In this document: positions 1-64,000 of the stretch, piece after piece
Layout of the letters: each line of letters starts with the position of its first letter
How positions within the stretch are numbered: the stretch's first letter is position 1
Source of the DNA: Begonia masoniana
Lineage: Eukaryota; Streptophyta; Magnoliopsida; Cucurbitales; Begoniaceae
Assembly (NCBI GenBank): GCA_022432975.1
Contig: CM039511.1
Span: 19,866,557 to 19,930,556, forward strand
Direction: 5' to 3'
Length of the DNA: 64,000 nt
Notes under the pieces: model-generated
The model's input: the letters and a program-made list of their open reading frames with translations, nothing else
What the model was told of the DNA's origin: nothing
Database searches by the model: none
Made by a program: the position numbers and the translations under genes

Positions 1-900
1 TTTAAATTCAACTTGTTGACTTGTTGAGACTTAGAGAACAATATCTTTTTTCTTGAAAATGTTTTTCTCATTTAGCTCTTCTTTTTCGTTTTCCATCATC
101 ATGATTTTGTTAGTCATGAGGGATCCACTAAGCTTCTCACTCGAGTACTTTACGATCACATGCTTCTTGTATTCTCTTAACCTTTGGTTACCACGATCGT
201 GGTAGACACCTATGAATTTATCTAACCAACTCTTCATTGGGGTAAATCATACCAAAAGCTTTCAAATCATTAGTAAGGTTAGCTAATGGGAAAAAAATTT
301 TGCTAATAGTTTCGTCTTTATTCATGGCAAACATTTCGTATTCATGTACAAGCAAGCTAATTTTGCTCTCTTTTACATGATTTGTGCCAACTTGATAAAC
401 ACCTAAGAATTTATCTAACAAACTCTTCACTGGAGTAAATTATGCCAAAAGCTTTCAAATCATTAGTAAGGATAGCAAAACCAGAAAAAATTTGCTAATA
501 GTTTCATCATTATTCATGGCAAACATTTCGTATTCATGTACAAACAAGCTCATTTTACTCTCTTTTACATGATTTGTGCCAACTTGTGTGACTTCAAGTG
601 ATTGTCAGATTTCATTTGTATTATCACACTCTTTCACTCTATTAAACTCATTTATATTAAATGCACATTAAATCACGGTAATTGCCTTAGTATTTAAAAA
701 TAATTTTTGTTTGTCATTGTCATCAAACTTAAAAGGCATCTAGACAGATTTCTATCATTTTCAATTTTAATAGGAACAAAAAGTCCATTCTCTCTTATGT
801 GCCTTTAAGTCATAGTCAATAAATTACACATGTATCTTCATTCTAGATTTCCAAGAAGCATAATCACTACCATGAACCATCAAAGAAAGATGGTACAGAA
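1..900 (-). pseudogene. Copia gag (UBN2-type) remnant of CopA
   Basis: Broken Gag nucleocapsid-precursor gene. At about 900-770 the minus strand reads an N-terminal block like F-DGS-DYASWKSRMKIHV; at 430-218 it reads VKESKISLLVHEYEMF and LKAFGMIYPNEELVR; at 237-31 it reads EKLSGSLMTNKI followed by a charged tail. These are the ordered pieces of the UBN2 domain of plant copia Gag. Stop codons and frameshifts separate them, and the middle is duplicated (see the 204-588 repeat). No functional product is expected. Family assignment is by motif recognition only. Confidence 0.6.
204..588. repeat. 193-bp tandem duplication inside CopA gag
   Basis: Two copies, about 204-396 and 397-588. Both contain AAAAGCTTTCAAATCATTAG (254 and about 447) and CATTTCGTATTCATGTACAA. 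The second copy carries small indels. The duplication lies within gag-derived sequence and repeats the KESKISLLVHEYE segment, so it arose after the element lost function or was tolerated by it. Confidence 0.75.
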
Positions 901-1284
901 ATAGATCGTCTCTCTACAATTTAAAAAAATATTGTAATTTCAAAAAATAATTCATAATTTTAATCACAATAAAATCTAATGACCCACTCTGACACAAATT
1001 ATAGGATCGATTTGATTGAGATAGTGTGAATTAGGTTTAACGACTTTTTCATGTGATTAAAACTCTATTCGCTTGCAAACTCAAATTATATGTTTTCTCT
1101 CATAATTAGATGTGTTAATTCTAATATGTAACCAATAACCATAGACTAAAGAGAGAAGGGAAAGAGAGTGCAAATAAATTTATTAACGTGGTTTGGCCAA
1201 ATTGCCTACATTCGCGCTCCAAGACTCCTTCTTAAATATTCATTTCAATCAACCTTTACAACTATTCTAAGGCATCATGTTCTC

Positions 1285-1346
1285 CTTGATTGATCTTGTT
1301 GGTGTCAATCAAACATTTTGCTTGATTGAACTTGAGGGTGTCAGCC
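1285..1346. repeat. Short two-copy direct repeat
   Basis: Two copies of a roughly 31-base phrase of the form CTTGATTGA-CTTG-GGTGTCA-CAAA stand next to each other at the outer edge of the CopA LTR region. Function unknown. Confidence 0.55.
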
Positions 1347-2139
1347 AAATCTTTACGAACTCATGAGTATGAGAATTAGTTCTATATTTCAAGACATGAT
1401 TATTAGTTAGTGTATTAAGGCTATGTTTGACAAGTGTTGTAGTGAGTATAATGAAAAATTAGCAAAGAGAAATCTAGGGATTGTGAGATAACCAGGAAGA
1501 ATTAACAGAGAAGTTCTTTAAACGTGCTTATGTAGTTGAGGTTTTAATGCATATGATTGGATTAGATAAGGTGTAGTTGATATTACAACGGTTCATTTTC
1601 TTTGTTATGTATTGCTGGAAATTAGGACATGACATTCTTTTGTTTCCCACTGTTTAGGTTTCTTTGGGGCTAGTGATAAAAAAATTCAACCACCTTAGAA
1701 CTGGTGACACCAATATATGTGCATAGTGAAATAATCTTTGTTAGTCGTTACCCGTGTATGATTATAAGTGGACAGAAATTCTAGTCTGTATGATTCGTTT
1801 ATTGACAGATTAGTTTGAGTAATGTTGGCTATGGATGGTTGAATGAAAATAAAACTTGAATTAATTGTTATGTGAGTATGATCTTTTACTTAGAATGCAA
1901 TCTAATTATTGTGAATTGCAATGATTGAAAAAAAAAATTCTTGTTAATCTTGTTTTACAAGCTGTTATAGACAGATGGAAGAGATTGAAGCATTATGAGA
2001 ATATGTTTATTATAAACGACTACGAGATAGTCTGGCGGGATATAGTTTTTCAGTAGAAATTGAGTGTCCTAACATGTTTATTTAGGATATGTCATAGTGG
2101 ACACTTGAGTATCCAATATCTATCGTTTCGTACATGATG
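1346..2139. other. Spacer, no supported gene
   Basis: AT-rich sequence with no credible reading frame on either strand. It could contain the eroded 5' half of the plus-strand copia element CopB, but I could not match it to Gag or protease motifs. Confidence 0.4.
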
Positions 2140-2159
2140 GCTTGGGCTAATTTAAACAA

Positions 2160-2697
2160 GTTGAGGTTGCAGCTGAATAATTTATAAAAGCATTTGCACA
2201 TATAGGGGTGTCCAGTTGAGGAAATGCCTTATAACCCAAATGAAAACAAACTGAAGTCTAGGACTATTAATTGTTATTTTGTTGGATATCCTGAAACGTT
2301 AAGGGGGTGTAAATTTTACGATCTCGCTGCTAAGGCATTTTTTGAGACACGAAATGTCTAATTTTTAGAGGATGTGGAGTTTGTGAGGGGAAATAAGGAT
2401 ATCATTTTATTTGAAGACAAGTTGTTCATCCTCATTCAGTTGCCAATAATTTCGATCAAACGGTTAATTTGAATAACAATGTTGAATCACTTTATGAACC
2501 AATTCATGAAGTTATTTCCCAAGACAAACTCAACATTATCAAGAATATATGTCATACAAAGATCTTCTATAAAGAGAAGAAGTAAGATTTCAAATGCTTT
2601 TATCACTTTTCTTCAAGAACATAAGAAAATTAGTGGGGTGGAAGATGATCTAGTCACTTTTCACCAAGCCATTAAGGGTTCTAATTCTCAAAAGTGA
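2160..2697 (+). pseudogene. Copia integrase C-terminal/linker remnant (CopB)
   Basis: Around 2225-2400 the plus strand reads PYNPNENKLKSRTINCYFVG, then a block like FYDLAAKAFFETRNV and LEDVEFVRGN, the conserved C-terminal region of plant copia integrases. From 2479 the frame reads IKRRSKISNAFITFLQEH and DDLVTFHQAIKGSNSQK, the linker that joins integrase to reverse transcriptase. A TAA replaces a residue after ETRNV and the catalytic D-D-E core is not recognisable, so this is a dead fragment. Confidence 0.65.
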
Positions 2698-2759
2698 TTG
2701 ACGTCCTAAATCCGAAGGTAAAGTCTATGAAGGACAAGGACGTTTAAGATCTCGTCTCA

Positions 2760-4215
2760 TTGCCAAATGAAACCCGTTGATTGTAAATGAATTTTTAAAT
2801 CCAAAAAGGATTCGAAAGACAAAATTGAGATATTCAAAGCACATCTTATTGCTAAGAACTTTACTCAGTTGGAAGACATTGACTATAAAGAGACTTTCTC
2901 TCTGATATCTTCGTAAGGCTCTTTTAGAATTATAATGACATTAGTGTCTCATTTTTAACTTAGAGCGACATCAGGTGGACGTTAAGACAAATTTTCTGGA
3001 TGGTGACGTCGACCAAAAGATTTATATGATACAACCTGTGTTCTTTGATTCGAATAACTCAAAGGATTTAATTTTTAAATTAATGAAATCCATTTACAGA
3101 CTAAAACAAGCTTCCTATCAATGGTATCTCAAATTCCATCAAGCAATCTTCTCTTTCAATTTGAGATTAATAAAATTGATGATTGTGTATATCATAAGTT
3201 TATTGAGTAAAATTATTTTCTGCTTTTATATGTCGATGATATTTTACTGACATACATCGACATGGGGTTGTTGCACGAAACCAAGAGATTTCTATCAAAG
3301 AAATAATGGATGACATATCTTGGCGACTCCTATTTTGTATTAGGAATTCAAATATGCTGAGATTGTTTTAAAAGTATGTTTTGGTTGCCAGAAAAGAGCT
3401 ATATCGAGAAAGTTTTTGAAAGTTGGAATGCATGAATGAAACTAGGAGATATCCATGTGCATAAGGGTGACAAATTCAATGAAAGTCAATGCCCCAAAAG
3501 TGACTTTGAAATTAAGGAGATGCACAAGCTTCCTTATGCTTCAGCCGTAGGAATTCTTATGTATGCACAAGCATGTACGCGTTCGGATATTGCATACATA
3601 GTTAGCATGTTGGGATGATACTTGAGCAATCCAAGAGTGGATCATTGGAAAGCAGTCAAAAGGGTACTAAAAATTTATTGAGAACCAAGGAGTACATGCT
3701 TACATACAAGAAATCAGATTAGCTAAAAATCCTTGGGTACATTGATTGTGATTATGCTAGATGCCATGACAATTTGAAGTCGACATCATGCTATATTTTT
3801 TGTTAGCTGGAAGAGCTATTTCTTGGAAAAGTGTGAAGAAATAGTCACTTACTGCTTTTTTTTTACTATGGTAAGAAGTTATAGATAGTTATGAAGCATC
3901 CAATCAAACAGTATGACTAAAGAACTTTGTTACAGGACTAAGGATCATAGAAGATGTTGAAAGACCGATATTTTGTGTGAAAATTATTTAGTTGTGATAT
4001 TTTCTAAAAACAACAAGAGTTTGCCTAAGTCTAAAATTGTAGACATTAAGTTCTTGATTATGAAGAAAATAGTTCGGAGTGATCAAATATCTGTAGATTA
4101 CATCAGAACAAACTCCATTATAGCAGATCCACTCACTAAGGGAATACCACCCGACGTCTTTCATGAGTACGATGCTCACATTGATGTTATTTCTCTTGAG
4201 GATATTGAGATTTAG
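2760..4215 (+). pseudogene. Copia reverse transcriptase-RNase H remnant (CopB)
   Basis: Recognisable pieces across frames: DYKETFSLISS near 2885 (the IDY-ETFSPV motif), MDVKTNFLDGDVDQKIYMIQ at 2975, YRLKQASYQWYLKFHQA near 3100, a YVDD-like site near 3228-3245, LPYASAVGILMYAQACTRSD near 3530 and, at 3973-4215, FSKNNKSLPKSKIVDIKF and SIIADPLTKGIPPDVF, which is the RNase H end of copia Pol. Several in-frame stops and at least three frameshifts interrupt it. The downstream TAG at about 4213 is near the expected end of pol. Confidence 0.7.
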
Positions 4216-4964
4216 TGAGAGTTTTATTTTGTGTTATTCATTTATACAAATATTTGTAAAATATATTTTGGTACTGCAGTATAAAATTTTGAAGTTATAA
4301 TCATGATTCATTCTATGATTTAAAGTTTTATCGGTCTCTATAATGATTTTAGGTGGACCAATTGGAAATAGATATGTTAAGATCAAATTAAATGTAATTT
4401 TCATACTACACATTCATACATATAAGCTATATATACTATACATTATTATAATCTAGTATAAAGTCCAATTAAGGTGACTTAATAAAGTGTAATATTTGGA
4501 CCTGAGTATATGGATAATATCGGTAATATATTTGTGTAAATACTCCGAGGTAATTACGCATTCTGTAATGGGCAGAATGGTTATCACCCACTCAAGAAAT
4601 AACAAAAGGGTTAAGGTCTCCTTTTCCTAATCACTTTTTCTTTCTTGAGAATCCATCGCCTTGAGAGAGAGATTTCGTGAAGTGTTAGAAAAACGAAAGA
4701 GCTACAGCTCGATTCACTGCTTTGGAAACCACACTAATGTATTCAATTATGGAGCTATTATTCTCTTAACTGTTTTGGCATGGATGAACCAAATTGGAAA
4801 TTAGGTTTTCGAATTTAATTAATAACAGTTATGGATTTAAGTTCTGACAATCAAGTCTATCAACCAAGTTGAAATCTCTATATTCTTTAATCACTTTATA
4901 ATTACAAAATCCTTGACATTTTGTAAGATTAGTTTTAATTACAAAGAATATAATTATTATACAG

Positions 4965-5640
4965 TAAAGTGTAATTTGAACTTTATTGTTTAAGCAAATG
5001 TCCTGATAACAACTTAACATATATTTTTGTACAGATTCAACCCCAACATATTCACTATGTAAATTTAACCTAAAGTGTAATTTCAATTCTATTGTTTAGG
5101 GTAATGCACTGACAGCTTAACATAAATTTTTGTATAGATTAGACCTAACATATTCATTACGTGCAGTTTACCCTCAAATGTAATTTGAACCCTAGTTTAA
5201 GATAATATACCGAATGCAACTTAACATATGTTTTTGTACAGATTAGACCTTAATGTATCCACTTAAATTAAACACATACACGACATACTAATAGTATTTT
5301 TTCAAAATTACTCTCATCTAAATCATTCTTGAAACACTTGGACTAAAAAGAAGTCGTCGAAATCACTCATTTTCCTTGAAAAAATTCTCATCAATCATAA
5401 CTTGACGGTTGATGCGAGTTTTTTTTCCATAAAAGTTTAGAGTGATTTCGACTTCTTTCGGTCCAAGTGCTTTCGGAGTGCCATACACGTGTCTAATTTA
5501 ATTGAAAATTTAACCACATAGGTAAATTTCTAGTAGTTGATACAATAAGGTTTAATCTGTACAAAAATATACGTTACAATACATTAACTCTAGGATATGG
5601 TTAAAATTATATTTTACCGGTTATTATAGTCCATGTTCAA
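4965..5640. repeat. Fold-back (MITE-like) repeat with one arm amplified
   Basis: A long imperfect inverted repeat. The inner arms, about 5334-5368 (CACTTGGACTAAAAAGAAGT...) and 5436-5470, pair closely around a small loop. Outward, 5175-5333 matches the reverse complement of 5471-5640, for example ACATATGTTTTTGTACAGAT near 5224 against ATCTGTACAAAAATATACGT near 5567. The left arm's outer segment is present three times in tandem with a period of about 103-107 bp (starting near 4964, 5071 and 5175), while the right arm has one copy. No transposase is present. No clear target duplication was found. Confidence 0.6.
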
Positions 5641-6462
5641 GTCCATTTCTCTCTCACTCTACGTAGTGCAAATGGGAAAGGATAAAAACGTGAGAGCACG
5701 CTTTCTACCTGTGTTGAAAGCTCATCATTAAAAAGCGGGCATTTAGCTGAAAAGAATGTTGCGCTTTTGCTGACAAAAGCATGGTGACGTACTCACAATG
5801 AAGTCATCTAATGGCATTGTGATTTCATCAAATATAAATATTATTAAAATCATTCGTTTATTATCATTTTTTTAATTAATATAAAAAATAAATAAATTGT
5901 TGACTAACTGTTGACAGTCTGGAAGTCAATTTAAATTAATTCATCTATCTGCAATTTTGTATTTAAAAATATATAGAATTGTTTTAATATAAACATAAAA
6001 AAACTAACTAATTGAAATTATATTTTATTTATGGAATTTAACGTTGTATATATTGTAACATAACTAAGTAAACAACTTGGTATACCTAACTTTATTTTTT
6101 AAGTATTGACTCTATTTTAATGTGCTAAAAAATATTTATTGATTATTCTCTATTTAGTTAAAAAATAATTGCAGTCTTATTTTGATAAATTAGATATTTT
6201 TCTAGTACGAGAGTTTACACCTATTTTCATGTAATTATTTTAAGTCTCGGTCAAATTTGCACCATAAATAATATATTTATCTCAATTTAATTATATAAAA
6301 AGTTAAATATCAAATAAATAACTAAATCTACCAAAGAATAAAAGCAGGGATTGATATTAGGAATTGGAGAATCATTAATTAACTAAGACTTTTGCAATAA
6401 AAACAGCAAATTAAACAGCCTTGTAATAATGGATTGAGTTAAGATAATCTATGGCTGCTTCA
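5641..6462. other. AT-rich spacer downstream of the NIMIN-like gene
   Basis: No gene seen. It holds the presumed 3' untranslated and terminator region of the minus-strand gene at 6463-6843. Two TTGAC W-box cores occur close together at about 5899-5914, but they lie on the 3' side of that gene and are probably incidental. Confidence 0.4.
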
Positions 6463-6843
6463 TCAAAGTGAAAGACTTAGGTCTAACTTTTCATCCATCT
6501 CTTTTACCTCTATTCCGCCATGTTTGATCGGTGGAGTTTCTGCAGAAGGAACTTTACAGGGATGAAGTTGATGATGATGATCTTCCATGAAATCTTCAGG
6601 TAAGAACACAGGTCTCCAGGCTTTGTTGCTTTCTTCTTCCTTTGCCTTCTTCTTCTCCCTCGTCTTTTTGCGGTTGGCGCTCGAAAGATCTGCCGCTCTA
6701 AGTATGTCTAAGCTTGAACTGTTCATCCAATGGTTATCTGAATCTCTGATATTCTTCAACAGCTCACAAAATCTCTCTGCGTTCACCTCTTCATCTTCCT
6801 CATTTTCACTGCAAATCTTCCTCTTGCTGCCTGAACTCTCCAT
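6463..6843 (-). CDS. NIMIN-like NPR1-interacting EAR-motif protein
   Basis: A 126-residue single-exon gene, apparently intact. Seen: an N-terminal acidic stretch; RFCELLKNIRDS (24-35), resembling the short helix of the NIMIN family that contacts NPR1; a basic cluster (57-68), a candidate nuclear signal; WRPVFLPEDF (76-85), resembling the W-P-F--EDF signature of NIMIN1/2 proteins; and LDLSLSL at the extreme C-terminus, a textbook LxLxL EAR repression motif. Family knowledge: NIMIN proteins are small nuclear partners of the salicylic-acid co-activator NPR1, restrain PR-gene induction, and are usually single-exon and 100-145 residues long, which fits. Inference: a salicylate-response regulator. 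The start ATG is the first in frame and follows a GA/CT-rich leader. It has no host neighbour within 9 kb. Alternative: another EAR-domain adaptor. Confidence 0.68.
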   Translation of the reverse strand: MESSGSKRKICSENEEDEEVNAERFCELLKNIRDSDNHWMNSSSLDILRAADLSSANRKKTREKKKAKEEESNKAWRPVFLPEDFMEDHHHQLHPCKVPSAETPPIKHGGIEVKEMDEKLDLSLSL

Positions 6844-7130
6844 GTGATGAGAGAGAGAGAGGGAGGGAGGGAGGGAGGGAGTTATACCTTGTACTTTCCT
6901 AGTTCCTTTCCTTGCTATTTCGACCTAGTTTTAATAAATATAAGGCGATGGGCTTGGTGTTATGTAGTTTTATTCCAATTTCATATCCACCTTCCAAATG
7001 ACCAAATGTCACTTTATTCTATTCATGATTTATATTAAGATACAATGTAACAGGACACTAAGTTAATATTTCTCGCAATTGCTTAAAAAATATATGACAT
7101 CATCACGTACTCATAGACCAAATGGCACAA
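6844..7130 (-). promoter_or_regulatory. Proximal promoter and leader of the NIMIN-like gene
   Basis: Immediately upstream on the minus strand is a pyrimidine-rich leader (plus-strand GAGA/GGGA run, 6849-6881). A candidate TATA box, TATATTTATT on the minus strand at about 6932-6941, lies roughly 90 bp before the ATG. TGATGATGTCA on the minus strand near 7094-7105 resembles a TGA/bZIP half-site. The copia derivative begins at 7131, so any natural promoter beyond about 290 bp has been displaced by 2 kb. The elements are predictions by eye. Confidence 0.4.
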
Positions 7131-7135
7131 GGTGT

Positions 7136-8431
7136 AGTTGAAATTGAAAAAAGAGAAACATTAGAAGTGTACTGACCCCCTAGATCACAACGAAAACACT
7201 TGATAACAGTCGAATGCTGAGTTTTGACAAGAGCTTTAAAGTCATTGAAAATAGTAAGATAATCTGACCTGCATTTCATAAGATAAATCCAAATATAACG
7301 AGTGTAATAATCAATAAAAGATACATAATACCGTGAGCCTCCTTTTGTAGTAATAGGAGAAGGCCCCCACACATCAAAATGAACAAGATCAAAAGGATTA
7401 CGAGAAAAAGATAGACTTTTATTGAAAGGTAACGCAGAGAATTTTGCCAGTTTGCAACCACTACAATAAAAAATACCATGACTTTTTAAAGTTTGTAATG
7501 CTCCAGATGAAGCTAAGAATTGTAATCGGGACGCTGAAACATGACCTAAACGAGTATGCCATAGGTAAAAATCAGAAGACAAACAACTCAAACGAAATGA
7601 TGACAAATCAACACTAGAATAAGCAACATCAGGTAGTTGGAGTTGATCCAAGACATAAAGACCCTCTTTCCTACGGCCTTTCCCAATCACCTTATGAGAT
7701 TGCGGGTCCTGCCCACAACAATTGAATAAAGAAAAAGAAATTAAATAGCCAGATTCACACAATTGACCAACAGAAACGAGATTGATGGTAAGATTAGGAA
7801 TATAATAGACACCAAGAAGTGACAAACAACATGTATCAACAGAACCTACACCTACTAATGGCATTGGAGTACCATCAGCAGTCACAACAGATAAAGACGT
7901 ATTCTGAGACAAAGAGACAAAAGATGACAAGTCTGGTGACATATGATGAGAGGCTCCAGAATCTAAGATCCACAATGAGGAAGATATACCTGATGTATCA
8001 AAGGATGACAAACCTATATAAGAAGAAGCTGACATAGCATGAGGCTGAGAGGAGAGAAATTGTTGAAACTGCTCAAGTAACGATGAATCCAAGGATGGAG
8101 TGATCACTGTGTTGCTGGACTGAAGAGGTCGATATGTCCATTGTTGCGTTGAATTACCAGATTTTTTCGAAGTATTTTGAGTCCTTTTAGGCTGCTGTGA
8201 TTTTTCTTTGCTTAACAATAGCGGATATTGAGCCTTCCAATGACCCTTCTTCTTGCAAAAGACACATTCATCATAGAAAACCTTCAAATTTGTCCTGTTT
8301 TGATTATTAGCCTGAAGACGTTGAGATACCGCAAAAACAGATGGAGTATTAACATAGCTCCAATACGAATAGTTTTTCTCGTCCAATTGAATACTAATCG
8401 ATTGAAGAGAATCATCTTTACGACTAACCAT
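7136..8431 (-). pseudogene. Copia gag-protease-integrase fragment (CopC)
   Basis: A long open minus-strand frame starting MVSRKDDSLQSISIQL. The normal Gag start is followed almost directly by the zinc knuckle (C56, C59, H64, with Y69 in place of the last Cys), so most of the Gag UBN2 domain is deleted. Next come the aspartic protease motif DSGASHHM (about 157-164), the pre-integrase block FYLWHTRLGHVSASRLQFL, and the integrase core with its first Asp in FDVWGP (about 352) and second in CDLGGQYTSN (about 413). The frame then runs into the residual LTR tip, so the catalytic Glu, reverse transcriptase and RNase H are absent. Two separate deletions thus left an open but non-functional frame. It cannot move without a helper. 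Confidence 0.8.
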
Positions 8432-8496
8432 GATTACAAATCAAATCGTTCTCCCAAAAAACAAAGATCAAATTCCCAAAAACAAAACTCAAATTG

Positions 8497-8860
8497 CAGT
8501 CCTGTTTTTCACTAACCGGACAATCTTAAAAAACACAAAAGACAGTCTCCATCGTTTAAAATGTACCTCTATATGTTGTAAACTAGCTGTCAAATTTTCA
8601 CAACGATCCAACGGTTGAAACTTGAGAAATTGCAATTCTCGTCTCGCTGCTCTTGAAAAATCCAAAAATTCAAAAATCTCAAACCCCAAATTGCAGTCCC
8701 GTGTTTCCCTAACCGAACAGCCTTGGAAAACACAAAAGACGATTCTCTACTGTTCTGAATGTACCTCTATATGTTTTAAACCAACTAACAAAATTTCAAG
8801 ATGATCCAACGACTGAAATGCAAGTAATCTCAATTCTCGTCTCGCTGCTCCTAAAAATTC
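8497..8860. repeat. Two-copy repeat in the CopC leader
   Basis: Two diverged copies, about 8497-8660 and 8694-8857, period near 197 bp. Each runs from CAGTCC--GTTT through AATGTACCTCTATATGTT to CAATTCTCGTCTCGCTGCTC. They lie between the primer site and the Gag start, the normal packaging/leader region. Confidence 0.7.
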
Positions 8861-8993
8861 TGAAAATCTGAAAATCCCTTTTTCCCTCTTCTCTCTTCTT
8901 TTTCTTTTCAAATCTGAGAAACGCAATTCGATCCACGATAATTATGGACTGGATTAACAGTCCCTCAAAACATCAAACAAATTTATAGGGTGA

Positions 8994-9004
8994 CTCTGAT
9001 ACCA
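8994..9004 (-). other. Primer-binding site of CopC (tRNA-iMet)
   Basis: The minus strand reads TGGTATCAGAG directly next to the LTR edge at 9005, the complement of the 3' end of plant initiator-Met tRNA. It fixes the orientation of the element as minus. Confidence 0.85.
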
Positions 9005-9149
9005 TGTTGAAATTAAAAAAAGAGAAGACAAAGATCTTATTGAAATTGATAAAAAGTAATACAACCTAAAAGTGTTATATAGCTAGAGTTAATAAACAAA
9101 TAAAGTAAATTACTAAAACGACCTTAAAGCTAATACATATAATTTAACA
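9005..9149 (-). repeat. 5' LTR of CopC (145 bp)
   Basis: It runs from TGTTGAAATT to ATTTAACA on the plus strand, TG...CA bordered with matching inverted ends, between the primer site and the GGTGT target duplication. This is short but within the range of plant copia LTRs. Confidence 0.75.
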
Positions 9150-9378
9150 GGTGTTACCATCGGGAGATGGAGTACTAAAGAAACAAAAGGTTTCGCAACC
9201 CAATTCTCAAAAAGGACCCAACCAATCAACTCAAGACATAATTTATGGTTCATAAAAGAAGATTTAAAATCAAATTCAAAGTCATAGCTCACGTGACAGA
9301 TTTCACGTAATGATTGTAATAAATAAAGATAGAAGATAAGATTAAATCTAATAAAATATTATGCAGTAAAAAAAGAAT

Positions 9379-9760
9379 ATGTAACTCCCTGAGATCAAGT
9401 GTGGGCGCCAAGTCCCGAGTGATACGAATAATTGAGGAACTCAAGGATGCCCAGTCCCGAAAAGAATTTTGACCGCGGACAACAATATGTACTCGATGTT
9501 ACTAATTCACCCTCTCTCTTAGGTTCTTTTCGATCCTATGGGCCTACCTCCGGGTCGTGACACATGATCCTAGCAACTATAGTTTTTTTCTTGAAAAAAA
9601 TAAGTAGTTTTTTGAGGTTAACAGATGAAACTTGGTAAAGATCGTATCATTATACTCAATGTATGAGAATATTAACTTCCTCATCTATTAGTTAAAAGCA
9701 TGAAATGGAAAGTGACTGCATGCTTAGATTGATATTCAAAACTTTTATTATTTTAAAGAA
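9379..9760. repeat. Dispersed repeat, short copy (pairs with 33553-34880)
   Basis: It starts TGTAACTCCCTGAGATCAAG and includes TTAGGTTCTTTTCGATCCTA and CCTCCGGGTCGTGACAC, then a stretch through AGATGAAACTTGGTAAAGAT to about 9760. The same landmarks occur in order at 33553-34880, where about 900 bp more lies in the middle. The short copy is therefore an internally deleted version. See the long copy for its probable nature. Confidence 0.65.
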
Positions 9761-10381
9761 TTTTTCCAAATGCACATTCAATGTCTATTCGCATTACGTC
9801 TGATTTTATGTAGTGCATATCATGTTATAAATTATATAGTTGTAACTTCCTATTTTATCAATAAATCTTGACAATTGAATTGAGAGAATTTTAGGATTTT
9901 GTAACTGTGAATGTCTTCACACCAGTAGTACTGTATATAGATATGTTATAACAATATTGCAAGAATATTCTATCAGTATAACTCTTGACAATAGTAGTGT
10001 TAATGATGTTACTATTTCTCATTTTAAAAATTATTTTCAATTGGATTACTTATGATTATTTTTTCAGATAAGATCTGTATCATATTTTAAATTTGATTGT
10101 TAAAGATGGTATAACATATATTTGACTTCATATTGAATTAATTAGATCCACAATTTCTAACATTATTGGATCTAATTCGAGGTAACAATAATATAAAGAA
10201 TTTTGTAAAGTGTCCACTTATATCAAGAAAACTAAAATCCATGTAAATAATATGTGAAATTCAACTTATTTAATGTTGCAAAATATTAGGTCATATTAGC
10301 AAACTATTTGTACTTTTATTAATGAAAAGACAAAAAGTAGTGATCATGATAAATCTAGTTGTGATATATGTTAATACATTT
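9761..10381. other. AT-rich spacer, nothing recognised
   Basis: No gene, RNA or terminal-repeat signal found. It ends at the CATTT target duplication (10377-10381) of solo LTR-1. Confidence 0.5.
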
Positions 10382-10556
10382 TGTGACAGACCCCGACCCG
10401 GTCGGGGGCGAGGAGCCATCACTCTAGGACATTCCAAAATGGGGACTATTTTTTTTTAAAACATTTATACTTTTAAAACCTAACAGAGAGTATAAACGCT
10501 TCTCTGAAGTGAACTGGAAGACACATTAAGCTGGATGACAATTAAAAATCGGAATA

Positions 10557-12680
10557 CATGAAAGTAACGGTGGATGTATATAAGACGAAAGTGAATAGTA
10601 ACCGGTGGATGTATATAAGACGAAAGTGAATAGTAACCGGTGGATGTATATAAGACGAAAGTGAACAGTAACGGTGGATGTATATAAGACGAAAGTGAAC
10701 AGTAACGGTGGATGTATATAAGACGAAAGTGAACAGTAACGGTGGATGTATATAAGACGAAAGTGAATAGTAACCGGTGGATGTATATAAGACGAAAGTG
10801 AACAGTAACGGTGGATGTATATAAGACGAAAGTGAACAGTAACGGTGGATGTATATAAGACGAAAGTGAACAGTAACGGTGGATGTATATAAGACGAAAG
10901 TGAACAGTAACGGTGGATGTATATAAGACGAAAGTGAACAGTAACCGGTGGATGTATATAAGACGAAAGTGAACAGTAACGGTGGATGTATATAAGACGA
11001 AAGTGAACAGTAACGGTGGATGTATATAAGACGAAAGTGAACAGTAACGGTGGATGTATATAAGACGAAAGTGAACAGTAACGGTGGATGTATATAAGAC
11101 GAAAGTGAATAGTAACCGGTGGATGTATATAAGACGAAAGTGAATAGTAACCGGTGGATGTATATAAGACGAAAGTGAACAGTAACGGTGGATGTATATA
11201 AGACGAAAGTGAACAGTAACGGTGGATGTATATAAGACGAAAGTGAACAGTAACGGTGGATGTATATAAGACGAAAGTGAACAGTAACGGTGGATGTATA
11301 TAAGACGAAAGTGAACAGTAACGGTGGATGTATATAAGACGAAAGTGAATAGTAACCGGTGGATGTATATAAGACGAAAGTGAACAGTAACGGTGGATGT
11401 ATATAAGACGAAAGTGAACAGTAACGGTGGATGTATATAAGACGAAAGTGAATAGTAACCGGTGGATGTATATAAGACGAAAGTGAACAGTAACGGTGGA
11501 TGTATATAAGACGAAAGTGAACAGTAACCGGTGGATGTATATAAGACGAAAGTGAACAGTAACCGGTGGATGTATATAAGACGAAAGTGAACAGTAACGG
11601 TGGATGTATATAAGACGAAAGTGAACAGTAACGGTGGATGTATATAAGACGAAAGTGAACAGTAACGGTGGATGTATATAAGACGAAAGTGAACAGTAAC
11701 GGTGGATGTATATAAGACGAAAGTGAATAGTAACCGGTGGATGTATATAAGACGAAAGTGAACAGTAACGGTGGATGTATATAAGACGAAAGTGAACAGT
11801 AACGGTGGATGTATATAAGACGAAAGTGAACAGTAACGGTGGATGTATATAAGACGAAAGTGAACAGTAACGGTGGATGTATATAAGACGAAAGTGAATA
11901 GTAACCGGTGGATGTATATAAGACGAAAGTGAACAGTAACGGTGGATGTATATAAGACGAAAGTGAACAGTAACGGTGGATGTATATAAGACGAAAGTGA
12001 ACAGTAACGGTGGATGTATATAAGACGAAAGTGAACAGTAACGGTGGATGTATATAAGACGAAAGTGAACAGTAACCGGTGGATGTATATAAGACGAAAG
12101 TGAATAGTAACCGGTGGATGTATATAAGACGAAAGTGAACAGTAACGGTGGATGTATATAAGACGAAAGTGAACAGTAACGGTGGATGTATATAAGACGA
12201 AAGTGAACAGTAACGGTGGATGTATATAAGACGAAAGTGAACAGTAACGGTGGATGTATATAAGACGAAAGTGAACAGTAACCGGTGGATATATATAAGA
12301 CGAAAGTGAATAGTAACCGGTGGATGTATGTAAGACGAAAGTGAACAGTAACCGGTGGATGTATGTAAGACGAAAGTGAATAGTAACCGGTGGATGTATA
12401 TAAGACGAAAGTGAACAGTAACCGGTGAATATATATAAGACGAAAGTGAACAGTAACCGGTGGATGTATATAAGATGAAAGTGAATAGTAACCGGTGGAT
12501 GTATATAAGACGAAGTGAACAGTAACGGTGGATGTATATAGACGAAAGTGAACAGTAACCGGTGGATGTATATAAGACGAAAATGAACAGTAACCGGTGG
12601 ATGTATATAAGACGAAAATGAACAGTAATCGGTGGATGTATATAAGACGAAAGTGAACAGTAACCGGTGGATGTAGAGTT
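10557..12680. repeat. Array of about 60 copies of a 34/35-bp repeat
   Basis: The unit begins GGTGGATGTATATAAGACG and continues through a GAAAGTGAACAGTAAC-like tail; units alternate between GTAACGG (34 bp) and GTAACCGG (35 bp) junctions. Copies are nearly identical in the centre and more diverged near the right end (12280-12680). Each unit carries TATATAAG on the plus strand, antisense to the LTR. All three minus frames stay open for over 700 codons, a by-product of a stop-free unit and not a gene. Confidence 0.92.
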
Positions 12681-13150
12681 TAAAGACAAAATTAACAACT
12701 TTTAACAGGAATTCATAAAACAAAAGTCGTGAAAACAGAAGGTATGAAAGCTTCAAACCTCAGAAAATGATTCAAAACCTGATTTTGGACATATCAGGGA
12801 AACATGACAGAATTTTAAGGAAACAGATTGCATGGATGGCTCTAAAATCAGAGATAATCCATGCACATCCTAAAGGAGAAAATATTCCAAACAATTCCAG
12901 AATACTTCAGAACATAAATTCAACTATCAAATACAGAGGTTTTAAATACATCAACAACAGAACCTATACATCACAAAATTCCCAGCAGAGTTTTTAAACA
13001 AAACACAGGACTATAACAGAGTTTTAAAACAAAACACCAGAATTCCAGAAGAGTTTACAGATATGAACTTTACTTTAAGGACTTAAACCTCGAGACAGAA
13101 AATTATGTCTGGCTGCAGCAACCACCCCGCGAGCTCGAACCACTAGCCAC

Positions 13151-13986
13151 CTATTCATCAGACTGAGGCACAAAGTCCTCATTTTCAGGTTCAGTACCTA
13201 CATCAGAGAGTTCACCTATGAGTCTAAAACTCAGTAAGAACATATATAAATGCAGTGATGCATATGCTATGCATGGACTTTCAGAAATACGGTGACAGTA
13301 CAGTACATTACATTTCAGTGGCAGAGGGGTATAAGTGGGGCTTATAGGGGAACTGGCAGGTGCACGATAGGCACATAACAGATTACAGAAACAGGAACAG
13401 AACAGAACAGACAGAGTTGTACAGTAGGCCAGTCTCCGTCCCACACTTAACCAATACATTTCAGTCAGGTTTTATCTTGCTTAGTTTCAAACCATGTACA
13501 AAAAACAGTTTTTGCATGAACTTTTGGAAAAATCGTGTATGCATAGACATTTACAGTGCTTACAATTTAAAGCAGCAGACAATAGGAGTAAACAGCAGAG
13601 AAGACGAGAAATACAGAAACTCAGAACAAAACTTTAACTTATCTACCCGAAACTTCCCGACAGAAATGAAAACCTAGTACCTTCGTGATGTAGGGCCTTA
13701 AGGGCCAACCTACGGTATGAACTTACCTGTTTGCTGTAGAGTTGATGTTCTTGATCGTCTCGGTAATGTACGAACCTGAAAATGCACGTTCGGAAAATAA
13801 ACAAGCTACAATTGCTAACTAATAACTTGTAGGATATGTTTCTAACTCCATTCAGGCTTCTAGAAATCGATCCAAAGTGTTTTCATCCAAAAACAGTGAG
13901 TTTTTATCCAAAACACCTTAACCCTAAACTCCAACAAAACTCACTTTTAACATGTCCATACTTGTCAACTAGGTTAGATGATTACC
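13151..13986 (-). promoter_or_regulatory. LTR splice cassette in LTR-1
   Basis: Element-sense order: exon 1 ends at 13986 (AAAAG|GTAAT); internal exon 13775-13727 (49 nt, TTTTCAG|G to CAAACAG|GTAAGTT); hairpin TGAGT/ACTCA at 13219-13233; acceptor TGATGTAG|G, with the next exon starting at 13197 and an open stretch VGTEPENEDFVPQSDE ending at a TAG at 13151. Splicing is predicted from consensus sites, not observed. Confidence 0.6.
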
Positions 13987-14112
13987 TTTTGCTGAAGAAA
14001 ACAGAAGTAAGTAGGAGAAACAAAGTTTTGGAGACTTGGCACCGTCGCTTGGAAGAGAGAAAACAGAGAAGGCAGAAAGATGTTTCACGATGGAGTGAAA
14101 AGAAGGAAGGAA

Positions 14113-14133
14113 GGGGGGGGGGGGGGGGGGGGG
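14113..14133. repeat. Poly-G run (21 G)
   Basis: A 21-base G homopolymer inside the purine-rich exon-1 region of LTR-1. Length is likely variable and may include sequencing error. Confidence 0.9.
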
Positions 14134-14444
14134 AAGAGAGAAGGCATGGCTTTTGCAACAAGTCAGCCATGTGTCAATCATCCATTGGCTTTCTCCCACA
14201 ACCCTAATCTTTACCTAAATAGCCCCTCCTTTGATTTCTAACCAAATAGTTTTGTTTTGGTTGAACATAATTTGGTTTTCCAATTAAGTTGTGACTAAAA
14301 TTCTTCGATCCGTTTTCTCCAAAAATCCCCTCTTCTGTAAGGTATTATAAAACTTCAAATAAAATACGCATTTTATTAATGGCCAATAAATTCTATTTCA
14401 ACAGTTTAAGGAATAATTACATGGCAAAAATGCCGGGTGTTACA

Positions 14445-15951
14445 CATTTCTTGATATTTTTAAGCTTTTTATGTACTACAAATTAATGTTCTGCAATTGA
14501 TTATCTCACTTTTCATCTTGTTCTTCTAATTTTTGTAAATTTACATTTAATTTCCACAATATCAACAAGTAGATAAATTTATTAATATTCTTAATAAAAT
14601 AAAAACAAAATTTAAAAAATATTGGCATGAAATTCCTCTTATTTTGTGCTACACATGTGTCATGGGTCCTAGATATAAAGTAAAATGAGTGTGTTTTACG
14701 TTTAAGAAAATTTCTACTACTTTACCCCTTTAATTTCTAGTAATCAAGTAAAAAATGAAATTTCTAATTTATATTCTTTTTATGAAATTACTCCTGCACA
14801 TAGAAAGTTATGCTAATCGTTGTAGTAGCGGTGCAATCGTAACTCCATAATTTAATTGATGATATATAGAGTGAATTAGATACTAAAAGTTATTCTACTT
14901 CTTTGTGATATGAGTTTGATATTTATTTTGAAACTCGTTATCAATTTTCTCGATAATAGAATTTTTATATTTTAAACTAGTTGAAAAAGTACTATACTAT
15001 AAAATCTTTTTTTTTTTGATGGCACGTGATATCTAACACATTCGGTCTCTACTATAGAATCAGAGTCTACTTTTAGTACAGGTGAATATGTGTCCAATGA
15101 ATTAAGAGAACGGTTTGCACTAGAGCTCGTGGAGGCACTTCTTTGCATTAAAAATTAGAAAGACGTTGTTACAGAGATCAACAAAATAAGGATGAAATAC
15201 TTGAATAATTTAAAATTTTTAATGCTGAAGTCTAGAACTTCTTCTTTTTTTTACTTCGTATTGTATTTTAAAGTAATTTTCAAACTTATAATTTTTTTGA
15301 CATGTTATAAATGATTGAAAATTAAATAGATGTCAACCAGTTAAGATGTATCTAATTGTTAGTGATGCAATTGTCAAATATTTGTATGATATATTTTTTT
15401 ATTGAACCGTCTCAAATAATGTTTTTCTTAAATATATGTCATTTTATATATTAATAAAATAATTTTGTTGAGTAAACAAATAACTATTATATTTTTGACA
15501 TTATAACTATAAATAATTATTATGATTTTAATAACATAATTTTTAAAAATATGTATTATTGATAATTCGATATAAATTGAAAATATTTATATATGTTCGG
15601 CTCGTTAGGCTTGCCTCGTTAAGACTCATTAGGCTTGTTTAGGCAGCTGGGCTCGTTTAACTCATGGCTCGAGTTGGCTTCAGTTGAAATCATTTTTTTA
15701 ACGAACTCGTAAGGCTCTGCTCATTGGGCTCGCTGAGCTCATTTGATTATGTTTGTTTAATTTGTTAGTCTCAGTGACTCAAACTTTTTCAACTTTTGCC
15801 GGCTCATTTGTCACCTTAAAGTACATAATGATTGAGAGTTGTATGACAATAAAAAAGAATTTTAGATTTTAAATAAAAATAATTAGTATATATTGAGGGA
15901 GAGCATGTTAACTTATCTATTTGCTCTAATACGTTCTGCTATGATACATTC
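14445..15951. other. AT-rich spacer with a GGCTCGTT-rich patch
   Basis: No gene seen. About 15598-15745 is markedly more GC-rich and repeats GGCTCGTTAGGCTTG-like words and AGCTC/GAGCT palindromes, resembling internal parts of small non-autonomous DNA transposons, but I could not find terminal repeats or a target duplication. A short homopurine/T-rich region at 15007-15018 is simple sequence. Confidence 0.4.
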
Positions 15952-16354
15952 TATGACAGCCCCTGACCCGATCGGGGTCCGAGGAGCCATCACTCCGGGA
16001 CATTCAGACGGGGACTATTTTTTTTTTAATAAACGGAGTGAACTTTTAAAAAAAAGCCCTACCCTTAAAACTTTACAGAGAGAGAGAAAACGGTCTCTGG
16101 ATTTAAAAGCAGAACAGGAAAACAGTTAAACCAGACTGTATAATGAATTACAGAAGGAAATCAAAATACTTGGAACATTTACGTAAAAGACTGGATGGAC
16201 GATGGGCATGCAGAGGAAACGTGATAAAATACATGCAGTGAAAAATAAATGAAGAATATAGACTAAAAGGCATACTGGGAGAAAGCTACAGTGAATGACA
16301 GAATCGGGTAATATAGGGCGGAAGACGTAAATAAAACGGGGCGGAAGAAGTAGG

Positions 16355-16435
16355 CAGATGACGTCAGGCGGAAGATGTGGGTGGATGACGTCAGGCGGAA
16401 GATGTGGGCAGATGACGTCAGGCGGAAGATGTGAA
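16355..16435. repeat. Three 27-bp repeats each with TGACGTCA
   Basis: Three consecutive units of the form ATGACGTCAGGCGGAAGATG. Each has the palindromic bZIP/CRE-type octamer TGACGTCA. They lie in the part of LTR-2 next to its 3' end. Confidence 0.8.
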
Positions 16436-17128
16436 TAAACTGGGCGGGAATGAACTATTCACCGGTAGAAGTGAACTAGAGACAGAAATGAACTGTTCAC
16501 TGGTGGAAGTGAACTACAGGCAGAAGTGAACTATACTATTCACCGGTAGAAGTGATTTTAAAGGGCAGCGGGCAGCGGGCAGCGGTGGATGTGATTTTAA
16601 AGGCAAAATGGACAGCTGTTTTTGAAGGGCAGCGTGGACGACTAACACTTAGCCAAATACTGGAAAACTTGAAAGGCAAAAACTGAAGGCAGAATGGACG
16701 ACTATTTTACAGGGAGACATTTAAAACAGAAAGCATGAAGACTTCAAAACCCCAAAACCCGACTCCAAAAACACAGTTTTAAAACATGCTTGGAAACACG
16801 ACAGAAGTTCAAAAATCTAACTGCATGGATCGATTTAAAATTTGAAACAATCTATGCATAACCTAAAATGAGAGATTCCAAGCAGTTCCAGAATAATTCA
16901 AAACATGTATATACAACTGTTAATTATAGAGGTTTAAAAACTTAAACACCAAAACTTATACGTTATAAAAACCCCAACAGAATTCCCAACAGAGTTTTAA
17001 AACAAAAACACAGAACCCCAACAGGGTTTTCAGACAATAAACTTTACTTTGAAAACTTCCTTCCCTCGGGTCAAAAACATGTCTGGCTGCCACAACCAGT
17101 CCCCCCAAAAGCTCGAGCCACCAGCCAC

Positions 17129-17750
17129 CTATTCGTCGGACTGAGGCACAAAGTCTTCATCCACGGGATCCGTACCTACATCAGAGAGTTCAACTATGAG
17201 CTTAAAGCTCAGTAAGAACATATAAAAATGCAGTGATGCATATGCTATGCATGAACTTTCAGAATATGGTGACAGTACAGTACATTACGTTTCACTGGAA
17301 GAGGGGTATAAGTGGGGCTTATAGGAGAACAGGCATGACAAAAGTGCAGTATCAGGCACTAGCAGAGAAACGGTACAGAAATACATAATAGAACACCAGT
17401 CTCCGTCCCACACTTAACCAATACATTACATTCATATTTTTATCTTTCTTAACTTCAAACCGTGTACAGAAAATATTTTTGCATGAACTTTCGGGAAAAT
17501 CGTGTATGCATGGACGTTTACAGTGTTTAAAATTAGAACAGCAGGCAACAGAAATAACACAACAGAACCTAAAGAGAAAAACAGACGACTCGGAATATAA
17601 CTCCAACTTATCTACCCAAAACCTCCCGACATAAGTAAAATCCTGGAGTCTCCGTGATGTAGGGCCTTAAGGGCCAATCTACGGGTATGAACTTACCTGT
17701 TTGCTGCGGGGTTGAGGGTCTTGAACGTGTTGCCTCGGTGATGCACGAAC
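17129..17750 (-). promoter_or_regulatory. LTR splice cassette in LTR-2
   Basis: Internal exon 17750-17697 (54 nt, TGTATAG|G to CAAACAG|GTAAGTT); hairpin TGAGC/GCTCA at 17197-17211; acceptor GATGTAG|G with the downstream exon at 17175; open stretch VGTDPVDEDFVPQSDE ending at 17129. The exon-1 donor (GAAG|GTAAT) is across the GYP-1 insertion at 32680. Compared with LTR-1 the hairpin's last pair changes from T-A to C-G. Confidence 0.6.
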
Positions 17751-18399
17751 CTATACATGCATGTAAAGAAAATATACAAAGCTGCAAATGCTAACTAACA
17801 ACTTGGTAGGGCATGCTTCAACTCCTTTCAAACCTTTAGAAAACGAAACAACGTGTTTTCATCCAAAAATAGTGAGTTTTCTCTATAATACCTTAACCCT
17901 AACTTGAACAAAACTCACATTTTTAACTTGTCCAAACTTGTGACGGCCCGAGACCCGATTCCGACTGGAATCTGAGAGCCAAGCCATCACTCCGGGACAT
18001 AACAGAAAAACACAGACTATATATAAATTTTAAACTTTTAGAACGTTACGGGGAGAAGAAACCTTCTCTGGAAATGGGACTGGATGACATATGTATAAAA
18101 CTGGATGACAATTGCGGTTCAAAGAACAGAAGACAGAGGACTTTTATAAATCGAACCTTTAAAACTTCTCAAAGAGAGAAGACTTTCTCTGGATTTTAAA
18201 AAGAACTGGGAGCTAATTTATAATCGGATCACAGAAGTGAATAACAGAAGAGACTGGGAAGAACAGGGAACAGAAAAGGGATGATGAAAATAAATAAACA
18301 GAATAAACAGGAATAAAGGCGGGAAAACATAGGCAGAAGACTGGAGGAAGAAGTGGATTTTTAAACAGATGTGAATAAACAAAGGCAGCGATGGATATG

Positions 18400-18960
18400 A
18401 ATTTTAAAAGCAACGGTGGATGTGAATACGACAAAAATGAACAGTGGCAGCGGTGGATGTGAATAAACAAAGGCAGCGATGGATATGAATTTTAAAAGCA
18501 GCGGTGGATGTGAATACGACAAAAATGAACAGTGGCAGTGGTGGATGTGAATACGACAAAAATGAACAGTGGCAGCTGTGGATGTGAATAAACAAAGGCA
18601 GCGGTGGATGTGAATTTTAAAAGCACTGGTGGATGTGAATACGACAAAAATGAACAGTGGTAGCGGTGGATGTGAATACGACAAAAATGAACAGTGACAG
18701 CGGTGGATGTGAATACGAAAAAATAGGTGACGTCAGGCAGATGATGTAAATTTTTAAGGCAACGGGGTACGCAGGCAGAAGTGCACTGTTTACCGGTGGA
18801 TGTGAATACGACAAAAATGAACAGTGACAGCGGTGGATGTGAATACGAAAAAATAGGTGACGTCAGGCGGATGATGTAAATTTTTAAGGCAACGGGGTAC
18901 GCAGGCAGAAGTGCACTGTTTACCGGTAGATGTGAATAAGACATAACAGATGACGTCGGG
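18400..18960. repeat. Short set of 37-bp-type repeats in GYP-1 3' LTR
   Basis: About ten irregular units built from GGTGGATGTGAATACGAC, spacers such as AATAAACAAAGGCAGCG, and two TGACGTCA sites (about 18728 and 18858). This is the unexpanded counterpart of the array at 27986-29485. Confidence 0.8.
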
Positions 18961-19630
18961 CGGAAGATGAAATTGTAGAGACAGCGGTGGATGCAGTTTT
19001 AAACGGGCAGCGGGCAGCGGTGGATATGATTTTACAAGTAGCAGTGGACGTGATTTTTAGAACGGGCAGTTGTAGAAGTGAATTTAAAGCAGTGGTGGAT
19101 AAGGATAAACTGGGCGGGCGATGTAGTTTTAAAGGCAGAAATTGACAACTTTTGACAGGATTACATAAAAATAGAAATCGTAAAAACAGAAAGTGTGAAA
19201 ACTTCACACTTCTGAAAAATGATTCACAACATGATTCTTGGGCATATCAAGAAAACACGACAGAATTCTAAGGAAACAGATTGCATGGATAACTCTAAAA
19301 TTTGAGACCATCCATGCACAACCTAAAAGAGAAAATATTCCAAACAAATTCCAGAATACTTTAGAACATAAATTCAACTGTCAAATACAGCGGTTTTAAA
19401 ACTTAAACATCAGAACTTATACATTGTTTTAAGATCTGGAAGACTGTATAGAACTCGATATACATTTTCAAAACTTCACCAGACAGGGGTTTTCAAACAT
19501 CAACGCACATCCTATACACCAGTTTCAAATTTCAAAAGTTATACAGGACTTGACATAATTTTAAAATACCCTCACAGAAACAGAATGTGTCTGGCTGCAG
19601 CAACCAACCCCCATGAGCTCGATCCGCCAA

Positions 19631-20458
19631 CTACATCAAATCATCATCTTGAGGCACAAAGTCCTCATCCACGGTTTCAGTACCTACATCAGAGAGCTCA
19701 CCTATGAGTCTAAAACTCAGTAAGAACATATAAATGCAGTGATGCATATGCTATGCATGAACTTTTCAGAATACAGTGACATTACAGAACATTGTTTTTA
19801 TCTGTCAGAGGGATATAAGTGGGGCTTATAGGGGAACTGGCAAGTGCACGACAGGCACATAACAGATTTACAGAACAGAACAGACAAAGCTGTACAAAAC
19901 AGTAGGCCAGTCCCCGTCCCGCACTTAACCAATACATTACAGTCAGATTTTATCTTTCTTAACTTCAAAACCGTGCACAGAAAACTTTTGCATGTCTTTC
20001 GGGAAATCGTGTATGCATGAGCATTTACGGTGCTTAAACGTAAAACGACAGACAACAGAAATATTACAGCAGAACGTAAGGTGTGACACAGATAACTCAG
20101 AACTTAACTCTAACTTTCTCTACCCGAAACCACCCGACATACGTAGTACCTAGTATCTCCGTGATGCAGGGACTTAAGGGCCAACCTACGGATATGAACT
20201 TACCTGTTTGCTGTAGAGTTGATGTTCTTGGTCGTCTCGGTTATGCACGGACCTGTACATACAGAGAATAAACAAGTTGCAAATTTTAACAAATAACTTG
20301 TAGGATATGCTCCTAACTCCATTCAGGCTTTTAGAAAATAAACTAACATGTTTTCATGCAATAACAGCGAGTTTTCTCCAAAATATCACAAACCCTAAAC
20401 TTCAACAAAATTGTCATTTTAACCTGTCCAGACACGTTAGCATAAGCAGATGCTTACC
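19631..20458 (-). promoter_or_regulatory. LTR splice cassette in GYP-1 3' LTR
   Basis: Exon-1 donor AAG|GTAAG at 20458; internal exon 20252-20204 (49 nt, TGTACAG|G to CAAACAG|GTAAGTT); hairpin TGAGT/ACTCA at 19705-19719; acceptor GATGTAG|G with the exon from 19683; open stretch VGTETVDEDFVPQDDDLM ending at 19631. The second intron is 520 nt. Confidence 0.6.
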
Positions 20459-20861
20459 TTAGGCAGAAATAGAAGAAAATCAAGGAAGATCGAATGTGCT
20501 TCGATGAGTGATTTTTGTCTAGAAGAGAGGAAACAGAGAGGAAGGGATGAGGTAAAGGTTCACGTAGAAGAGAGGAGAATAGGTAGGTTTCTCAGCAAGT
20601 TATGGACATTTGGCAACCATCTATTGGCTCCCTCCCACCACCCTTAATTTGTAACGACCCCAGTAGGGTCGAAACTAAACCATGACTCTTTTAGAATTGA
20701 CCATATATCCTTACCTTCCTTTGTTCTTCCTTTTTTTTTCTTAAATCATAACTTAGTTCAAGACATCACACGTGATTCATTAGGCATCGCCCAGCAACGA
20801 AATACATTACATATCTGCCAGCGGACACGGGCGTTTCACGCGTCTAATTAAAACATCGCTC

Positions 20862-21165
20862 GGTCACTAAACGATAAAACATTACTTATATCATCCGGTA
20901 AAGAAAACACCTACATCGTCCGATCACTAAACGACAAAACATTACTTATATCATCTGGTAAAGAAAACACCTACATCGCCCGGTCACTAAACGACAAGAC
21001 ATTACTTATATCATCCGGTAAAGAAAACACCTACATCGCCCAGTCACTAAACGACAAAACATTACTTATATCATCCGGTAAAGAAAACACCTACATCGCC
21101 CGGTCACTAAACGATAAAACGTTACTTATATCATCCGGTAAGGAAAACGCCTACATCGCCCAGTA
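20862..21165. repeat. Five 60-bp tandem repeats in LTR-3
   Basis: Exact 60-bp spacing. Each unit contains CATCG-CCGGTCACTAAACG, ACATTACTTATATCATC and CGGTAAAGAAAACAC. Copies differ by a few substitutions. Confidence 0.9.
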
Positions 21166-21709
21166 GACACGGGCATCATCCGGTGGACATGTGCAATACA
21201 CGTGACTCACTTACCTCATCCGACAGGAGACTTCATCCGGTGAACAAACGACTAAATACTCTACTTACATCATCCGGTGAGTAAACACTCAACATCATCC
21301 GATGACGTCAGCCGGAAGACTCAATCGTTCAACTTCTATCATTCGACTCCTATCACTCAGCAGTAAAACATGATAATCTTCAAGCAACTTCAACCAACAG
21401 AAAGATACCCGACTCTCATAGATTTCAACTTGATAGGCATAAACTTTAAACAAATAAAAATCATAGACTCATTCGAGATATGTGAAGCGAAAGACTTAAT
21501 TAAGCAGATCATTCTATAAACTTAAATCATTCCTCGAACTCATAGATCAAATAGACAAATCCCAACATCCCAATGTTGTAAAAAGAAATCTCATCCTACT
21601 CAGACTTCAGTCTTTCATAAACCTTACTGACATAATGTGAGCATAACCGCGGGTAAATATCGTCTGCCAGCCACAAATCTCCACCCTGAGTACCTTCCAA
21701 CAACCGAGC

Positions 21710-22767
21710 TTAAACATCCTCATTAACTTTGAGATCCTCATCTGAAAACTCGTCACCTACATCATGAGGTTTAAACTATAAGCCTAATGCTTAGTAAGGA
21801 ATGCAAACTAACATGTATTCATGAATGTACAGGTTAGAAAAACATGTTCTTGATCATTTATCATTCTTGTTTCTGTTCATCGTTTTCATCATATGGATTA
21901 AGGGAGGATTTGTGCCGTAAAAGGGGGGTTGACAGTGATTTTGATCATATTCCCTTTTGGATCGTTTTCATGGTCCCTCTTTGGACTGTGGCATACGTCA
22001 ACCCGCCCCCAACCCTCACTTAATCATGTTGTATAGGATCGTTTTCATACTAATTCTCATATCTTGTTCATGGGGAAAACATGCTCATAAATCATTTTCA
22101 TATGCTTGAGGAGTAAATCATGATGCATGACATAAATGTTCTTAAATCATCAGACTATGGAATCTATCATGCTAGACAGTTGACTTCATAGACTCTAACA
22201 GAACATCACATAACATAGTTCTCAAACATCTGGGAATCATCCAAGTACAAACCATCTTACTAACTTAAAACAAACATTAACATAAGTAACAGACAATAGC
22301 TTAAATAACTCCTAATCATTGTATCAGTTTCTACCTAGCATCCTTATGATGTAGGGCCCTAATGGCCGGGAATCCTACACATTCACTTACCTGGTTTCCT
22401 TAGCAACTTGAGCTCCTTTTCTTCGGACTTCTTCACCTAAAACATTACATTGTAGTAGTTAAAATAAAATTCCTAATAGTCCTAATCACAAATCATCCTA
22501 GAATCTAATAACTAAAGTCATTCCCGAATCCCTTAGTCTAGTTCTCTGTGTGCATTCTGAAATCCAAAACCAAAATAGCTGGGTTCAACTAACGATTAAT
22601 CAAGGTCGGTTATATTAAATTTCCAGAATCGATTCAGAAATGCCATTACCAAACACCGATAAAAATGTTCCTATTATCCGGCCATTGAAGAATCTTGAAA
22701 CATTGGGTTCTAGTTAAAAACAGAGTTCCAAACAACTACACGGCAACTACATTGACTAAATCTTACC
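21710..22767 (-). promoter_or_regulatory. LTR splice cassette in LTR-3
   Basis: Exon-1 donor CGAG|GTAAG at 22767; internal exon 22436-22391 (46 nt, TTTTAG|G to AACCAG|GTAAGT); hairpin TAAGC/GCTTA at 21779-21793; acceptor GATGTAG|G with the exon from 21756; open stretch VGDEFSDEDLKVNEDV ending at 21710. The stem differs at two pairs from LTR-1 yet still pairs fully. Confidence 0.6.
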
Positions 22768-23318
22768 TCGAATGTAGGTTATCGGAGTGGAGGCTGGAGA
22801 AATCGATCGCCAAAGAGGGAATCGCCGGCAGAGAAAAAAAAGCTCTAGAAGCACGGGAATCGCGCAGAGAGAATGTTGGCTACAGTGGCGTTTAAGCGAG
22901 GTTTAAGGTTTTCATTTTCTATTTATATTAATAAGATCCTTCCTAATTACCATTTTGCCACCCCAAAATTAGAAACCAAATAAACCTAGGCATTAAAATT
23001 AAATTCAAGTATTAATAATAGAGGTGACAGTTAATTCCGTTAAAAAAATCACCTGGCAGAGATTGTCGGGTGTTACATAATTGGTTTACCTAATTTGCCC
23101 TCCCATTGGTTTTTAACCAAGGTGTTCTGTTTTGGTTGATTTTTAGTTTGGTTTTCCAATAGAATTATTAGCTAAATTCACCGATCCGTTTTCTCTAGAC
23201 ATCCACTTGGGGTATTACAAAACTCCAATGAAATACGCACTTCATTAATGGCCAATACATGTATATCCCATTTAATTGTTCAAGGAATAATTACATGGCT
23301 AAAATGTCGAGTGTTACA

Positions 23319-23331
23319 TTCCACCCACCTT
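23319..23331 (-). other. Polypurine tract of GYP-1
   Basis: The minus strand reads AAGGTGGGTGGAA immediately before the 3' LTR, as expected for plus-strand priming. Confidence 0.75.
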
Positions 23332-23358
23332 AACAAAAATTTTATCTCCAAAATTTGC

Positions 23359-24387
23359 CTAAGCAAAGAGGTCCGGATATTGGGCTCTAACATCCTCTTG
23401 TCTTTCCCATGTGGCTTCCTCCACATCATGATTGCGCCACAAAACTTTCACCAATGAGACTATCTTGTTGCGCAACACCTTGAGTGAAGTATCCAATATT
23501 AGTATGGGCCTTTCTTCATATGTCAGTGTCGGCATGATATCAAAGTCCACATGTTCTACGATCTGGGTTGGATCTCGTACACACTTTCTCAGCATCGAAA
23601 CATGAAAAATATTGTGAACTCCATCTATTGATGCTGGCAACTGTAGTCTGTAGGCCATGCTTCCCACACGCTTCAAAATGGGAAAAGGGCCAATGAACCG
23701 CGGGCTGAGCTTTCCTTTCTTACCAAATTTCATTACGCCCTTGAAAGGCGACACTTTCAAGAATACTTCATCGCCCTCAGCGAACTCTAAGTCTCTTCTT
23801 TTATGGTCCGCATAACTCTTTTGTCGACTCGGAGCAATCTTTATCTGTTGTTTGATAGCAGCTATCACCTCGGACATCTGCTGTAATATCTCAGGGCCGA
23901 TAAGCTTGGTTTCTCCGACCTCATCCTAACACAATGGGGATCTACACTTTCTGCCGTAAAGAGCTTCATAAGAAGCCATGCCAATTGTAGCCTGGTAGCT
24001 ATTGTTATAATCAAACTCCACGAGTGGCAAATATCTACTCCAAGGAGCATGAAATTCCAACAAGCACGACCTTAACATGTCTTCCAGTATTTGAATCGTC
24101 CCCTCGGATTGTCCGTCCGTCTGTGTATGAAATGCTGTGCTGAAATCTAACTTGGTGCCCAAGGAGCTCTGCAAACTTCTCCAAAACCTAGAAGTGAATC
24201 TGGGATCACGGTTTGAGACGATCGACACAGGAATGCCATGCAGCTTAATAATCTCGTTAATATGCAGCTCTGCGTACTGATCCATGGAGTACGTCGTCTT
24301 CACAGGTAGAAAATGGGCCGACTTCGTCAATCTGTCCACTATGACCCAAATGCTATTATGGCCCTTAGCTGTCCTTGGAAAGTCCAT
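23359..24387 (-). pseudogene. GYP-1 integrase core and chromodomain end
   Basis: At 24387-23926 the frame reads MDFPRTAKGHNSIWVIVDRL, SNRDPRFTSRFW and TDGQSEGTIQ, the integrase core around its D, D and E positions (SDRD has become SNRD, losing the second Asp). A TGG-to-TAG change after SPLC (about 23927) stops it. At 23877-23359 follow the GPY/F region (KLSPRFIGPFPILKRVGSMA) and the C-terminal chromodomain-type tail ending NHDVEEATWERQEDVRAQYP. The chromodomain-type end supports Tekay/Del placement. Not functional. Confidence 0.85.
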
Positions 24388-24468
24388 TGTGATGTTCTCC
24401 CATTTCCATTCGGGGATCGAGAGAGGCTGAAGCGTTCCACTTGGTCGTTGATGTTCAGCTTTGACCTG

Positions 24469-26067
24469 TTAACATATCATGCAAGACTCCACATATTTGG
24501 CCACTTCATTCTTCATATACGGCCACCAGAAGTGAAGTTTCAAGTCCTGATACATCTTTATGCTTCCGGGATGCACAGAGAAAGAAGATGAGTGGGCTTC
24601 CGACAAGATGTGCTTCCGTAGCTCTTCGTCTTTCGAAACATACCATCTGTTTTTTAACTTCAGAACTTCATCTCCTGAATAACTGAAATCGGAAGAGGCC
24701 ATTGGTATCTTGCTCGCAATATCGGCCATCTCCTTTGAATTGATCTCCTGGGATTCCTTAATTCGGTCCAGAACGGTGGGCCGTAGTGTCAAGTCTGCTA
24801 GTATGGCCGATATCCCAGAAACTATCTCCATATCGAACTTCTGTATCTCTGTCCTCAAAGGCATTGATACGACCGACATAACTGGTTGCATAGTAGCTGG
24901 CATCCTGCTCAGTGCATCAGCTACCACATTAGCTTTACCAGGATGGTATTTAATCTCAACATCGTAATCCTTCACAAATTCTAACCACCGTCTTTGTCTC
25001 ATGTTTAACTCTTTCTGGGTAAATATGTACTTCAGGCTTTTGTGATCAGAAAACACCTCACATGATTGTCCGTACAAGTAGTGTCTCCATACTTTCAGCA
25101 CAAATACGACTGCCGCTAACTCGAGGTCATGTGTAGGGTAGTTTTGTTCATGGTTCTTCAATTGTCTGGATGCGTATGCTACCACTTTCCCTTCTTGCAT
25201 TAGTACACATCCCAAGCCAATCTTGGACGCATCGCAATATACGCTGAATTTGCCATCTTTAACTGGCAATACTAATAGAGGAGCAGCGGTTAATTTCTGC
25301 TTAAGTGTCTGAAAGCTCACCTCACAAGCTTCAGACCACTTGAACTTGATGTCCTTCCTCGTTAAGTTGGTCATAGGCTTCGCTATTACAGAAAATTCTT
25401 TGATAAACTTTCTGTAATAACCAGGTAACCCGACAAAGCTCCGTACCTCACTAGCATTTCTCGGTCTCGGCCATTCTTTCAATGCCAGAATCTTGGCTGG
25501 ATCCACCGAAACCCCTTCTGCAGACACCACGTGGCCTAGGAACTTAATCCTGTTCAACCAGAATTCACACTTTGATAGCTTGGCATATAATTGATGCTGT
25601 TTTAGAGTTGACAGCACAATTGCCAGGTGCTCCTCATGTGCGGCCTCACTTCTGGAGTAAACCAGGATGTCGTCGATGAAAACGATTACAAATTTATCCA
25701 AGAAATCTTGGAATATCCTGTTCATCAAGTCCATGAATGCCGCTGGGGCATTAGTCAATCCGAAAGACATTACCAAGAACTCGTAGTGTCCGTACCGGGT
25801 CCTGAAGGCTGTCTTTGGAATATCATCAGCCCTGACCTTCAACTGGTAGTAATTGGAGCGCAAGTCAATCTTTGAAAATACCTGAGCCCCTTGTAGTTGG
25901 TCAAATAAATCGTCGATCCTCGGCAACGGGTACTTATTCTTGATGGTCAATTTGTTCAGTTCACGGTAATCAATACACATATGTAGGGACCCATCTTTCT
26001 TCTTGACAAACAAGACGGGAGCACCCCACAGAGAGAAACTAGGGCGCACAAACCCCTTGTCCACCAA
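24469..26067 (-). pseudogene. GYP-1 reverse transcriptase-RNase H-integrase zinc region
   Basis: A 532-codon open stretch. Domains in order: reverse transcriptase ([18 protein letters not shown] near 18-38, [13 protein letters not shown], catalytic FIDDILVYS near 132), RNase H ([18 protein letters not shown] near 275, [26 protein letters not shown]) and the HHCC zinc part of integrase ([19 protein letters not shown]) up to ESCMIC. It then meets a stop where related copies have Gln (CAG to TAG) before QVKAEHQR. The upstream end also stops, so this is one intact stretch of a broken polyprotein. Confidence 0.88.
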
Positions 26068-26072
26068 CTCCT

Positions 26073-26720
26073 TTAGCTGAGCCTTAATTCCTTCAGCTCA
26101 ATCGGTGACATACGGTACAGATTCTTCGATACCGGTTCAGCACCAGGATATACATCAATCTCAAACTCGATTTCACGATCAGGTGGCAATCCCGATAAGT
26201 CATCTAAGAAAACCTCTGAAAAGTCTCGAACTACCAAAATATTTCGAAGTTCCACCTCACCTTGCCTTTGAACGTCTATTACGTGAGCCAGAAATCCTAT
26301 GCATCCTGACTTCATTAGCTGTTGAGCTTTTAAGGAAGATATAACAGGCATACTGTGTTTCCTTGGTATTGCCTAATAGGAGAACTCTACCTCGTTCGGG
26401 CGCTTAAACGACACTAGCCCGGACCTGCAGTTGATGGTGGCGTAATGTCTAAACAGCCAGTCCATCCCAAGAATAACATCGTATCCCATCATACCGATGA
26501 CGATAAGGTTGGCATTCAACTTCTGGTCTCCTACTGACACTATATCACCCCGTACAACCTGTTCGGAGTGCATAAACTCTCCGAACGGTAGCATAATGCT
26601 GTAGGGCTGATCTGACGGCGTACAAAAAAACTTCTATCTAACTACGAAGTCCATTTCCACAAACGAATGTGTGGCCCCCGTGTTCCACAAGGTATAAGCA
26701 GGTGCATCGCTTATTGAAAT
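26073..26720 (-). pseudogene. GYP-1 protease region
   Basis: At 26351-26073: LVVRDFSEVFLDDLSGLPPD and [14 protein letters not shown], the linker before reverse transcriptase. At 26594-26373: the protease fold including [20 protein letters not shown]. Upstream, 26664-26684 reads NTGATHSF on the minus strand where the active protease has DTGATHSF, so the catalytic Asp codon is changed to Asn. Frames are separated by stops. Confidence 0.8.
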
Positions 26721-27771
26721 TGTACCTATAATTGCTGTATGCTGAGCGGTATCATCAACATCCTCCACCATTGCAAAGACTCTATGTACGACCTGATTCA
26801 GTCTCATGTCGGGTATTGGGCAGTCTCGGACGTGATGGCCTTCTTTGCCACATCAAAAACATTGGCCGGTTATGAGTCTGCATTCTCCTCTATGAATTTT
26901 CTGGCACCGCGGGCATGCTAAAAGTTAAGGAGCCCCCATTGGTCTCTTTCCCTTGTCTTGATAAGTGATGGTCTCATTGGGCCTCTTAATGCCCCTGTTC
27001 TGTTGCTGTTGAGTTTGCAAATTTTGACCCCTTTGTTGTTGTTGTTATTGTTGTTGAGGAGCATTATGGGAAAATCTCTTCAATAAATCTCTCTATCTTT
27101 GGGACTTCATTTCTAAGGCCTACAACTGATAAGCCTTGGCCACCACCTTCGTATATGGGGCCTCGTCAAATCCCCCGTATGAAATCCCTCGTAAGAGATC
27201 CAGCTTCAAACCCTAAATAAATTGGTGCACCTTGTTTTTCATCAGTGGCCACCAAATGAGGCGCATAGCGGGATAATGATTCAAACTTGTGAACATATTC
27301 GGCCACTGAACCGTATTGTCGTAGCTGAGAGAATTCAACCAACTTCTCCTTCCTCACACCGCGGTCGAAATATTTCTCGTAAAAGATATTCTTGAATCCT
27401 TCCCAGCTTAATGCCACAGTAGTTGACCGCACTGTGTCCCACCAGAATCCAGCACTCTTGGTGAGATGAAACGTGGCACATGTGACCTTCTTGCTCTCCT
27501 CCACCTTGTCATAGTTAAATATCTGTTCAATCTGCCTAACCCATTCTTTAGCATGAATCGGGTCAGTAGATAGTCCATCGAATGCAGGCGGCTGGAGTCT
27601 TCTGAATCTATCTCCACTGGTGTCACGCGGAGCATTACCATGATTGTTATTTCCGTTATCTTCTCTGGCCATCAAACATTCAACCATGCGAAACTGTACA
27701 CCCACCAATTCGGTTAGTCGGTCAATGGCACGAGAGCTTTCGTTTGACTCTTCCTGATGCCCTCTCACCAT
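26721..27771 (-). pseudogene. GYP-1 gag
   Basis: At 27771-27166 the frame starts MVRGHQEESNESSRAIDRL and contains RFRRLQPPAFDGLSTDPIHA, CATFHLTKSAGFWWDTV and KNIFYEKYFDRGVRKEKL, the standard chromovirus Gag capsid region. It stops near the conserved KFVHGL block. Further down a CCHC zinc knuckle is visible near 26800-26860 but carries a TGA between its first two Cys (CF-stop-CGKEGHHVRDC). The N-terminal 57 codons are duplicated at 29486-29655. Confidence 0.82.
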
Positions 27772-27985
27772 TTCTAAAAAAACCCTATAAATAGAATAAC
27801 CTAATTTAATAAACAGAACTTTTACGAGAATTTAAACACTTACAGTTGGTGGAGCGATCTCACGTGGCGGGTTGCGCAGTCAGACATTTTACAGAATCGA
27901 TTTTAAAACCTTGTTCTCTCTGATACCATAACTGTGACGGCCTGAGACTCGATTCTGATTGGAATCCGAGAGCCAAGCCATCACT
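27602..27985. repeat. Leader duplication, copy 1 (gag start, PBS, LTR edge)
   Basis: 384 bp that recurs at 29486-29869 (offset 1884): the first part of gag, the untranslated leader, the primer site TGGTATCAGAG (minus, 27918-27928) and the first 53 bp of the LTR from TGTGACGG (27933). In this copy the LTR breaks off at 27985 and continues into the repeat array. Confidence 0.9.
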
Positions 27986-29485
27986 GGATGTGAATACGAC
28001 AAAAATGAACAGTGGCAGCGGTGGATGTGAATACGACAAAAATGAACAGTGGCAGCGGTGGATGTGAATACGACAAAAATGAACAGTGGCAGCGGTGGAT
28101 GTGAATACGACAAAAATGAACAGTGGCAGCGGTGGATGTGAATACGACAAAAATGAACAGTGGCAGCGGTGGATGTGAATACAACAAAAATGAACAGTGG
28201 CAGCGGTGGATGTGAATACGACAAAAATGAACAGTGGCAGCGGTGGATGTGAATACGACAAAAATGAACAGTGGCAGCGGTGGATGTGAATACGACAAAA
28301 ATGAACAGTGGCAGCGGTGGATGTGAATACGACAAAAATGAACAGTGGCAGCGGTGGATGTGAATACGACAAAAATGAACAGTGGCAGCGGTGGATGTGA
28401 ATACGACAAAAATGAACAGTGGCAGCGGTGGATGTGAATAAACAAAGGCAGCGGTGGATGTGAATACGACAAAAATGAACAGTGGCAGCGGTGGATGTGA
28501 ATACAACAAAAATGAACAGTGGCAGCGGTGGATGTGAATACGACAAAAATGAACAGTGGCAGCGGTGGATGTGAATACGACAAAAATGAACAGTGGCAGC
28601 GGTGGATGTGAATACGACAAAAATGAACAGTGGCAGCGGTGGATGTGAATACGACAAAAATGAACAGTGGCAGCGGTGGATGTGAATACGACAAAAATGA
28701 ACAGTGGCAGCGGTGGATGTGAATACGACAAAAATGAACAGTGGCAGCGGTGGATGTGAATACGACAAAAATGAACAGTGGCAGCGGTGGATGTGAATAC
28801 GACAAAAATGAACAGTGGCAGCGGTGGATGTGAATACGACAAAAATGAACAGTGGCAGCGGTGGATGTGAATAAACAAAGGCAGCGGTGGATGTGAATAC
28901 GACAAAAATGAACAGTGGCAGCGGTGGATGTGAATACGACAAAAATGAACAGTGGCAGCGGTGGATGTGAATACGACAAAAATGAACAGTGGCAGCGGTG
29001 GATGTGAATACGACAAAAATGAACAGTGGCAGCGGTGGATGTGAATACGACAAAAATGAACAGTGGCAGCGGTGGATGTGAATACGACAAAAATGAACAG
29101 TGGCAGCGGTGGATGTGAATACGACAAAAATGAACAGTGGCAGCGGTGGATGTGAATACGACAAAAATGAACAGTGGCAGCGGTGGATGTGAATACGACA
29201 AAAATGAACAGTGGCAGCGGTGGATGTGAATACAACAAAAATGAACAGTGGCAGCGGTGGATGTGAATACAACAAAAATGAACAGTGGCAGCGGTGGATG
29301 TGAATACGACAAAAATGAACAGTGGCAGCGGTGGATGTGAATACGACAAAAATGAACAGTGGCAGCGGTGGATGTGAATACGACAAAAATGAACAGTGGC
29401 AGCGGTGGATGTGAATACGACAAAAATGAACAGTGGCAGCGGTGGATGTGAATACGACAAAAATGAACAGTGGCAGCGGTGGATG
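27986..29485. repeat. Array of about 40 copies of a 37-bp repeat
   Basis: The unit is CGGTGGATGTGAATACGAC followed by AAAAATGAACAGTGGCAG. Most copies are identical; rare variants are AATACAAC and two shortened AATAAACAAAGGCAG units (about 28437 and 28869). The near identity implies very recent expansion. Minus frames are open through it for over 500 codons and one is fused to the duplicated gag start, which is an artefact of the unit and not a gene. Confidence 0.93.
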
Positions 29486-29869
29486 CTGAATCTATCTCCA
29501 CTGGTGTCACGCGGAGCATTACCATGATTGTTATTTCCGTTATCTTCTCTGGCCATCAAACATTCAACCATGCGAAACTGTACACCCACCAATTCGGTTA
29601 GTCGGTCAATGGCACGAGAGCTTTCGTTTGACTCTTCCTGATGCCCTCTCACCATTTCTAAAAAAACCCTATAAATAGAATAACCTAATTTAATAAACAG
29701 AACTTTTACGAGAATTTAAACACTTACAGTTGGTGGAGCGATCTCACGTGGCGGGTTGCGCAGTCAGACATTTTACAGAATCGATTTTAAAACCTTGTTC
29801 TCTCTGATACCATAACTGTGACGGCCTGAGACTCGATTCTGATTGGAATCCGAGAGCCAAGCCATCACT
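29486..29869. repeat. Leader duplication, copy 2 (gag start, PBS, LTR edge)
   Basis: The copy connected to the full 5' LTR of GYP-1: gag codons 1-57 (29655-29486, minus), leader, primer site TGGTATCAGAG (29802-29812) and the LTR start at 29817. Sequence looks identical to 27602-27985 over its length. Confidence 0.9.
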
Positions 29870-32651
29870 CCAGGACATAACAAAAAGACACAGACTATAT
29901 ATATATAACTTTTAGAACGTTACGGGGAGAAGAAACCTTCTCTGGAAATGGAACTGGATGACATATGTATAAAACTGGATGACAATTACAGTTCGAAGAA
30001 CAGAAGACAGAGGACTTTTATAAATCAAACCTTTAAAACTTCTCAAATAGAGAAGACTTTCTCTGGATTTTAAAAAGAACTGGGAGCTAATTTATAATCG
30101 GATATCAGAAGTGAATAACAAAAGAGACTTGAAAGAACAGGGAATAGAAAAGGGACGATGAAATTAAATAAACATAATAAACAGGAATAAAGGCGGGAAA
30201 ACATAGGCAGAAGACTGGTGGAAGATATGGATTTTTAGACAGATGTGAATAAACAAAGGCAGCGATGGACATGAATTTTATAAGCAGCGGTGGATGTGAA
30301 TACGACAAAAATGAACAGTGGCAGCAGTGGATGTGAATATGACAAAAATGAACAATGGCAGCGGTGGATGTGAATAAACAAAGGCAGCGATGGAAATGAA
30401 TTTTAAAAGCAGCGGTAGATGTGAATACGACAAAAATGAACAGTGGCAGCGGTCGATGTGAATACGACAAAAATGAACAGTGGCAGCGGTGGATGTGAAT
30501 AAACAAAGGCAGCGGTGGATATGAATTTAAAAAGCAGTGGTGGATGTGAATACAACAAAAATGAACAGTGGCAGCGGTGGATGTGAATACGACAAAACAG
30601 GTGACGTCAGGCGGATGATGTAAATTTTTAAGGCAACGGGGTACGCAGGCAGAAGTGCACTGTTTACCGGTAGATGTGAATAAGACATAACAGATGACGT
30701 CAGGCGGAAGATGAAATTGTAGAGACAACGGTGGATGCAGTTTTAAACGGGCAGCGGGCAGTGGGCAGCGGTGGATATGATTTTACAAGTAGCGGTGGAC
30801 GTGATTTTTAGAACGGGCAGCTGTAGAAGTGAATTTAAAGCAGCGGTGGATATGGATATACTGGGCAGGCGATGTAGTTTTAAAGGCAGAAATTGACAAC
30901 TTTTGACAGGATTACATAAAAAAAAATCGTAAAAACAGAAAGTGTGAAAACTTCACACTTCAGAAAAACGATTCACAACATGATTCTTGGGCATATCAAG
31001 AAAACACGACAGAATTCTAAGGAAATAGATTGCATGGATAACTCTAAAATTGAGACCATCCATGCACAACCTAAAAGTGAAAATATTCCAAACAAATTCT
31101 AGAATACTTCAGAACATAAATTCAACTGTCAAATACAGCGGTTTTAAAACTTAAACATCAGAACTTATACATTGTTTTAAGATCTGGAAGACTGTACAGA
31201 ACTCGATATACATTTTCAAAACTTCACCAGACAGGGGTTTTCAAACATCAACACACATCCTATACACCAGTTTCAAATTTCAAAAGTTATACAGGACTTG
31301 ACATAATTTTAAAATACCCTCACAGAAACAAAATGTGTCTGGCTGCAGCAACCAACTCCCATGAGCTCGATCTGCCAACTACATCAAATCATCATCTTGA
31401 GGCACAAAGTCCTCATCCACAGTTTCAGTACCTACATCAGAGAGCTCACCTATGAGTCTAAAACTCAGTAAGAACATATAAATGCAGTGATGCATATGCT
31501 ATGCATGAACTTTTCAGAATACAGTGACATTACAGAACATTGTTTTTATCTGTCAGAGGGGTATAAGTGGGGCTTATAGAGGAACTGGCAAGTGCACGAC
31601 AGCCACATAACAGATTTACAGAACAGAAATAGAACAGAACAGACAAAGCTGTACAGAACAGTAAGCTAGTCTCTGTCCCGCATTTAACCAATACATTACA
31701 GTTAGATTTTATCTTTATTAACTTCAAAACCGTGCACAGAAAACTTTTGCATGTCTTTTGGGAAATCGTGTATGCATGAGCATTTACGGTGCTTAAACGT
31801 AAAACGACAGACAACAGAAATATTACAGCAGAACGTAAGGTGTGACAAATATAACTCAGAACTTAACTCTAACTTTCTCTACCTGAAACCACCCGACATA
31901 CGTAGTACCTAGTATCTCTGTGATGTAGGGCCTTAAAGCCCAACCTACGGATATGAACTCACATGTTTGCTGTAGAGTTGATGTTCTTGGTTGTCTTGGT
32001 TATGCACGGACCTGTACATACACGTAAGGATAATAAACAAGCTGCAAATGCTAACAAATAACTTGTAGGATATGCTCCTAACTCCATTCAGGCTTTTAGA
32101 AAACAAACCAACATGTTTTCATGCAATAACAGCGAGTTTTCTCCAAAATATCACAAACCCTAAACTTCAACAAAACTGTCATTTTAACCTGTCTAGACAC
32201 GTTAGCATAAGCAGATGCTTACCTTAGGCAGAAACAGAAGAAAATCAAGGAAGATCGAATGTGCTTCGATGAGTGATTTTTGTCTAGAAGAGAAGAAACA
32301 GAGAGGAAGGGATGAGTGTGAAGGTTCACGTAGAAAAGAGGATAATATGTAGGTTTCTCAGCAAGTTATGGACATTTGGCAACCATCCATTGGCTCCCTT
32401 CCACCAACCTTAATTGGTTTACCTAATTTTCCCTCTCATTGGTTTTTAACCAAGGTATTCAGTTTTGGTTGATTTTTAGTTTGGTTTTCCAATAGAATTA
32501 TTAGTTAAATTCACCGATCCGTTTTCTCTAGACATCCACTTGGGCTATCACAAAAATCCAATGAAATACGCACTTCATTAATAGCCAATACATGTATATC
32601 CCATTTAATTGTTCAAGGAATAATTACATGGCTAAAATACCGGGTGTTACA
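29817..32651 (-). repeat. 5' LTR of GYP-1 (2.84 kb)
   Basis: It runs from TGTGACGGCCTGAGACTCG to ACCGGGTGTTACA. The primer site sits directly outside its left end. It contains about eight irregular GGTGGATGTGAATACGAC units (30290-30600) and TGACGTCA at about 30602 and 30697. It is uninterrupted at the place where the 3' LTR holds solo LTR-3. Confidence 0.87.
31379..32011 (-). promoter_or_regulatory. LTR splice cassette in GYP-1 5' LTR
   Basis: Internal exon 32011-31963 (49 nt); hairpin TGAGT/ACTCA at 31453-31467; acceptor GATGTAG|G with the exon from 31431; open stretch VGTETVDEDFVPQDDDLM ending at 31379. The second donor has mutated from CAG|GTAAGT to CAT|GTGAGT, so this copy may have lost exon definition. 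Confidence 0.55.
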
Positions 32652-33071
32652 AAACTCGTTAACTTTAGTAGATAATTACCTTCACTGGAGAAAACGGAAG
32701 AAAGGAGGTTTTTGGAAAGGTTGCAGTCGCCTTGAAGAGAGAAAACAGAGGGAAGTGGAAAGAAATAGAGGAGAAATGAGGGTTTCATGTAGAAGGAAAG
32801 AGAAAAAGAACATGGCTTCTTCAACAAGTTGCCAAGTGTCGAGCAGCTATAGGCCATCCCCCACCAACCTTAATTGGCTTCCTATTTTACCCTTCCATTG
32901 GTTTTTAACTAAATTACTATTTAGTTCCTCAAATCGGTTCTACGAATCAGCCACATTCAATTGAAAACATCGGTAAACTCATAAAATATACATTGTATAA
33001 ATATTCCCATTAATTTCGTCTAATAATTCAAGGAATATTGACATGGCAAAATTGTCAGGTGTTACGCATTC

Positions 33072-33552
33072 TTTCATTGTAATATTTTTACTCTGATATT
33101 GGCTAGTCTTTTTTATAATGACAAAGGGAGAGAGAATTATAAAAAGAGGAGAAAAATTGTACGAATTGAATATGACATTGTATGACTTATATATTGAGAG
33201 AAAATAGCAATGGGGGAGAGAAAATATACAAGAAAAATTCATTTAACTCCTAAGCGTATCTCAATGGGGAGTACTAAATGCATGAATTAAGAGGAAGTTG
33301 GTAGATTTTAAATGTACAACTTAGAATAAGTGTTGTCATCAAGAGATAAACTGTTGGCTTAATAGAGATTAAGCATGATTATTTTGAAAGATATATTTTG
33401 AATAGATTTTAATTATAAGTTATATTAATTATATTCTTTTTGGAAAACCTTTTAAAATAGTACGTGAATTTACTAATATGTTTTATTGGATCTGTACAGC
33501 AGAGAGTAAAATTATTATGTATGACTTAATTGAAAATATCAAAGTGTTGAAG
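33072..33552. other. AT-rich spacer
   Basis: Original genomic flank of solo LTR-2, continuous with 15951 before the insertion. No feature recognised. Confidence 0.5.
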
Positions 33553-34880
33553 ATTATTGTGTGACACCCTGAGATCAAGTGTGGACACTCAGTCTTGAGC
33601 CATATAAAAAATATGAGGAACTCGCAGATGCCTAGTCGCGAGAAGTATTTTGGCTGCAGACTTTTGCAGCGGAAGCCCAATAGAATGCACGGAAGCCTAG
33701 ACGTGAGGTAATATTCTTCAAACTTAACTTGCAGGCGACCGATCCTAGAGAGCAGACGTACTCAACTGATACCCTGATGAGGACTAGTCCCAAGACACTA
33801 TTTTTTGAAGCTCAATTTCTGAAAAACCAAACACAAGTGCAGATACCCAGAGAGCCTAGCGGAAGTCCGGTCATAGAAACAAGAATTCAAATTAATACTT
33901 ATGCGGACGTCGCGTCACGATTTACAAAGGCTCAACGCAGTAGCTCTCAACTTAATTCACAGAAGCTCGTTGCATCATTGATATCTCTAACAAACATATC
34001 ACGAAGAACCAATGACAACCAGAGGACTCCTGCAACTCAAGAAATTTGAAGAGAACTATAAATAGAAGCTCTCTCCATTGTGCAACTTACCTAGAGACTT
34101 ATACGTTGAAGTGTTGTCATTTTCTTTTACAAAAATATAGCCTTTATTCTCGAGTGTAAGTCACACTCTCTCATTCCAAAGCTTGAGACTACATATTTGT
34201 GAGAGTTAAGCTTTGAGCAAAAACTTTAAAATACTTTTAAACTTGTTATTTGCAGAACGATTAAATAGTGACAGCCGTAAAGAGTCATCGTAACGTTTGG
34301 TTGACCCACGCAAGCTCAATCATAGAAAATAGTGAGACCTTTGAAGAGTCATTGTAAGGTTTGTTTGACCCTCAGAATCTCTGTCATTTGTAACAGAAAG
34401 TGTTATAGTGGAAAGAATCTTTAAGGAGAAGTCTTGAAGCACAGACGTATGCAAGATTGACTGAATCTCGTTAACAAATCATTTGCACTCTCTTTTCCTA
34501 CTCACTTATAGTTATTATGTTTGCATATTAGATTCAGCAAATCTAATTATGATAGGAAGCTTGTGACTTTAAATAGCAACGTTTAAAATTTTAATCACAT
34601 GAAAAAGAGTAGAAAACTAATTCACCCCCTCTCTTAGGTTCTTATCGATCCTAAGAGCCCACCTCCGGGTCGTGATACCTGATCCTAGAAACTATAGTTT
34701 TTTCTTGAAAAGAATAGGTTATTTTTTTAGGTTAACAGATGAAACTTGGTAAAGATCTTATCATTATACTCAATGCATGAGAATATTAATTTCATCATCT
34801 GTTAGTTAAAAGCATGAAATGGAAAGTGACTGCATGCTTAGATTGATATTCAAAACTTTTATTATTTTAAAAATTGTTTA
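33553..34880. repeat. Dispersed repeat, long copy; copia-LTR-like core
   Basis: It begins TGTGACACCCTGAGATCAAG and shares its start and its last 250 bp with 9379-9760. The central part has LTR character: a TATA box (CTATAAATAGAAG, about 34055-34067), a TCTCTCCATTGTGCAAC start-like block, and AATTCACCCCCTCTCTTAGG near the end, a phrase typical of the 3' end of some large plant copia LTRs. The shared sequence continues past the possible LTR end, so borders are uncertain. No coding sequence was found. Confidence 0.5.
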
Positions 34881-36910
34881 CATGAACTATCGATAGGGCA
34901 TGTTGCAAAAGCAATACAACATACTATAACTTAATTGCTCAGAAAATAGTGGTACTTTTCTTCTTCCATAAAAAACAATCTAGATGAAAGTAAGATCAAT
35001 TTATGAATATTTCCACAACGATACCTAAAGACAAAGGAAGCAACTTTCTAGAGACAAATCACGACATAAATAAACACTTAGATTTAGGGATTCTCATTCA
35101 AGACCATGACATCACAAGTTGTCTCAATACATATTGCGAGTAACGTGAAAAAATCTTCTCTCTCAAAGAAGGTGCACAACAAATAAATGGCGAAGATCAC
35201 GAGCCTAATGCAACTAGAAACTTCATTCAAAATACAAAGACAAATACCATGCATGTCAAAAATAAATGTGCAAAATCGATATAAACATACATAGAAACTA
35301 ACATCCTGTAAGACATAACACATCGGATTTTCAGTGTCACAAACCATGATGCATGTGCAAATATAGTAAAAGAAACATCCACCTCGATGATAGCAAAAGA
35401 AGCATTTTGTGAGAGAGAAAGAAGCTCGGGAATAGACCGCCATCTTTTTGAAATAGAAAGTCAAATTAAATGTCTACTCTTCCTTTATTCCGTACAATAC
35501 ATTAAACAAACCCTCATTTCTTTTACTCCTAGCGAGCATTACATAAAGTTGAAATTGTCCCTCCACTTCTCTCTTTACCTTTATATTTTGAATAATATTA
35601 CGTTTATATCTTTATTATACTCTTTTAAAAAATTTATTGATAGGTCAAACAATTATTGATACAGCTAATGTAATAAAATATAAATAGATAATTTATTAAA
35701 TTAGTTGAATAAATTATTATTTGATATGTCGTCAAATTTTTTAAGAGACTAAATGTAGCATTATTCTTATATTTTTCACACTATTATTAGAAATTTCATT
35801 CACATGCAAGAGTTGTGTCCCTCGAATATGAATTGTGGCACAAACAACTCGTGATTTAAGTGGAAAAATTAACCAAAAAGACAACATTATCCGCTAACTA
35901 ATGTTATAGTAAAACGAGAACCACAGGAAAAACAAAGCACGAAAAATGATATTTATGTGAAACATTAACAAGTTAAAAAAAAAAAAATCATAAGCAAATT
36001 AAAGAAATTTACATTGCATAATAAATTTTTCATGTAAGATATATTAAAATTTAAAAAAACTTGTACAAAAATATGAAATAAATGTGATCTCTAGCCTATC
36101 CCCTGTTTTTCGCTAAAATAACCCTTGAAAAATTCATTATTTTGGTCATTCTCTTTTGCGCACCTTGAGATTTTTTGTCTAAGGCCAAACAAAATTCGGG
36201 TTACCAAAACTCTAATAACTAATAACATAATCAAACAATTATTTTTAGAGAGAAAGAAGGGAAGATAATAAGAAGACCTTTAAATATAGTAAATGTGTTA
36301 TAAATAAGAAATTAATCAATAAAAAATATTAAATAATTAAATACTAGTAAAAATCATCTAAAATATTTTCCATATATCTTTCTTAATTCTTCACATTCCC
36401 CGTACAAAATTACAAAAATTAATACAACTTGAACTTGATTGAATCCTTCCATCATCATAGAAGTTCCAAAAAGCTACTAAAGATTCTTGAAGAACATTTT
36501 TATTGGACCAAAAAATAACAGTGAAGAATTAATAATTAATAACCCAATATTAAATAAAAAATAATCAAATTCAAAATATCTAATCAATGATTCATTGTTT
36601 GTATATATATTATTTATTTATTAGCACAAATAATAAATGTAACTTGAAAGTATAAATAAAGCATAAATATAACATTATACTTAAATAACTATTATAAATA
36701 TAATAAACTATGTATTTAAATTAGAATTTGGGGAGACATACATCGTTTCACTCATTTATTAAGAAGATTGTTGAACCAAATAGAGAATTTAAAGTTAAGG
36801 ATAATTAGCATACAAGATATACTTACAATAATAGTATAAACCCAAAAATCATTATCATAAAAACTTATCTATAACGTCCAACAATAATCTTTTTTACCGT
36901 GCAGAATTGG
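34881..36910. other. AT-rich intergenic sequence
   Basis: No credible gene. The 126-codon minus frame at 35084-35464 is Cys/Phe-rich with no family resemblance and sits in unstructured sequence, so it is treated as chance. 36911 begins the last exon of the polygalacturonase pseudogene (minus), so its 3' untranslated region and terminator would lie at the right end of this stretch. Confidence 0.45.
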
Positions 36911-37053
36911 TCAAGGAAGGCCCCCGAGCAAGCATAAAACAGGCAGAACAGTTGGGTTCGACAAATCTTCATAAGCATTCCAACAAAAAAGGTCCAAAAC
37001 CAAGTCTCCAGTGGCAAGAAGAATCTCAATTTCATAAAGTGTTAAGTTTGTGT
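36911..37053 (-). pseudogene. Polygalacturonase pseudogene, C-terminal exon end
   Basis: The minus strand reads NLTLYEIEILLATGDLVLD, then FCWNAYEDLSNPTVLPVLC and a TGA stop at 36911-36913, the conserved C-terminus of plant GH28 polygalacturonases (pectin-backbone hydrolases of the cell wall). The frame is cut at 37053 by the left LTR of CopD and resumes at 56799 with the preceding residues (SDSMPCT). The five bases TGTGT (37049-37053) and TGTGC (56799-56803) are the target duplication, with one difference. Confidence 0.8.
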
Positions 37054-37199
37054 TGTTAGTATACCTATTGTTCACGTTTAGTTTTATGTTTCCATTTATA
37101 TATTTAGTTACATTTTTCTCATCATTTCATTAACCTGTATATATGTAAACATCAGTGCATAGAGAAATGAGTCGGAACAAAAGTCATTTCAATATCATC

Positions 37200-37245
<46 letters not shown>

Positions 37246-37326
37246 GCAGCAAACTTCGTCATCTCCTTCCTGCCTTAGAGAAGAAACAGAGCTTCTGATT
37301 TTTCCATCGAAACCAAAATCGTAACT
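37054..37326 (+). repeat. 5' LTR of CopD (273 bp)
   Basis: It starts TGTTAGTATACCTATTGTTC and ends AATCGTAACT next to the primer site. It contains TGTATATATG (about 37137), a plausible TATA element, and a long CT microsatellite. It matches 54200-54438 plus 56785-56798. Confidence 0.85.
37204..37241. repeat. (CT)n microsatellite in CopD 5' LTR
   Basis: About 19 CT units; the right LTR has only about 9-10 at 54345-54361, so the tract has changed length since insertion. Confidence 0.9.
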
Positions 37327-37337
37327 TGGTAACAGAG
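37327..37337 (+). other. Primer-binding site of CopD
   Basis: TGGTAACAGAG directly after the LTR, one base away from the initiator-Met complement TGGTATCAGAG. Confidence 0.75.
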
Positions 37338-37346
37338 TCAAAAAGG

Positions 37347-38460
37347 ATGGCATCCTCTAGCTCCACGATTCCCACCTCCCCCTCAGCCATTTCTTCTTCT
37401 CCTCTTTCTCTATTCCTCTCTGTCAACCAAACCTTAACTATCAAACTGAACAACAACAACTATCTTATTTGGAAAGCGTAACTCTGTCATTATCGCGAAT
37501 GACATCCACAATCTTCTAGATGGATCTCTCCCACCTCCCCCACAGTATCTTGACTCACTTTCTTCTCAAATCAATCTAGATTTCACTAATTGGATGCGAT
37601 GTAATCGGCTCATCATTAGCTGGAATTTTTCCTCCATGTCCGAGGACTTAATACCACTGATTGTGTCTTTCACCACGACCAGTGAAATTTAGGGTGCTCT
37701 GGCCTATATATTTGTCTCCTCATTATTGGTAAGAATCGCCGTGCTCCAAAGCCAGCTCAACTCCATATCCAAAGATGGACTTTCGGCTTCCAGCAACATT
37801 AAAAAGATTACAGCTTTATGTAATACGCTCGTAGAAATCAAGGAATCAGTCTCTTACCGGGATAGAATGATCTATTTTCTAGGTGGCCTAGGAAGCGAGT
37901 ACAATGCTTTCGTCATTTACATCACAAATCGAGCGAACCAACCTCCATTAGAAGAAGTTCATAGCCTCCTCGAGAGTTTTGATTTTCGTCTGGAAAAACA
38001 AAACTCCGTTGTTTCTCTTCCGATGTCGAGTCAACTACAAGCGAACGCTGCAAATCTACTCTCTTTTCGCCCAGATTGGAGTCCTCGTCCATAAGCAGCT
38101 GCACATTTCCTACCAAATTATCCGTCTGGTTTTCACCAGAACGAATCCGTGGTATTCGGGTCCTCTTCTTGGTCCTCCCCCTGACCCAATAACTGTTTCA
38201 AAGTCTGCTGTCAAATTTGTAACAATCCGGGACATTCTGCATCGGCCTGCTATCATCGACTTAACGTTTCATACAGACCCCCCCCCCCCCCCCCCTGGCC
38301 TAACACGACTACAATTCCAACCAACCTTCTTTCAATTTTCTTATAGCCCATGTCTCCACTCACCTTGCCAGCCTTCATGTAGCCCAGCACCAAAACACCT
38401 ACCCTTCACCTTCCTCCCCTTTCTGCCCTGAAAACTTTCAAAGTCTTAGCATTGGAATCT
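37347..38460 (+). pseudogene. CopD gag
   Basis: It starts ATG at 37347 (MASSSSTIPTSPSAISSSPL, then LTIKLNNNNYLIWKA before a stop). The middle is open at 37726-38094 with LQSQLNSISKDGLSASSNIK and YFLGGLGSEYNAFVIYITNR, the UBN2 Gag domain of this copia group. Stops and frameshifts break the N-terminal third, and a 14-base C run (38280-38293) shifts the frame in the C-terminal part. Confidence 0.75.
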
Positions 38461-38489
38461 TACCGACACCTTCTCCTCATTCATCTGCC

Positions 38490-40162
38490 ATGTCGTGGCT
38501 CCTTGACTCAGGGGCAACGAATCACTTCACTCTGTATGCCTTTGTGCTCCACCAGCCGCAGCCTTATATCGACCCCTCCCACGTCGCCACTGTCGGTAAA
38601 TTACTTCCAATCCTTCACATTGGTTCTGCTTTTCTCCCGGCTACTACTCGCCCTTTAAAATTGCACACGGTTTGTCACACTCCACTCATGTCTCACAATC
38701 TCATCAGTGTTCAAAAATTATGCCGAGACAATTCTGTTTATGTCAAATTTCACTCCAATTTTTTCTATGTCAAGGATCGGACCTCCCATCAACTTCTCCT
38801 TCAAGGTTCCCTCACTGATGGACTTTACCAAATTCCGTCTGTTCCTTCGGTTCGAGTACTCACTGCTCGACTCCCTTCTACGGTTAGTGATTCCTCAATT
38901 TTTTGGCATTATAGATTAGGGCACCCTTCGTCATCTATTTTGCATCATGTGTTACAGTTGTGTAATATTTCTCTTTCAAAAAATGATACGTCTAAATTAT
39001 GTGTATCTTGTTCCATAAGTAAAACTCATCGTTTACCTTTTGTAAATTCTAGTTCACGTGCTAGTTTACCTTTTGATATTGTACATACTGTTGTTTGGGG
39101 CCCCTTTCCTGTAAATCTTATTACTGGTGCACGTTTCTGCTATTTGTTGATGACTGCATTCGTTTTACTTAGTTATTTCTGTTAATGAAGTCTACACCAC
39201 CTTTGTGCACTTTCATAAATTTTTTCACACTCAATTTGGAGTTAGCATCAAAATTGTGCAATCGGACTGGGGTGGAGAGTTTCAATCTATATCCCCATTG
39301 TTTAAATCTCTTGATATACATCACCTTGTCTCATGTCCCTACACCCTGAATCAAAATAGTTATAACGAACGTAAAAATCGTCATATCGTCAAAACTGGTC
39401 TTGCACTTTTGTTTCATTCCTCAGTTCCTCAATGCCTTTGCCACAGCCACTACCATAATAAACTTGTTACCTACATCTATTCTACAAAATAAATCTCCGT
39501 TTGAATGTCTATTATGTTCCATCCTGGATTATTCATCACTCCATATTTTTGGATGTCTATGTTTCCCTCTTCTTCGACCCTTCAACAAATATAAACTACA
39601 ACTTCGCTCTCTTCCATGTCTTTTTAGGTTCTAGTCCTCATCCCAAATGCTATATATGTTTAGACCATCAGTTAAACAAATCTTACATTTATCGTCATGT
39701 TAACTTTGTGGAGTCCACTTTTCCCTTCTCTTCACTATAAAAGTCCCCCTCACAATCCTCCTCCTTATCAATTCCATATCTATTCCTTCCAACCTTCCCT
39801 ACCAATCAAACTGGTTCTCACTCTCCCTTGATGTCCCCATCAAACACACAAATAAACCAAGCATCATCGTCTTCACCACCTCTCATCCTTATACCCAAGC
39901 ACCCTCTCCTATTGCTCAAGTTAACCTAATCCCCCCTCCCAAGCCCCTATCCAACCTCCACTGAATGCACATCCTATAAGGACCCGAGCGAAAGATGATA
40001 TATTTAAACCAAAAGTCATTCTGATGAAACAAGTCTCGAACCAAAAACATTTATCCAAGCCTCAAAATCTCCACACTAGTTGACTATCATGCACAAAGAA
40101 ATAACAGCGCTACACGAGACAAATACTTGGACATTGGTTCCTTTTCCACAAGGGGTTAAAAC
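38490..40162 (+). pseudogene. CopD protease and integrase
   Basis: 38490-39185: protease motif WLLDSGATNHFTLY, then the pre-integrase block IFWHYRLGHPSSSILHHV, a CVSC pair and the integrase start, where the usual VHSDVWGP reads VHTVVWGP, losing the first catalytic Asp. After a frameshift, 39205-39492 has the second Asp (VQSDWGGEF) and the Glu (YNERKNRHIVK). From 39500 the integrase C-terminus is fragmentary (LNKSYIYRHVNFVE). The last codons before the insertion read NTWTLVPFPQGVKT, the entrance to reverse transcriptase. Confidence 0.8.
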
Positions 40163-40502
40163 TGTAACGCCCTTGCGGGCCGTCACGGGACTTGACTTGA
40201 CTTGAGAGATTTGGACACATTTTTTACGTGGAATTTTTTGACTTTTCGTAAACTCAATTTTTGGTACGTTTATACTCTTTAAATTATGTGGGAAACGTGC
40301 GAAAAATAATTTTCGTTATAACTTGAAATCGTTTAAAACATTTAAACCCTTGCAGCGGAAGACTGACATTACGTGGAAGACTCGTCATAAAATAAAACTA
40401 AACAAAGTTTCAAGTTTGAAAACAATAAAAAGGGGATCTTGGTCGACCTCCATAAATTTCGGTCGACTTTTAGATCAAATCTGCGCTCAAGGGTCGACAC
40501 CT

Positions 40503-40808
40503 TTATGCGCAGGTCGACACCTTGTTTGCTTCTGTTTGCATCGGTCGACCTTTATGGTTGACACCTCTATCAGTTTTTACACCAACAGGTCGACACCAGT
40601 ATACACAGGTCGATACCTTGTTTACTTCTGTTTGCATCGGTTGATCTTTATAGTCAACACCTCTGTTAGTTTTTACACCAACGGGTCGACACATGTATGC
40701 ACAGGTTGACATCTTGTTTACTTCTGTTTGTGACGGTCGATCTTTATGGTCGACACCTCTGTCAGTTTTTACACCAACAGGTCGACACCTGTATGCACAG
40801 GTCGACAC
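40503..40808. repeat. Three 96-bp repeats rich in GTCGAC, LTR-4
   Basis: Units start near 40521, 40617 and 40713, each with CTTGTTT-CTTCTGTTTG, GGTCGA-CTTTATGGT and TTTTTACACCAAC-GGTCGACAC. GTCGAC recurs about every 20-50 bases. Both strands remain open in some frames because the unit lacks stops. Confidence 0.88.
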
Positions 40809-41272
40809 TTTGAAGGCAGGATGTCGTTCTTATTACGTCTATCACTCCCTTTTTCCCCCCGCACTTAACCATTTTCACTTTCAACTCATCTTCCAATCAC
40901 CTCCTTTCATCTCTAACATCCTCCAACACCTAAAACATCTTTAAAACACTACAAACCTAACATTTATACCTTAAAAAAACATAATACCATTATCGCTATA
41001 TCGGCATAATGAGTGTTCAACGAAATTCTGAAAAACCAACTGCATGGATACATCTAAACTGAACGTACCCATGCAGACGAAAAACAAACGACTCCACAAC
41101 CCATCAAGTATTTCAAAACAGGAAATCTAACTATACGTCCTATCTAGAGGACAATTTAAACACTATCCAAAAAGCTACTTATACACATCCGAGGATAGAA
41201 ACATCACTCATGGTTTACAACGTCTCCAGACTGCCTCAATCAACCTCCATGAGCTCGTTCCTTCAATTGCTC

Positions 41273-42487
41273 CTATACATCAGCCCGAGGCTCAGAGTCC
41301 TCATCAGTACGATCTGTACCTACATCACATATTTTAACTAATGAGCCTAACGCTCAGTAAGGTCATATAAATGTAGTGAAATGCACGTGTTATACATGAA
41401 CGTTTCAAAACATGTACATACTTTACATTTAGGTTCAAGTGAACATGTTGGTTAAAAGGGACGTATAAGGGAGTACGCGCAACATTACATACATGACATG
41501 ACTTAGTGGTTTTGCCTTGTCCTAGGGAGAGATAAAAAAAAACATATTGTCCGCGGCAAGGACGATTTTACATAAGTCCTAGAGAATGACAAAAACATAT
41601 GTTAATCCCCGTCTCACACTTAACCGTACCTTATATTTATATTTTTATCTTTCTTACTTAAAACATGTGCATAAAACGTTTTGCATGATTTTCTTGAAAA
41701 TGTGATGCATTAACATACATTGTGCATAAAACATAACATAATAGGAGATAGGTCCTCGAAGCATAATTATAGACAATTCATCAAGACAGTAACATAAAAT
41801 AATAACTAATAACCTATAACGTGTTATATAACCTGTCTACCCATCAAGATACCCCATAAAGCATAAAATCCTAGTACGTCTATGATGTAGGTCTTAAGGG
41901 CCAAACACATGCATACGAACTTACCTGAGATCCGTCGAATTTTAGCAAACCTTGAGCGTTTTTCCTTGGCGTTTCACGAACCTATAATATGCGCATTTGA
42001 ACCATTATTTACGTCACATGGGTACTAACAAATAAACTATCAAAACCTAGTCCATGCTCAATTCACCTAGCTTAAACCAATTTCAATTTAAGAAAACTCT
42101 ATGAACACCAGCCAAAAATCGGATTCCACAACCAATTTTTGTTCAATTTCGAACAATCGTAACTCTCTCAATTTCTATCTGTTTTTAACGATTCAACATG
42201 CATCGGAAACCTTATAACGTCTAGTTTAACAACAAACCATCCATTTATAAAAAGGAAATCATAAACGAGAATAGAATTCAAAATTTATGGACTGCCCTGT
42301 TTAGTCAATTTTCTCGAACCCAAAATCTGATTTTTCACCAAACGTGCTTAGTTTTCCCTTTGTTTAGTCAACTTTCTAACACGCATTATCCTCAAACAAG
42401 AGAAATTATAAAACCCTAGCTCAAAACTCTCCACCGAAATAAACACCTACATAGCCTATAATCGTTAACTAACATATAGGCTTACCT
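41273..42487 (-). promoter_or_regulatory. LTR splice cassette in LTR-4
   Basis: Exon-1 donor AAAG|GTAAG at 42487; internal exon 41981-41925 (57 nt, ATTATAG|G to TCTCAG|GTAAGTT); hairpin TGAGC/GCTCA at 41342-41356; acceptor GATGTAG|G with the exon from 41319; open stretch VGTDRTDEDSEPRADV ending at 41273. The second intron is 605 nt. Confidence 0.6.
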
Positions 42488-42659
42488 TTTGTGAAGAAAA
42501 CGAAAGAAAACAGAGAGAAGAGCAGCTCGTCGTCGTGAGGAACCCTGGCGTCGCATGAAGGAAGAAGGAGGAGAGGGGAAGAAATGAAGAAGTAAAATGA
42601 GAGGGAGAGGAAAGTCATCTGATGACTTACGTGTAGAGAGAGAGAGTGTGTGGGGTGGT

Positions 42660-44737
42660 TGTAACGCCCCGAGTTTTCTGAACCCAGTTTGTTACTCGTA
42701 AACTCGGATATTACTAAAAAAAACTTGGACCAAAATTTAAACTTCCTTCAAAATTCAAATTTTAACGTTTGATAAAATATGAAAACTTGCAGCGGAAATC
42801 TTTGAGCAAAATAGAGTTGAGCAAAACTATGTAACAGTGTTTGAATGATCACATAAAATATTAAGAAAATAATTCGACCGGAAGGGATGAAAGTTTAGGC
42901 GTGAAATACTTGAAATTTATGAAAGTCAAACACATCATCCGAAGAACGAAGTCAACTGGAAGGAACTGACGTAGAAAACAGAAGGTTTTTCCCTGATAAC
43001 AAGACGACAAAGTTTCGACTACATCATCCGGTCACAAAACGACAAAGTTTCGACTACATCATCCGGTCACAAAACGACAAAGTTTCGACTACATCATCCG
43101 GTCACAAAACGACAAGGTCATCCCACATCCACCGGTGACGTCAGCGGATGATTCCTCATCCGATCGACTTTACTCTATATTCCACATCCACCGGTGACGT
43201 CAGCGGATGATTTCTCATCGATCGACTTTACTCTATATCCACCGGTGACGGTCAGCCGGATGATTTCCTCATCCGATCGACTTTACTCTATAACCCACCG
43301 GCCGCCCAAAACGGACAAAAGTTCCTACTTATATCTTCCGATAGGGTGACAGAACAACAACTCAACTACTCCATGCTACCCAAACCACAACTCTAATTAC
43401 AAAAATGAGATTACTCACATCACTGAAATCATTTGACTACCATTCTAAACACATGCATTACTTAAAACAATCCAGCAAGTGCCATCGTCAAATCTCAGCA
43501 GAATACCATTATCAGAAAATTCAAAACATTAAAACAACTACTGTCATGAGGACTCAGCCTATTCAAATCAACACGTTGTCAACTTCACCTTTACCTCCAA
43601 CAGACTCAGTTAAACGCCTCATCAAATACCAGGTCGTGGCATGAGTGTGCTCCCCCAACCAGCCTATCCTTCAATGAACTCAGAAGGCTCACCTGCTGTA
43701 ACTTCTCCACCTGCATCACAAAACTCATCTTTTAGCCTAATGCTAAGTAAGTAAAGCAGTAATGGAATGAAATGCTGAAACATAAATTCCTAAACATGCA
43801 ATTTCTACTTTCTCATCTCAGTTGTATTCACATACGTTCATAAGCTGATCTGATCCCTCGGTTCCCTTGGGAAGTGGATCAATTTTCCCAAGGTCATACA
43901 TCCTCTACTCGATTAAGGGGCGGATTAGTTCCCTTAATAGCTGAACTGATCCCTCTGTTCCCTTGGGAGTGGGATCAATTCTCCCAATGTCATTCATCCT
44001 CTACTCGATTAAGGGGTGGATTAGTTCCCTTAATAGTTTGTCTGTCACATACAGTTCATACTTCACTATTCTTACATGAAAATTCATTTTCGTAATCTTT
44101 CAAAAACATGATGCGTGACATATAAAATCATTCTCAATATGCATAACCCTACTATTTTGTGATGTAGGCCCGAAGGCACATGCATGCTTTACTTACCTGG
44201 TCTCCTGCAAAATCGTTCGGTTTCAACTACTCTGGAAACCCTGCTCACCTATCGTCATAAGCAAAAATACCGATTAGATCACCACTAACCTTATCCTAAA
44301 TCGTTTTGAAACCTAAGGGGCTCGTTTGAAATCTCTAATCATCATATACTCTCGGCACAATACTAAAATCGAACTCAACTCACTCGCAGTATTATCAAAA
44401 TACGCGCATTACACTATCTCTACTATCTAGCCACTAAAATCTCGAAAAATAAAATGGAAAACTCACCTAGTTTGAGGAATGAGGATCGGAGAGGGAAATC
44501 GCCTGGAGCTTTGCTGTGCTTGAGCTAAATACCGAGAAGGAAAATGAGGGAAACAGTGGCGGCTAAACCTCATTAAACCCTCCATTAAATACGTTATCCA
44601 TTTATAAAATTGCTAATTACCCTTTTGTCCTTACATAGTTATTAACTAACCTAATCACTTTTCTCCCTCAATTCTTCCATAAAATTAACACATTATAATT
44701 GGCAATTAAATTTGATTTAATAGAGCCGGGTACTACA
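42660..44737 (-). repeat. 3' LTR of GYP-2 (2078 bp)
   Basis: It runs from TGTAACGCCCCGAGTTTTCT to CCGGGTACTACA. It contains about three 35-bp units (CATCATCCGGTCAC...) at 43008-43120 and three copies of a 57-bp TGACGTCA-bearing block at 43125-43300, against two in the 5' LTR. Its terminal hairpin is CCGAGTTT/AAACTCGG. A TATA box (TTTATAAA, 44600-44607) lies 130 bp from the U3 end. Confidence 0.9.
43664..44467 (-). promoter_or_regulatory. LTR splice cassette in GYP-2 3' LTR
   Basis: Exon-1 donor CTAG|GTGAG at 44467; internal exon 44248-44197 (52 nt, CGATAG|G to GACCAG|GTAAGT); hairpin TTAGC/GCTAA at 43732-43746; acceptor GATGCAG|G with the exon from 43710; open stretch AGGEVTAGEPSEFIEG ending at 43664. 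The second intron is 486 nt. Confidence 0.58.
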
Positions 44738-44752
44738 ATCTACCCTCCTTAA
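44738..44752 (-). other. Polypurine tract of GYP-2
   Basis: The minus strand reads AAGGAGGGTAGAT directly before the 3' LTR. Confidence 0.8.
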
Positions 44753-44772
44753 AAGAATTTTGTCCTCAAAAT

Positions 44773-45816
44773 TTAGTACCTGAATAATTCCGGATATTGG
44801 TCCATCATGTCTTGCTGGCGCTCCCACGTTGTCTCCTTAATATTCTGGTTGTGCCATAAGACCTTTACCAGTGGAACTTCTTTGTTGCGTAATACCTTCA
44901 CTGCATAATCTAGGATTCTTACTGGTTTCTCCTCAAATGCAAGAGTAGGAAGGACTTCGATACTCTGTTGTTCTATAATCTGTGAAGGATCTCTAACACA
45001 TTTCTTTAGCATGGAAACATGAAACACATTATGAATTCCCTCCAGAGAGGCTGGTAACTGAAGTTGATATGCTGACTTCCCAATTCTCTTCACAATTTGA
45101 AAAGGTCCAATATATCTGGGGTTCAACTTGCCTCTTTTCCCAAATCTCACAACTCCTTTGAAAGACGACACCTTAAGGAAAACCTCATTACCGACATCAA
45201 ATTCTAATTCTCTTCGTCTTTTGTCTGCATAGCTTTTCTGCCGGCTTTGAGCTGTTAAGATCCTCTGTCGGATAAGAGCAATCTTTTCCACTGTCTGCTG
45301 CACAATGTCAGGACCAATCAACTGTGCTTCTCCAACTTCATCCCAATATAATAGATATCTGCACTTACGCCCATATAATGCCTCGTATGGTGCCATGCCT
45401 ATTGTTGCTTGAAAACTGTTATTATAAGAGAATTCAATCAATGGTATATACTTACTCCAAGAACCTTGAAATTCCAGTACACATGCACGAAGCATATCCT
45501 CCAACGTTTGGATAGTTCTCTCTGATTGTCCATCAGTTTGAGGATGAAAGGCTGTGCTAAAACTAAGCTGTGTTCCCATAGCCTTATGCATACATTTCCA
45601 AAACTTAGATGTAAATCTGGAGTCTAGGTCTGAAACTATGGTGCTTGGAACTCCATGCAGTCTAACAACCTCGTGCACATACAATTCAGCCAATTGATCC
45701 ATTGAGTATGTTATCTTTATTGGCAGAAAGTGAGCTGATTTGGTTAAACGATCAACTACTACCCAAATTGCATCGTGACCTTTTGTTGTTCTAGGTAATC
45801 CTATAACAAAATCCAT
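44773..45816 (-). pseudogene. GYP-2 integrase core, GPY/F and chromodomain
   Basis: A 347-codon open stretch. Integrase core: first Asp in MDFVIGLPRTTKGHDAIW, second in VSDLDSRFTSKFW (SDRD has become SDLD but the Asp is kept), Glu in TDGQSERTIQTLEDML. Then RYIGPFQIVKRIGKSAYQL (GPY/F), and a C-terminal chromodomain-like tail with VLWHNQNIKETTWERQQDM and YPELF. It is part of the same polyprotein as 45884-47224. The frame is lost at about 45899 by a single extra T in the CQQVKAEH region. Otherwise this part looks intact, including the Trp that is a stop in GYP-1 and GYP-3. Confidence 0.88.
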
Positions 45817-45883
45817 AGTTATTTGTTCCCATTTCCATTCGGGAACTGGTAAGGGTTGTAATGTTCCAGCAGGCCTCTGATGT

Positions 45884-47224
45884 TCAGCTTTGACTTGCTA
45901 GGCAGACCAGACATGACTCCACATGCTCCGCCACACTTCTCTTCATACCTGGCCACCAATATTGTTGCTTGAGATCTCTATACATTTTCGTACCTCCAGG
46001 ATGAACTGAAAATCTGGAGGAATGTGCCTCAGATAGGATTTCCTTTTTAAGTTCAGTATCAGCCAGAACAAACCATCTATTTCGAAACTTGAGAATTCCA
46101 TCAGCTGAGTAGTTGAAATCCGACTTGTCAGTAGAATCTATGCACAACTTATACTTATTACATTCAGCGTCATTCATTTGAACTTCCTTTATTTTCTCCA
46201 AAATAGTAGGCCTCAAGGACATGGCCGAAAGCATGGCCGACGCATTAGATAAAGCTTCCAGGTTAAATCTTTGGAATTCTGTCTCTAAGGCTATTGGTAT
46301 GTTTAAAATCAATGCAGAGACTGAAGGAGTCACTCTACTCAAAGCATCAGCCACAACATTCGCCTTGCCAGGGTGGTACTTAATCTCAAAATCATAATCT
46401 TTGACAAACTCTAACCACCTACGTTGCCTCATATTCAGTTCTTTCTGCGTGAAAATGTATATCAGACTTTTATAATCCGAAAATATCTCACAAACTTGTC
46501 CGTACAGGTAGTGCCTCCAAATCTTTAATGCAAAAACCACAGCAGCTAATTCTAAGTCATGTGTGGGGTAATTCTTTTCGTGTACTTTTAACTGCCTAGA
46601 GGCATAAGCTATAACCTTTCCATCTTGCATTAACACACATCCAAGACCAATCTTGGAAGCATCACAGTAAATGCTAAACTTTCCACTCTCATCGGGTAGG
46701 GTCAATATAGGGGCATTGGTCAGTTTCTTTTTCAAGGTCTGGAAACTGGACTCACACTCCTCTGTCCAAGCATACTTGATATTTTTCCTAGTTAACCGAG
46801 TGAGGGGTGTTGCAATCTTTGAGAATTCTTCAATAAATTTTCTGTAATATCCTGCTAACCCGAGGAAACTTCGAATATCTGTAGCATTCTTCGGTTGGGG
46901 CCACTCCTTAACTGCTTGAACCTTGGCTAGATCGACAGATATCTCATCTCCAGAGATCACATGACCAAGAAAGTGAACTCTGTCCAACCAAAACTCACAC
47001 TTGGAAAACTTAGTATAAAGTTTGTGCTGTCTAAGTGCTTTCAACACTAAACTCAAATGCCTTGCATGCTCATCCTTGGTACTAGAATAGATTAAAATAT
47101 CATCGATAAACACTATGACAAACTTATCCAAGTATTCATGGAACACCCTATTCATAAGATCCATGAAGGCTGCTGGTGCATTTTTCAAACCAAAAGACAT
47201 AACCATACCTTGTGCGAAAGGCAA
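45884..47224 (-). pseudogene. GYP-2 reverse transcriptase (second half), RNase H, integrase zinc
   Basis: Open frame with [20 protein letters not shown], catalytic [29 protein letters not shown], RNase H ([53 protein letters not shown]) and the integrase HHCC region ([26 protein letters not shown]). It overlaps the upstream frame at 47148-47224: about 16 bases encoding the HYEFL segment seen in GYP-1 are missing, which shifts the frame inside reverse transcriptase. Confidence 0.88.
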
Positions 47225-49241
47225 TCTTTGGGATATCTTCAGATTTAACCTTCAACTGGTAATAACCGGACCTAAGGTCAATTTTTGAGAAAACTCTTGC
47301 ACCCTTAAGCTGATCAAATAAATCATCGATCCTCGGCAGCGGATACTTGTTCTTGACAGTTAGCTTATTCAATTCTCTATAGTCTATGCACATACGCATT
47401 GATCCATCCTTCTTTTTGACAAAAAGGACAGGTGCACCCCATGGTAAAAAGCTAGGGCGTATGAACCCCTTTTCCAACAAGTCCTCTAACTGTTTCTTCA
47501 ACTCTTTAAGTTCTGTTGGTGCTAGTCTATATGGATTCTTAGATACTGGCTCAGCGCCGGGGTAAACATCTACCACGAATTCAATTTCCCTATCCGGTGG
47601 CAAACCAGGAAGGTCATCTAGAAATACTTCTAGAAAATTTTGGACAACTAAAACATCTTTGGGGTTCGATTTCTCTACAGTTTGTGTGTCTAAAACACTG
47701 GCCAAAAAGCACAAATATTCTCTGTAAGGGGAGGGTCTACAACTAACAGAAGTCATTACAGTCATTTCCTTACTCTTCTTCAGGGCTTGGAAAGTATGGT
47801 TTAAACCACTAGGGGGGTGAAAACTAACTATTCCAGTTCTACAATCTATAGTAGCATAATGCTTAAACAACCAATCCATTCCTAGGATCACGTCAAATCC
47901 CATTATGTCCATAACAATAAGATCAGCAGGCAAATTCATGTTCCCTACTAACACCACACTATCAGGCATCATTTGACTGGAGTGCATGTGCTCACCAGAA
48001 GGTAATGCTACGTTATACACATGCTCAGAAGGAGTAAACCGTACATCTAACTTATCAGCAAATGTAGAGGCTATAAAAGAATGAGTTGCATCTGAATCTA
48101 TCAAAGTAAAAGCAGGTACAGAGTTAATCAATATAGTACCTGACACTACAGCAGGCCGGTCCTCACCGCCTGACTCCATCATGGAGAATATTCTTGGCTT
48201 AATCCTGGCAGGGCCACCCTTCAGAGCTGGGCAGTCTCTGTTGACATGGCCAACCTTGTTGCAATGGAAACATCGAACGATCCGGGGCTTTGGGCAATCC
48301 TTGTACAAATGTCCAACCTCTTTACAGTTAAAACACTTACCCGATCCAAATCTACACTCACCCGAGTGATTCTTTGAACATTTAGAGCATTGGGGAAACT
48401 TCTGGGTATTCAGTACCCTCTTTCCAGATCCTTGGTTACTTTGGCCTTCACTTGGCCTTTTCTCTCCCCTCTGATGGTGTGGCTGGATACACTTTTGCGA
48501 AACCTCCTTTGGTCTAGCACACTTGCCTTCAGCTTCTTCCACTTCCAGAGCAGTGGACACAACTTCACTGAACGTTAAACCTTTAATGCCACAGAATTTG
48601 ACTCCTCGATAAATCTCCGGCTTCAGTCCATGCACAAATTTGAACACCTTATCCTCGTCCTTATGAGCAAAATATCCAGCAAACCTGGACAAAGACTCAA
48701 ATTGCCTACTGTACTCTGCCACCGACCCTGTCTGCTTCAAATTCAGAAACGCCAACTTCTTTGCGGTTTGGACCGTGCTGTTAAAATATTTCTCATAAAA
48801 GATGTCCTTAAACTGTGACCAAGTTATAGTCAGAATGTCAGTGGTGGTTTCAACTGTTTCCCACCAGAGTTGAGCTTCACCAGCCAAATGGAACGTGGCC
48901 AACGTGACTTTGTCCTCTTCTCCAATATTGGCACACCTAAACATACTCTCAATTTTTCTAAGCCAACCCTCAGCAACAACTGGATCAGTTGACTGACCAT
49001 CAAACGTGGGTGGTCTCAGTCTCCGGAATCTATTTCCAGAATGTTCACTGCTAGAACCCGAGTTGGCACTTCCTTGTGTCTCCCGGCTCAACAGCACTCC
49101 TAATTGGTCAGACTGTTGACGTACTATATCAGTCTGCTGACGCATCAATTCTATCAGCTGCCTAATTACACTAGAGTCCTCCTCCCGCCTCGGACTTGGT
49201 ATCTCCCTTGGTAACCTTGGTCTTCCTGGTCGTCTAGACAT
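47148..49241 (-). pseudogene. GYP-2 gag-protease-reverse transcriptase (first half)
   Basis: A 697-codon frame starting [20 protein letters not shown]. Capsid region about 80-240 ([46 protein letters not shown]). Two CCHC knuckles near 305 and 328 ([28 protein letters not shown]). The protease site near 384 reads DSDATHSF where the family has D-[ST]-G-A, so the active-site Gly is Asp and the protease is probably inactive. Then [17 protein letters not shown] and the first half of reverse transcriptase ([35 protein letters not shown]). The frame ends at the 16-base deletion. Confidence 0.88.
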
Positions 49242-49380
49242 TTGCTATATTCCTGCACAAGGTTAATTATACTCTTAAATACCTAGTAGCTAAGGTTAAG
49301 GTAAACACTTACAGCTGTTGGAGTACCCCCATGCAACGATTGGCACTGATGAGTAATCTTTTGAACAGTTTAACTGAATG

Positions 49381-49395
49381 TCTCTGATCTCATAC
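49381..49395 (-). other. Decayed primer-binding site of GYP-2
   Basis: Next to the 5' LTR the minus strand reads TATGAGATCAGAGA, related to the TTATGGTATCAGAGA of GYP-1 but with the priming core changed. Confidence 0.6.
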
Positions 49396-51423
49396 TGTAA
49401 CGCCCCGAGTTTTCTGAACCCAGTTTGTTACTCGTAAACTCGGATATTACTAAAAAAAAACTTGGACCAAAATTTAAACTTCCTTCAAAATTCAAATTTT
49501 AACGTTTGATAAAATATGAAAACTTGCAGCGGAAATCTTTGAGCAAAATAGAGTTGAGCAAAACTATGTAACAGTGTTTGAATGATCACATAAAATATTA
49601 AGAAAATAATTCGACCGGAAGGGATGAAAGTTTAGGCGTGAAATACTTGAAATTTATGAAAGTCAAACACATCATCCGAAGAACGAAGTCAACCGGAAGG
49701 AACTGACGTAGAAAACAGAAGGTTTTTCCCTGATAACAAGACGACAAAGTTTCGACTACATCATCCGGTCACGAAACGACAAAGTTTCGACTACATCATC
49801 CGGTCACAAAACGACAAAGTTTTGACTACATCATCTGGTCACAAAACGACAAGGTACATCCCACATCCACCAGTGACGTCAGCCGGATGATTTCCTCATC
49901 CGATCGACTTTACTCTATATCCACCGGTGACGTCAGCCGGATGATTTCCTCATCCGATCGACTTTACTCTATAACCACCGGCCGCAAAACGACAAAAGTC
50001 CTACTTATATCTTCCGATAGGCGACAGAACAACAACTCAACTACTCCATGCTACGCAAACACAACTCTAATTACAGAAATGAGATTACTCACATCACTGA
50101 AATCATTTGAATACCATTCTAACACATGCATTACTTAAAACAATCCAGCAAGTGCCATCGTCAAATCTCAGCAGAATACCATTATCAGAAAATTCAAAAC
50201 ATTTTCAAAACATTAAAACAACTACTGTCATGAGGACTCAGCCTATTCAAATCAACACATTGTCAACTTCACCTTTACTCCAACAGACATCAGTTAAACT
50301 GCCTCATCAAATACCAGGTCCGTGGCATGAGTGTGCTCCCCCAACCAGCCTATTCTTCAATGAACTCAGAAGGCTTACCTGCTGTAACTTCTCCACCTAC
50401 ATCACAAAACTCATCTATTAGCCTAATGCTAAGTAAGTAAAGCAGTAATGGAATGAAATGCTGAAACATAAATTCCTAAACATGCAATTTCTACTTTCTC
50501 ATCTCAGTTGCATTCACATACGTTCATAAGCTGATCTGATCCCTCGGTTCCCTTGGGAAGTTGATCAATTTTCCCAAGGTCATACATCCTCTACTCGATT
50601 AAGTGGCGGATTAGTTCCCTTAATAGCTGAACTGATCCCTCTGTTTCCTTGGGAGTGGGATCAATTCTCCCAATGTCATACATCCTCTACTCGATTAAGG
50701 GGCGGATTAGTTCCCTTAATAGTTTGTCTGTCACATACAGTTCATACTTCACTATTCTTACATGAAAATTCATTTTCGTAATCTTTCAAAAACATGATGC
50801 GTGACATACAAAATCATTCTCAATATGCATAACCCTACTGTTTTGTGAAGTAGGCCCGAAGGCACATGCATACTTTACTTACCTGGTCTCCTGCAAAATC
50901 GTTCGGTTTCAACTACTCTGGAAACCCTGCTCACCTATCGTCATAAGCAAAAATACCGATTAGATCACCACTAACCTTATCCTAAATCGTTCTGAAACCT
51001 AAGGGGCTCGTTTGAAATCTCTAATCATCATACACTCTCGGCTCAATACTAAAATCGAACTCAACTCACTCGCATTATTATCAAAATACGCGCATTACAC
51101 TATCTCTGCTATCTAGCCACTAAAATCTCGAGAAATAAAATGGAAAACTCACCTAGTTTGAGGAATGAGGATCGGAGAGGGAAATCGCCTGGAGCTCTGC
51201 TGTGCTTGAGCTGAATACCGAGAAGGAAAATGAGGGAAACAGTGGCGGCTAAACCTCATTAAACCCTCCATTAAATACGTTATCCATTTATAAAATTGCT
51301 AATTACCCTTTTGTCCTTACATAGTTATTAACTAACCTAATCACTTTTCTCCCTCAATTCTTCCATAAAATTAACACATTATAATTAGAAATTAAATTTG
51401 ATTTAATAGAGCTGGGTGCTACA
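49396..51423 (-). repeat. 5' LTR of GYP-2 (2028 bp)
   Basis: It runs from TGTAACGCCCCGAGTTTTCT to GCTGGGTGCTACA. It is 50 bp shorter than the 3' LTR, chiefly from one fewer 57-bp repeat block near 49866-49980. TATA (TTTATAAA) lies at 51287-51294. Confidence 0.9.
50350..51153 (-). promoter_or_regulatory. LTR splice cassette in GYP-2 5' LTR
   Basis: Exon-1 donor CTAG|GTGAG at about 51153; internal exon 50934-50883 (52 nt); hairpin TTAGC/GCTAA at 50418-50432; acceptor GATGTAG|G with the exon from 50396; open stretch VGGEVTAGKPSEFIEE ending at 50350. This is the copy that would be transcribed into the GYP-2 leader. Confidence 0.6.
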
Positions 51424-51658
51424 GTGGTTGGGTTGTTTGGAAACAAGATTAGTGAAGCTTCTTGGAGAAGCTTCGTAATCTAATCGAATTCCGCTTAAAA
51501 TCTCGTACGTTTTAACTCTATCTTTTCGCTCTATTTTCTTAAACTCTTAAATTTTTGGCATCCAAATTCCAATAAAATGTACATTGCATTTATAGCGAAT
51601 TTCTTTCATACAAAGAATTTTTGGGACAATTACATGATCAGAAAAGTCGGGTGTTACA

Positions 51659-51811
51659 AAAACTATTAGTTACAAATGGGTTTTCAAAACCAAGCATAAC
51701 TAAGATGGAACAATTAGCCGATATAAGGCTCGCCTTGTGGCAGAAGGGTATGATCAAACGGAAGGCATAGACTATGATGAAACTTTTAGTCCAGTTGTAA
51801 AACCAACCTCG
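51659..51811 (+). pseudogene. CopD reverse transcriptase, segment between insertions
   Basis: After the AAAAC duplication the copia frame resumes: a fragment matching the start of reverse transcriptase ends [20 protein letters not shown] before the hAT element interrupts at 51812-51819. A stop or frameshift lies in the first 60 bases. Confidence 0.75.
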
Positions 51812-51819
51812 ATTCACAC

Positions 51820-52908
51820 TAGGGGTGAGCAAAAACCGGTCCGGTCCGATTTTAAAGAAAATTGGAACCAAAATATTAAAATTCGGTTTTTAATTTTTAA
51901 GACCAGGACTGTTTTTATTTTTGTAAGGACCGGATCAGAACCGGACCCGAATTTCGGTTCTGGTTCTAGTCCGGTTCCGGTTTTCCCACTTTTTGTTATC
52001 TCTAAGACGTAACAATTATAATTCTAAAATTATCATTCTCTGTATCAGAATTAAGCTCAAACATTAACAATAACACAAAGACTATTTTTATGTTCTACCT
52101 AAATATATTGTTCTTCCAAGTTCGAAGACAGAATAATGAAACAAAATAAGAACCCCCAAAGGAATAACAAATGACAATTTAGCTTTAGTTCTTCGAAAAC
52201 GGAACATGGGAAAGACCAAACGTATTCAGGTGTCTACCAAAGAATTCCTACCCCTACGCTAGCATTCTTCTAAAAGGAATCTACCATCTACTATCCAAAT
52301 AATCACCATTTATTTACCAACCAAATCTTCCCATCCCCAGTTTTAAGAAAGTAGAGCAAGAAAAAAACCTTCGTGAAAGGCCGAAGTACTCAATTCCCCC
52401 TCTGAATCCAATCCGTATTTTGATGTTATCTTCAATTAAATCGACGATTGCAAACTGTTAAGTGCGACCAAAGAGTGATTTGGCGTCGGGCGACTGCGAC
52501 TGCGAACTGCGAGTGTGAGCAGTGAGAGACAGAGACTGAGAGTAGTTGGTCGTCGGCGACTGTGAAGTGCGAACTGTGACTGCGCGAGCAGCAAGAGAAA
52601 GATAGGCGTAGGGTTTGCAGTCGCACTTCGCCGTTCGTCTATCCAGCGAGAGCGATTCGAATTTCTGAAGACTGAAAGCAGCAAAGACTGAAGAGAGAGC
52701 GAGCCAGTGAGGTGAGCCACGTAATAACCTAATTTGGTTCAGTAGAATTCGGGTTTGTCTCACTAAACCCGAAAATCGAACCGGATTTTTCGGTTCACCA
52801 GCAAAAAACTGAATTTGGATTTTTTAAAGTACAAAACCACCCAGAACCGGACCTAATTTTCAGTTCCAATCCGGTTCTTCGGTCCAATCTGGTTCTTGCT
52901 CACCCCTA
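51820..52908. mobile_element. Non-autonomous hAT element (1089 bp)
   Basis: Ends are TAGGGGTGAGC and its exact inverted copy GCTCACCCCTA. The flanks are ATTCACAC on both sides (51812-51819 and 52909-52916), an 8-bp duplication diagnostic of hAT. Subterminal regions are full of GAACCGG and CCGGTTC words in both orientations, as expected for transposase binding. The interior (about 52430-52720) has CT/GA-rich sequence and short frames without resemblance to a hAT transposase, so it needs a helper. Confidence 0.9.
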
Positions 52909-52916
52909 ATTCACAC

Positions 52917-54192
52917 GACCCTTTCCCTAGCAGTCTCTTTTAATTGGAGCATCAGACAACTTGATATTAGCAATGCCTTCTTACATGATGATTTAATAGA
53001 GCCAGTTTTTATGTAGCAACCTCCTGGTTTTATTAGTCCATCTCATCCATCTATTGTTTGTGTACTACACAAAGCTCTATACGGCCTCAAGCAATCTCTT
53101 CGCGCTTAGTATACCAAGCTACACAATGCCCTAATACATTGGGGGTTTTCAGATGCCCTAATACATTGGGGGTTTTCGGCTTTGAAATATGACTCTTCAT
53201 TATTTATATGTCATACGCCCTCCTTCATTATGATTATGTTGGTCTACGTAGACGACATTATCTTAACAGGTAACTCTGATGCTCACATTAATCAACTGTT
53301 GGCTTACCTACATTCACAATTTAAAGTTCGCGACCTTGGACTACTATCATTTTTTCTTGGGATTTCAGTTACTCGTACCTCTACCGGTATGAGTTTCTCG
53401 TAATCAAGATATATAAATGAACTACTTCACCGAGCAACCATGACATTTTGCAAGCCGATTCCTACTCCCATGTAGCTGGCCCAGTCTTATCCCAAAAATC
53501 AGGTACACCACTACGTGACGGCTATCTCTATCGTAGCATTGTTGGTGGTCTACAGTACTGTTGTCTAACTAAACCAGATATTACTTTTGCCGCAACAAAG
53601 TTTCCTAATTTATGCATTCTCCCATAGACATTCACTAGCAGGCTGTCAAGCGAATTTTGCGATACCGTAAAGGTATTTTATCTTTAGGTATTTCCTTTTC
53701 GCCTTCTAAAAGTTTTAATTTGACCTGTTATACGGATGCAAATTGGCTTCTTGTCCAGATGATTGTAAGAGCACAAGTGAATTTTGTATTTTTCTAGGAA
53801 CAAATCTAATCTCATGGTTCTCTGCTAAACAAAAAGTAGTTTGACGCTCCAGCACCGAATCAAAGTATCGCAATGTCGCAAATGGAGCAGCAGAAGTATT
53901 ATGGCTCCAATCATTATTAGGTGAATTGGGTATTGTAACCTCAACGGTACCTCTTATCCTCTGTGACAATATAAGTGCAAGGTACTTGGCTTCTAATCAT
54001 GTCTTACACTCAAAGTCCAAACACGTTAATATTGATTTCCACTTTGTTCGGGAAAAAATGCTCAAGAACTTAATGTTCATCAAATTTACTCCATCGGACA
54101 ACCAACTCGCCGATGCTTTAACCAAACTTCTCCCACCTTCAAAGTTTGATAGTTTTACTTCCAAAATCTTCAGCCTACGGCCTTGCTCTTGA
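52917..54192 (+). pseudogene. CopD reverse transcriptase and RNase H, 3' part
   Basis: Reverse transcriptase continues with SFNWSIRQLDISNAFLHDDL, QPPGFISPSHPSIVCVLHKA, YGLKQ and, at 53182-53403, the catalytic LVYVDDIILTGNSD and FKVRDLGLLSFFLGI. RNase H follows with STESKYRNVANGAAEVLWLQ, ILCDNISARYLASN, HVNIDFHFVREKM and LADALTKLLPPSKFD, ending in a TGA at 54190-54192 (LRPCS). Several stops occur between, and a 27-bp tandem duplication (TGCCCTAATACATTGGGGGT, 53127-53180) lies before the YVDD region. Confidence 0.82.
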
Positions 54193-54199
54193 GGGAGGA
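54191..54199 (+). other. Polypurine tract of CopD
   Basis: GAGGGAGGA lies directly before the 3' LTR start TGTTAG at 54200, seven bases after the pol stop begins. Confidence 0.8.
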
Positions 54200-54667
54200 T
54201 GTTAGTATACCTACTGTTCACGTTTAGTTTTGTGTTTCCGTTTGTATATTTAGTGACATTTTTTTCATCATTTCGTTTACCTGTATATATGTAAACATCA
54301 GTGCATAGGGAAATGAGTAGAAGCAAAAGTCATTTCACTGTCATTCTCTCTCTCTCTCTCTACTTTGCATCAAAGCTCACCATCTCCTTCCTGCCTTAGA
54401 GAAGAAACAGGGCTTCTGATTTTTCCATCGAAACCAAATGTAGCGACCCTTAATCCCATATCCTAATTTCCTGTATAAATTTTTCATTTTTATAGTACCC
54501 ATAAAATCTTGACTTCTAAATCTCTAAATAAAAAATCCAAATCGTTGAAATCATTTGAAAACTATTCGAAGAAACATATAAATACATGAAACTTAAAAAT
54601 GAAAGAAAACAACAAAACACATCGGTAGGAAATCGTGGGGGCAGAAAGGGCATTTCTGCCTAAAAAT

Positions 54668-54895
54668 GCATGGCCGATCGATCGGCCATTTCAGCCGATC
54701 GATCGGCTGTTGTAAAAATATGGGGGGCGATCGATCGCCCCCATATCAGCCGATCGATCGCCCCCGGCAATCGATCATTAGCCGATCGATCGCCCTAACG
54801 AGCGATCGATCGGCTACCTCTCTGGAAAAACAAGAGAGGTTCCCTCCTACTTGGCGATCGATCGCCCCCCTTGGCGATCGATCGGCAACCTCTCT
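54668..54895. repeat. Nine CGATCGATCG-type palindromes in LTR-5
   Basis: The palindromic core (A)TCGATCGAT occurs about nine times in 230 bp in contexts such as GCCGATCGATCGGC, GGCGATCGATCGCC and GCCGATCGATCGCC, separated by 10-40 unrelated bases. Each can form a hairpin or offer a two-fold symmetric protein site. Confidence 0.88.
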
Positions 54896-55356
54896 GGAAT
54901 TCGTTCTAGAGAGTTGCCTCAACTCTTTTCTTCCTCTTTCCCCTGTACACTTCACCACTTCCTTCACTTTTCCCTTCAACTCCAACACCAAACAACATAC
55001 TAAAAACTTTAACATAAACTTACTCCCACATCCTTCAATTCGCCCATCACTATAAATACGACTCCAAGCGTTTAAAACGAAGTAAACTTCATGAAAACGA
55101 ACTGCGTGGTTCCGTTTGAAAATTAAACATTTTCCCTACAAGATTTATAAATCACCAAGCAGTTCAGTAAATTCCGAAATCATCAAAACATTTCTATTAA
55201 CAACATCAAATCCCAACTAATCCTTACAACAACCTAAATATACTATTTACACATTTTCTACCCAATGTAACCCAAAATACTTACATACGTCCCCACGGGT
55301 CAAATTACGCGTCGACTGCCCAACGCACTCCCACGGGCCATCCTCCTTCAACTTGC

Positions 55357-56373
55357 TCATGCGTCGGGTGGAGGAATATCATCCTCACCTGTTTCGAAGT
55401 CACCTACACCACAGAGATAACCTATGAGCTAAAGGGCTCAGTAAATCTACGTAAATGAAAATGCGTGCTATACGTGCGGAGTTCGTAAAATCATGCATTC
55501 CTTTTTCATTGTTTAGTTACGTAACGGGAGGTGTCACCGGGGGTTGACTCACCAGATAAAGAGGGCACATCTCGTGGTTAGATAGCCCGTTCCATCTGCA
55601 GGGGGAAAACATGCTCCTCCTCTCAGGACAGCCATGTCTGAACCCCACCCCGACGTGACCGGGATTACATGCATTTCATATCTTTTTATTAGTTGTTTCT
55701 TTTCATGAAAACATAACGTGGGAAATTCATTTTCTATGCTTTTCGAAAATATGATATATGAACATGAATCATGCTTAAAGTACGAAACATAGAAAATAGG
55801 GTAAAACCTAGTAAAACATTCTAATACGACAACCATCCTAAGCTACCCATCCAACCTACGCTAAACAATAACTTCATCAATATCCTCGATCAACAACACT
55901 CATCTATGGTGTAGGCCGGATCGGCTAAGCAAAGCACGAAGACTTACCTCGCGTCTGTTGCAATTCAAGCTCCGTCCACGAGCGTTGTTCACCTATGGCA
56001 ATTCACAACAACCGTCATTAAAACCGAGCCTAAATCATCAACCTTGAAAGTTAACGGAACTCCAAGCTAGAGAAAATTTCCTAAAACTCTAATTTAACTC
56101 TTTAAGGCATTTCATCGAGCAATTCATGCTCGTGAATTTCTAAACCTCCATTAATGGAGTTCTCCAAACTTTCAACAACTCAAAACCTCAACAACCCTTA
56201 TTAATCCAACTAACTCTTACCAACAACCATAAATATGCTCATTAGAGCCATAAATACGGTAAACCTATCGATTTCAAATCTTATTTCACATTTTTAACAA
56301 AACCCTAAACGAACCCTAACCGTTTAAACTCTAGAATCGAAATCTATCATCCCAAAAGCGCAAAATCTTACCT
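55357..56373 (-). promoter_or_regulatory. LTR splice cassette in LTR-5
   Basis: Exon-1 donor CTAG|GTAAG at 56373; internal exon 55992-55948 (45 nt, GCCATAG|G to CGCGAG|GTAAGT); hairpin TGAGC/GCTCA with a 6-base loop at 55425-55440; acceptor GGTGTAG|G with the exon from 55403; open stretch VGDFETGEDDIPPPDA ending at 55357. The second intron is 544 nt. Confidence 0.58.
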
Positions 56374-56798
56374 AGGGAGCGAAGACGGAGAAGAAGAGTG
56401 AAGAACGAAATGCCAAAAATGGAACGCCGGTTGTCGGAAGAGAGAATCGCGTCAGAGAGGAGAGGAATCGCCAAGGCTCTCTGGAATGAAATTGCAGAAT
56501 GAGAAATTGTGAAAGGGGGAGGGGATTTGTGATGTTTTTATTAAATTTTGGTTTGCAAAATTACTTAATTTCCCCTCCATTGATTTTCTATTTTGTTTCT
56601 TTACTTACTTCGTTATTTAGTTAACGATTTGGTTTTTTCAAATTTTCTTATTTCATCAATAATTCCAATTTATTGCTAGGGCTCTATTAAAACTTTCCAC
56701 TCGCAAAACAGACTTAATTGGATATATTTACAAAAATTCCATTTTATATTGGAATAATAAAATCTCGTAAAACCGGGTGTTACACCAAAATCGTAACT

Positions 56799-57440
56799 TG
56801 TGCATGGCATGGAGTCACTGCATCCAAACTGGATTCGCGAGCCACGAACATCGTAAGTTCCTCGAATGTTGGAGGAAATAACGTTGGACACTAACACTCC
56901 ATAAGCAAACGTTGCCTACACAAAAAAAAAAAAAAAAAGTGTCGATGGAAAGATTGATGAGGAGGGTATTGGCTAGCGAATCATTGGAACCAACTGAATT
57001 ATACATTTCAACACCATTTATGTTCTCAACGCGGATTCCATCAGTATTTGGACTCGAAGACGGAGACGATATGCTTATGTTTTTTATATGAATTTTTTGG
57101 CAATTATCTAATCTGAAATGGAACTGAGGGCTGTTTGTAATAAAAGTCCACAAAAAGACAAGTTAGAGTTCATGAAGAATCTAATAGCTTGAAAGATCAT
57201 AAATTTGCAGACAAATAACAAATTATTTGACAGAGAGACATAAGATAGTGCGTAGGAGACTTGCAGTTGGACTGTCACACGATTCGGGTGATGTTCTCCC
57301 TTTGATTCTCTCGCAAAAATATTCGATAGAGTATTATTGTCAGAATTATTATATAATTTGTTTTATGACTGAAAAAAAGTTTTAAAGACCTCGTGAGATA
57401 TGCAAGGAAGATCCCACTATCTTTGGCCTCTGCCATTGAT
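56799..57440 (-). pseudogene. Polygalacturonase pseudogene, upstream exons
   Basis: Minus-strand exons of a GH28 polygalacturonase. First visible exon 57440-57390: INGRGQR-stop-WDLPC (TGG to TAG). Second, about 57309-57262: IKGRTSPESCDSPTA. Third, about 57188-56945: IRFFMNSNLS, a 1-base frameshift, then TNSPQFHFRLDNCQKIHIKN and PNTDGIRVENINGVEMYNSV. Fourth, 56915-56799: ATFAYGVLVSNVISSNIRGT through FGCSDSMPCT after an AG acceptor. The catalytic exon (DD and GHG motifs) between the third and fourth is missing. The N-terminus is cut off by the Athila-type LTR at 57437. It was therefore dead by several independent lesions. Confidence 0.8.
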
Positions 57441-58932
57441 AAGTGTGTATTTTACACACTTATTTATACTTTTTATACTTGATTTGTTAAGTTTTTTTAA
57501 GTGTTGGAAGGAATTTGATGTATTTTGTGTAAGTGTGCAGACAATTTATTTAAAGTAGGAAGAAAAGAAAAGAGAAGCTGAGGAAGAAAAGAGTGCTGAG
57601 GCAAGAAATTGGCAGAGAAGGAGGTGATCGACCGGCCCTCATTAAGTGATCGATCGCCTGAAAGGAATACAAAATTAAGAGAAAAGAAAACAAAGAAGGC
57701 GCCGATCAATCGCTCAATTCCTGCGATCAATCGGCTGAAGAGAAGAATTGTTTAGAAGAATTGATGCACGAAACAGAAAAGGTGTCGATCGATTGCTCAT
57801 TCCTACGATCGATCGGCTGAAAGGAATGAAAATTGACGCAAATAAGGCGCCGATCGATCGCTACAATTCCTACGATCGATCGGCTGAAGAATAGACGGAT
57901 TATGAAGATAGAATTAGAGCCGATCGATCGGCCATTTCAGGTGATCGATCGGATACAAATTTGGAAAGTCTCTTCTTCTAATCTAAACCGTTAATCTAAG
58001 GAAAGATCAAATCTCAACCACTGATCGATTGAAGAGAAGAAATAAAACCTAAAGCAGAGACATTCTGATAATTATTCTGAGTTCGGCAATTTTGGCAAGC
58101 AGAAGGCGGAGAAGAAATCTTCAAGAGCAGCGAGAAGAACTCTCAAGACATCAGCATAGTTTTCTTTCGTTTCCTTTAATTTTTATTTATGAACATCATG
58201 AACATCATTATTTTTGTTGTTTCTTTGTCTCTGAGCATGAACTAACTTTTTATTCTAGGGCTACGATGTAGCCAGACGATGTTTATTTTATGTTCTTCGT
58301 TTAATTATAATTTATAGATACTTCTTGCAATATTGTTGGCACATTTAATTTCTATTCTTAAAGCTTGTAAATTTATGGTCAATCTTTACTTGATTTTTGG
58401 GGTGTTTAGAGACTGAGAGGTGATAAACACCCGAGTACTGAAATTAATGTCATAAATATGCGTAGGCTAGAGATAGTTACGGTATTGATGTGATCATTGG
58501 ATTTCTTGATTTATTTGTATTTGATTAATGTAGGATTTGAGACTAAGAAGTGATAACTCATTAATCAGATAACTTATACAATGCTCGAGAGAGATTGTAT
58601 TAGAATTTAGTAAAATCGATCATCAACATAGGAAGAATATTTATGAATATAATTGCGAAGGACTGAAATAATTGTTGTCTTGGTGAAATCGTAGTACTTA
58701 GGCTTTTATCAATTTGATTTAATCTAATTTTATCTGCTTTTCTATTTTACATTAGTTTATTTTAATTGTTTATTTTAATTTCAATTCTTGAAATCATAAA
58801 ACGTGTATTCAATTTAGAATTAAGATTAATTATTTCAATTATTAATTAACAAGTCATCGTGGGTTCGACACTCTATCTATCACTATATTATTTGTTGCAA
58901 CTCATACACTTGTGAACATAATTTTCACAACA
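57437..58932 (+). repeat. 5' LTR of Athila-type element (1496 bp)
   Basis: It starts TGATAAGTGTGTATTTTACA and ends ATTTTCACAACA, seven bases before the primer site. About ten CGATCGATCG-type sites lie at 57625-57955 in its U3 side. Confidence 0.8.
57625..57955. repeat. About ten CGATCGATCG-type palindromes, Athila-type LTR
   Basis: Sites such as GTGATCGATCGCC, GCCGATCAATCGC, ACGATCGATCGGC and GCCGATCGATCGGCC recur every 20-45 bases; some have decayed to GATCAATCG. They closely resemble the set in solo LTR-5. Confidence 0.85.
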
Positions 58933-58938
58933 AGTTTT

Positions 58939-58956
58939 TGGCGCCGTTGCCGGGGA
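58939..58956 (+). other. Primer-binding site (tRNA-Asp) of Athila-type element
   Basis: TGGCGCCGTTGCCGGGGA, the standard tRNA-Asp complement used by Athila/Tat elements. Confidence 0.92.
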
Positions 58957-59045
58957 CTTTAATATTAATATCGAATTAATTATTTTTTGTTTTACTTTGA
59001 ATTCTATTTATTTTATTTCTTTATTTTCGTGTTATTTTCAGGTGC

Positions 59046-59911
59046 ATGTGTAAAGAAGGAACAACTAATCTTCTCCCACTTAATCTTGAGATCGAGCGTA
59101 CGTGTCGACAACATCATAAAGAGAGAAGAGAAGTTATTCAACCAGTGCGTGTCATCATGGGAGATAACGGGGAAGACAATACTGAAATTCGTCCACTGGT
59201 GAATACTGAGACCCGGACCTTACTGGATTATGTTATACCTACTGTATCCGGAGTGCATTCAGCTATTTGGAAACCGGCCATTGCTGCTAATTTTGAAATT
59301 AAGTCGGGGACCTTGCACATGATTCAACAATCTCAGTTTAGTGGTTTACCTTCTGAAGACCCCAATGATCATATTGCCAATTTTTTAGAAGTATGCGATA
59401 CTTTTAGATTTCACAATGTGGGGGATGATACAGTGAGGTTACGCCTATTTCCATTCTCATTAAGGGATCGTGCAAAGAGCTGGCTTAACTCTCTACCAGC
59501 TAATTCTATTAATACTTGGGAAGAGTTATTTCAGAAATTTCTTTCTAAGTTCTTTCCTTTCGAGAAGACCGCTAAGCTTCACAATGATATAATCAACTTC
59601 AGTCAATTCGATGGGGAAACATTATATGAGGCATGGGCACATTTCAAAGATATGTTACAGAAGTGTCCTAACCATGACCTACCGAAATGGATGCATATTC
59701 AAACATTTTACGTGGGCTTATCTACTTCTACAAAAACTCTGGTCAATGCAGCTGCAGGTGGTGCTTTAATGAGAAAAACTGAAGAAGCCGCTTATGATTT
59801 ATTGGAGGAATTAGCACTTAATAATGACCAGTGTCCAGTGGAGCGATCAATTATGAAGCGCAAAACGGGTACTCCAGAACTCGAGGCTATGAAAGCTTTA
59901 ACTCTACAAGT
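59046..59911 (+). pseudogene. Athila-type gag, truncated by GYP-3
   Basis: An open frame of 289 codons starting MCKEGTTNLLPLNLEIERTC. The Gag capsid domain is clear: AANFEIKSGTLHMIQQSQFS, DPNDHIANFLEVCDTFRF, RLRLFPFSLRDRAKSWLNSL, FLSKFFPFEKTAKLHNDI, FDGETLYEAWAHFKDMLQKC and FYVGLSTSTKTLVNAAAGGA. No stops occur in this part, so it was in good condition when GYP-3 inserted at 59912. It ends early only because of that insertion. Confidence 0.87.
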
Positions 59912-61980
59912 GTAACGCCCCGAGTTATCTGAACCCGGTTAGTCACACAATGCCCGTACATGACTAAAATTTCTACCATATTTTTTTTAAAAAAACTTGC
60001 AGCGGAAATCATTTGAAATGTTAAGGAATAATCGGTCAAAAGAAATAGAAGTTTGAATCGTGAAAACACTTTAAAAGTTGCAGAAGTTAAACGCATCCGC
60101 CGTTGAGTAAAGTCAACGGAAGAAGCAGAAAACAAACAAAATAGAAGACTCCTGCCGATGACGTCAGCCGAATGGAAAACAAAGGACATCTCTCGGTAGA
60201 CTGTATCTACCGGTGACTAAATGACAAAATACACTCTACATCTTCCGATGACGTCAGCCAGATGACTTCCTTCATCCGATCGACTTTGTTCTACACCCAC
60301 CGATGACTAAACGACAAAAGTCCTCCTACATCTACCGATGACGTCAGCACGCATTTGCCGATGGGTTTAACGACAAAACCCCTCATCCCCTTCTTCCGAT
60401 AAGGTAAATTGAATATACCGATCACTAAACGACAAAGCATAATACCCACTCATACCAGTAGGGCAAAATCTACATCATCCGATAGAATAAACGTCATGTA
60501 CTGATGACTTTACTGAGACATCATCCGATGGCTTTACTGAAGACATCTTCCGATAGAATTAAGGGCGACATTTCAACTACTTCTCGATATACATATACAA
60601 CACTAATTACAGAAAGGAATTTACTTACTTCATCAAGACCATTCAGAAACAATTCACATTGTATTGTTCAAACCTAGTAAAACCAACATTTAAAACCCAA
60701 CAGATCACTAGTATCAGAAAAACTCAAAACGTAGTCAAATATTAAAATCTCTACTGTCATGAAAACTAGGCATACTCTGATTAGATTATTACCAACTAAA
60801 CCCCCACCACTGCTGACAACAGTTAACCCGCCTCATCAGTTTACCAGGCCGAGACATGAATGTACTCCTCCAACAACATCTAATCATCTGTTCAATCAAG
60901 AAATTCACCTGCAGTATCCTCAACACCTACATCACAAAACTCATCTATTAGCCTAATGCTAAGTAAGTAAAGCAGTAATGAAATGAAACACTGAAATATA
61001 AATTCCTAAACATGCAATTTCTACTTTCTCAACTCAGTTGTTCATGTTTCGTTTCTGTTCAGATCCCCCTGTGAAATTGGGAGCTGGATCAACTCTCCCA
61101 AAGTATATACATCCACTGGCTCATTAAGGGGCGGATAAATTCCCTTAACAGTAAATCTGATTCACATGTTCAGATCCCCCTGTGAAATTGGAAGTTGGAT
61201 CAACTCTCCCAAAGTATAAATATCCACTGTCTCATTAAGAGGCGGATTACTTCCCTTAACAGTAAAACTGATTCACATAGCTGTTTCAATATGTTCAATC
61301 CTCACTATGCCAACATGCATTCAAATTCATTTTCGTATACTTTAAAATATGATGCACGACATACCGACACATTCCAGCATACAAACCCTAATGTTTTGTG
61401 ATGTAGGCCCAAAGGCACAAGCAAACTTTACTTACCTGGCTCTCCTGGGAATGCTCGGTTTCAAACTACTTCAGAAGTCTGCTCACCTAGGTCATAGAAA
61501 GGATATCAATTAGATTTCTACTAAGCCTCATTCTAATCTATTCAGGAATCTTGGGAAACTAGCTTGGAAGCTTAGTTCATTGTGCATTTCCGATTCAACA
61601 CTAAACCCGAACTCAACTCACTCACAGTATTCCTCGAAACTTCACACATTGTACTCCCTCAGCTATCTAATTGTTAAAATCACAGACAAACTAAGAGAGC
61701 TTACCTAGGTTGAAGGAGAATCGAGTGAGAAAGAAATCGCTCGAAGGTTTTCTGTTGAAGAGCTGAAGGCCGGGAGAGAAATAAGGGAATTAGTGGCGGC
61801 TACCGTGCACTAAACCCCAAATCACTAACCTTAAATACATTATCCATTTTTAAATTTCCAATTACTTTTCTGCCCTTGCCTAGTCATTTATTAACCTAAT
61901 CAATAACTCCCCCAACCCTTCTATAAAAGTACATCATTAATAATAATTTAAATTTTGATTCAATGGAACTGGGTGCTACA
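59912..61980 (-). repeat. 3' LTR of GYP-3 (2069 bp)
   Basis: It runs from TGTAACGCCCCGAGTTATCT to ACTGGGTGCTACA. It holds TGACGTCA sites at about 60158, 60248 and 60339 and dispersed CATC-CCG-T motifs, but no compact array. Confidence 0.87.
60892..61705 (-). promoter_or_regulatory. LTR splice cassette in GYP-3 3' LTR
   Basis: Exon-1 donor CTAG|GTAAG at 61705; internal exon 61486-61436 (51 nt, ACCTAG|G to AGCCAG|GTAAGT); hairpin TTAGC/GCTAA at 60948-60962; acceptor GATGTAG|G with the exon from 60926; open stretch VGVEDTAGEFLD ending at 60892. The second intron is 509 nt. Confidence 0.58.
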
Positions 61981-61996
61981 ATCTACCCTCCTTAAA
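61981..61996 (-). other. Polypurine tract of GYP-3
   Basis: The minus strand reads AAGGAGGGTAGAT before the LTR, identical to GYP-2. Confidence 0.8.
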
Positions 61997-62015
61997 AGAA
62001 TTTTGTCCTCAAAAT

Positions 62016-63389
62016 TCAGTACCTGAATAGTTCTGGATATTGGTCCATCATGTCCTGCTGGCGCTCCCAAGTTGTCTCCTCAATATTCTGGTTGTGCCAT
62101 AAGACTTTTACCAGTGGAATCTCCTTGTTGCGCAATACCTTTACTGCATAATCTAAGATCCTTACTGGTTTCTCCTCATAAGTAAGAATAGGAAGGACTT
62201 CAATGTTCTGCTGTTCTATAATCTGTGAAGGATCTCTAACACATTTCTTTAGCATGGAAACGTGAAACACATTATGAATTCCCTCCAAAGAGGCTGGTAA
62301 CTGAAGTTGATATGTTGCCTTCCCAATTCTCTTCACGATTTGGAAATATCCAATATATCTGGGGTTTAACTTGCCTCTTTTCCCAAATCTCACAACTCCT
62401 TTGAAAGGTGACACCTTAAGAAAAACTTCATTACCAACATCAAATTCTAATTCTCTTCGTCTTTTGTCTGCATAGCTTTTCTGCCGGCTTTGAACTGTTA
62501 AGATTCTTTGTCGGATAAGAGCAATCTTCTCCACTGTCTGCTGCACAATGTCAGGACCAATCAACTGTGCTTCTCCAACTTCATCCTAATACAATGGAGA
62601 TCTGCACTTCCGTCCATACAATGCCTCGTATGGTGCCATGCCTATTGTTGCCTGAAAACTGTTATTATAAGAGAACTCAACCAATGGTAAATACTTACTC
62701 CAGGAACCTTGAAATTCCAGCACACAAGCCCGGAGCATATCCTCCAACGTTTGGATAGTTCTCTCGGATTGTCCATCGGTTTGAGGATGAAAGGCTGTGC
62801 TAAAACTAAGCTGTGTCCCCATAGCCTTGTACAAACTTTTCCAAAACTTAGATGTAAATCTGGAGTCTCGGTCTGAAACTATGGTGCTTGGAACACCATG
62901 CAGTCTAACAACTTCGTGCACATACAATTCAGCAAGCTGATCCATCGAGTAAGTCACCTTTATTGGTAGGAAATGAGCTGATTTGGTTAAATGATCAACT
63001 ATCACCCAAATTGCATCATGTCCTTTTACTATTCTAGGTAATCCTGTAACAAAATCCATAGTTATTTGTTCCCATTTCCATTTGGGAACTGGTAAAGGTT
63101 GTAATGTCCCAGCAGACCTCTGATGTTCAGCTTTAACTTGCTGGCAGACCAGACATGACTCCACATACTCCGCCACACTTCTCTTCACACCTGGCCACCA
63201 ATAATGTTGCTTGAGTCCTCTGTACATTTTCGTACTACCAGGATGAACAGAAAGTCTGGAAGAAAGAGCCTCAGATAGGATTTCCTTCCTAAGCTCAGTA
63301 TCAGCCAGAACAAACCATCTATTTCGAAACTTGAGAATTCCATCAGCTGAGCAGTTGAAATCCGACTTATCAGTAGAATCTATGCACAA
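62016..63389 (-). pseudogene. GYP-3 integrase and chromodomain
   Basis: 63389-62586: integrase zinc region ([36 protein letters not shown]), core with MDFVTGLPRIVKGHDAIWVI, VSDRDSRFTSKFW and TDGQSERTIQTLEDML, so all three catalytic positions are kept. A TAG replaces Trp after RSPLY (62587), the same codon that is a stop in GYP-1. 62564-62016: GPY/F region (KLNPRYIGYFQIVKRIGKAT) and chromodomain tail (VLWHNQNIEETTWERQQDM, YPELF). Confidence 0.87.
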
Positions 63390-64000
63390 CTTATCTTATT
63401 ACACTCAGTGTCATTCATTTGAACTTCCTTTATTTTCTCCAAAATAGTTGGCCTCAAAGATATGGCCAAAAGCATGGCTGACACACTAGACACAGCTTCC
63501 AGGTTAAATCTTTGGAATTCAGTCTCTAAAGCTATCGGTATGTCTAGAGTCAAAGCAAAAACTAAAAGGGTCACTCTACTCAAAGCATCAGCCACTACAT
63601 TTGCCTTGCCAGGGTGATACTTAATCTCGAAATCATAATCTTTGATAAACTCTAACCACCTACGTTGCCTCATATTCAATTCTTTCTGCGTAAAAATGTA
63701 TTTCAGACTTTTATGATCCAAAAATATCTCACAAACTTGTCCATACAGGTAGTGCCTCCAAATCTTTAATGCAAAGACCACAGCAGCTAATTCTAAGTCA
63801 TGTGTAGGGTAATTCTTTTCATGCACTTTTAACTGCCTAGAAGCATAAGCTATAACCTTTCCATCTTGCATTAACACACATCCAAGACCAATCTTGGAAG
63901 CATCACAGTAAATGCTAAACTTTCCACTCTCATCGGGTAGGGTCAATATAGGGGCATTGGTCAGTTTCTTTTTCAAGGTCTGGAAACTGGACTCACACTC
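63380..64000 (-). pseudogene. GYP-3 reverse transcriptase end and RNase H (partial)
   Basis: Continues beyond the window. RNase H motifs: [50 protein letters not shown] and [11 protein letters not shown] small deletion after ECNK shifts the frame into a stop at 63380, separating it from integrase (GYP-2 reads on as [10 protein letters not shown]). Confidence 0.87.

Follow-up and report, generated by a model that had tools for sequence, protein, structure and literature searches.

A probable spliced 5' leader within the long terminal repeats of Ty3/gypsy elements of Begonia masoniana

A window of 64,000 nt from Begonia masoniana (GCA_022432975.1, CM039511.1, positions 19,866,557-19,930,556 of the forward strand) was analyzed for splice signals within its long terminal repeats (LTRs). 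These LTRs probably contain a genuine spliced 5' leader, made of a first exon, an intron, a mini-exon, a second intron, and a third exon, in which intron 1 would be spliceosomal and intron 2 most likely so too. A transcribed and spliced leader had been proposed in a first-pass annotation, and the proposal is supported by genomic copies that lack precisely intron 1 and by a change in sequence character at the final acceptor.

The nine mini-exons of the first-pass annotation were all correctly placed, lie on the minus strand and are opened by AG|G (9/9 in each case). This is indeed the element-sense strand, as elements B, C, and H have their gag and pol ORFs on the minus strand too. In LTR A1 intron 1 (13776..13985) follows a donor after 13986 that reads ..AAAAG|GTAATC, the mini-exon of 49 nt spans 13727..13775, and intron 2 (13198..13726) ends at TGATGTAG|G, with exon 3 starting at 13197. 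LTR A2 is split by the nested element B, so that the first part of its intron 1 (32657..32679) is separated from the second (17751..17938), which is followed by a mini-exon of 54 nt (17697..17750) and intron 2 (17176..17696), with exon 3 from 17175. Intron 1, mini-exon, and intron 2 occupy 20253..20457, 20204..20252, and 19684..20203 in the 3' LTR of element B; 22437..22766, 22391..22436, and 21757..22390 in solo LTR D; and 41982..42485, 41925..41981, and 41320..41924 in solo LTR F. In the same order, they were located at 44249..44466, 44197..44248, and 43711..44196 in the 3' LTR of element C, at 50935..51152, 50883..50934, and 50397..50882 in its 5' LTR, at 55993..56371, 55948..55992, and 55404..55947 in solo LTR G, and at 61487..61704, 61436..61486, and 60927..61435 in LTR H.

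Most of the described splice-site motifs held, with individual exceptions. The mini-exon closes with CAG|GTAAGT in eight of the nine, but with GAG|GTAAGT at 55948-55992. In 8/9 the mini-exon is preceded, at 205-504 nt, by a first donor AG|GTRA, but in the LTR at 17697 this donor is found beyond the nested element, where the last exon base is 32680 and the donor reads ..CAGTGAAG|GTAATT. Since extra AG|GTRA sites occur close to the first donor in A1, B3, D, and F, the choice of first donor is not unique in these LTRs. Intron 2 measures 486-634 nt, as described, and its acceptor is exactly TGATGTAG|G in 7/9, the others being TGATGCAG|G before 43710 and TGGTGTAG|G before 55403. The layout had been claimed for every LTR, but a tenth, the 5' LTR of B (29817-32651), had been left out. 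There donor 1 (32223), intron 1 (32012..32222), mini-exon (31963..32011), intron 2 (31432..31962), and acceptor (31431) are present, while the mini-exon donor is damaged (CAT|GTGAGT), the sole such case among the ten window LTRs.

The arrangement is very rarely found in shuffled or unrelated sequence. A layout scan, which omitted the split A2 and whose distances and ATG-free mini-exon requirement were chosen after the finding had been seen, detected it in 9/9 contiguous LTR stretches when the donor matched at 8/9 positions or better, and in 7/9 at a full 9/9 match. It was detected in 0/9 antisense LTR stretches and nowhere in the other window sequence that was scanned (72,896 nt over both strands). 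In the proposed comparison with shuffled controls, each LTR was dinucleotide-shuffled 1000 times, and the layout appeared in only 0-1.3% of the shuffles. A preset sample of 20 stretches from the source genome gave 16 acceptor-block matches, 13 of them with a strong donor where the spacing predicts one, compared with 1/16 in antisense. On the scan controls and the preset stretches a chance origin was rejected. However, the ten LTRs go back to eight insertions and fall into about five sequence groups, so the conservation of the layout is partly by descent. Automatic calling over a wider set recovered an AG|G-opened mini-exon at 38/47 places and a first donor at 27/47, and the acceptor reads AG|GT in 42/44 blocks (near-duplicates counted).

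Composition also distinguishes the exons from the introns. T content ranges from 12 to 21% in mini-exons and from 28 to 38% in introns, and the mini-exon is lower in T than intron 2 in 10/10 LTRs and than intron 1 in 9/9. Thus, in addition to GT..AG borders and consensus donors, the introns have the U-richness over the mini-exon that is characteristic of U2-type spliceosomal introns, a yardstick also applied to the intron of BARE1 over its flanks (PMC3735527). Over eight lineages, the last 100 nt of exon 1 plus the mini-exon contain a single ATG versus 11.7 expected from composition, intron 1 contains 52 versus 51 expected, and intron 2 contains 165 versus 85 expected. In 26 dereplicated mini-exons of the wider set, some of them doubtful calls, 7 ATGs were counted in 1311 nt. 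The mini-exon donor is the top U1 match of the scanned stretch in 10/10 LTRs (two of them ties), and GTAAGT is the best-conserved part of the donor block, even if some matches were found by a model that includes GTAAGT. This conservation would suit a site where U1 binds and prevents premature polyadenylation within the LTR, with little or no splicing, but such a site predicts neither the conserved acceptor nor the exon composition nor the precise intron-1-less copies, and we regard it as highly improbable.

The most direct support for splicing comes from copies without intron 1. One split LTR served to predict the junction in which exon 1 is fused exactly to the mini-exon, and this junction occurs at 52 genomic places (some clustered), while the reversed control occurs at none. 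Among the fetched copies, L001, L016, L041, and L050-L053 have exon 1 joined to the mini-exon, and L018 does so less certainly. These calls rest on direct reading and BLAST. The spacing between the donor and the C/T-rich leader's edge was rejected as a stand-alone test of intron-1 loss, as L046 and L049, which keep intron 1, also give short values; the edge was undetected at 6/47 places. A tree requires five changes of intron state, at least four of them forced by supported branches, and the genomic junctions correspond to precise excision of a U2-type intron. It thus appears that RNA lacking intron 1 has repeatedly been reverse-transcribed and integrated. A deletion by microhomology would give an identical junction, as AG|GT is present at most A-type donors and mini-exon acceptors, and intron-1 loss could in part derive from deletion between these AGGT repeats. 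As a general explanation this is very unlikely, given that several separate events share one place and that L001, because its mini-exon starts with ATCC, shares only AG with the donor. Furthermore, in L004-type copies a stretch resembling fused exon 1 and mini-exon precedes a retained intron 1, a structure that suggests template switching with spliced RNA.

The character of the sequence shifts exactly at the final acceptor. Immediately 3' of it a coding-like signal was detected (z=4.0, n=21), whereas on its 5' side none was found (z=-0.9, n=11). At the start of exon 3 stands a conserved acidic frame of 15 codons without a visible start codon, which in LTR A1 spans 13151..13197 (GT plus 15 codons with stop TAG) and is shared across families. 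The first stop falls at codon 15 in 25/44 blocks, and TAG, TAA, and TGA all occur. One could ask whether TGATGTAG|G simply lies within a small unspliced reading frame (..D-V-G..) and is no acceptor, the frame being open across it in 10/11 dereplicated A-type copies and in several C-type copies. We rejected this candidate as barely credible, since in the A-type copies none of the frames gives a coding signal before the AG, and in 11/20 of the other dereplicated copies the 15 codons upstream of it include a stop.

A related proposal keeps the splicing and holds that the three exons are no untranslated leader but a small protein-coding unit whose end is the acidic tail. It draws on the coding-like evolution of exon 3 over codons 1-14 in one frame, with the preferred stop position and its three stop types, on mini-exon stops that are fewer in the tail frame (10/417 codons) than in the other frames (21/410 and 18/406), and on mini-exon lengths that are multiples of three in 15/26. 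However, exon 1 and the mini-exon are ATG-poor in the window LTRs, an in-frame ATG is missing from most copies, the mini-exon itself carries no significant coding signal, and among the window LTRs those of B, F, and H have mini-exons with stops in the tail frame. A coding unit is accordingly judged unlikely, and a single conserved ORF across the three exons was rejected, with mini-exon lengths divisible by three in just the 15/26 above and in-frame ATGs absent from most copies. No suitable donor near the end of pol that could feed the LTR exons was seen in common among B, C, and H. Within its first 100 nt, exon 3 contains 2-5 ATGs in 10/10 LTRs, so removing introns 1 and 2 alone would leave the path to gag uncleared.

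Intron 2 is most likely spliceosomal as well, judging from its strong donor, its acceptor, a branch-site-like CTTAC, and the coding-like change at the acceptor. Its genomic record differs from that of intron 1. The intron 2 donor is kept in 8/8 fetched intron-1-less copies, four of them found via this donor and four via the exon 1|mini-exon junction, and the six that read through to the acceptor all retain intron 2. Two patterns of the mini-exon|exon-3 junction were searched genome-wide and occurred at 0 places each, while collected sequence totaling 361,509 nt contained the unspliced acceptor patterns 6 and 16 times (duplicate loci counted); such absence of copies does not equal absence of splicing. 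Most fetched complete-leader loci cannot reveal loss of intron 2 because the donor block was the criterion for their selection. Ahead of the acceptor, the ten LTRs share a potential hairpin (5 bp, 13219..13233 in A1) in which 45/45 cells are paired and 6 are changed on both sides, with two of the five pairs covarying. No shuffle out of 500 scored as high on paired cells plus two-sided changes, while two of five measures were not above shuffles (158/500 and 332/500). A second hairpin directly 3' of the mini-exon donor (GGCC..GGCC), seen by eye, was discarded, as RNAalifold predicts no pairs there.

By domain order the elements match Ty3/gypsy chromoviruses, and Tekay is a clade label that we took over from the first-pass annotation. 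Element C contains Retrotrans_gag, RVP_2, RVT_1, RNaseH, Integrase_H2C2, and SH3_Tf2-1 in this order, that is, gag-PR-RT-RH-INT with an SH3-type end as in chromoviruses, and Chromo (PF00385) matched in element H alone with a score below the cut-off. After the 5' LTR of B we found TGGTATCAGAG, which we take to be a tRNA-type primer-binding site; the corresponding sequence is altered in element C. Target duplications of 5 bp (AAACT, AATTA, GTTTT, GTGGT, and TTTGG) complete the combination of primer-binding site and short duplication typical of Ty3/gypsy elements. Queries of IMG/VR viral contigs with pol and two DNA patterns, and a protein search with a NIMIN-like ORF, returned nothing useful.

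The layout, its conservation, and the intron-1-less copies were read from the sequence, and from them we infer a start site, a use of intron 2, and a sorting of RNA. Transcription would start in a C/T-rich stretch that follows a short U3 and resembles a plant 5' UTR. The RNA leader before the primer-binding site and gag would then consist of exon 1 (about 100-200 nt), both introns with the mini-exon between them, and the remainder of the LTR. The spliceosome would remove intron 1, as the precise intron-less genomic copies support, and the spliced RNA would still be copied and integrated. The earlier suggestion that copying of the LTR requires unspliced RNA therefore fails for intron 1 (52 junction places, five state changes), while a split between packaging and translation could apply to intron 2, given the donor kept in 8/8 copies and the two junction patterns without occurrences. 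Intron 2 is the better candidate for sorting because no copies of intron-2-spliced RNA were detected, and it could hold a signal, the conserved hairpin, that is missing from spliced RNA and so separates copied from translated RNA. Tentatively, and with considerable doubt, we propose that intron 2 may act as an identity tag of genome-length RNA: the hairpin would belong to a packaging or replication signal, only RNA with intron 2 would be copied, and RNA without it would serve as mRNA. Intron 1 would be dispensable and maybe removed first, which would make partly spliced RNA a replicating form in a two-step leader. An alternative function, in which the leader introns chiefly boost expression by intron-mediated enhancement or nuclear export with no RNA sorting, is a serious possibility, though we lean against it. 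On direct reading exon 1 and intron 1 resemble an ordinary plant 5' UTR with a leader intron, and intron-1-less RNA still replicates, but enhancement by itself does not predict the missing loss of intron 2 (0 places for both junction patterns). For plant LTR elements it is an open question how one transcript serves as both mRNA and genome. Two introns within the LTR, with natural copies lacking only the first, would offer a direct handle on it, as the genome records which spliced forms were copied. If the leader is real, LTR promoters of this type could also supply ready exons and splice sites to neighboring genes.

The first-pass annotation knew of no comparable report, and a limited literature search found none of LTR introns in plant elements, but an R-U5 intron is known from SIV/HIV-2. 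On the one hand, plant elements offer precedents for splicing elsewhere. BARE1, a barley Ty1/copia element, has spliced and unspliced RNAs with different roles, and its intron, which is U-richer than its flanks, begins in the coding region, just after gag ends (PMC3735527). EVADE shGAG and the Ogre introns are described as notable exceptions among generally intronless plant elements (PMC12786077; for Ogre also PMC6317226). They are cases of splicing in a plant LTR element, as proposed for the window elements. However, the introns of all three lie in gag-pol, whereas both window introns lie in the LTR. On the other hand, HIV-2/SIV has a functional intron in its R-U5 leader, suggested to affect packaging of genomic RNA (PMC1766366). 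That intron lies inside an LTR-derived leader, and the window introns lie within the LTR, downstream of a promoter-like region. The HIV-2/SIV leader has a single intron and belongs to a lentivirus, whereas the present elements are plant Ty3/gypsy with two introns, a mini-exon, and heritable intron-1-less copies. HIV-1 in turn has a major splice donor in its leader with structured packaging elements downstream (PMC1766366). To that extent the window LTRs are similar, with a probable leader donor followed by a putative structured element. The acceptors of HIV-1 lie far downstream, in viral genes, whereas here donor and acceptor are contained within the same LTR.

The window was occupied by nested Ty3/gypsy elements with pol ends of the SH3_Tf2-1 type; the clade name Tekay is that of the first-pass annotation. 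Elements B, C, and H have their gag and pol ORFs on the minus strand (for H, the window covers pol only). Element limits were placed by reading LTR ends and flanks, which yielded ten LTRs from eight insertions. On the minus strand, LTR A1 has its sense start at 14444 and LTR A2 is split by element B, whose own LTRs (17939-20649 plus 23078-23318, and 29817-32651; minus strand) are flanked by the duplication AAACT. Solo LTR D (20650-23077, duplication AATTA) lies inside the 3' LTR of B, while solo LTR F (40163-42659 plus 51429-51658, duplication GTTTT) is split by element C, with LTRs at 42660-44737 and 49396-51423 (minus strand, duplication GTGGT). The others are solo LTR G (about 54439-56784, duplication TTTGG) and LTR H (59911-61980, minus strand), the end of which adjoins a plus-strand gag ORF of another element (59001-59912). 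Element B carries 37-nt tandem repeats near its primer-binding site and gag start (27602-29785) and an exact 300-nt duplication (27602-27901 = 29486-29785), and related repeats are present in its LTRs. Elsewhere, 34-nt repeats run from 10501 onward, and a minus-strand ORF at 6466-6924 has an NPR1-interacting (NIMIN-like) Pfam match (E 3e-13).

The first-pass annotation had described the same element-sense layout (exon 1, intron 1, a mini-exon of 45-57 nt, intron 2, and exon 3) in every LTR. All nine mini-exons that it listed were recovered in place, and the first donors and final acceptors it gave, like its intron lengths, held with corrections. The final acceptor reads exactly TGATGTAG|G in seven of the nine LTRs and differs in the other two; donor 1 of LTR A2 lies at 32680, on the far side of element B; and "every" extends to nine LTRs, the 5' LTR of B having been overlooked and its mini-exon donor being damaged. 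The mini-exon donor was the best match to the U1 consensus in 10/10 LTR stretches scanned (tied in two). A scan for the whole layout, with ranges set once the finding was already known, recovered it in 9/9 contiguous LTR stretches when the donor had to score 8/9 or better (7/9 at a score of 9/9), in 0/9 antisense stretches, and nowhere in other parts of the window (72,896 nt over both strands). Dinucleotide shuffling, repeated 1000 times for each LTR, produced the layout in 0-1.3% of cases.

Beyond the window, we searched the source genome (795,452,319 bases, 308 contigs) and ran block models, built solely from the ten window LTRs, on 40 fetched loci. Twenty of these (L021-L040) were 10-kb stretches on contigs C1-C7, placed at round coordinates fixed beforehand and without regard to motifs. 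These 200 kb gave 17 acceptor-block and 17 donor-block matches, and LTRs of this group seem to be very abundant in the genome. Among the 16 testable acceptor blocks, 13 had a donor scoring at least 8/9 within 440-760 nt upstream (9/9 in seven of them), as opposed to 1/16 in the antisense control. The acceptor bases of 44 full-flank blocks, a set that includes the window and near-duplicate loci, were AG|GT in 42, AG|CT in one, and GG|GT in one. At 47 donor-block places, automatic calling identified 38 AG|G-opened mini-exons and 27 first donors; some of the misses are genuine differences, such as AG|A-opened mini-exons and short first introns.

Upstream of donor 1 the sequence is C/T-rich and poor in ATG. 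Mini-exons contain 12-21% T versus 28-38% in introns, and the same T/U contrast between intron and flank serves as a yardstick for BARE1 in an earlier study (PMC3735527). Counting one LTR per lineage, the last 100 nt of exon 1 plus the mini-exon held a single ATG against 11.7 predicted by composition, compared with 52 against 51 in intron 1 and 165 against 85 in intron 2. When the set was widened to 26 dereplicated mini-exons, which include doubtful calls, 7 ATGs were counted in 1311 nt. By composition, the sequence upstream of donor 1 and the exon/intron contrast look like those of a plant leader.

Genomic copies without intron 1 were also retrieved. The C/T-rich leader abuts the mini-exon directly in 3/47 donor-block places (L001, L016, and L018). 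BLAST alignments between L016 and intron-1-containing relatives broke at donor 1 and at the opening base of the mini-exon, to within a shared GT. In L001 the boundary is exact on the side of the mini-exon, where similarity to its relative L022 begins at AG|ATCC; on the side of exon 1, similarity to L015 ends about ten bases short, and by reading the final ..GCCTAAG agrees with element B. L018 has diverged further, and the position of its junction is uncertain. L041, a sister of L016, likewise lacks intron 1, which by reading is present in eight further copies (L042-L049, some picked for altered donors). The exon 1|mini-exon junction predicted from the split pieces of A2 (..TTTTCTCCAGTGAAG, ending at 32680, joined to GTTCGTGCATCACCGAG.., starting at 17750) was found at 52 genomic places with at most three mismatches, one of them perfect, and the reversed pattern used as a control at none; loci and events are fewer than 52, since some of the places are clustered (three within 235 nt on C6). 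All four junction places fetched have the leader, the junction, and the mini-exon donor, and three extend across intron 2 as far as a normal acceptor and the acidic tail that opens exon 3; in the fourth, L050, an interruption of the LTR precedes the acceptor. L050 (G000:C6:45455500-45456700) also bears a tandem repeat of the fused exon 1 and mini-exon, each unit being about 101 nt long. A tree built from 28 sequences of the intron-2 region requires five changes to explain the intron-1-less state, at least four of them forced by supported branches, and LTR-LTR recombination could inflate the five. The earlier proposal, by which copying would require unspliced RNA, is wrong as regards intron 1 and may hold for intron 2. 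Six loci (L004, L005, L008, L011, L013, and L043) have at the end of exon 1 a stretch similar to fused exon 1 and mini-exon, after which intron 1 and a second mini-exon follow; such copies look like the outcome of template switching between spliced and unspliced RNA.

For intron 2, two types of mini-exon|exon-3 junction were searched in the genome, with no match to either. In 361,509 nt of sequence scanned, the unspliced acceptor patterns occurred 6 and 16 times (duplicate loci counted) and both junctions were absent. Intron 2 may thus be kept in the replicating RNA or may never be spliced; retention is the likelier, given the donor, the acceptor, and the coding change at the latter. The 14 codons downstream of the acceptor, in frame (G)GT, evolve in a coding-like manner (z=4.0 versus shuffled columns), as measured on 21 of 31 dereplicated copies picked because their first stop falls at codon 15 or codon 17, a choice that favours this frame. 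The signal was present in A-type (z=3.4, n=11) and other copies (z=2.6, n=10), and the two other frames gave no positive signal. Upstream of the acceptor AG, A-type copies (n=11) gave no coding signal in any frame (z -0.9, -0.7, and -0.6), and 11/20 other dereplicated copies had a stop within 15 codons. Such a change would be the expected look of a genuine 3' splice site before a coding stretch. The tail peptide is acidic, with the first stop at codon 15 in 25/44 blocks and at codon 17 in 6/44, and all three stop codons are used. At 13151-13197 and homologous LTR sites, the acidic 15-codon frame has a conserved stop and no obvious start codon. Exon 1 and the mini-exon lack an in-frame ATG in most copies, 15/26 mini-exons have a length divisible by three, and the mini-exon's own coding test was not significant. 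Just before the final acceptor, a 5-bp hairpin was paired in 45/45 cells, six of them changed on both sides. Its covariation score was reached by 0/500 shuffles, while two other measures were not above shuffles (pairs with double change, 158/500; further pair types, 332/500); the pattern could partly arise otherwise, since the changing positions are third codon positions if the block is read unspliced.

Taken as genomic traces of splicing, these results lend good support to the spliced leader that the first-pass annotation had placed inside the LTR. Most probably, transcription from the LTR yields a leader with two introns. Intron 1 would be spliced from at least part of the RNA, which would still be copied and integrated, whereas intron 2, with its many ATGs and conserved hairpin, would stay in the RNA being copied, and RNA losing it would become committed to translation. 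This scheme may be too simple, however: all ten LTRs have 2-5 ATGs within the opening 100 nt of exon 3, so a further step for gag may be needed. One candidate is a short intron between the primer-binding site and gag, at 29658-29727 in element B and 49253-49312 in element C (GTAAGTGTTT..AG just before ATG, with similar donors in both). Alternatively, the step might use a donor CAG|GTGAG that many copies of types C, D, and G carry 13-18 nt inside exon 3. The leader past the primer-binding site matches LTR exon 3 in inverse orientation (27844-27889 and 29728-29773, also in L011, L016, and L017), and long-range RNA pairing is possible there.

Limited literature searches, with subscription journals mostly outside their reach, returned no report of an LTR intron in plant elements. 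According to a review (PMC12786077), plant LTR elements generally lack introns, with exceptions that include Ogre and EVADE. The BARE1 splice site lies just past gag (PMC3735527) and the Ogre intron between gag-PR and RT (PMC6317226), and sunflower nanopore reads include spliced elements, with Tekay elements missing from the expressed set (PMC7730604). The closest parallel for an intron located in R-U5 comes from SIV/HIV-2 (PMC1766366).
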